Origin: Bacteroidota bacterium
Lineage (GTDB): Bacteria; Bacteroidota; Bacteroidia; Chitinophagales; Saprospiraceae
Direction: 5' to 3'
Assembly (NCBI GenBank): GCA_029781095.1
Contig: JAKOXM010000478.1
Location: 1-36,868, forward strand
Length of the DNA: 36,868 nucleotides
Shown here: in pieces, positions 1-36,868 of the stretch
Numbering within the stretch: the first letter of the stretch is position 1
Layout of the letters: each line of letters opens with the position of its first letter
Program-made: the position numbers and the translations under genes
Notes under the pieces: model-generated
Told to the model about the DNA's origin: nothing
The model's database searches: none
Seen by the model: the letters and a program-made list of their open reading frames with translations, nothing else

Positions 1-17
1 TGCGTGTTTGCTTTTTA

Positions 18-377
18 TCAGGAGGCGGTCTGCGATTTGTTCATCATGCCTTGCAGGAATCCGCCGATTCCGCCGCCGGCGCCACCCAGAACGCCGCCGC
101 CGAGAATAGATCCGAGCATGCCGTTGGCGCCGTCGCCCATCAGGCTGCCGAGAATGGAACCCATGCCGCCGTCGCCCATTGCGCTGGCCAGTCCGCCCAG
201 CACACCGCCACCCAGCAAGCCGGACAACCCGCCGTCTTTGGGGCTTTGTTTGAGAAAGAAACCGGCCGCAGCGCTGGCGAGGGGAACAGCCCAGGTGGCC
301 GAACCTGCCGGTAAAAATTTATTGGCCAAAAAGCCAACTACGAGGGTGATCAGGGAGGAGAGTAAAGTGTTCTTCAT
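18..377 (-). CDS. Small glycine-rich membrane protein, function unknown
   Basis: The product is 119 residues. The N-terminus (about residues 4-22) is a hydrophobic helix, followed by a second hydrophobic stretch (about 28-42) and a short charged linker, KQSPKDGG. From about residue 49 to 108 the chain is almost only G, L, A, S, M and I, in imperfect repeats built on GSILG, MGDG and GGGVLGG, resembling glycine-zipper or GxxxG helix-packing sequences. It ends in a polar tail, MNKSQTAS. I do not recognise a named family. A small inner-membrane protein or membrane-inserting oligomer is an inference from composition only. It lies downstream of the HxlR gene on the same strand but has its own promoter-like sequence, so co-transcription is uncertain. 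Confidence 0.7.
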   Translation of the reverse strand: MKNTLLSSLITLVVGFLANKFLPAGSATWAVPLASAAAGFFLKQSPKDGGLSGLLGGGVLGGLASAMGDGGMGSILGSLMGDGANGMLGSILGGGVLGGAGGGIGGFLQGMMNKSQTAS

Positions 378-434
378 GATGTGGCAATTCGTTTTGTAGA
401 AATGAACTTTACTGAATAATTATTCCGGTTTTGG

Positions 435-467
435 CAAAAGTATCCAAAAAACAAATTGAAAAAACAA
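435..467 (-). promoter_or_regulatory. Bacteroidota-type promoter for the glycine-rich protein gene
   Basis: Read on the minus strand there is TTG, a 22-nt spacer, then TACTTTTG, an exact match to the TAnnTTTG -7 element of Bacteroidota. The spacer is slightly longer than usual. The start codon lies about 57 nt downstream. Confidence 0.5.
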
Positions 468-501
468 CTTTGACTTGTTTTTTTGACCATGCCCGCCCAT
501 G

Positions 502-867
502 CTATCCGGGTGTCTGTACGTCATAACCACTTATTCCTTCCTCAGCCATGAGTTCCAGGCCGTAGCGGCGAATCGCCTCAATAATCGGGATGGCTCTTTG
601 ACCGCGTTCCGAAAGAGCGTATTCCACTTTTGGCGGCACCACCGGATATACTGTTCTGATGACAAATCCGTCCCTTTCCAGTTCGCGCAGTTGCGCCGTC
701 AGCATTTTGTGCGTCACGCGGGGGATGTCCTTTTTCAGTTCGCCATAGCGCAACACCTTGCCATTGAGTCGCCATAAAATGGGCATTTTCCAGGCGCCGC
801 CGATATGATCGAGTGCAAACTCAACAGGGTTGTAATACAACTTTTTTTGATGCAAAAATTCCGGCAT
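502..867 (-). CDS. HxlR-family winged-helix transcriptional regulator (cysteine-free)
   Basis: At 121 residues this is the usual length for the HxlR/DUF24 family of dimeric DNA-binding regulators. The family signature is visible: NPVEFALDHIGGAWKMPILWRL (residues 13-34, shown in part), the helix-turn-helix around YGELKKDIPRVTHKMLTAQL (41-60), and the wing ending in VEYALSERG (81-89). Characterised relatives (YodB, HypR, QorR) sense quinones, aldehydes or disulfide stress through a conserved cysteine just before the PVE motif. Here that position is Asn13 and the protein has no cysteine at all, so thiol sensing is excluded. The gene is divergent from a PfpI-family gene across a 130-bp gap, the classic arrangement for local control. 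Confidence 0.9.
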   Translation of the reverse strand: MPEFLHQKKLYYNPVEFALDHIGGAWKMPILWRLNGKVLRYGELKKDIPRVTHKMLTAQLRELERDGFVIRTVYPVVPPKVEYALSERGQRAIPIIEAIRRYGLELMAEEGISGYDVQTPG

Positions 868-903
868 TGTTTATAATATATTGGTTTTCAGTTTACTTTC
901 AAA

Positions 904-951
904 AAAGTTAGTATGGAACTTTCAGGTAAGTATATTGCCAAAGGTAGTATG
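904..951. promoter_or_regulatory. Candidate HxlR operator: two direct 12-mers in the divergent gap
   Basis: AAAGTTAGTATG (904-915) and AAAGGTAGTATG (940-951) differ at one base and start 36 bp apart. The second copy falls inside the promoter spacer of the PfpI-family gene, where a bound regulator would block RNA polymerase. A TACT...AGTA dyad also spans the first copy, as in known HxlR operators. Binding itself is inferred. Confidence 0.4.
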
Positions 952-965
952 TGCCTGCAACTTTG
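935..965 (+). promoter_or_regulatory. Putative promoter of the PfpI-family gene
   Basis: TTG, a 20-nt spacer and CAACTTTG (one mismatch to TAnnTTTG) sit about 32 nt before the ATG at 998. The spacing fits the Bacteroidota -33/-7 arrangement. Confidence 0.4.
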
Positions 966-997
966 TTCCATCATTCAATTAAAAATCATTGTTCGTT

Positions 998-1735
998 ATG
1001 AGTGCCAGCCTGAATATTACAAGTCCTAAAAAAATCGCTCTGATCGCCGCCAATCCTTCCATCAGCCAGACCACCGGCTGGCCGATCGGCTTCTGGTGGG
1101 CCGAACTGACCCACCCTTATTGGGAATTCACCGAGCGCGGCTATGAAGTCGACATTTATTCCCCTGACGGCGGCGCCTTGCAGGCCGACGGGTACAGCGA
1201 CCCCGAAGACGCGAGCGGATATTCGGCCCACGACCTGATCTCGCTGGGTTTTAAGAAATCGCCGCAACATGCCGCGCTGCTGGAAAATACCAGACCCATT
1301 TCGGCCATCGATGCAGACGCCTACGATGCTGTGTTCCTCGCCGGTGGTCAGTCCCCGATGTACACCTTCATTGACAACGAGCCGCTGCACAGGCTCGTAA
1401 CAGCGTTTTACGAAAAAGGAAAGGTACTGGGGATTGTGTGCCATGCCACCTGTATCTTGTTGAAAACCAGGACTTCCGACGGTAAATTGTTGGTGGAAGG
1501 CAAGACATGGACCGGTTTCGCTGACAGTGAAGAAGAATTTGCCGACGGTTTTGTCGGCAAACGCATCCAGCCATTCCGGATCGAGGAAGAGGCGAAAAAA
1601 ATACCGGGTACCAATTTCATCGTTGATGGCATGTTCAAGGCTTTTGCGGTGCGCGACGGCCGACTGATCACGGGCCAACAGCAGTACAGCGGCGCCGCAA
1701 CCGCCCGGCTGGTAATCGAGGCGCTCGGAGTGTAG
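998..1735 (+). CDS. DJ-1/PfpI-family (class I glutamine amidotransferase-like) protein
   Basis: The product is 245 residues. I chose the ATG at 998 over the in-frame TTG at 989, which adds only three residues. The DJ-1/PfpI fold is marked by the nucleophile elbow GIVCHAT with Cys148-His149, by AGGQSPMYTF (115-124), and by Glu36 in WWAELTHPY, the place where Hsp31-type members carry a catalytic-site acid. Length and the ANPS...FW..EL.HP N-terminus resemble Hsp31-like glyoxalase III or deglycase-like proteins, which handle methylglyoxal or act as stress chaperones. The precise activity cannot be read from sequence. Its position opposite an HxlR regulator suggests induction by electrophiles or aldehydes. 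It is likely cytosolic, with no signal peptide. Confidence 0.88.
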   Translation: MSASLNITSPKKIALIAANPSISQTTGWPIGFWWAELTHPYWEFTERGYEVDIYSPDGGALQADGYSDPEDASGYSAHDLISLGFKKSPQHAALLENTRPISAIDADAYDAVFLAGGQSPMYTFIDNEPLHRLVTAFYEKGKVLGIVCHATCILLKTRTSDGKLLVEGKTWTGFADSEEEFADGFVGKRIQPFRIEEEAKKIPGTNFIVDGMFKAFAVRDGRLITGQQQYSGAATARLVIEALGV

Positions 1736-1769
1736 GCTCGCCTAAACCTCGATTGCCTATGGGTGTTTT

Positions 1770-1913
1770 AGATAACTCGAATGCCACCTTAGCGTGAAGG
1801 CACTTAGATTACACAGATTGGATACAGATCGAATTGAAAAATCCGCGTCCAATCTATGTAATCCGAGTCCTGTTTTACTTGTAAAGTTGACGACATTAGA
1901 CTTCGAGTTATCT
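1770..1913. repeat. Nested palindromic intergenic element (REP/MITE-like), type A
   Basis: An outer perfect 12-bp inverted repeat, AGATAACTCGAA (1770-1781) and TTCGAGTTATCT (1902-1913), encloses an inner imperfect one (1807-1829 with 1841-1863, 19 of 23 pairs). The inner arm contains ACACAGATT, shared with the element at 5601-5683. It fills most of the 259-bp gap between two co-oriented genes and encodes nothing. It could act as a terminator or processing site, or be a non-autonomous mobile repeat. Confidence 0.75.
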
Positions 1914-1994
1914 GATAAATTTGCCTTACTAAATTATTGATAACCAATAAAGTATTTTTAACCCAACATTTGCACCATTAATCATTCAATACGT

Positions 1995-2609
1995 ATGAAC
2001 ATCGCAATTATCGGAACCGGCAACGTCGGCGGCGCATTGGCCGAACGTTGGGCAAAAGCCGGTCACACCATTCGCCTGGGCGTGCGGGATACGGCAGACT
2101 TCAAGGGCAAGGAACTGCTTCAATTGCCCAACACCACAGTCCACTCAGTCGCCGACGCCGTAAAAGCCTCGGACGTCGTGCTTATCGCAGCTACGCCGCA
2201 GTCAGTCATTGCAATTGCAGAACAGATGGGCGACGTGGCGGGAAAAGTCATCATCGATGCCATGAACTCGGTGCGCACGCGACCGGAGCCGTATGCCGAC
2301 ACTTTTGAGGCCTTAAAAGCCCTGACGAAAGGAGGACATCTCGTAAAATGCTTTAATTCAACGGGTTTTGAAAACATGCGCGACCCGTCTTACGGCGATA
2401 CAGCCATCGATATGTTTATGGCAGGCAGTTCGGAAAAGGGCAAAACGACAGCCCGGCAACTCGCTCTCGACGCGGGGTTTGCGGAATGTTACGATTTCGG
2501 CGGCGATGACAGGGTGTCCCTGCTGGAGCAGTTTGCGCTGGCCTGGATCAACCTCGCCATCATGCAGGGACAGGGCCGCGGCATAGCGTTCAAGGTGATC
2601 CGGCGTTGA
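1995..2609 (+). CDS. NADPH-dependent F420 reductase-like NAD(P)-binding oxidoreductase
   Basis: The product is 204 residues, close to the usual 200-220 for this family. A Rossmann dinucleotide-binding motif, IAIIGTGNVGGAL, opens the protein (GTGNVG at 7-12), followed by Arg27 and Arg31 after strand 2, compatible with NADP(H) preference. Further family features are VVLIAATPQSV (61-71), KVIIDAMN (84-91) and VKCFNSTGFENM (117-128). Homologues in organisms lacking F420 are annotated as NADP oxidoreductases of unknown substrate, so F420 use is not implied. It follows the PfpI-family gene but is separated by the type A repeat, so it probably has its own promoter. Confidence 0.88.
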   Translation: MNIAIIGTGNVGGALAERWAKAGHTIRLGVRDTADFKGKELLQLPNTTVHSVADAVKASDVVLIAATPQSVIAIAEQMGDVAGKVIIDAMNSVRTRPEPYADTFEALKALTKGGHLVKCFNSTGFENMRDPSYGDTAIDMFMAGSSEKGKTTARQLALDAGFAECYDFGGDDRVSLLEQFALAWINLAIMQGQGRGIAFKVIRR

Positions 2610-2963
2610 GGAAGGGTTGAGGTAGGTCAATTTTCAGATTTTACAACAGTTTCTAATAGAGTTGTTGTGGCATGATAATCAATTAGTCAGCCCAAAGCGC
2701 AAGCTGCGGGTTCTTTTATCGGCACTGCGACCAATTTGAGTTGATCATTCATCAAATGGTCAGGGCCATCTGATGAGTAAGCGGGCAGATTGATGTTTTT
2801 TTGAAAAAATACTGATTTTCAATCAGTTATATCGCAACAAGTATGTAAAATATGTCCGCGTCTGGTTGGGCGATTTTCAATCAAAAATGGCCAAAAATGA
2901 ACACTCCCATTAGAAATTACTAACTTTTCTCAACCATCTCAACCAAAAAGCCTGCACACATGA
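2610..2963. other. 354-bp convergent intergenic region
   Basis: It lies between two converging genes and holds no credible reading frame. Visible structure is a hairpin with a T-run (annotated separately) and the 10-mer GATTTTCAAT followed by CA in two places (around 2814 and 2873). Otherwise it is AT-rich and featureless to me. Confidence 0.6.
2803..2827 (-). terminator. Possible intrinsic terminator of the DUF3536 gene
   Basis: On the minus strand ACTGATT-GAA-AATCAGT forms a 7-bp stem with a 3-nt loop, directly followed by ATTTTTTC. It is about 140 nt beyond the stop codon. The stem is AT-rich and therefore weak. Confidence 0.4.
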
Positions 2964-5417
2964 TCACACCTTCAGCCGGACTTTCAGCAGCCCTGCAAGG
3001 TGCTCGAAAGCGGCTTTCCATTCTTCGTTGACGAATACCCACTGCCCTTTCCGGTAACCTTTGGTGAGCAGGTAGAAAACATTCTGGCTTTTCCATACGT
3101 CCGGTTTCAGGTTCATTTTTTGAACGATCAGGAGCACGTCGTTGAGCCATTCCACGCGCGGCGCGGAAGATTCGTCGAGGTCGATTCGCTCTATTTCGCG
3201 ATAGATGCGCTCGCTGATGGCGTGCCGGACGGCATCCTCGTCGTTCAGTTTTACCTGCCAGCGTTTCAGGTTGTTCGAAACGCGCAGGAGGGTCCTGACG
3301 TCTTTGGTATCCCCGTTTTTGAAATAATTGAGCAGGTCGGCATTCAGCACGTAAGCGGCGATATTGCGCCATGCATCCGGGAGGGGCAGATCGGCTTCTT
3401 CCAGCCCCGTCATCAGCTGGTAGTTGGAATCGAAAACGCTGCGGAAAGACGACTCCGCCGAAGCGAGGCCGGACTCGGTGATCTCGCGGATGATCTTGAT
3501 TTTTTCGTCGGCGAAGAGGCTCGCCAGCGTGAATTTTTCAGGGCCGAAATACTCCTGCAGGATACCGATCACCTCGCCGAGGTTGGCGATATTGAAAGCC
3601 TTCGAGGTGCGCTGCCACATGGCGTCGAAGGTCGTGCGGTTCATGGTAGCGCTGATGTTGCCGATGATGTGCTGCTGGCCGAGGTACAGCACGGCAAAGC
3701 AAAACGTTTTTTCCGCATGACTCAGCCGGGAGCGAATGGACAGGCGCCCCGCGGTGTACTGCGTTTTGCCGGCTTCTATTTTTTCGAAAAACTCGACCGA
3801 GGCCTTGTAATTGAACAAATCCAGCCCTTCCGGATCGTCTTCGAACAGCGAGGCGACGGCGAAGTGCATCGCCACGCGTTCGAGCGTCACGCGTGTGGGC
3901 ACGACGTTTTGCAGAAAACTGACGGCACCGTTTGCCACGACATTACTCGGGGCTTCCGCCAGGCGTTTGTTGAATTCCGCGTGCAGATCGACGTGCGCCA
4001 CGTCTTTTGCGTAGTCCAGTGCCCGCAGGGCATACTGGAGAATCTGGTTGGTTTCGATACCGGAAATCTCGTCGAAAAACCAGCCGCAACTCGTGTACAT
4101 CAGTACTGCGTGCCGCTGTATTTCGAGCAGCCGCAACACCATGACCTCTTCCAGCAGACTCAGCTCCCGGCGGGCGTGTTTGGCCAGAAATTTGGCCACG
4201 TTCTCGTTGCTGCGGTCGAGCATCACCTCGATGTATTCGTTGCGGGCGACCCAGGGGTCGCGCAGGAATCGGGCTGCTTCCCGTTCGAATATGGGTGCCA
4301 GCTGGTCGCGCAGCCAGTCGAGCGTGTCGCGCAGGGGCTTTCTCCAGCGCTGGTGCCAGCCCGGTCGCCCGCCGGTGTTGCAGCCGCAATCCGCGCGCCA
4401 GCGTTCGATACCGTGCACGCAGCTCCACGACGAATTTTCGTGTATCTCTACTTCCCATTCCGGAGGGAAGAGCTCGAGAAACTGGCCATAATTGGTCAGT
4501 TTGGCTTCGCCGTTGTCCTCGATCTGGTTGAGACAATCGGCCAGCGCCATTTCGCCGAAACGGTGGTGGTGGCCATAGCTCTCGCCGTCGGTAGCGATAT
4601 GGGCGATTTGCGGTTCGTCGTTTTCGTCAAAAAGGCTCGTCATTCTTTTCGCGAAATTGGTGCCGCTGTTGAGCAGGCCGTTGAAAGCAACCTCCTGGGC
4701 GATACCGCCGTGGTAGAAATAGAGCGCGATGCGCCTGCCGCTCGGCAACAGACACCAGTACGGGTGCCGGGTATCGATGCTTTCGGAATTCACGCTTTGC
4801 CATTCGGCCGGCGAATCGCTTTCGGCAGCCTGTTTTTTATCCGGGTCGGGCATGCGGCGCACGGCTTTTGCCTGCCGCGGCGCAAGTACGGTGAACTGGA
4901 TGCCATGTGACGCCAGTACTTCGAGCGTATCGGTGTTCACGGCCGTTTCGGCCAGCCAGATACCCTCGGGGTAGCGGCCGAAACGGTGTTCAAAATCGCG
5001 GATACCCCACCAGACTTGCGTCACCTTGTCGCGATAGTTGCAAAGGGGCATGATGAGGTGGCTGTGCACCTGTGCCAGTGCCGAGCCGTGACCGCCGAAG
5101 CGCTCCATGCTGCGTTTGTCGGCCTGCTGGATGAGGTTGTACGCTTCCGGGTCGTTTTGTTCCAGCCAGGTCAGCAGGGTAGGGCCGAAGTTCCAGGAAA
5201 TGCGATTATAGTTGTTCCGGATCTTGGTGATCCAGCCCTGGTCGTCGAGGATGCGGGCAGCCGCATTGGGTGCGTAGCATTCGAAGTTGATGCGGGCGTT
5301 CCAGTCGTGGAAGGGCCTCGCCGATTCCTGTTGTTCTACGATTTCGAGCCACGCATTTTCTCGGGGCGGTTGATAGAAATGACCGTGTATACACACGTAC
5401 TTATTTGAACGGGACAT
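2964..5417 (-). CDS. Glycoside hydrolase family 57-like protein with DUF3536
   Basis: The product is 817 residues. The N-terminal half is a GH57-type (beta/alpha)7 barrel: CIHGHFYQPPREN (9-21) matches the family's HxxxQP region, GIWLAETAVN carries Glu157 at the nucleophile position, and IATDGESYGHHH carries Asp277 at the acid/base position. The C-terminal half, from about residue 330, corresponds to DUF3536. GH57 enzymes act on alpha-glucans by retention (amylases, glucanotransferases, branching enzymes). This DUF3536 subgroup is not biochemically defined as far as I know, so the substrate is an inference. There is no signal peptide, suggesting a cytoplasmic role such as storage-polysaccharide turnover. 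The gene is monocistronic and divergent from recJ. Confidence 0.88.
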   Translation of the reverse strand: MSRSNKYVCIHGHFYQPPRENAWLEIVEQQESARPFHDWNARINFECYAPNAAARILDDQGWITKIRNNYNRISWNFGPTLLTWLEQNDPEAYNLIQQADKRSMERFGGHGSALAQVHSHLIMPLCNYRDKVTQVWWGIRDFEHRFGRYPEGIWLAETAVNTDTLEVLASHGIQFTVLAPRQAKAVRRMPDPDKKQAAESDSPAEWQSVNSESIDTRHPYWCLLPSGRRIALYFYHGGIAQEVAFNGLLNSGTNFAKRMTSLFDENDEPQIAHIATDGESYGHHHRFGEMALADCLNQIEDNGEAKLTNYGQFLELFPPEWEVEIHENSSWSCVHGIERWRADCGCNTGGRPGWHQRWRKPLRDTLDWLRDQLAPIFEREAARFLRDPWVARNEYIEVMLDRSNENVAKFLAKHARRELSLLEEVMVLRLLEIQRHAVLMYTSCGWFFDEISGIETNQILQYALRALDYAKDVAHVDLHAEFNKRLAEAPSNVVANGAVSFLQNVVPTRVTLERVAMHFAVASLFEDDPEGLDLFNYKASVEFFEKIEAGKTQYTAGRLSIRSRLSHAEKTFCFAVLYLGQQHIIGNISATMNRTTFDAMWQRTSKAFNIANLGEVIGILQEYFGPEKFTLASLFADEKIKIIREITESGLASAESSFRSVFDSNYQLMTGLEEADLPLPDAWRNIAAYVLNADLLNYFKNGDTKDVRTLLRVSNNLKRWQVKLNDEDAVRHAISERIYREIERIDLDESSAPRVEWLNDVLLIVQKMNLKPDVWKSQNVFYLLTKGYRKGQWVFVNEEWKAAFEHLAGLLKVRLKV

Positions 5418-5422
5418 GGGTG

Positions 5423-5430
5423 CTAAAATA
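5423..5430 (-). promoter_or_regulatory. Possible -7 element immediately before the DUF3536 start
   Basis: TATTTTAG (one mismatch to TAnnTTTG) lies 5 nt before the ATG on the minus strand. No TTG occurs at the right distance upstream. If functional, the mRNA would be leaderless. Confidence 0.3.
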
Positions 5431-5600
5431 GGAAGTTTAAAGGGTTTCGGGGCCGGGGCAAGATTCAGGGTCGTGGTGCATCCTGTGCTTGCAAATTATC
5501 TGGTGGCGGGCACTCTGTCGCGGCTGTGCATTTTAATGCCGCGAGGTCATTGAGACGTTTGAAACGGATTTTGTAACAAGGAGCAAAAATCGTCCCAAAC

Positions 5601-5683
5601 GTTCATGGCACGCTGATGACACAGATTTGACTGATTTTCACTGTGTAAATCTTTTTAATCTGTGTCATCAGTGTGCCATGAAC
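5601..5683. repeat. Palindromic intergenic element (REP/MITE-like), type B
   Basis: Arms of 27 bp (5601-5627 and 5657-5683) pair at 26 positions around a 29-bp loop. They begin GTTCATGGCAC and end GTGCCATGAAC, and contain ACACAGATT/AATCTGTGT in common with the type A element. The single mismatch leaves a G-T wobble in RNA. No coding potential. Confidence 0.85.
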
Positions 5684-5868
5684 AGCAAAGATACCCGGTC
5701 AGTTGAGAATTCATTCAACCAAATTGCGAACCCTTCATCTTTTTACCGAACAGGCCGTCTTCCGGGACGAATCAATTCCTGCCGGAACAGAATATATTTC
5801 CTGATAACACGGATTGATACACCTTTGCGCCGAATGAAAGCGTTCGATGGCCGGAACTGCTCGGTATA

Positions 5869-5900
5869 TTGGAATTTTTCGGAACTTTTCCTTATTTTAG
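5869..5900 (+). promoter_or_regulatory. Putative recJ promoter
   Basis: TTG, a 21-nt spacer and TATTTTAG (one mismatch to TAnnTTTG) end 29 nt before the ATG chosen for recJ, which supports that start. Confidence 0.45.
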
Positions 5901-5929
5901 CCCCCCGAAACGAAAATATCTCCCCAACT

Positions 5930-7639
5930 ATGATATCTCCCCGCTGGCAAATCATTCCGACCGACGAAAAGGCCGAACAAGCGCTCCACGCCGCCCTGGG
6001 GATTGATCCCCTGTTTTGCCGGCTGCTTGTCCAGCGCGGGATCAAAACATTCGAAGAAGCCCGCACTTTTTTCCGCCCGAGCCTCGACGATCTTCACAAT
6101 CCATTCTTAATGAAGGATATGGAGCTTGCTGTAGAGCGTCTCGACAAGGCCCTGAAAGGCGACGAACGCATACTGCTGTACGGCGATTACGACGTAGACG
6201 GCACCACCAGCGTGGCGCTGATGTTTGCCTTTCTGTCCGGTTTTTACCGCAACCTCGATTATTACCTGCCCGACCGCGAGAAGGAAGGCTACGGCGTGAG
6301 CCTGCGCAGTGTGGAATATGCCCGCGAGACCGGCGCCACCCTTGTCATTGCGATCGATTGCGGTATCAAGGCCCACGAAGCGGTTGCGCTGGCAAAAAAT
6401 TATGGCATCGACTTCATCGTCTGTGATCATCACCTGCCGGAAGGCGGCCTGCCCGGCGCGGTGGCCAACCTCGATCCCAAGCGCGCCGACTGCCCTTATC
6501 CCTACAAGGAACTCAGCGGCTGCGGCATCGCTTTCAAACTGGCCCAGGCGCTGGCGTTACACAACAACACCCCACAGGAAGAGATCGATGATCTGCTCGA
6601 TCTCGTGGCCGTCAGCATTGCCTGCGATATTGTTCCCATAACCGGCGAAAACCGTATCCTGACCCATTTCGGACTACACCGGCTGAACCATTCTCCCCGC
6701 GTCGGCCTCTGGGCGCTGATGAGCCGGATCAACCGGCCATTTCCCCTCGATGTGAGTGATCTGGTATTCGGCCTCGGGCCGCTCATCAACGCGGCGGGTC
6801 GCCTCGGCGATGCGCGCGATGCCGTGCGGCTGCTCCTTTCCGCCGACCGAAACAGCGCTGTCGACTGCGCCGGTACCCTCGTGCAGCGCAATCGCGAGCG
6901 CCGCGAAGTAGACTATGCCATGGCCGATCAGGCGCGGCAGCGATTCACGGACCAGCCGGGCTGGGAAACACGAAAAAGCATTGTTTTATACAGCCCCGAA
7001 TGGCATAAAGGCATCATCGGCATTTCCGCCAGCCGCATGACCGAGGCCTTCCACAAACCCTCGGTCATCCTGACGCACAGCAATGACCGGGCCGTAGGCT
7101 CGGCGCGCTCGGTGCCGGGTTTCGATCTGTATGCGGCGCTGCAGCAATGCGAAGACCTGTTTTATTCCTACGGCGGCCATGCCCACGCAGCGGGTATGCA
7201 AATGCCGGTAGAAAATGTGGAGGCTTTTGCCGAACGTTTCGAATCCATTGCCTGCGAGCAGATCAGCCCGGAAAATACCAGCCCGCTGCTGGATGTGTGC
7301 GCCCGGATCAGGCTCGAAGACATCACGCCGGCGTTCCGGCGATTGTTGCGCCAGTTCGAGCCGTTCGGTCCCCACAACCGCAACCCCGTCTTCTGGGCGG
7401 AAGGGGTGGTCGACACTGGCCAGAGCCGCCCGTTGTCCAACAACCACATACGCCTGTCGATACGACATGCCGACGGCCGGAAAGTGATGACGGGTATCGG
7501 TTTCGGCCTGGCGGAAGCGTTCGAAAAAGTAAAAAACGGAGCGTTCGATATTGCGTTCAACCTGCGCGAAGAACAATGGCGCGGAGAGTCGATGTTGTCG
7601 TTGCAGGCAAAAGATTTCAGGCAAACGAAGACGAATTAA
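5930..7639 (+). CDS. recJ: Single-stranded-DNA-specific exonuclease RecJ
   Basis: The product is 569 residues, the normal RecJ length. A longer in-frame reading from 5627 would add 101 residues that run through a palindromic repeat and match nothing, so I chose the ATG at 5930. The DHH phosphoesterase motifs are intact: GDYDVDG (85-91), AIDCG with Asp143, CDHHLPEGG with Asp166-His167-His168, and SIACDIVP with Asp233, the ligands for Mn/Mg ions. GPLINAAGRLGDA (283-295) and the DHHA1 motif YGGHAHAAG (414-422) follow, then the OB-fold region with FGPHNRNPVF (479-488). RecJ degrades single-stranded DNA 5' to 3' in recombination, base-excision and mismatch repair, in the cytoplasm. A PpiC-type isomerase gene follows on the same strand after 172 bp. 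Confidence 0.96.
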   Translation: MISPRWQIIPTDEKAEQALHAALGIDPLFCRLLVQRGIKTFEEARTFFRPSLDDLHNPFLMKDMELAVERLDKALKGDERILLYGDYDVDGTTSVALMFAFLSGFYRNLDYYLPDREKEGYGVSLRSVEYARETGATLVIAIDCGIKAHEAVALAKNYGIDFIVCDHHLPEGGLPGAVANLDPKRADCPYPYKELSGCGIAFKLAQALALHNNTPQEEIDDLLDLVAVSIACDIVPITGENRILTHFGLHRLNHSPRVGLWALMSRINRPFPLDVSDLVFGLGPLINAAGRLGDARDAVRLLLSADRNSAVDCAGTLVQRNRERREVDYAMADQARQRFTDQPGWETRKSIVLYSPEWHKGIIGISASRMTEAFHKPSVILTHSNDRAVGSARSVPGFDLYAALQQCEDLFYSYGGHAHAAGMQMPVENVEAFAERFESIACEQISPENTSPLLDVCARIRLEDITPAFRRLLRQFEPFGPHNRNPVFWAEGVVDTGQSRPLSNNHIRLSIRHADGRKVMTGIGFGLAEAFEKVKNGAFDIAFNLREEQWRGESMLSLQAKDFRQTKTN

Positions 7640-7735
7640 CACATTTGTCACCTGCTCTCTGTTGCCTGAATGGTCATTCTCCTGTTAACATTTTCAAAAA
7701 CGCGTGTCCAAACCGGCGCTTTTGGCGCCCTTTCC

Positions 7736-7743
7736 TAATTTTG
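7736..7743 (+). promoter_or_regulatory. -7 element upstream of the PpiC-domain gene
   Basis: TAATTTTG is an exact TAnnTTTG match 68 nt before the ATG. I see no TTG at the standard distance upstream, so the promoter is tentative. Confidence 0.35.
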
Positions 7744-7811
7744 CCCGCCCAAATCCTTCCCCTCCTCCTTTTACAGGTGGATTTATTGCAAACCAATCTA
7801 CGCCGTCTACC

Positions 7812-9776
7812 ATGTTCAAACACATTGCTACCGCAGCATTTATTCTTATTGCCTCTGCTGCATTTGCACAAACCGATCCGGCACTTTTTACCGTTAAAGG
7901 TAACCCGGTGCCTGTTTCGGAATTCAAATACATCTATGCCAAAACCAACCAGGACAAGGCCGATTTCTCCGAAAAATCGCTGCGTGACTACCTCGACCTG
8001 TATATCAAGTTCAAACTGAAGGTGCAAAAGGCGCGCGACATGCGCCTCGATACCATTCCGGCGCTCAAAACCGAACTCGAAGGTTACCGCCGTCAACTGG
8101 CCAACTCCTACCTCGTCGATAAGGAGGTGACTGACAAACTGATTCGGGAAACGTACGATCGCATGCTGCAGGACGTGGACGTGAGCCATATTTTTATCGC
8201 CTGCGACCGCAACGCCAAGGCAGCCGACTCGCTGCGCGCTTACAGCCGCGCCATGAACATGCTGAAAATGATCAAAGGCGGCGCTTCCTACGAGCAGATT
8301 GCTGCCGACAGTTCCGAAGACAAATCTGCCAAGGAGAATAAGGGTAACCTCGGCTTCGTAACAGCCATGCTGCCTGATGGCTATTACGACCTCGAAAAGG
8401 TCATATACGCTTCCAAACCCGGCGATATCAAACTCGTTCGCTCCAACGCGGGCTACCACATCGTGCGGGTCAACGCTTTCCGCCCCGCGCGCGGCGAAAT
8501 GGAAGTTGCACAGATATTGATCCGCAAGACCGATAACCCCGCCAAAAATGCAGACCTGAAAGTCCGCGTCGACAGCGTATATGCGTCCCTGGCGAACGGC
8601 GCCAATTGGGAGGACGCCTGCAAGCGTTTTTCCGAAGACAAGACCTCGGCCACAAAAGGCGGTTACCTGGGATTTTTCGGGATTAACCATTACCAAAGGT
8701 CATTTGAAGACGCCGCTTTTGCTTTGCAAAAAGATGGAGACATCAGCAAACCCGTGGAAACCACCATTGGCTGGCATATTATCAAGCGTCTCAGCCAGCG
8801 TCCGATGGGCAGTTTCGAAAGCGTGAAACGTGTATTGACCGAACGCGTCAAACGCGACAGCCGCAGCGAAATCGCCAAGCAGATCATGATCGGGCGCATT
8901 AAAAAGGAAAGCAACTTCAAGGAGTTTCCGAAAGTGCTGGAACAGTGGGCCGGCAAACAGCAGGACTCCCTTTTTCTTACTTTCAGGTGGAAACCCGATC
9001 CCAATCGGCCACAGGACGTGTTGATGCGCCTGAAAGATCAAAACTTCACGGTAGCGGACTTTGAAGAATTTTGCGCTCGTTCGGGTCGCGACCGCATGCG
9101 CGGCGCCGGTATGCCTCTGATGGAAACGGTGCAAAAACTCTACAAAACCTGGTCGGACGAAACGGCCATGCACTTCGAAGAAAGCCAGCTCGACAAAAAA
9201 TACCCCGATTTCAAGTCGCTGATGCGCGAATACGAAGAAGGTATCCTGTTGTTCGAGGCGCTCAAACAAAACGTTTGGGACAAAGCCAATATCGATTCCA
9301 TTGGTCTGGAAAAACACTTCAACGCAAACCTGAAAGACAAGTACAAATGGGATGAGCGCGCCCGGGTCAGCATTTATACGCTTAAAACGGACGATCCCAA
9401 GGTCGTGATGGAAGTGCGCGAATACGCAGCAAAACACCCGTCAGCCGATGTCCTGAAGAAATACAATAAAAAAGAGGACAACGAGACACTCACCGTCATC
9501 GAGAAAATGTACGAAAAGGGCAAGAACAAGGACCTCGGAGATAAATGGAAAGCAGGTGATATGACCGATACCAAATCGGATGCCGGTACCAAAACCGCTT
9601 CTTTCTTCAAAATCGAAGAGATCGTGCCGCCCACCGCCAAAACGCTTTCAGAAGCGCGCGGATACGCCGTCGCCGACTACCAGGATTTCCTGGAAAAACA
9701 GTGGGTGGAAGACCTCCGCAAGGAGTACCCGGTGAAAGTGAACGAGGATGTGTTGAAGAGCTTGATCAAGAAGTAA
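7812..9776 (+). CDS. Secreted peptidyl-prolyl isomerase with two PpiC (parvulin) domains
   Basis: The product is 654 residues from the ATG at 7812, which places a signal peptide exactly at the N-terminus: MFKHIATAAFILIASAAFA, with AFA before the cleavage site at Gln20. The upstream in-frame extension of 36 residues is proline-rich and would bury this signal. A SurA-like N-terminal helical segment (about 30-120) is followed by two parvulin domains, about 122-221 (VSHIFIA...GNLGFV...AGYHIVRV) and 229-327 (VAQILIRK...GGYLGFFG...GWHIIKRL). The remaining 300 residues are charged and helical, and are not assigned. Proteins of this layout fold outer-membrane and periplasmic clients in Bacteroidota. 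The gene follows recJ and converges on the sugar transporter. Confidence 0.92.
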   Translation: MFKHIATAAFILIASAAFAQTDPALFTVKGNPVPVSEFKYIYAKTNQDKADFSEKSLRDYLDLYIKFKLKVQKARDMRLDTIPALKTELEGYRRQLANSYLVDKEVTDKLIRETYDRMLQDVDVSHIFIACDRNAKAADSLRAYSRAMNMLKMIKGGASYEQIAADSSEDKSAKENKGNLGFVTAMLPDGYYDLEKVIYASKPGDIKLVRSNAGYHIVRVNAFRPARGEMEVAQILIRKTDNPAKNADLKVRVDSVYASLANGANWEDACKRFSEDKTSATKGGYLGFFGINHYQRSFEDAAFALQKDGDISKPVETTIGWHIIKRLSQRPMGSFESVKRVLTERVKRDSRSEIAKQIMIGRIKKESNFKEFPKVLEQWAGKQQDSLFLTFRWKPDPNRPQDVLMRLKDQNFTVADFEEFCARSGRDRMRGAGMPLMETVQKLYKTWSDETAMHFEESQLDKKYPDFKSLMREYEEGILLFEALKQNVWDKANIDSIGLEKHFNANLKDKYKWDERARVSIYTLKTDDPKVVMEVREYAAKHPSADVLKKYNKKEDNETLTVIEKMYEKGKNKDLGDKWKAGDMTDTKSDAGTKTASFFKIEEIVPPTAKTLSEARGYAVADYQDFLEKQWVEDLRKEYPVKVNEDVLKSLIKK

Positions 9777-10000
9777 TTCATTGTTGCACTGTTAGATTGC
9801 TTCATTGTTGGTGCGTTGCGCTGAAATCTGACGGAAGGAGCAACAGGCATATTAATAATCAAGGGCTATAAGTGGTTATACTTCAACCATTTATAGCCCT
9901 TGATTATTAAAGGTTAAACACCGGCAATGACACTGAAGCAATGCAACAATCTAACAGTGAATCAATGAAGCAATGCAACAATGAAACAATGCAACAATAA
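9777..10000. repeat. Inverted 8-bp-period arrays flanking a hairpin
   Basis: On the left, four 8-bp units (ttcattg-type, 9776-9807) and on the right, on the opposite strand, eight units (9931-9994, consensus CAATGMAR, for example CAATGAAG, CAATGCAA) plus a partial one flank a strong hairpin. The flanks face each other, so the whole gap between two convergent genes is an imperfect inverted repeat. There is no reading frame. Confidence 0.8.
9852..9910. terminator. 26-bp-arm hairpin, possible bidirectional terminator
   Basis: TTAATAATCAAGGGCTATAA and what follows pair with the stretch ending in GATTATTAA, giving arms 9852-9877 and 9885-9910 with one mismatch and a 7-nt loop. It lies between convergent genes, so it could terminate both. 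Its length and AT-rich ends also resemble a miniature mobile repeat. Confidence 0.6.
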
Positions 10001-10002
10001 CC

Positions 10003-11277
10003 TCACCTCGGCTTATACCCTGCTGCTGCGTAATACAGAATATACGCATAGCACGGCAGCATGACAACCAGGAATGCCGACTGAAAACTGATGGTTTTTT
10101 GCAGCAGCCCGTATATCTGCGGAAGCACAGCACCGCCTGCTATGCCCATCACCAGCAGCGCCGATCCGATCTGGGTGAACCTGCCCAGACCATTGATGGC
10201 AAGCGGGAAAATGGCCGGCCACATCACGGCATTGGCAAGGCCGAGCAGGGCGATGCACATCACGGCAGTCGACCCGGACGTCAGATACGTCATGGTGGTG
10301 AGTACAATGCCGAGGATTGCCGAATATTTCAGGAAATTTTGTTGCGAAACGAGTTTCGGGATCAGGGCGATGCTCAACACATAGCCCAGGAGCATGGAGC
10401 CCAGGGTGAAAGTGGTGAAATATTTGGTTTTGTCGAGGCTGAAACCCAGCGATTTCCCGTAGATGCCGATCACGTCGCCAGCCATTACTTCGGCGCCGAC
10501 GTACATGAAAATGGCAAGCGCGCCCAGCACGAGGTGCGGGTATTGCCACACCGACGTGCGACCCGCGCCGATAGCGGCGCCTGCACCTGTATCTGTAGAT
10601 TCCGCGTTGGTGTCAATTTCAGGCAGTGACGAACGGCGGATCATGGCCGCCAGCAGCGCCAGAACGACAGCCATCACGATATAGGGCGAGACCACCCGCC
10701 CGGCCAGTTCGTCGAGCAGGCCCGTTTTGATGACGGGATCGGTGGCTTCCGTGATCTGCCGCTCGATGTCGCTTGCATTTTTCAGCACAATACTGCTCAA
10801 AATCAAAGGACTGAGAATGCCGGCCACCTTGTTGCAGATGCCCATGATGCTGATGCGCTGCGCTGCGCTGTCGATGGGTCCGATGATGCTGATGTAGGGG
10901 TTGGAAGCGGTTTGAAGCAGTGCCAGACCCATGCCCTGAACAAAAAGCCCGGTCAGGAACAGGGGAAATAACCGCATTTCAGCCGCCGGAATAAAGATCA
11001 GGCATCCGATGGCCATGACCAGCAGGCCGAGCGCCATGCCGTTTTTAAAACCCGTGCGTTTCAGTATTTGCGAAGACGGGATGGCCAGGAAAAAATAGCT
11101 GATGTAAAAGGCAAATGTTACAAACAGGGCCTGAAGTGTGTCTAACTGACAAGCGAGCTTCAGAAACGGGATCAAAGTACCGTTCAACCACGTCACAAAC
11201 CCGAAAATGAAAAACAGCAGGCCTATGATGGTGATCTGGTAAAGGTAGTTTGAATTGCGGGTGGTAGAATTCTGCAT
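10003..11277 (-). CDS. FHS-family sugar:H+ symporter (glucose/galactose GluP-like MFS)
   Basis: The product is 424 residues with about 12 hydrophobic helices, an inner-membrane major facilitator. Family markers are GLLFFIFGFVTWLNGTLIPFLK (19-40, abbreviated here), FYISYFFLAIPSS (57-69), LQTASNPYISIIGP (121-134) and RISIMGICNKVAG (141-153). The fucose symporter FucP has a proton-coupling glutamate where this protein has Gln122 (QTASNPY against ETAANPY). That substitution is typical of the glucose/galactose branch as I recall it, so hexose rather than fucose is likely. The gene is divergent from a sugar nucleotidyltransferase, supporting a role in hexose uptake. Confidence 0.92.
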   Translation of the reverse strand: MQNSTTRNSNYLYQITIIGLLFFIFGFVTWLNGTLIPFLKLACQLDTLQALFVTFAFYISYFFLAIPSSQILKRTGFKNGMALGLLVMAIGCLIFIPAAEMRLFPLFLTGLFVQGMGLALLQTASNPYISIIGPIDSAAQRISIMGICNKVAGILSPLILSSIVLKNASDIERQITEATDPVIKTGLLDELAGRVVSPYIVMAVVLALLAAMIRRSSLPEIDTNAESTDTGAGAAIGAGRTSVWQYPHLVLGALAIFMYVGAEVMAGDVIGIYGKSLGFSLDKTKYFTTFTLGSMLLGYVLSIALIPKLVSQQNFLKYSAILGIVLTTMTYLTSGSTAVMCIALLGLANAVMWPAIFPLAINGLGRFTQIGSALLVMGIAGGAVLPQIYGLLQKTISFQSAFLVVMLPCYAYILYYAAAGYKPR

Positions 11278-11365
11278 ACTTTTGCGACTTTTTAAAATAG
11301 AGCGTCAGGTGTTTTTCGTGGCCGGAATGGCCCAACTGATTGCAAACATCCAAATTATTTTCATC

Positions 11366-11381
11366 CTGTGTGCGTACACAG
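11366..11381. promoter_or_regulatory. Candidate operator palindrome between transporter and nucleotidyltransferase
   Basis: CTGTGTGCGTACACAG is symmetric except for one G-T pair in its core. It lies in the 206-bp gap between two divergent genes, about 90 bp from the transporter start and 103 bp from the other. No regulator gene is adjacent, so the factor is unknown. Confidence 0.35.
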
Positions 11382-11483
11382 CCTTTAAAAAGAACAGGTG
11401 CCGATTATTTTTTCTTTAAACCTGCATTTCAGGAACATTCTTTGTGACACCCAGGCACCTGCTTAACATAACACAAACGATCG

Positions 11484-12419
11484 ATGAAACCAACACTTCT
11501 CATTCTCGCTGCCGGTGTAGGCAGCCGTTACGGTGGCCTCAAGCAAGTAGACGGCATGGGCCCCGGAAAGGAATCCATTCTCGAATTCTCGGTATTTGAT
11601 GCCATCCGCGCGGGCTTCGGCAAAGTTGTCTTTGTCATTCGCCGCGACATAGAAGAGGCCTTTATAGAGAAAGTAGGCAGCAAAGTGGCGCCGCATATCC
11701 ACACCGAATACGCTTTTCAGGAGATGACGACCGGCCTGGAATGGCTGGACGAACCACCGGGCCGGACCAAGCCCTGGGGGACCGGCCACGCCATATTATC
11801 CGCCAAAGAACACCTGACCGAACCATTTGTCGCGATCAATGCCGACGATTTTTACGGCGCCGATGCTTTTGGCGCCATAGGCGATTTTCTCCGCAACGAT
11901 TGCAGGCCCGAACTGTATGCCATGGTCGCCTACCACCTCGGCAACACGCTTTCCGAAAACGGCACCGTATCGCGCGGGGTGTGTTCTGTCAGCGCCGAAG
12001 GGTTGCTCACCGATGTGGTCGAACGAACCAAAATCGGACGAACAGGCCCGGCTGACACCGACGCGATCGCATTTACCGATGAAAACGGCGCAAGCCACAT
12101 TCTGCCCGACAATACGCCCGTATCGATGAATTTCTGGGGCTTCCACCCGACCGTTTTGCAGGAAATAGAAAGCCAGTTCCGCGAATTTGTGCTTGAAAAC
12201 AGGGACCACCCGACGGCTGAATTTTATATCCCCAAGGTGGTCAATACCCTTATCAAATCGGGAAAAGTGGACGTAAAAGTGCTGAGCAGCGACAGCCAAT
12301 GGTACGGCGTTACCTACACGAATGATAAAGACACCGTGCAAAACGCGCTCAAACAAATGGCGGCAGAAGGGAAATACCCCGTCGGGCTGTGGAAAGATGT
12401 GCCTGTTCTCTCAATCTGA
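11484..12419 (+). CDS. Sugar-phosphate nucleotidyltransferase-like protein (NTP_transferase fold)
   Basis: The product is 311 residues. The N-terminus LLILAAGVGSRYGGLKQ (5-21) is the nucleotide-binding signature of the NTP_transferase superfamily (L-A-A-G-x-G-S-R). KPWGTGHAIL (96-105) and AINADDFYGADAF (118-130), with a metal-binding acidic pair, follow in the expected order. These enzymes join a sugar 1-phosphate to an NTP. Which sugar and which nucleotide cannot be told from motifs. There is no left-handed beta-helix C-terminal domain. It is likely cytosolic. The gene is divergent from the sugar transporter and converges on a Gfo/Idh/MocA gene across an 8-bp tandem array. Confidence 0.88.
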   Translation: MKPTLLILAAGVGSRYGGLKQVDGMGPGKESILEFSVFDAIRAGFGKVVFVIRRDIEEAFIEKVGSKVAPHIHTEYAFQEMTTGLEWLDEPPGRTKPWGTGHAILSAKEHLTEPFVAINADDFYGADAFGAIGDFLRNDCRPELYAMVAYHLGNTLSENGTVSRGVCSVSAEGLLTDVVERTKIGRTGPADTDAIAFTDENGASHILPDNTPVSMNFWGFHPTVLQEIESQFREFVLENRDHPTAEFYIPKVVNTLIKSGKVDVKVLSSDSQWYGVTYTNDKDTVQNALKQMAAEGKYPVGLWKDVPVLSI

Positions 12420-12439
12420 CCCGCCCGCAGTAACGCCGA

Positions 12440-12511
12440 CCCTGAAACCCTGAAACTTTGTAACCTTGTAACCATCTAACCCTGTAACCTTGTAACTCTG
12501 TAACCCTGAAA
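12440..12511. repeat. Nine-copy 8-bp tandem repeat between convergent genes
   Basis: Nine units keep exact 8-bp register: CCCTGAAA twice, CTTTGTAA, CCTTGTAA, CCATCTAA, CCCTGTAA, CCTTGTAA, CTCTGTAA, CCCTGAAA. The consensus is CCYTGTAA (TTACARGG on the other strand). The array fills most of the 95-bp gap and stops 3 bp from the stop codon of the minus-strand gene. The period is not a multiple of three and the array is not translated. Confidence 0.9.
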
Positions 12512-12514
12512 CCT

Positions 12515-13501
12515 TCAATAAACCAGCCCGATTTTTTCCCTGATTGCGTCGAGCGTTTCCACAAGGTCAAGGGTAAAATCGAGCGGAACCTTGTCGCTTT
12601 CAAGCATTTCATTGTCAAGGCATTGCATGACGTGCGCTGCTTCGAGAAAATAACCCCAGCCTTCATATGGTATCTCCATGTCACGGCTGGTTTCCCCTCT
12701 GCCTTCGTACTTCGAGATGGTTATCCGCTGCGTGTGATGCCAGCGCGGATGCAGGTAGATGGTGCCTTCCCGGCCGTAAAAAGCGGCTTCCACAGGCGTA
12801 TTCGCCGCTATGGTGCTGTGGCCGATGGCAAGCCGGTTGCCGGGATATTGAAAGGTAAAAACACAACTTTCGTCCACGTCGGTTCGGGTAAAAGTAGCGG
12901 CGGCCAGAATATCCTCCACTTCGGGTTTGCCGAAAACAAAGAGCGAAAGCAGAACTGGGTAAATTCCGATATCGAGCAAGGAGCCGCCGCCGAGGGCTTT
13001 GTTGAAAATGCGGTGTGCCGGATCGAATGGCATTGCGAAACCGAAATCTGACTTGACGGTATGCACTTCGCCGATCTCGCCGTCCGAAATCAGTTGCAGC
13101 GCCTTGTCAAAGGCTGGGATAAAACGCGTCCACAGCGCTTCCATCAGAAACACCCGGTTGCGGCGGGCCGCCGACATCAGCCGCCGCGCCTCTCCCGTGT
13201 TCATGGCGAATGGTTTTTCACACAATACGGGTATTCCGTTTTCGAGGTACATCAGCGCATTTTCGCAATGCAGGGCGTGCGGCGTCGCAACATACACCAC
13301 ATCGAGGCCCGGGCATTGAACCATATCCTCGTACCGGTTGAAAATATGCTCGATGCCGTATTCGTCTGCGAATGCCCCGGCGCGCTCGGGCGAGGTGGAG
13401 GCCACCGCGTGCAGGCGGGCGTTGGGAAGCAATTTCAGGTCATCGGCAAATTTCCGGGCGATCTTCCCCGGACCGACGATGCCCCAATTGTATGTTTTCA
13501 T
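12515..13501 (-). CDS. Gfo/Idh/MocA-family NAD(P)-dependent sugar oxidoreductase
   Basis: The product is 328 residues. The Rossmann motif WGIVGPGKIARKF (6-18) is followed by VVYVATPHALH (68-78), CEKPFAMN with the family's EKP (95-97), MEALWTRFIP (120-129) and SLLDIGIYPV (174-183), where the substrate-side residues lie. The MEALWTRF/EKPFA pattern is closest to the dihydrodiol dehydrogenase/xylose dehydrogenase branch, so oxidation of a free sugar or polyol with NADP is plausible. There is no signal peptide. The upstream FGE-like gene on the same strand ends 14 bp before this start, so the two form an operon with this gene second. Confidence 0.92.
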   Translation of the reverse strand: MKTYNWGIVGPGKIARKFADDLKLLPNARLHAVASTSPERAGAFADEYGIEHIFNRYEDMVQCPGLDVVYVATPHALHCENALMYLENGIPVLCEKPFAMNTGEARRLMSAARRNRVFLMEALWTRFIPAFDKALQLISDGEIGEVHTVKSDFGFAMPFDPAHRIFNKALGGGSLLDIGIYPVLLSLFVFGKPEVEDILAAATFTRTDVDESCVFTFQYPGNRLAIGHSTIAANTPVEAAFYGREGTIYLHPRWHHTQRITISKYEGRGETSRDMEIPYEGWGYFLEAAHVMQCLDNEMLESDKVPLDFTLDLVETLDAIREKIGLVY

Positions 13502-13515
13502 GATAGCGTATTTTT

Positions 13516-14409
13516 CTAATCGATATTTCGCGCCACGCGGAATCCGAGGTTCCCGTCTCTGAAATCAGGGAAGCGGCTGGTTCGGTTGGTGATGCGGCAA
13601 TGTCGCGCATTGTTGTTCCACGAACCGCCGCGCAGCACCCGCAACGCGTCTTTTAAAGGGCCTAAAGTAGTCGTTTCTTTGGAATATGCGTTTGCGTCGT
13701 AGCGGTCGTGACACCATTCCCAGGCATTGCCGGTCATATCGAACAAGCCGAGTCCGTTGGCTTTTTTTTCTCCCGCACCATGTACTTTTTTGGCTGCATT
13801 CCCGGAATACCAGGCAACGTCGCCGATCTTCGGGCTGCCTGAAAACCGGTCTCTCCTGTATTCCCGCCCATCCGCGGCGGCGTATTCCCACTCGTTTTCG
13901 AAAGGCAGCCTGTACCCGTTGGCCCCGGTATCGGCGATCAGTGTATCTTTTTGAAAGTTATAAACGATTTTCAAGCCGGCCTTTCTGCTGAGCCAGTTGC
14001 AGTACTGTGCCGCGTCGTTCCAGCTCACGTGCAAAACGGGACACCGGTATTCCGCAACGTCGCGCAGCCGCCCGAATTCGGTGTGGCGCCAGTTGACACC
14101 GTCCCTTTTTACCCAGCCTGTGCTGTCCCACACAAAACTGCCGTCACCCGTTTCGGCATCGGTTCGATAGCCGGCGGCATCGATAAAAGCCCTGAACTGC
14201 GCCACGGTGACCTCCGTCTTTGCCATGTAAAAATCTTGTACAAATACCCGGTGCGGAGGCTTTTCGTCGGCATCGCCGCTCGAATCGCCCATGAGGAATG
14301 AACCGCCTTTTATCAAAATCATATCCGGCTGCGACTGGCCCGGCAGCAGCAGCGAGCAAAAGCAAAACAGGGTGAGGCAGCATATAACTTTTTCAGGACA
14401 GAAAATCAT
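13516..14409 (-). CDS. FGE-sulfatase (SUMF1-fold) domain protein, secreted; catalytic Cys pair incomplete
   Basis: The product is 297 residues from the ATG at 14409. A 40-residue extension to 14529 is possible but runs into palindromic repeats, while starting here gives a signal peptide (residues 1-26, a hydrophobic core rich in Cys, Leu and Phe). The SUMF1/FGE fold is complete: IKGGSFLMGD (33-42), FYMAKTEVTVAQF (60-72), PVLHVSWNDAAQYCNWL (124-140), YRLPFENEWEYAA (166-178), NGLGLFDMTGNAWEW (218-232), RVLRGGSWNN (257-266), NLGFRVAR (287-294). Sulfatase-activating FGE needs two cysteines after GGS. Here Cys271 matches the second, while Asn266 replaces the first. So it is probably not a formylglycine-generating enzyme and may be a binding or other oxidoreductase variant of the fold. 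First gene of an operon with the Gfo/Idh/MocA gene. Confidence 0.87.
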   Translation of the reverse strand: MIFCPEKVICCLTLFCFCSLLLPGQSQPDMILIKGGSFLMGDSSGDADEKPPHRVFVQDFYMAKTEVTVAQFRAFIDAAGYRTDAETGDGSFVWDSTGWVKRDGVNWRHTEFGRLRDVAEYRCPVLHVSWNDAAQYCNWLSRKAGLKIVYNFQKDTLIADTGANGYRLPFENEWEYAAADGREYRRDRFSGSPKIGDVAWYSGNAAKKVHGAGEKKANGLGLFDMTGNAWEWCHDRYDANAYSKETTTLGPLKDALRVLRGGSWNNNARHCRITNRTSRFPDFRDGNLGFRVARNID

Positions 14410-14445
14410 AGACCGGGTTTGTAATGGTGCTTTGCAGAACAGGTT

Positions 14446-14596
14446 TTTCCCGCAGATTCCCGCAGAAAAAACACGCGGATTTTCGCAGACAGGTATCAAA
14501 TCTGCCCTAATCTGCGGGAAACATTTCACGATACAGACTTTAAAATTAAACGAATGCGGTTATCTGCGCCGTTTTTCCGCCGCAATCTGCGGGAAA
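14446..14596. repeat. Triplicated 13-mer palindromic element
   Basis: AATCTGCGGGAAA occurs at 14509-14521 and 14584-14596, and its exact reverse complement at 14446-14458. The first pair forms a stem around a 50-nt loop. Partial copies such as CCCGCAGA lie between. It sits just upstream of the FGE-like gene, where it could affect the leader. Confidence 0.75.
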
Positions 14597-14645
14597 GGGA
14601 GTGTTTAAAACGTAAGAGCGACCACACTACTGGACAAATTCCATG

Positions 14646-14720
14646 CGAAGGCGCAAAGACACAAAATATGAAATTTCAATGCTTTGCGTCTTTGCGAAAA
14701 CTTTGCGCCTTTGCGTGAAA
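14646..14720. repeat. CGCAAAG/CTTTGCG inverted 8-bp element
   Basis: Forward units (CGCAAAGA and relatives, 14646-14666) face reverse units (CTTTGCGT, CTTTGCGA, then CTTTGCGC, CTTTGCGT, 14682-14717) across an AT-rich centre. Similar CTTTGCGCCTTTGCGTGAAA strings are, from memory, common in Bacteroidota intergenic DNA. Confidence 0.75.
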
Positions 14721-14790
14721 TAAAAATGTTCGGTATTATGAAGGGCGACATGCCTGAAATCGGACCCGGCAAAATGCTGGAATCCATAAT

Positions 14791-14822
14791 TTGAAAAACA
14801 GGATAAACCCTGATTATCTTTC
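14791..14822 (+). promoter_or_regulatory. Putative promoter of the ThuA/PQQ-dehydrogenase gene
   Basis: TTG, a 21-nt spacer and TATCTTTC (one mismatch to TAnnTTTG) end 31 nt before the ATG at 14854. The TTG here could also be read as an in-frame start codon, but a promoter role fits better. Confidence 0.4.
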
Positions 14823-14853
14823 GCCGGATTTTAATTTTTTAAAATTTTACATC

Positions 14854-17800
14854 ATGCGCCTCCTGTCCGGGATTTATTTGTTTTTGTTTGTTTTTTCAGC
14901 CGCACTTTTCCAAAACTGTTCCAGCCACAGCGATATTCCTGCCCGCATCCTGATATTTTCAAAAACCGAAGGTTACCGGCATGATTGTATCCCGACGGCT
15001 ACGGCTGCCCTGCGCAAGCTGTGCCACGACAACGGCATTGCTGTCGATACGACCGAAGATGCAGCGGATTTTACCGAGAAAAATCTGCGCCGATACAATG
15101 CCGTCGTATTCCTCTGTACCACCGGCGATGTATTAAATCCTTCACAGGAAACTGATTTTCAGCGATATATACAGGCAGGTGGCGGCTACGTGGGCATCCA
15201 CTCCGCAACGGATACGGAATACGGCTGGACCTGGTACGGCGGCCTGGCAGGCGGCTACTTCAACGGACATCCGGCGCAACAAAACGCTACGCTGATCGTC
15301 AAGGATCACAACCACCCGGCCACAAAGCATCTCGGCGATACCTGGCAGCGGTTCGACGAATGGTATAGTTTCAAAAACCTGAACCCCAACGTGAAAGTCC
15401 TCCTGACCATCGATGAGAAGTCATACCAGGGCGGCACCAACGGCGAAAACCACCCGATGTCGTGGTACCATGAGTACGACGGCGGCCGGGCTTTTTACAC
15501 GGCTCTGGGACACACCAAAGAGAGTTATTCGGAGAAGGATTTCCTGCAGCACGTGCTGGGCGGTATCCAGTACGCGATCGGTAAAAAAAAACGGCTTGAT
15601 TATACGGCATGCCGTACGCCGGAGCAGCCGGATCCCACGCGATTCGTAAAAACGGTGCTTGCCAGCGACCTGACCGAACCCATGCAATTCGGTATGTTGC
15701 CGAGCGGGAAAATCCTGCTCGTCGAACGGCGTGGCGCCATCAAAATCTTCGACCCGGCCACCGGACTGATCAATGTTGTGTACAAATTGCCCGTCTATTC
15801 CAAAGAAGAAGACGGCCTCATGGGCCTGGCCATCGACCCGAACTGGGAGCAGAACCACTGGATATACCTGTACTATTCCCCGGCGATCGACGAATCGATC
15901 AACCAGTTATCGCGTTTCGTATTCGTGGGTGACACCCTCGACCGGGCATCCGAAAAGATCATGCTGAAGGTGGGCGTGCAGCGGCTCGAATGCTGCCATG
16001 CTGCCGGTTGCCTGCGCTATGCCGCCGACGGCTACCTGTACCTTTCTGCGGGCGACAACAGCAACCCCTTCGCATCGGATGGGTACGCCCCGATGGACGA
16101 GCGCCCGGGGCGCAGTCCCTGGGATTCCCAGAAATCTTCGGCCAACACGAATGACCTTCGCGGTAAAATCATGAGGATCAAGCCTTTGGACGACGGCTCG
16201 TACATTTGTCCGGCAGGAAATCTCTTTAATAAACAGGACCTGCACATCACCGAAGGCCCCTTGCCCGACGAACGGCGGATCGCCGAAAACAGGGAACGGG
16301 GCGGCCGACCGGAAATCTATGTCATGGGCTGCCGCAACCCTTTCCGTACGTCCATCGACGTACGCCGAAAATTGCTTTTCTGGGGCGAAGTAGGCCCCGA
16401 TGCCGGTGAGCCCGACAGCACCCGCGGCCCGGCAGGGCACGATGAAGTGAACCGCGCCCGAGCGGCCGGCTTTTTCGGCTGGCCGTATTTTGTGGGCGAC
16501 AATAAACCCTACCGCAAGTATAATTTTGCCACTAAAAAATCGGGACCGTATTTCGATCCGCAGCACCCGGTGAACGACAGCCCCAACAACACCGGCGCAC
16601 GCGATCTGCCGCCGGCACAACCTGCCTTTATCTGGTATCCGTACAGCAACTCGCCCGACTTTCCGCTGGTGGGCAACGGTGGCCGCAACGCCATGGCTGG
16701 CCCCGTGTATTATTGCGACGAATACCCGGCAGAAACGCGGTTCCCGGATTATTACGACGGCAAACTGATTACCTACGACTGGATGCGCAACTGGATGATG
16801 GCCATTACCATCGACTCGCTGGGCGATTTCAGCCGCATGGAACCTTTTGGCGACAGCATCTACCTGTCGCGCCCCATGGATATGTTTGTGGACAAGAACG
16901 GTTCGCTGTGGGTGCTCGAATACGGAACGCAGTGGTTTTCATCCAACCCCGACGCACGTATCAGTCGCGTCGATTATGTGCGCGGCAACCGCCCGCCGAT
17001 ACCGGTTTTACAGGCGGATAAATCGGCGGGTGCGACGCCATGCACCGTCGTTTTTTCAGTCTCCAAAACCCGCGACTACGACGACGATCGCCTGAGTTAC
17101 GAACTGGATTTCGGCGACGGGTCGGCTCCCTGGTTTCTCCGCGAATTCCGTGCGGCAGCACACGCCGGGTCGGTAAAAAGCATAAAAAAGAACCCGCTGG
17201 ACAGCATTATTCACGTTTTCGAAAAACCGGGGACTTATGAAGTCAGTCTGAAAGTGACAGACGCCTCTGGGGTGAGCAAAACGACCAGGCAAAAGTTGTT
17301 CGCCGGAAACGAGCCACCCCTCGTCCGCTGGGATTTTGGCAGAAAAAGCCGCAGTTTTTACCAGCCCGGCGACACGCTCCATTACAAACTTATCGTGGAA
17401 GACCGGGAAGACGGCTCACTGGAGGACGGCGGTATCGCCCCGGCAACGGTGGCCACCACCATCGACTACCTCGAAACGGGTTTTGATATCACCAGTATCG
17501 CGCAAGGGCACCAGGCCGCCAAACAACAGACGGAATACGCGCGCGGAAAAATCCTCATCGATCGCTCGGATTGCAAAACCTGCCACGCGGAAGACCGCCA
17601 GATCAACGGACCCGCATTTCAGGCCGTTGCGGAGCGTTACCGGAAAAACGAGTTCGCCGTGCGCAACCTGTCCGCCAAAGTGATCAAAGGCGGCGCCGGC
17701 AACTGGGGCCAGACGGTGATGAGCGCTCACCCGCAGGTATCGGAAGAAGACGCCGGCGAAATGGTGCGCTGGATACTTTCGCTCGGCGCGCCCCCCAAAC

Positions 17801-18387
17801 CGAAGCAATCACTGCCGCGTTCCGGCGATTACGTGTTGTCGGTGCCGCCGCCCAAAGACAAAAAGAGCAGGCCGAAACCCGGCACCTACATTTTCAAGGC
17901 TACCTACCGCGACCGCGGCACCGCTTCGCAAATGCCCCTGGAAGAAGGCGAAACCATTGCCCTGCGCGCCGCATTCCAGCAGGCTGAACAAGCGGACAGC
18001 ATGTCGAAAAACATTCGCACCTACCGGCCCTTCGACGGCGATACGGTGGTATTGAATGAATTGAAAAGCAACAGTTTTTTCGTATTCAAGCATGCCGACC
18101 TGAGCAGCATCAGCTCCGTTGCCGTCGGCATCGGCTCGGGCGACAAACGATACAAATTCAGCGGCGGGCGACTGGAACTGCACCTCGACGGGCCTACCGG
18201 GCCGCTGCTGGGCAAAGTGGCGATACCTTCAAAAAACGCGTCGGACAAGATGGAATTTTCCGAAGTGGTGTTGCCCCTGAACTTCCGGGCAGACGGCAAG
18301 TTTCACGACCTTTATTTTGTCGTGAAGAACGAAAACAACCCTTCGCAGCCGGTGGCGGCAATTGACTGGGTGCGGTTCAATTTGTGA
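14854..18387 (+). CDS. ThuA / PQQ-dependent sugar dehydrogenase / PKD / cytochrome c / CBM6-like multidomain protein
   Basis: The product is 1177 residues. The ATG at 14854 puts a hydrophobic export signal first (1-20), ending at Cys22-Ser-Ser, a possible lipoprotein cysteine although the lipobox is poor. Domains in order: ThuA-like, about 30-243 (GGGYVGIHSATDTEYGW, GHP); six-bladed PQQ sugar dehydrogenase propeller, about 263-710 (EPMQFGMLPSG, GLMGLAIDPNW, LYLSAGDN, LRGKIMRI, YVMGCRNPFR); PKD, about 713-815 (LDFGDGS, HVFEKPGTYEVSLKVTD); class I cytochrome c with CKTCH at 907-911 and a likely axial Met956; and a C-terminal CBM6-like beta-sandwich, about 1033-1177. The propeller would oxidise a sugar and pass electrons to the fused haem, outside the cytoplasm. 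ThuA relates to keto-sugar metabolism and the last domain would bind glycan. Substrate unknown. Confidence 0.93.
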   Translation: MRLLSGIYLFLFVFSAALFQNCSSHSDIPARILIFSKTEGYRHDCIPTATAALRKLCHDNGIAVDTTEDAADFTEKNLRRYNAVVFLCTTGDVLNPSQETDFQRYIQAGGGYVGIHSATDTEYGWTWYGGLAGGYFNGHPAQQNATLIVKDHNHPATKHLGDTWQRFDEWYSFKNLNPNVKVLLTIDEKSYQGGTNGENHPMSWYHEYDGGRAFYTALGHTKESYSEKDFLQHVLGGIQYAIGKKKRLDYTACRTPEQPDPTRFVKTVLASDLTEPMQFGMLPSGKILLVERRGAIKIFDPATGLINVVYKLPVYSKEEDGLMGLAIDPNWEQNHWIYLYYSPAIDESINQLSRFVFVGDTLDRASEKIMLKVGVQRLECCHAAGCLRYAADGYLYLSAGDNSNPFASDGYAPMDERPGRSPWDSQKSSANTNDLRGKIMRIKPLDDGSYICPAGNLFNKQDLHITEGPLPDERRIAENRERGGRPEIYVMGCRNPFRTSIDVRRKLLFWGEVGPDAGEPDSTRGPAGHDEVNRARAAGFFGWPYFVGDNKPYRKYNFATKKSGPYFDPQHPVNDSPNNTGARDLPPAQPAFIWYPYSNSPDFPLVGNGGRNAMAGPVYYCDEYPAETRFPDYYDGKLITYDWMRNWMMAITIDSLGDFSRMEPFGDSIYLSRPMDMFVDKNGSLWVLEYGTQWFSSNPDARISRVDYVRGNRPPIPVLQADKSAGATPCTVVFSVSKTRDYDDDRLSYELDFGDGSAPWFLREFRAAAHAGSVKSIKKNPLDSIIHVFEKPGTYEVSLKVTDASGVSKTTRQKLFAGNEPPLVRWDFGRKSRSFYQPGDTLHYKLIVEDREDGSLEDGGIAPATVATTIDYLETGFDITSIAQGHQAAKQQTEYARGKILIDRSDCKTCHAEDRQINGPAFQAVAERYRKNEFAVRNLSAKVIKGGAGNWGQTVMSAHPQVSEEDAGEMVRWILSLGAPPKPKQSLPRSGDYVLSVPPPKDKKSRPKPGTYIFKATYRDRGTASQMPLEEGETIALRAAFQQAEQADSMSKNIRTYRPFDGDTVVLNELKSNSFFVFKHADLSSISSVAVGIGSGDKRYKFSGGRLELHLDGPTGPLLGKVAIPSKNASDKMEFSEVVLPLNFRADGKFHDLYFVVKNENNPSQPVAAIDWVRFNL

Positions 18388-18481
18388 TAAAGCAGGTGTG
18401 GCATGAATTCGGCCCCTTGCTGCATCATTTTCCGCGGAAAATGATGCAGCAAGGGGCCGAATTCATGCCACACCTGCTTTA
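18388..18481. repeat. Axis of the palindrome and flanking non-coding DNA
   Basis: This is the 94 bp between the stop codons of the two copies of the large ThuA/PQQ gene. It is one uninterrupted palindrome by construction. Its innermost 18 bases, CATTTTCCGCGGAAAATG (18426-18443), could be a native short palindrome or terminator stem at which the sequence folded back. With a perfect palindrome one cannot tell where native sequence ends and the fold begins. No promoter, gene or protelomerase-type telomere motif that I know is recognisable. Confidence 0.85.
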
Positions 18482-21400
18482 TCACAAATTGAACCGCACC
18501 CAGTCAATTGCCGCCACCGGCTGCGAAGGGTTGTTTTCGTTCTTCACGACAAAATAAAGGTCGTGAAACTTGCCGTCTGCCCGGAAGTTCAGGGGCAACA
18601 CCACTTCGGAAAATTCCATCTTGTCCGACGCGTTTTTTGAAGGTATCGCCACTTTGCCCAGCAGCGGCCCGGTAGGCCCGTCGAGGTGCAGTTCCAGTCG
18701 CCCGCCGCTGAATTTGTATCGTTTGTCGCCCGAGCCGATGCCGACGGCAACGGAGCTGATGCTGCTCAGGTCGGCATGCTTGAATACGAAAAAACTGTTG
18801 CTTTTCAATTCATTCAATACCACCGTATCGCCGTCGAAGGGCCGGTAGGTGCGAATGTTTTTCGACATGCTGTCCGCTTGTTCAGCCTGCTGGAATGCGG
18901 CGCGCAGGGCAATGGTTTCGCCTTCTTCCAGGGGCATTTGCGAAGCGGTGCCGCGGTCGCGGTAGGTAGCCTTGAAAATGTAGGTGCCGGGTTTCGGCCT
19001 GCTCTTTTTGTCTTTGGGCGGCGGCACCGACAACACGTAATCGCCGGAACGCGGCAGTGATTGCTTCGGTTTGGGGGGCGCGCCGAGCGAAAGTATCCAG
19101 CGCACCATTTCGCCGGCGTCTTCTTCCGATACCTGCGGGTGAGCGCTCATCACCGTCTGGCCCCAGTTGCCGGCGCCGCCTTTGATCACTTTGGCGGACA
19201 GGTTGCGCACGGCGAACTCGTTTTTCCGGTAACGCTCCGCAACGGCCTGAAATGCGGGTCCGTTGATCTGGCGGTCTTCCGCGTGGCAGGTTTTGCAATC
19301 CGAGCGATCGATGAGGATTTTTCCGCGCGCGTATTCCGTCTGTTGTTTGGCGGCCTGGTGCCCTTGCGCGATACTGGTGATATCAAAACCCGTTTCGAGG
19401 TAGTCGATGGTGGTGGCCACCGTTGCCGGGGCGATACCGCCGTCCTCCAGTGAGCCGTCTTCCCGGTCTTCCACGATAAGTTTGTAATGGAGCGTGTCGC
19501 CGGGCTGGTAAAAACTGCGGCTTTTTCTGCCAAAATCCCAGCGGACGAGGGGTGGCTCGTTTCCGGCGAACAACTTTTGCCTGGTCGTTTTGCTCACCCC
19601 AGAGGCGTCTGTCACTTTCAGACTGACTTCATAAGTCCCCGGTTTTTCGAAAACGTGAATAATGCTGTCCAGCGGGTTCTTTTTTATGCTTTTTACCGAC
19701 CCGGCGTGTGCTGCCGCACGGAATTCGCGGAGAAACCAGGGAGCCGACCCGTCGCCGAAATCCAGTTCGTAACTCAGGCGATCGTCGTCGTAGTCGCGGG
19801 TTTTGGAGACTGAAAAAACGACGGTGCATGGCGTCGCACCCGCCGATTTATCCGCCTGTAAAACCGGTATCGGCGGGCGGTTGCCGCGCACATAATCGAC
19901 GCGACTGATACGTGCGTCGGGGTTGGATGAAAACCACTGCGTTCCGTATTCGAGCACCCACAGCGAACCGTTCTTGTCCACAAACATATCCATGGGGCGC
20001 GACAGGTAGATGCTGTCGCCAAAAGGTTCCATGCGGCTGAAATCGCCCAGCGAGTCGATGGTAATGGCCATCATCCAGTTGCGCATCCAGTCGTAGGTAA
20101 TCAGTTTGCCGTCGTAATAATCCGGGAACCGCGTTTCTGCCGGGTATTCGTCGCAATAATACACGGGGCCAGCCATGGCGTTGCGGCCACCGTTGCCCAC
20201 CAGCGGAAAGTCGGGCGAGTTGCTGTACGGATACCAGATAAAGGCAGGTTGTGCCGGCGGCAGATCGCGTGCGCCGGTGTTGTTGGGGCTGTCGTTCACC
20301 GGGTGCTGCGGATCGAAATACGGTCCCGATTTTTTAGTGGCAAAATTATACTTGCGGTAGGGTTTATTGTCGCCCACAAAATACGGCCAGCCGAAAAAGC
20401 CGGCCGCTCGGGCGCGGTTCACTTCATCGTGCCCTGCCGGGCCGCGGGTGCTGTCGGGCTCACCGGCATCGGGGCCTACTTCGCCCCAGAAAAGCAATTT
20501 TCGGCGTACGTCGATGGACGTACGGAAAGGGTTGCGGCAGCCCATGACATAGATTTCCGGTCGGCCGCCCCGTTCCCTGTTTTCGGCGATCCGCCGTTCG
20601 TCGGGCAAGGGGCCTTCGGTGATGTGCAGGTCCTGTTTATTAAAGAGATTTCCTGCCGGACAAATGTACGAGCCGTCGTCCAAAGGCTTGATCCTCATGA
20701 TTTTACCGCGAAGGTCATTCGTGTTGGCCGAAGATTTCTGGGAATCCCAGGGACTGCGCCCCGGGCGCTCGTCCATCGGGGCGTACCCATCCGATGCGAA
20801 GGGGTTGCTGTTGTCGCCCGCAGAAAGGTACAGGTAGCCGTCGGCGGCATAGCGCAGGCAACCGGCAGCATGGCAGCATTCGAGCCGCTGCACGCCCACC
20901 TTCAGCATGATCTTTTCGGATGCCCGGTCGAGGGTGTCACCCACGAATACGAAACGCGATAACTGGTTGATCGATTCGTCGATCGCCGGGGAATAGTACA
21001 GGTATATCCAGTGGTTCTGCTCCCAGTTCGGGTCGATGGCCAGGCCCATGAGGCCGTCTTCTTCTTTGGAATAGACGGGCAATTTGTACACAACATTGAT
21101 CAGTCCGGTGGCCGGGTCGAAGATTTTGATGGCGCCACGCCGTTCGACGAGCAGGATTTTCCCGCTCGGCAACATACCGAATTGCATGGGTTCGGTCAGG
21201 TCGCTGGCAAGCACCGTTTTTACGAATCGCGTGGGATCCGGCTGCTCCGGCGTACGGCATGCCGTATAATCAAGCCGTTTTTTTTTACCGATCGCGTACT
21301 GGATACCGCCCAGCACGTGCTGCAGGAAATCCTTCTCCGAATAACTCTCTTTGGTGTGTCCCAGAGCCGTGTAAAAAGCCCGGCCGCCGTCGTACTCATG

Positions 21401-22015
21401 GTACCACGACATCGGGTGGTTTTCGCCGTTGGTGCCGCCCTGGTATGACTTCTCATCGATGGTCAGGAGGACTTTCACGTTGGGGTTCAGGTTTTTGAAA
21501 CTATACCATTCGTCGAACCGCTGCCAGGTATCGCCGAGATGCTTTGTGGCCGGGTGGTTGTGATCCTTGACGATCAGCGTAGCGTTTTGTTGCGCCGGAT
21601 GTCCGTTGAAGTAGCCGCCTGCCAGGCCGCCGTACCAGGTCCAGCCGTATTCCGTATCCGTTGCGGAGTGGATGCCCACGTAGCCGCCACCTGCCTGTAT
21701 ATATCGCTGAAAATCAGTTTCCTGTGAAGGATTTAATACATCGCCGGTGGTACAGAGGAATACGACGGCATTGTATCGGCGCAGATTTTTCTCGGTAAAA
21801 TCCGCTGCATCTTCGGTCGTATCGACAGCAATGCCGTTGTCGTGGCACAGCTTGCGCAGGGCAGCCGTAGCCGTCGGGATACAATCATGCCGGTAACCTT
21901 CGGTTTTTGAAAATATCAGGATGCGGGCAGGAATATCGCTGTGGCTGGAACAGTTTTGGAAAAGTGCGGCTGAAAAAACAAACAAAAACAAATAAATCCC
22001 GGACAGGAGGCGCAT
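18482..22015 (-). CDS. ThuA/PQQ dehydrogenase/PKD/cytochrome c/CBM6-like protein (second copy)
   Basis: Exact inverted copy of the gene at 14854-18387, and its nearest neighbour across the axis. The two copies converge tail to tail with 94 bp between stop codons. All five domains, including the CKTCH haem site and the export signal, are intact. If the palindrome is an artefact this entry is not an additional gene. Confidence 0.9.
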   Translation of the reverse strand: MRLLSGIYLFLFVFSAALFQNCSSHSDIPARILIFSKTEGYRHDCIPTATAALRKLCHDNGIAVDTTEDAADFTEKNLRRYNAVVFLCTTGDVLNPSQETDFQRYIQAGGGYVGIHSATDTEYGWTWYGGLAGGYFNGHPAQQNATLIVKDHNHPATKHLGDTWQRFDEWYSFKNLNPNVKVLLTIDEKSYQGGTNGENHPMSWYHEYDGGRAFYTALGHTKESYSEKDFLQHVLGGIQYAIGKKKRLDYTACRTPEQPDPTRFVKTVLASDLTEPMQFGMLPSGKILLVERRGAIKIFDPATGLINVVYKLPVYSKEEDGLMGLAIDPNWEQNHWIYLYYSPAIDESINQLSRFVFVGDTLDRASEKIMLKVGVQRLECCHAAGCLRYAADGYLYLSAGDNSNPFASDGYAPMDERPGRSPWDSQKSSANTNDLRGKIMRIKPLDDGSYICPAGNLFNKQDLHITEGPLPDERRIAENRERGGRPEIYVMGCRNPFRTSIDVRRKLLFWGEVGPDAGEPDSTRGPAGHDEVNRARAAGFFGWPYFVGDNKPYRKYNFATKKSGPYFDPQHPVNDSPNNTGARDLPPAQPAFIWYPYSNSPDFPLVGNGGRNAMAGPVYYCDEYPAETRFPDYYDGKLITYDWMRNWMMAITIDSLGDFSRMEPFGDSIYLSRPMDMFVDKNGSLWVLEYGTQWFSSNPDARISRVDYVRGNRPPIPVLQADKSAGATPCTVVFSVSKTRDYDDDRLSYELDFGDGSAPWFLREFRAAAHAGSVKSIKKNPLDSIIHVFEKPGTYEVSLKVTDASGVSKTTRQKLFAGNEPPLVRWDFGRKSRSFYQPGDTLHYKLIVEDREDGSLEDGGIAPATVATTIDYLETGFDITSIAQGHQAAKQQTEYARGKILIDRSDCKTCHAEDRQINGPAFQAVAERYRKNEFAVRNLSAKVIKGGAGNWGQTVMSAHPQVSEEDAGEMVRWILSLGAPPKPKQSLPRSGDYVLSVPPPKDKKSRPKPGTYIFKATYRDRGTASQMPLEEGETIALRAAFQQAEQADSMSKNIRTYRPFDGDTVVLNELKSNSFFVFKHADLSSISSVAVGIGSGDKRYKFSGGRLELHLDGPTGPLLGKVAIPSKNASDKMEFSEVVLPLNFRADGKFHDLYFVVKNENNPSQPVAAIDWVRFNL

Positions 22016-22046
22016 GATGTAAAATTTTAAAAAATTAAAATCCGGC

Positions 22047-22078
22047 GAAAGATAATCAGGGTTTATCCTGTTTTTCAA
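22047..22078 (-). promoter_or_regulatory. Putative ThuA/PQQ gene promoter (second copy)
   Basis: TTG-N21-TATCTTTC on the minus strand, the mirror of the left-arm site. Confidence 0.38.
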
Positions 22079-22148
22079 ATTATGGATTCCAGCATTTTGC
22101 CGGGTCCGATTTCAGGCATGTCGCCCTTCATAATACCGAACATTTTTA

Positions 22149-22223
22149 TTTCACGCAAAGGCGCAAAGTTTTCGCAAAGACGCAAAGCATTGAAATTTCA
22201 TATTTTGTGTCTTTGCGCCTTCG
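22149..22223. repeat. CGCAAAG/CTTTGCG inverted element (second copy)
   Basis: Mirror of 14646-14720. Being an inverted repeat itself, it reads nearly alike on both strands. Confidence 0.72.
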
Positions 22224-22272
22224 CATGGAATTTGTCCAGTAGTGTGGTCGCTCTTACGTTTTAAACACTCCC

Positions 22273-22423
22273 TTTCCCGCAGATTGCGGCGGAAAAACGG
22301 CGCAGATAACCGCATTCGTTTAATTTTAAAGTCTGTATCGTGAAATGTTTCCCGCAGATTAGGGCAGATTTGATACCTGTCTGCGAAAATCCGCGTGTTT
22401 TTTCTGCGGGAATCTGCGGGAAA
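22273..22423. repeat. Triplicated 13-mer element (second copy)
   Basis: Mirror of 14446-14596: TTTCCCGCAGATT twice and AATCTGCGGGAAA once. Confidence 0.72.
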
Positions 22424-22459
22424 AACCTGTTCTGCAAAGCACCATTACAAACCCGGTCT

Positions 22460-23353
22460 ATGATTTTCTGTCCTGAAAAAGTTATATGCTGCCTCACCCT
22501 GTTTTGCTTTTGCTCGCTGCTGCTGCCGGGCCAGTCGCAGCCGGATATGATTTTGATAAAAGGCGGTTCATTCCTCATGGGCGATTCGAGCGGCGATGCC
22601 GACGAAAAGCCTCCGCACCGGGTATTTGTACAAGATTTTTACATGGCAAAGACGGAGGTCACCGTGGCGCAGTTCAGGGCTTTTATCGATGCCGCCGGCT
22701 ATCGAACCGATGCCGAAACGGGTGACGGCAGTTTTGTGTGGGACAGCACAGGCTGGGTAAAAAGGGACGGTGTCAACTGGCGCCACACCGAATTCGGGCG
22801 GCTGCGCGACGTTGCGGAATACCGGTGTCCCGTTTTGCACGTGAGCTGGAACGACGCGGCACAGTACTGCAACTGGCTCAGCAGAAAGGCCGGCTTGAAA
22901 ATCGTTTATAACTTTCAAAAAGATACACTGATCGCCGATACCGGGGCCAACGGGTACAGGCTGCCTTTCGAAAACGAGTGGGAATACGCCGCCGCGGATG
23001 GGCGGGAATACAGGAGAGACCGGTTTTCAGGCAGCCCGAAGATCGGCGACGTTGCCTGGTATTCCGGGAATGCAGCCAAAAAAGTACATGGTGCGGGAGA
23101 AAAAAAAGCCAACGGACTCGGCTTGTTCGATATGACCGGCAATGCCTGGGAATGGTGTCACGACCGCTACGACGCAAACGCATATTCCAAAGAAACGACT
23201 ACTTTAGGCCCTTTAAAAGACGCGTTGCGGGTGCTGCGCGGCGGTTCGTGGAACAACAATGCGCGACATTGCCGCATCACCAACCGAACCAGCCGCTTCC
23301 CTGATTTCAGAGACGGGAACCTCGGATTCCGCGTGGCGCGAAATATCGATTAG
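22460..23353 (+). CDS. FGE-sulfatase (SUMF1-fold) domain protein (second copy)
   Basis: Exact inverted copy of the gene at 13516-14409. It is a secreted 297-residue SUMF1-fold protein that keeps Cys271 but has Asn266 at the other catalytic cysteine position of true FGE. It again precedes the Gfo/Idh/MocA gene by 14 bp. Confidence 0.85.
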   Translation: MIFCPEKVICCLTLFCFCSLLLPGQSQPDMILIKGGSFLMGDSSGDADEKPPHRVFVQDFYMAKTEVTVAQFRAFIDAAGYRTDAETGDGSFVWDSTGWVKRDGVNWRHTEFGRLRDVAEYRCPVLHVSWNDAAQYCNWLSRKAGLKIVYNFQKDTLIADTGANGYRLPFENEWEYAAADGREYRRDRFSGSPKIGDVAWYSGNAAKKVHGAGEKKANGLGLFDMTGNAWEWCHDRYDANAYSKETTTLGPLKDALRVLRGGSWNNNARHCRITNRTSRFPDFRDGNLGFRVARNID

Positions 23354-23367
23354 AAAAATACGCTATC

Positions 23368-24354
23368 ATGAAAACATACAATTGGGGCATCGTCGGTCCG
23401 GGGAAGATCGCCCGGAAATTTGCCGATGACCTGAAATTGCTTCCCAACGCCCGCCTGCACGCGGTGGCCTCCACCTCGCCCGAGCGCGCCGGGGCATTCG
23501 CAGACGAATACGGCATCGAGCATATTTTCAACCGGTACGAGGATATGGTTCAATGCCCGGGCCTCGATGTGGTGTATGTTGCGACGCCGCACGCCCTGCA
23601 TTGCGAAAATGCGCTGATGTACCTCGAAAACGGAATACCCGTATTGTGTGAAAAACCATTCGCCATGAACACGGGAGAGGCGCGGCGGCTGATGTCGGCG
23701 GCCCGCCGCAACCGGGTGTTTCTGATGGAAGCGCTGTGGACGCGTTTTATCCCAGCCTTTGACAAGGCGCTGCAACTGATTTCGGACGGCGAGATCGGCG
23801 AAGTGCATACCGTCAAGTCAGATTTCGGTTTCGCAATGCCATTCGATCCGGCACACCGCATTTTCAACAAAGCCCTCGGCGGCGGCTCCTTGCTCGATAT
23901 CGGAATTTACCCAGTTCTGCTTTCGCTCTTTGTTTTCGGCAAACCCGAAGTGGAGGATATTCTGGCCGCCGCTACTTTTACCCGAACCGACGTGGACGAA
24001 AGTTGTGTTTTTACCTTTCAATATCCCGGCAACCGGCTTGCCATCGGCCACAGCACCATAGCGGCGAATACGCCTGTGGAAGCCGCTTTTTACGGCCGGG
24101 AAGGCACCATCTACCTGCATCCGCGCTGGCATCACACGCAGCGGATAACCATCTCGAAGTACGAAGGCAGAGGGGAAACCAGCCGTGACATGGAGATACC
24201 ATATGAAGGCTGGGGTTATTTTCTCGAAGCAGCGCACGTCATGCAATGCCTTGACAATGAAATGCTTGAAAGCGACAAGGTTCCGCTCGATTTTACCCTT
24301 GACCTTGTGGAAACGCTCGACGCAATCAGGGAAAAAATCGGGCTGGTTTATTGA
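23368..24354 (+). CDS. Gfo/Idh/MocA-family oxidoreductase (second copy)
   Basis: Exact inverted copy of 12515-13501: an NAD(P)-dependent sugar or polyol dehydrogenase-like protein with GIVGPGKIA, CEKPF and LLDIGIYP motifs. Second gene of the operon with the FGE-like gene. Confidence 0.9.
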   Translation: MKTYNWGIVGPGKIARKFADDLKLLPNARLHAVASTSPERAGAFADEYGIEHIFNRYEDMVQCPGLDVVYVATPHALHCENALMYLENGIPVLCEKPFAMNTGEARRLMSAARRNRVFLMEALWTRFIPAFDKALQLISDGEIGEVHTVKSDFGFAMPFDPAHRIFNKALGGGSLLDIGIYPVLLSLFVFGKPEVEDILAAATFTRTDVDESCVFTFQYPGNRLAIGHSTIAANTPVEAAFYGREGTIYLHPRWHHTQRITISKYEGRGETSRDMEIPYEGWGYFLEAAHVMQCLDNEMLESDKVPLDFTLDLVETLDAIREKIGLVY

Positions 24355-24357
24355 AGG

Positions 24358-24429
24358 TTTCAGGGTTACAGAGTTACAAGGTTACAGGGTTAGATGGTTA
24401 CAAGGTTACAAAGTTTCAGGGTTTCAGGG
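24358..24429. repeat. Nine-copy 8-bp tandem repeat (second copy)
   Basis: Mirror of 12440-12511, reading TTACARGG-type units on the plus strand and starting 3 bp after the Gfo/Idh/MocA stop codon. Confidence 0.88.
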
Positions 24430-24449
24430 TCGGCGTTACTGCGGGCGGG

Positions 24450-25385
24450 TCAGATTGAGAGAACAGGCACATCTTTCCACAGCCCGACGGGGTATTTCCC
24501 TTCTGCCGCCATTTGTTTGAGCGCGTTTTGCACGGTGTCTTTATCATTCGTGTAGGTAACGCCGTACCATTGGCTGTCGCTGCTCAGCACTTTTACGTCC
24601 ACTTTTCCCGATTTGATAAGGGTATTGACCACCTTGGGGATATAAAATTCAGCCGTCGGGTGGTCCCTGTTTTCAAGCACAAATTCGCGGAACTGGCTTT
24701 CTATTTCCTGCAAAACGGTCGGGTGGAAGCCCCAGAAATTCATCGATACGGGCGTATTGTCGGGCAGAATGTGGCTTGCGCCGTTTTCATCGGTAAATGC
24801 GATCGCGTCGGTGTCAGCCGGGCCTGTTCGTCCGATTTTGGTTCGTTCGACCACATCGGTGAGCAACCCTTCGGCGCTGACAGAACACACCCCGCGCGAT
24901 ACGGTGCCGTTTTCGGAAAGCGTGTTGCCGAGGTGGTAGGCGACCATGGCATACAGTTCGGGCCTGCAATCGTTGCGGAGAAAATCGCCTATGGCGCCAA
25001 AAGCATCGGCGCCGTAAAAATCGTCGGCATTGATCGCGACAAATGGTTCGGTCAGGTGTTCTTTGGCGGATAATATGGCGTGGCCGGTCCCCCAGGGCTT
25101 GGTCCGGCCCGGTGGTTCGTCCAGCCATTCCAGGCCGGTCGTCATCTCCTGAAAAGCGTATTCGGTGTGGATATGCGGCGCCACTTTGCTGCCTACTTTC
25201 TCTATAAAGGCCTCTTCTATGTCGCGGCGAATGACAAAGACAACTTTGCCGAAGCCCGCGCGGATGGCATCAAATACCGAGAATTCGAGAATGGATTCCT
25301 TTCCGGGGCCCATGCCGTCTACTTGCTTGAGGCCACCGTAACGGCTGCCTACACCGGCAGCGAGAATGAGAAGTGTTGGTTTCAT
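24450..25385 (-). CDS. Sugar-phosphate nucleotidyltransferase-like protein (second copy)
   Basis: Exact inverted copy of 11484-12419: a 311-residue NTP_transferase-fold enzyme with LAAGVGSRYGGLKQ at the N-terminus and the ADD metal-site motif. Sugar and nucleotide are undetermined. Confidence 0.86.
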   Translation of the reverse strand: MKPTLLILAAGVGSRYGGLKQVDGMGPGKESILEFSVFDAIRAGFGKVVFVIRRDIEEAFIEKVGSKVAPHIHTEYAFQEMTTGLEWLDEPPGRTKPWGTGHAILSAKEHLTEPFVAINADDFYGADAFGAIGDFLRNDCRPELYAMVAYHLGNTLSENGTVSRGVCSVSAEGLLTDVVERTKIGRTGPADTDAIAFTDENGASHILPDNTPVSMNFWGFHPTVLQEIESQFREFVLENRDHPTAEFYIPKVVNTLIKSGKVDVKVLSSDSQWYGVTYTNDKDTVQNALKQMAAEGKYPVGLWKDVPVLSI

Positions 25386-25487
25386 CGATCGTTTGTGTTA
25401 TGTTAAGCAGGTGCCTGGGTGTCACAAAGAATGTTCCTGAAATGCAGGTTTAAAGAAAAAATAATCGGCACCTGTTCTTTTTAAAGG

Positions 25488-25503
25488 CTGTGTACGCACA
25501 CAG
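25488..25503. promoter_or_regulatory. Candidate operator palindrome (second copy)
   Basis: CTGTGTACGCACACAG, mirror of 11366-11381, in the divergent gap before the transporter gene. Confidence 0.33.
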
Positions 25504-25591
25504 GATGAAAATAATTTGGATGTTTGCAATCAGTTGGGCCATTCCGGCCACGAAAAACACCTGACGCTCTATTTTAAAAAGTCGCAAAAGT

Positions 25592-26866
25592 ATGCAGAAT
25601 TCTACCACCCGCAATTCAAACTACCTTTACCAGATCACCATCATAGGCCTGCTGTTTTTCATTTTCGGGTTTGTGACGTGGTTGAACGGTACTTTGATCC
25701 CGTTTCTGAAGCTCGCTTGTCAGTTAGACACACTTCAGGCCCTGTTTGTAACATTTGCCTTTTACATCAGCTATTTTTTCCTGGCCATCCCGTCTTCGCA
25801 AATACTGAAACGCACGGGTTTTAAAAACGGCATGGCGCTCGGCCTGCTGGTCATGGCCATCGGATGCCTGATCTTTATTCCGGCGGCTGAAATGCGGTTA
25901 TTTCCCCTGTTCCTGACCGGGCTTTTTGTTCAGGGCATGGGTCTGGCACTGCTTCAAACCGCTTCCAACCCCTACATCAGCATCATCGGACCCATCGACA
26001 GCGCAGCGCAGCGCATCAGCATCATGGGCATCTGCAACAAGGTGGCCGGCATTCTCAGTCCTTTGATTTTGAGCAGTATTGTGCTGAAAAATGCAAGCGA
26101 CATCGAGCGGCAGATCACGGAAGCCACCGATCCCGTCATCAAAACGGGCCTGCTCGACGAACTGGCCGGGCGGGTGGTCTCGCCCTATATCGTGATGGCT
26201 GTCGTTCTGGCGCTGCTGGCGGCCATGATCCGCCGTTCGTCACTGCCTGAAATTGACACCAACGCGGAATCTACAGATACAGGTGCAGGCGCCGCTATCG
26301 GCGCGGGTCGCACGTCGGTGTGGCAATACCCGCACCTCGTGCTGGGCGCGCTTGCCATTTTCATGTACGTCGGCGCCGAAGTAATGGCTGGCGACGTGAT
26401 CGGCATCTACGGGAAATCGCTGGGTTTCAGCCTCGACAAAACCAAATATTTCACCACTTTCACCCTGGGCTCCATGCTCCTGGGCTATGTGTTGAGCATC
26501 GCCCTGATCCCGAAACTCGTTTCGCAACAAAATTTCCTGAAATATTCGGCAATCCTCGGCATTGTACTCACCACCATGACGTATCTGACGTCCGGGTCGA
26601 CTGCCGTGATGTGCATCGCCCTGCTCGGCCTTGCCAATGCCGTGATGTGGCCGGCCATTTTCCCGCTTGCCATCAATGGTCTGGGCAGGTTCACCCAGAT
26701 CGGATCGGCGCTGCTGGTGATGGGCATAGCAGGCGGTGCTGTGCTTCCGCAGATATACGGGCTGCTGCAAAAAACCATCAGTTTTCAGTCGGCATTCCTG
26801 GTTGTCATGCTGCCGTGCTATGCGTATATTCTGTATTACGCAGCAGCAGGGTATAAGCCGAGGTGA
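25592..26866 (+). CDS. FHS-family sugar:H+ symporter, GluP-like (second copy)
   Basis: Exact inverted copy of 10003-11277: a 12-helix inner-membrane hexose transporter candidate with LQTASNPY, where Gln122 replaces the FucP coupling glutamate. Confidence 0.9.
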   Translation: MQNSTTRNSNYLYQITIIGLLFFIFGFVTWLNGTLIPFLKLACQLDTLQALFVTFAFYISYFFLAIPSSQILKRTGFKNGMALGLLVMAIGCLIFIPAAEMRLFPLFLTGLFVQGMGLALLQTASNPYISIIGPIDSAAQRISIMGICNKVAGILSPLILSSIVLKNASDIERQITEATDPVIKTGLLDELAGRVVSPYIVMAVVLALLAAMIRRSSLPEIDTNAESTDTGAGAAIGAGRTSVWQYPHLVLGALAIFMYVGAEVMAGDVIGIYGKSLGFSLDKTKYFTTFTLGSMLLGYVLSIALIPKLVSQQNFLKYSAILGIVLTTMTYLTSGSTAVMCIALLGLANAVMWPAIFPLAINGLGRFTQIGSALLVMGIAGGAVLPQIYGLLQKTISFQSAFLVVMLPCYAYILYYAAAGYKPR

Positions 26867-26868
26867 GG

Positions 26869-27092
26869 TTATTGTTGCATTGTTTCATTGTTGCATTGCT
26901 TCATTGATTCACTGTTAGATTGTTGCATTGCTTCAGTGTCATTGCCGGTGTTTAACCTTTAATAATCAAGGGCTATAAATGGTTGAAGTATAACCACTTA
27001 TAGCCCTTGATTATTAATATGCCTGTTGCTCCTTCCGTCAGATTTCAGCGCAACGCACCAACAATGAAGCAATCTAACAGTGCAACAATGAA
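26869..27092. repeat. Inverted 8-bp-period arrays flanking a hairpin (second copy)
   Basis: Mirror of 9777-10000. The longer array now lies on the left side of the hairpin. Confidence 0.78.
26959..27017. terminator. 26-bp-arm hairpin, possible bidirectional terminator (second copy)
   Basis: Mirror of 9852-9910, between the convergent transporter and PpiC genes. Confidence 0.58.
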
Positions 27093-29057
27093 TTACTTCT
27101 TGATCAAGCTCTTCAACACATCCTCGTTCACTTTCACCGGGTACTCCTTGCGGAGGTCTTCCACCCACTGTTTTTCCAGGAAATCCTGGTAGTCGGCGAC
27201 GGCGTATCCGCGCGCTTCTGAAAGCGTTTTGGCGGTGGGCGGCACGATCTCTTCGATTTTGAAGAAAGAAGCGGTTTTGGTACCGGCATCCGATTTGGTA
27301 TCGGTCATATCACCTGCTTTCCATTTATCTCCGAGGTCCTTGTTCTTGCCCTTTTCGTACATTTTCTCGATGACGGTGAGTGTCTCGTTGTCCTCTTTTT
27401 TATTGTATTTCTTCAGGACATCGGCTGACGGGTGTTTTGCTGCGTATTCGCGCACTTCCATCACGACCTTGGGATCGTCCGTTTTAAGCGTATAAATGCT
27501 GACCCGGGCGCGCTCATCCCATTTGTACTTGTCTTTCAGGTTTGCGTTGAAGTGTTTTTCCAGACCAATGGAATCGATATTGGCTTTGTCCCAAACGTTT
27601 TGTTTGAGCGCCTCGAACAACAGGATACCTTCTTCGTATTCGCGCATCAGCGACTTGAAATCGGGGTATTTTTTGTCGAGCTGGCTTTCTTCGAAGTGCA
27701 TGGCCGTTTCGTCCGACCAGGTTTTGTAGAGTTTTTGCACCGTTTCCATCAGAGGCATACCGGCGCCGCGCATGCGGTCGCGACCCGAACGAGCGCAAAA
27801 TTCTTCAAAGTCCGCTACCGTGAAGTTTTGATCTTTCAGGCGCATCAACACGTCCTGTGGCCGATTGGGATCGGGTTTCCACCTGAAAGTAAGAAAAAGG
27901 GAGTCCTGCTGTTTGCCGGCCCACTGTTCCAGCACTTTCGGAAACTCCTTGAAGTTGCTTTCCTTTTTAATGCGCCCGATCATGATCTGCTTGGCGATTT
28001 CGCTGCGGCTGTCGCGTTTGACGCGTTCGGTCAATACACGTTTCACGCTTTCGAAACTGCCCATCGGACGCTGGCTGAGACGCTTGATAATATGCCAGCC
28101 AATGGTGGTTTCCACGGGTTTGCTGATGTCTCCATCTTTTTGCAAAGCAAAAGCGGCGTCTTCAAATGACCTTTGGTAATGGTTAATCCCGAAAAATCCC
28201 AGGTAACCGCCTTTTGTGGCCGAGGTCTTGTCTTCGGAAAAACGCTTGCAGGCGTCCTCCCAATTGGCGCCGTTCGCCAGGGACGCATATACGCTGTCGA
28301 CGCGGACTTTCAGGTCTGCATTTTTGGCGGGGTTATCGGTCTTGCGGATCAATATCTGTGCAACTTCCATTTCGCCGCGCGCGGGGCGGAAAGCGTTGAC
28401 CCGCACGATGTGGTAGCCCGCGTTGGAGCGAACGAGTTTGATATCGCCGGGTTTGGAAGCGTATATGACCTTTTCGAGGTCGTAATAGCCATCAGGCAGC
28501 ATGGCTGTTACGAAGCCGAGGTTACCCTTATTCTCCTTGGCAGATTTGTCTTCGGAACTGTCGGCAGCAATCTGCTCGTAGGAAGCGCCGCCTTTGATCA
28601 TTTTCAGCATGTTCATGGCGCGGCTGTAAGCGCGCAGCGAGTCGGCTGCCTTGGCGTTGCGGTCGCAGGCGATAAAAATATGGCTCACGTCCACGTCCTG
28701 CAGCATGCGATCGTACGTTTCCCGAATCAGTTTGTCAGTCACCTCCTTATCGACGAGGTAGGAGTTGGCCAGTTGACGGCGGTAACCTTCGAGTTCGGTT
28801 TTGAGCGCCGGAATGGTATCGAGGCGCATGTCGCGCGCCTTTTGCACCTTCAGTTTGAACTTGATATACAGGTCGAGGTAGTCACGCAGCGATTTTTCGG
28901 AGAAATCGGCCTTGTCCTGGTTGGTTTTGGCATAGATGTATTTGAATTCCGAAACAGGCACCGGGTTACCTTTAACGGTAAAAAGTGCCGGATCGGTTTG
29001 TGCAAATGCAGCAGAGGCAATAAGAATAAATGCTGCGGTAGCAATGTGTTTGAACAT
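27093..29057 (-). CDS. Secreted double-PpiC peptidyl-prolyl isomerase (second copy)
   Basis: Exact inverted copy of 7812-9776: a 654-residue periplasmic folding factor with a signal peptide ending AFA and parvulin domains at about 122-221 and 229-327. Confidence 0.9.
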   Translation of the reverse strand: MFKHIATAAFILIASAAFAQTDPALFTVKGNPVPVSEFKYIYAKTNQDKADFSEKSLRDYLDLYIKFKLKVQKARDMRLDTIPALKTELEGYRRQLANSYLVDKEVTDKLIRETYDRMLQDVDVSHIFIACDRNAKAADSLRAYSRAMNMLKMIKGGASYEQIAADSSEDKSAKENKGNLGFVTAMLPDGYYDLEKVIYASKPGDIKLVRSNAGYHIVRVNAFRPARGEMEVAQILIRKTDNPAKNADLKVRVDSVYASLANGANWEDACKRFSEDKTSATKGGYLGFFGINHYQRSFEDAAFALQKDGDISKPVETTIGWHIIKRLSQRPMGSFESVKRVLTERVKRDSRSEIAKQIMIGRIKKESNFKEFPKVLEQWAGKQQDSLFLTFRWKPDPNRPQDVLMRLKDQNFTVADFEEFCARSGRDRMRGAGMPLMETVQKLYKTWSDETAMHFEESQLDKKYPDFKSLMREYEEGILLFEALKQNVWDKANIDSIGLEKHFNANLKDKYKWDERARVSIYTLKTDDPKVVMEVREYAAKHPSADVLKKYNKKEDNETLTVIEKMYEKGKNKDLGDKWKAGDMTDTKSDAGTKTASFFKIEEIVPPTAKTLSEARGYAVADYQDFLEKQWVEDLRKEYPVKVNEDVLKSLIKK

Positions 29058-29125
29058 GGTAGACGGCGTAGATTGGTTTGCAATAAATCCACCTGTAAAA
29101 GGAGGAGGGGAAGGATTTGGGCGGG

Positions 29126-29133
29126 CAAAATTA
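29126..29133 (-). promoter_or_regulatory. -7 element upstream of the PpiC-domain gene (second copy)
   Basis: TAATTTTG on the minus strand, mirror of 7736-7743. Confidence 0.33.
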
Positions 29134-29229
29134 GGAAAGGGCGCCAAAAGCGCCGGTTTGGACACGCGTTTTTGAAAATGTTAACAGGAGAATGACCATT
29201 CAGGCAACAGAGAGCAGGTGACAAATGTG

Positions 29230-30939
29230 TTAATTCGTCTTCGTTTGCCTGAAATCTTTTGCCTGCAACGACAACATCGACTCTCCGCGCCATTGTTCTT
29301 CGCGCAGGTTGAACGCAATATCGAACGCTCCGTTTTTTACTTTTTCGAACGCTTCCGCCAGGCCGAAACCGATACCCGTCATCACTTTCCGGCCGTCGGC
29401 ATGTCGTATCGACAGGCGTATGTGGTTGTTGGACAACGGGCGGCTCTGGCCAGTGTCGACCACCCCTTCCGCCCAGAAGACGGGGTTGCGGTTGTGGGGA
29501 CCGAACGGCTCGAACTGGCGCAACAATCGCCGGAACGCCGGCGTGATGTCTTCGAGCCTGATCCGGGCGCACACATCCAGCAGCGGGCTGGTATTTTCCG
29601 GGCTGATCTGCTCGCAGGCAATGGATTCGAAACGTTCGGCAAAAGCCTCCACATTTTCTACCGGCATTTGCATACCCGCTGCGTGGGCATGGCCGCCGTA
29701 GGAATAAAACAGGTCTTCGCATTGCTGCAGCGCCGCATACAGATCGAAACCCGGCACCGAGCGCGCCGAGCCTACGGCCCGGTCATTGCTGTGCGTCAGG
29801 ATGACCGAGGGTTTGTGGAAGGCCTCGGTCATGCGGCTGGCGGAAATGCCGATGATGCCTTTATGCCATTCGGGGCTGTATAAAACAATGCTTTTTCGTG
29901 TTTCCCAGCCCGGCTGGTCCGTGAATCGCTGCCGCGCCTGATCGGCCATGGCATAGTCTACTTCGCGGCGCTCGCGATTGCGCTGCACGAGGGTACCGGC
30001 GCAGTCGACAGCGCTGTTTCGGTCGGCGGAAAGGAGCAGCCGCACGGCATCGCGCGCATCGCCGAGGCGACCCGCCGCGTTGATGAGCGGCCCGAGGCCG
30101 AATACCAGATCACTCACATCGAGGGGAAATGGCCGGTTGATCCGGCTCATCAGCGCCCAGAGGCCGACGCGGGGAGAATGGTTCAGCCGGTGTAGTCCGA
30201 AATGGGTCAGGATACGGTTTTCGCCGGTTATGGGAACAATATCGCAGGCAATGCTGACGGCCACGAGATCGAGCAGATCATCGATCTCTTCCTGTGGGGT
30301 GTTGTTGTGTAACGCCAGCGCCTGGGCCAGTTTGAAAGCGATGCCGCAGCCGCTGAGTTCCTTGTAGGGATAAGGGCAGTCGGCGCGCTTGGGATCGAGG
30401 TTGGCCACCGCGCCGGGCAGGCCGCCTTCCGGCAGGTGATGATCACAGACGATGAAGTCGATGCCATAATTTTTTGCCAGCGCAACCGCTTCGTGGGCCT
30501 TGATACCGCAATCGATCGCAATGACAAGGGTGGCGCCGGTCTCGCGGGCATATTCCACACTGCGCAGGCTCACGCCGTAGCCTTCCTTCTCGCGGTCGGG
30601 CAGGTAATAATCGAGGTTGCGGTAAAAACCGGACAGAAAGGCAAACATCAGCGCCACGCTGGTGGTGCCGTCTACGTCGTAATCGCCGTACAGCAGTATG
30701 CGTTCGTCGCCTTTCAGGGCCTTGTCGAGACGCTCTACAGCAAGCTCCATATCCTTCATTAAGAATGGATTGTGAAGATCGTCGAGGCTCGGGCGGAAAA
30801 AAGTGCGGGCTTCTTCGAATGTTTTGATCCCGCGCTGGACAAGCAGCCGGCAAAACAGGGGATCAATCCCCAGGGCGGCGTGGAGCGCTTGTTCGGCCTT
30901 TTCGTCGGTCGGAATGATTTGCCAGCGGGGAGATATCAT
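29230..30939 (-). CDS. recJ: Single-stranded-DNA-specific exonuclease RecJ (second copy)
   Basis: Exact inverted copy of 5930-7639: 569 residues with intact DHH and DHHA1 motifs. Two identical full-length recJ genes within 37 kb would be very unusual for a chromosome, which is one reason to suspect the palindrome is not native. Confidence 0.94.
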   Translation of the reverse strand: MISPRWQIIPTDEKAEQALHAALGIDPLFCRLLVQRGIKTFEEARTFFRPSLDDLHNPFLMKDMELAVERLDKALKGDERILLYGDYDVDGTTSVALMFAFLSGFYRNLDYYLPDREKEGYGVSLRSVEYARETGATLVIAIDCGIKAHEAVALAKNYGIDFIVCDHHLPEGGLPGAVANLDPKRADCPYPYKELSGCGIAFKLAQALALHNNTPQEEIDDLLDLVAVSIACDIVPITGENRILTHFGLHRLNHSPRVGLWALMSRINRPFPLDVSDLVFGLGPLINAAGRLGDARDAVRLLLSADRNSAVDCAGTLVQRNRERREVDYAMADQARQRFTDQPGWETRKSIVLYSPEWHKGIIGISASRMTEAFHKPSVILTHSNDRAVGSARSVPGFDLYAALQQCEDLFYSYGGHAHAAGMQMPVENVEAFAERFESIACEQISPENTSPLLDVCARIRLEDITPAFRRLLRQFEPFGPHNRNPVFWAEGVVDTGQSRPLSNNHIRLSIRHADGRKVMTGIGFGLAEAFEKVKNGAFDIAFNLREEQWRGESMLSLQAKDFRQTKTN

Positions 30940-30968
30940 AGTTGGGGAGATATTTTCGTTTCGGGGGG

Positions 30969-31000
30969 CTAAAATAAGGAAAAGTTCCGAAAAATTCCAA
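30969..31000 (-). promoter_or_regulatory. Putative recJ promoter (second copy)
   Basis: TTG-N21-TATTTTAG on the minus strand, ending 29 nt before the recJ ATG. Confidence 0.43.
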
Positions 31001-31185
31001 TATACCGAGCAGTTCCGGCCATCGAACGCTTTCATTCGGCGCAAAGGTGTATCAATCCGTGTTATCAGGAAATATATTCTGTTCCGGCAGGAATTGATTC
31101 GTCCCGGAAGACGGCCTGTTCGGTAAAAAGATGAAGGGTTCGCAATTTGGTTGAATGAATTCTCAACTGACCGGGTATCTTTGCT

Positions 31186-31268
31186 GTTCATGGCACACTG
31201 ATGACACAGATTAAAAAGATTTACACAGTGAAAATCAGTCAAATCTGTGTCATCAGCGTGCCATGAAC
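31186..31268. repeat. Palindromic intergenic element, type B (second copy)
   Basis: Mirror of 5601-5683, with 27-bp arms and one mismatch. Confidence 0.82.
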
Positions 31269-31438
31269 GTTTGGGACGATTTTTGCTCCTTGTTACAAAA
31301 TCCGTTTCAAACGTCTCAATGACCTCGCGGCATTAAAATGCACAGCCGCGACAGAGTGCCCGCCACCAGATAATTTGCAAGCACAGGATGCACCACGACC
31401 CTGAATCTTGCCCCGGCCCCGAAACCCTTTAAACTTCC

Positions 31439-31446
31439 TATTTTAG
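31439..31446 (+). promoter_or_regulatory. Possible -7 element before the DUF3536 start (second copy)
   Basis: TATTTTAG followed by CACCC and the ATG, mirror of 5423-5430. Confidence 0.28.
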
Positions 31447-31451
31447 CACCC

Positions 31452-33905
31452 ATGTCCCGTTCAAATAAGTACGTGTGTATACACGGTCATTTCTATCAAC
31501 CGCCCCGAGAAAATGCGTGGCTCGAAATCGTAGAACAACAGGAATCGGCGAGGCCCTTCCACGACTGGAACGCCCGCATCAACTTCGAATGCTACGCACC
31601 CAATGCGGCTGCCCGCATCCTCGACGACCAGGGCTGGATCACCAAGATCCGGAACAACTATAATCGCATTTCCTGGAACTTCGGCCCTACCCTGCTGACC
31701 TGGCTGGAACAAAACGACCCGGAAGCGTACAACCTCATCCAGCAGGCCGACAAACGCAGCATGGAGCGCTTCGGCGGTCACGGCTCGGCACTGGCACAGG
31801 TGCACAGCCACCTCATCATGCCCCTTTGCAACTATCGCGACAAGGTGACGCAAGTCTGGTGGGGTATCCGCGATTTTGAACACCGTTTCGGCCGCTACCC
31901 CGAGGGTATCTGGCTGGCCGAAACGGCCGTGAACACCGATACGCTCGAAGTACTGGCGTCACATGGCATCCAGTTCACCGTACTTGCGCCGCGGCAGGCA
32001 AAAGCCGTGCGCCGCATGCCCGACCCGGATAAAAAACAGGCTGCCGAAAGCGATTCGCCGGCCGAATGGCAAAGCGTGAATTCCGAAAGCATCGATACCC
32101 GGCACCCGTACTGGTGTCTGTTGCCGAGCGGCAGGCGCATCGCGCTCTATTTCTACCACGGCGGTATCGCCCAGGAGGTTGCTTTCAACGGCCTGCTCAA
32201 CAGCGGCACCAATTTCGCGAAAAGAATGACGAGCCTTTTTGACGAAAACGACGAACCGCAAATCGCCCATATCGCTACCGACGGCGAGAGCTATGGCCAC
32301 CACCACCGTTTCGGCGAAATGGCGCTGGCCGATTGTCTCAACCAGATCGAGGACAACGGCGAAGCCAAACTGACCAATTATGGCCAGTTTCTCGAGCTCT
32401 TCCCTCCGGAATGGGAAGTAGAGATACACGAAAATTCGTCGTGGAGCTGCGTGCACGGTATCGAACGCTGGCGCGCGGATTGCGGCTGCAACACCGGCGG
32501 GCGACCGGGCTGGCACCAGCGCTGGAGAAAGCCCCTGCGCGACACGCTCGACTGGCTGCGCGACCAGCTGGCACCCATATTCGAACGGGAAGCAGCCCGA
32601 TTCCTGCGCGACCCCTGGGTCGCCCGCAACGAATACATCGAGGTGATGCTCGACCGCAGCAACGAGAACGTGGCCAAATTTCTGGCCAAACACGCCCGCC
32701 GGGAGCTGAGTCTGCTGGAAGAGGTCATGGTGTTGCGGCTGCTCGAAATACAGCGGCACGCAGTACTGATGTACACGAGTTGCGGCTGGTTTTTCGACGA
32801 GATTTCCGGTATCGAAACCAACCAGATTCTCCAGTATGCCCTGCGGGCACTGGACTACGCAAAAGACGTGGCGCACGTCGATCTGCACGCGGAATTCAAC
32901 AAACGCCTGGCGGAAGCCCCGAGTAATGTCGTGGCAAACGGTGCCGTCAGTTTTCTGCAAAACGTCGTGCCCACACGCGTGACGCTCGAACGCGTGGCGA
33001 TGCACTTCGCCGTCGCCTCGCTGTTCGAAGACGATCCGGAAGGGCTGGATTTGTTCAATTACAAGGCCTCGGTCGAGTTTTTCGAAAAAATAGAAGCCGG
33101 CAAAACGCAGTACACCGCGGGGCGCCTGTCCATTCGCTCCCGGCTGAGTCATGCGGAAAAAACGTTTTGCTTTGCCGTGCTGTACCTCGGCCAGCAGCAC
33201 ATCATCGGCAACATCAGCGCTACCATGAACCGCACGACCTTCGACGCCATGTGGCAGCGCACCTCGAAGGCTTTCAATATCGCCAACCTCGGCGAGGTGA
33301 TCGGTATCCTGCAGGAGTATTTCGGCCCTGAAAAATTCACGCTGGCGAGCCTCTTCGCCGACGAAAAAATCAAGATCATCCGCGAGATCACCGAGTCCGG
33401 CCTCGCTTCGGCGGAGTCGTCTTTCCGCAGCGTTTTCGATTCCAACTACCAGCTGATGACGGGGCTGGAAGAAGCCGATCTGCCCCTCCCGGATGCATGG
33501 CGCAATATCGCCGCTTACGTGCTGAATGCCGACCTGCTCAATTATTTCAAAAACGGGGATACCAAAGACGTCAGGACCCTCCTGCGCGTTTCGAACAACC
33601 TGAAACGCTGGCAGGTAAAACTGAACGACGAGGATGCCGTCCGGCACGCCATCAGCGAGCGCATCTATCGCGAAATAGAGCGAATCGACCTCGACGAATC
33701 TTCCGCGCCGCGCGTGGAATGGCTCAACGACGTGCTCCTGATCGTTCAAAAAATGAACCTGAAACCGGACGTATGGAAAAGCCAGAATGTTTTCTACCTG
33801 CTCACCAAAGGTTACCGGAAAGGGCAGTGGGTATTCGTCAACGAAGAATGGAAAGCCGCTTTCGAGCACCTTGCAGGGCTGCTGAAAGTCCGGCTGAAGG
33901 TGTGA
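31452..33905 (+). CDS. Glycoside hydrolase family 57-like protein with DUF3536 (second copy)
   Basis: Exact inverted copy of 2964-5417: an 817-residue cytoplasmic alpha-glucan-active enzyme candidate with HGHFYQP, Glu157 and Asp277 at the GH57 catalytic positions. Confidence 0.86.
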   Translation: MSRSNKYVCIHGHFYQPPRENAWLEIVEQQESARPFHDWNARINFECYAPNAAARILDDQGWITKIRNNYNRISWNFGPTLLTWLEQNDPEAYNLIQQADKRSMERFGGHGSALAQVHSHLIMPLCNYRDKVTQVWWGIRDFEHRFGRYPEGIWLAETAVNTDTLEVLASHGIQFTVLAPRQAKAVRRMPDPDKKQAAESDSPAEWQSVNSESIDTRHPYWCLLPSGRRIALYFYHGGIAQEVAFNGLLNSGTNFAKRMTSLFDENDEPQIAHIATDGESYGHHHRFGEMALADCLNQIEDNGEAKLTNYGQFLELFPPEWEVEIHENSSWSCVHGIERWRADCGCNTGGRPGWHQRWRKPLRDTLDWLRDQLAPIFEREAARFLRDPWVARNEYIEVMLDRSNENVAKFLAKHARRELSLLEEVMVLRLLEIQRHAVLMYTSCGWFFDEISGIETNQILQYALRALDYAKDVAHVDLHAEFNKRLAEAPSNVVANGAVSFLQNVVPTRVTLERVAMHFAVASLFEDDPEGLDLFNYKASVEFFEKIEAGKTQYTAGRLSIRSRLSHAEKTFCFAVLYLGQQHIIGNISATMNRTTFDAMWQRTSKAFNIANLGEVIGILQEYFGPEKFTLASLFADEKIKIIREITESGLASAESSFRSVFDSNYQLMTGLEEADLPLPDAWRNIAAYVLNADLLNYFKNGDTKDVRTLLRVSNNLKRWQVKLNDEDAVRHAISERIYREIERIDLDESSAPRVEWLNDVLLIVQKMNLKPDVWKSQNVFYLLTKGYRKGQWVFVNEEWKAAFEHLAGLLKVRLKV

Positions 33906-34259
33906 TCATGTGTGCAGGCTTTTTGGTTGAGATGGTTGAGAAAAGTTAGTAATTTCTAATGGGAGTGTTCATTTTTGGCCATTTTTGATTGAAAATCGCC
34001 CAACCAGACGCGGACATATTTTACATACTTGTTGCGATATAACTGATTGAAAATCAGTATTTTTTCAAAAAAACATCAATCTGCCCGCTTACTCATCAGA
34101 TGGCCCTGACCATTTGATGAATGATCAACTCAAATTGGTCGCAGTGCCGATAAAAGAACCCGCAGCTTGCGCTTTGGGCTGACTAATTGATTATCATGCC
34201 ACAACAACTCTATTAGAAACTGTTGTAAAATCTGAAAATTGACCTACCTCAACCCTTCC
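33906..34259. other. Convergent intergenic region (second copy)
   Basis: Mirror of 2610-2963; only the hairpin with a T-run stands out. Confidence 0.55.
34042..34066 (+). terminator. Possible intrinsic terminator of the DUF3536 gene (second copy)
   Basis: ACTGATTGAAAATCAGT followed by ATTTTTTC on the plus strand, mirror of 2803-2827. Confidence 0.38.
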
Positions 34260-34874
34260 TCAACGCCGGATCACCTTGAACGCTATGCCGCGGCCCTGTC
34301 CCTGCATGATGGCGAGGTTGATCCAGGCCAGCGCAAACTGCTCCAGCAGGGACACCCTGTCATCGCCGCCGAAATCGTAACATTCCGCAAACCCCGCGTC
34401 GAGAGCGAGTTGCCGGGCTGTCGTTTTGCCCTTTTCCGAACTGCCTGCCATAAACATATCGATGGCTGTATCGCCGTAAGACGGGTCGCGCATGTTTTCA
34501 AAACCCGTTGAATTAAAGCATTTTACGAGATGTCCTCCTTTCGTCAGGGCTTTTAAGGCCTCAAAAGTGTCGGCATACGGCTCCGGTCGCGTGCGCACCG
34601 AGTTCATGGCATCGATGATGACTTTTCCCGCCACGTCGCCCATCTGTTCTGCAATTGCAATGACTGACTGCGGCGTAGCTGCGATAAGCACGACGTCCGA
34701 GGCTTTTACGGCGTCGGCGACTGAGTGGACTGTGGTGTTGGGCAATTGAAGCAGTTCCTTGCCCTTGAAGTCTGCCGTATCCCGCACGCCCAGGCGAATG
34801 GTGTGACCGGCTTTTGCCCAACGTTCGGCCAATGCGCCGCCGACGTTGCCGGTTCCGATAATTGCGATGTTCAT
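34260..34874 (-). CDS. NADPH-dependent F420 reductase-like oxidoreductase (second copy)
   Basis: Exact inverted copy of 1995-2609: a 204-residue Rossmann-fold protein opening with IAIIGTGNVGG. Substrate unknown. Confidence 0.86.
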   Translation of the reverse strand: MNIAIIGTGNVGGALAERWAKAGHTIRLGVRDTADFKGKELLQLPNTTVHSVADAVKASDVVLIAATPQSVIAIAEQMGDVAGKVIIDAMNSVRTRPEPYADTFEALKALTKGGHLVKCFNSTGFENMRDPSYGDTAIDMFMAGSSEKGKTTARQLALDAGFAECYDFGGDDRVSLLEQFALAWINLAIMQGQGRGIAFKVIRR

Positions 34875-34955
34875 ACGTATTGAATGATTAATGGTGCAAA
34901 TGTTGGGTTAAAAATACTTTATTGGTTATCAATAATTTAGTAAGGCAAATTTATC

Positions 34956-35099
34956 AGATAACTCGAAGTCTAATGTCGTCAACTTTACAAGTAAAACAGG
35001 ACTCGGATTACATAGATTGGACGCGGATTTTTCAATTCGATCTGTATCCAATCTGTGTAATCTAAGTGCCTTCACGCTAAGGTGGCATTCGAGTTATCT
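34956..35099. repeat. Nested palindromic element, type A (second copy)
   Basis: Mirror of 1770-1913, bounded by AGATAACTCGAA and TTCGAGTTATCT. Confidence 0.72.
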
Positions 35100-35133
35100 A
35101 AAACACCCATAGGCAATCGAGGTTTAGGCGAGC

Positions 35134-35871
35134 CTACACTCCGAGCGCCTCGATTACCAGCCGGGCGGTTGCGGCGCCGCTGTACTGCTGTTGGCCCGTG
35201 ATCAGTCGGCCGTCGCGCACCGCAAAAGCCTTGAACATGCCATCAACGATGAAATTGGTACCCGGTATTTTTTTCGCCTCTTCCTCGATCCGGAATGGCT
35301 GGATGCGTTTGCCGACAAAACCGTCGGCAAATTCTTCTTCACTGTCAGCGAAACCGGTCCATGTCTTGCCTTCCACCAACAATTTACCGTCGGAAGTCCT
35401 GGTTTTCAACAAGATACAGGTGGCATGGCACACAATCCCCAGTACCTTTCCTTTTTCGTAAAACGCTGTTACGAGCCTGTGCAGCGGCTCGTTGTCAATG
35501 AAGGTGTACATCGGGGACTGACCACCGGCGAGGAACACAGCATCGTAGGCGTCTGCATCGATGGCCGAAATGGGTCTGGTATTTTCCAGCAGCGCGGCAT
35601 GTTGCGGCGATTTCTTAAAACCCAGCGAGATCAGGTCGTGGGCCGAATATCCGCTCGCGTCTTCGGGGTCGCTGTACCCGTCGGCCTGCAAGGCGCCGCC
35701 GTCAGGGGAATAAATGTCGACTTCATAGCCGCGCTCGGTGAATTCCCAATAAGGGTGGGTCAGTTCGGCCCACCAGAAGCCGATCGGCCAGCCGGTGGTC
35801 TGGCTGATGGAAGGATTGGCGGCGATCAGAGCGATTTTTTTAGGACTTGTAATATTCAGGCTGGCACTCAT
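35134..35871 (-). CDS. DJ-1/PfpI-family protein (second copy)
   Basis: Exact inverted copy of 998-1735: a 245-residue stress or glyoxalase-like protein with the Cys148-His149 nucleophile elbow GIVCHAT. Confidence 0.86.
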   Translation of the reverse strand: MSASLNITSPKKIALIAANPSISQTTGWPIGFWWAELTHPYWEFTERGYEVDIYSPDGGALQADGYSDPEDASGYSAHDLISLGFKKSPQHAALLENTRPISAIDADAYDAVFLAGGQSPMYTFIDNEPLHRLVTAFYEKGKVLGIVCHATCILLKTRTSDGKLLVEGKTWTGFADSEEEFADGFVGKRIQPFRIEEEAKKIPGTNFIVDGMFKAFAVRDGRLITGQQQYSGAATARLVIEALGV

Positions 35872-35903
35872 AACGAACAATGATTTTTAATTGAATGATG
35901 GAA

Positions 35904-35934
35904 CAAAGTTGCAGGCACATACTACCTTTGGCAA
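35904..35934 (-). promoter_or_regulatory. Putative promoter of the PfpI-family gene (second copy)
   Basis: TTG-N20-CAACTTTG on the minus strand, mirror of 935-965. Confidence 0.38.
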
Positions 35935-35965
35935 TATACTTACCTGAAAGTTCCATACTAACTTT
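35918..35965. promoter_or_regulatory. Candidate HxlR operator (second copy)
   Basis: CATACTACCTTT and CATACTAACTTT, the mirror of the left-arm direct repeats, 36 bp apart. Confidence 0.38.
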
Positions 35966-36001
35966 TTTGAAAGTAAACTGAAAACCAATATATTATAAAC
36001 A

Positions 36002-36367
36002 ATGCCGGAATTTTTGCATCAAAAAAAGTTGTATTACAACCCTGTTGAGTTTGCACTCGATCATATCGGCGGCGCCTGGAAAATGCCCATTTTATGGCGA
36101 CTCAATGGCAAGGTGTTGCGCTATGGCGAACTGAAAAAGGACATCCCCCGCGTGACGCACAAAATGCTGACGGCGCAACTGCGCGAACTGGAAAGGGACG
36201 GATTTGTCATCAGAACAGTATATCCGGTGGTGCCGCCAAAAGTGGAATACGCTCTTTCGGAACGCGGTCAAAGAGCCATCCCGATTATTGAGGCGATTCG
36301 CCGCTACGGCCTGGAACTCATGGCTGAGGAAGGAATAAGTGGTTATGACGTACAGACACCCGGATAG
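36002..36367 (+). CDS. HxlR-family transcriptional regulator, cysteine-free (second copy)
   Basis: Exact inverted copy of 502-867: a 121-residue winged-helix regulator with Asn13 in place of the usual sensing cysteine. Confidence 0.88.
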   Translation: MPEFLHQKKLYYNPVEFALDHIGGAWKMPILWRLNGKVLRYGELKKDIPRVTHKMLTAQLRELERDGFVIRTVYPVVPPKVEYALSERGQRAIPIIEAIRRYGLELMAEEGISGYDVQTPG

Positions 36368-36401
36368 CATGGGCGGGCATGGTCAAAAAAACAAGTCAAA
36401 G

Positions 36402-36434
36402 TTGTTTTTTCAATTTGTTTTTTGGATACTTTTG
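36402..36434 (+). promoter_or_regulatory. Promoter of the glycine-rich protein gene (second copy)
   Basis: TTG-N22-TACTTTTG on the plus strand, mirror of 435-467. Confidence 0.48.
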
Positions 36435-36491
36435 CCAAAACCGGAATAATTATTCAGTAAAGTTCATTTCTACAAAACGAATTGCCACATC

Positions 36492-36851
36492 ATGAAGAAC
36501 ACTTTACTCTCCTCCCTGATCACCCTCGTAGTTGGCTTTTTGGCCAATAAATTTTTACCGGCAGGTTCGGCCACCTGGGCTGTTCCCCTCGCCAGCGCTG
36601 CGGCCGGTTTCTTTCTCAAACAAAGCCCCAAAGACGGCGGGTTGTCCGGCTTGCTGGGTGGCGGTGTGCTGGGCGGACTGGCCAGCGCAATGGGCGACGG
36701 CGGCATGGGTTCCATTCTCGGCAGCCTGATGGGCGACGGCGCCAACGGCATGCTCGGATCTATTCTCGGCGGCGGCGTTCTGGGTGGCGCCGGCGGCGGA
36801 ATCGGCGGATTCCTGCAAGGCATGATGAACAAATCGCAGACCGCCTCCTGA
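36492..36851 (+). CDS. Small glycine-rich membrane protein, function unknown (second copy)
   Basis: Exact inverted copy of 18-377: 119 residues, two N-terminal hydrophobic segments and a long Gly/Leu/Ser repeat region. Its stop codon lies 17 bp from the window end. Confidence 0.68.
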   Translation: MKNTLLSSLITLVVGFLANKFLPAGSATWAVPLASAAAGFFLKQSPKDGGLSGLLGGGVLGGLASAMGDGGMGSILGSLMGDGANGMLGSILGGGVLGGAGGGIGGFLQGMMNKSQTAS

Positions 36852-36868
36852 TAAAAAGCAAACACGCA

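Follow-up and report, generated by a model that had tools for sequence, protein, structure and literature searches.

Mirrored, or palindromic, contigs have been encountered in single-cell cyanobacterial genomes, where they were judged very likely to be products of the assembly and discarded (PMC12755884). At the level of individual reads, palindromic or foldback reads have reportedly been found in several studies (PMC6218980; PMC13265396; PMC12870357; PMC3946424), as have MDA chimeras (PMC1855051). The passages of the viralFlye paper that were consulted do not describe mirrored contigs (PMC8862349). The window analysed in this study, a stretch of 36,868 bp, is a complete contig (G000:C709:1-36868, referred to below as C709), the boundaries of which coincide with those of the window. 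It resembles the palindromic or inverted chimeric reads reported from whole-genome amplification, and the reported long-read foldbacks, in that a sequence is followed by its own reverse complement, but those cases are single reads, whereas here a whole contig is mirrored (PMC6218980; PMC13265396; PMC12870357; PMC1855051), so that the fold was probably extended during assembly. It also differs from the mirrored contigs described for single-cell genomes (PMC12755884) in belonging to a draft genome of 830 contigs with a total of 5.96 Mb, a completeness of 95.31% and an estimated contamination of 6.63%.

Structure and gene content of the contig

The reverse complement of the window is the window itself, with 0 mismatches over 36,868 positions, and the axis lies between positions 18434 and 18435 without a spacer, which bears out the original prediction of a perfect 2 x 18,434-bp palindrome. 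The left arm (1..18434, plus strand) is ordinary gene-bearing DNA and the only independent sequence of the window, while the right arm (18435..36868, minus strand) is its exact mirror without a single mismatch and is most likely spurious. According to the rule of three applied to 0 differences in 18,434 positions, the divergence between the arms is at most about 1.6e-4 per site (95% upper bound). Both outer edges of the contig are mirror ends at which the contig stops. Among the readable sequences of the genome, in which contigs below 3 kb seem unreadable, the first 30 bases of C709 match at two mirror places only, and the same is true of the 40 bases preceding the axis.

A Pfam scan covered eleven proteins of the arm. 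In order, these are an HxlR-type regulator (502..867, minus strand), a DJ-1/PfpI protein (989..1735, plus), an F420-dependent-type NADP oxidoreductase (1995..2609, plus), a GH57/DUF3536 protein (2964..5417, minus), RecJ with its DHH, DHHA1 and RecJ_OB domains (5627..7639, plus), a PpiC-type peptidyl-prolyl isomerase (7704..9776, plus), an MFS transporter (10003..11277, minus), a nucleotidyltransferase-like protein, the Pfam match of which is below its cut-off (11484..12419, plus), a Gfo/Idh/MocA oxidoreductase (12515..13501, minus) and an FGE-sulfatase domain protein (13516..14529, minus), which is also found upstream of the first ThuA copy in two relatives (G036 and G017). The last gene before the axis (14791..18387, plus) was recognised from its open reading frame, its Pfam domains and its relatives, and encodes a ThuA-GSDH-PKD-cytochrome c-CBM6 protein of 1198 amino acids, whose nearest relatives among named records come from drafts that bear the titles Saprospiraceae, Saprospirales, Bacteroidetes/Bacteroidota, Chitinophagales and Lewinellaceae. 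Its stop codon ends at 18387, 47 bp short of the axis. An ATG lies 16 bp past this stop and could be the start of a second copy, although only ten codons remain before the axis, not enough to decide this.

Several short stretches of the arm recur elsewhere: the one at approximately 1785-1908 has a match at another place in the same genome, and those at approximately 5601-5683, 9921-10007, 13691-13779 and 14432-14523 match many places in relatives. Judged by these matches, they look like short dispersed repeats.

Comparison with other contigs of the same genome

As a control, 66 of the 830 contigs of the same assembly were sampled. Of these, 22, all shorter than 3 kb, consisted of N throughout and were dropped, which left 44 readable contigs; two of them (C300 and C170) were examined for their first 20,000 bases only, and one (C186) was included because it was a hit in the searches described below. 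None of the 44 readable contigs in the sample equals its own reverse complement, and the idea that palindromic contigs are a habit of this assembly was rejected on this basis. Spacerless palindromes in these contigs reach a half-arm of at most 11 bases, and exact inverted repeats, whatever their spacing, a length of at most 34 bases. Since 11 bases is the longest spacerless half-arm in the readable sample from the same genome, a chance origin of a palindrome spanning 36,868 positions is excluded. Spacerless half-arms reach at most 37 bases in 83 other fetched loci of more than 1 kb, a count in which duplicates are retained. The longest belongs to a perfect 74-bp palindrome in G036, which was retrieved twice (L032, centre 19025, and L048, centre 20308) and lies 142 bp from a contig end; it may be terminator-like or another small fold-back.

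The G+C content of the window is 0.538, compared with 0.52 for the 44 readable contigs. As this value falls inside the range of 0.488-0.546 spanned by the 28 readable contigs longer than 5 kb, C709 is no obvious stranger in the bin.

The region downstream of the ThuA gene in relatives

A search with the final 3.7 kb of the arm gave matches in 41 of the 42 genomes searched, the genome itself included. The survey of relatives comprised 53 loci (58, minus 8 duplicates, plus 3 further ones taken from that search), 47 of them with at least 1 kb of sequence past the best hit, and at a threshold of E 1e-8 an inverted ThuA copy was found in none of the 53. The 23 loci that share 60% or more amino acid identity were treated as close relatives. 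In 19 of them the C-terminus is complete and the downstream sequence amounts to at least 1 kb. None of these 19 has an inverted copy downstream of the ThuA gene, while a direct, diverged tandem copy follows in four (L030, L032, L050 and L053) and is absent in the other 15. Among the 23 close relatives, two contigs stop 60 and 8 bp past the ThuA stop codon (L031 and L049, respectively) and two others end inside the gene (L054 and L062), which indicates that assemblies break at this site elsewhere too; three further contigs start inside the gene (L050, L052 and L058).

Synteny of the whole arm is not conserved in the eight relatives examined, and the argument from relatives therefore rests on the block around the ThuA gene. 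In G036, the genes for RecJ, the peptidyl-prolyl isomerase, the MFS transporter and the nucleotidyltransferase are colinear on one contig (G036:C192), with other arm genes on other contigs, and in a relative assembled into seven contigs (G015) homologues of arm genes are spread over several large contigs (C2, C5 and C6).

What follows the ThuA/PQQ gene in relatives, a comparison proposed along with the original prediction, can be read from contig C27 of G036, in which the FGE-sulfatase gene (minus strand) is followed by ThuA copy 1 (plus) and, as a direct tandem paralogue, copy 2 (plus), and then by PGA_cap (minus), DUF4230 (plus), an open reading frame of 155 amino acids (plus) and Nudix (plus). 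Among the relatives, the whole block up to Nudix was seen in G036 only. The second copy in G036 aligns only from residue 271 onward, that is, without the ThuA domain.

A corresponding block is present in the genome under study. Contig C186, 3234 bp in length, opens, when reversed, with the end of a ThuA paralogue, of which 46 residues align with the ThuA protein of the window at 70% identity, and continues with PGA_cap, DUF4230, the 155-amino acid open reading frame and Nudix. Because this block has the same order and orientations as the one that follows the ThuA copies on G036:C27, C186 is very probably the true continuation of C709, with the rest of this second ThuA copy lying between them. 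By analogy with G036, in which the block comes after copies 1 and 2, the sequence expected past position 18434 would be a direct tandem paralogue and not a mirror, although for this genome the join of C709 and C186 is itself deduced from the gene order. When the genome was searched with the ThuA protein of the window and the second copy of G036 as queries, the body of the second copy was not found in the readable assembly, and only the tail on C186 and weaker homologues on C215, C823, C602, C358 and C155 appeared. The missing body may sit on a contig of less than 3 kb, as the contigs sampled in that size range consisted of N.

Origin of the palindrome

We consider C709 to be a fold-back artefact and no real biological feature, with a probability of roughly 0.95. 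This assessment is based on the block carried by C186 and on the zero difference between the arms over exactly one contig, together with the prior expectation, which is not a result of this analysis, that such artefacts are commoner than the natural case. It agrees with the original prediction, which had favoured a fold-back artefact and is supported by the block shared between C186 and G036 and by the lack of an inverted copy in the 19 close relatives with sufficient downstream sequence.

The most likely course of events would be that a single stretch of 18,434 bp from a Saprospiraceae-like draft genome entered the contig twice, first in the forward direction and then reverse-complemented. 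Assembly would have come to a halt where the ThuA gene gives way to its diverged direct tandem copy, and the contig end may there have been tied to the complementary strand of the same contig, either by a chimeric read of the hairpin type or through a brief self-complementary overlap in the assembly graph. The assembler would then have retraced the same unitig to its beginning, and a second arm identical to the first and two outer ends with the same sequence would follow from this. What speaks against the artefact is that the path from C709 through the second copy to C186 is not seen in the readable assembly, that 15 of the 19 close relatives lack a tandem copy and that G036 was the one relative in which the complete block was observed. 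In addition, a genuine perfect palindrome assembled from short reads would look much like C709, and the presence of C186 would also be compatible with a real duplication located elsewhere.

The first alternative is a real and very recent tail-to-tail inverted duplication, carried by the sampled strain or by a fraction of its population, which we regard as very improbable. The exact mirror without a spacer fits such an event, the geometry of the contig taken alone is compatible with it, and if the event were very recent and strain-specific, relatives would say little about it. On the other hand, it requires that the two arms do not differ at a single position in 18.4 kb, the block that should lie past the axis sits on C186 in the arrangement known from G036, and an inverted copy was found at none of the 53 relative loci. 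Bacteria that carry SbcCD do not stably maintain long palindromes without a spacer, which is a further point against the duplication, but the argument is weak here, since the genome has yielded only one SbcD match, partial and below the cut-off. In its specific form, namely a subpopulation in which recent fold-back replication has produced a spacerless inverted duplication of 18.4 kb whose axis lies shortly after ThuA copy 1, there is likewise only a slight chance that this explanation is correct.

If C709 came from a linear replicon whose end is a covalently closed hairpin, reading round that end on both strands would also yield a spacerless mirror, but this is extremely improbable, given that no telomere resolvase or replicon gene is found among the eleven arm proteins scanned with Pfam, that arm-gene homologues in G015 lie on several large contigs and that the gene block runs on past the site in G036.

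Implications for the genome

With the fold-back artefact as the preferred reading, C709 is above all a quality warning, as 18.4 kb are doubled in this draft and RecJ and ten other annotated genes are counted twice. The mirrored contig may thereby add to the contamination estimate of the genome. Comparing every contig with its reverse complement is a simple screen with which such cases would be recognised.
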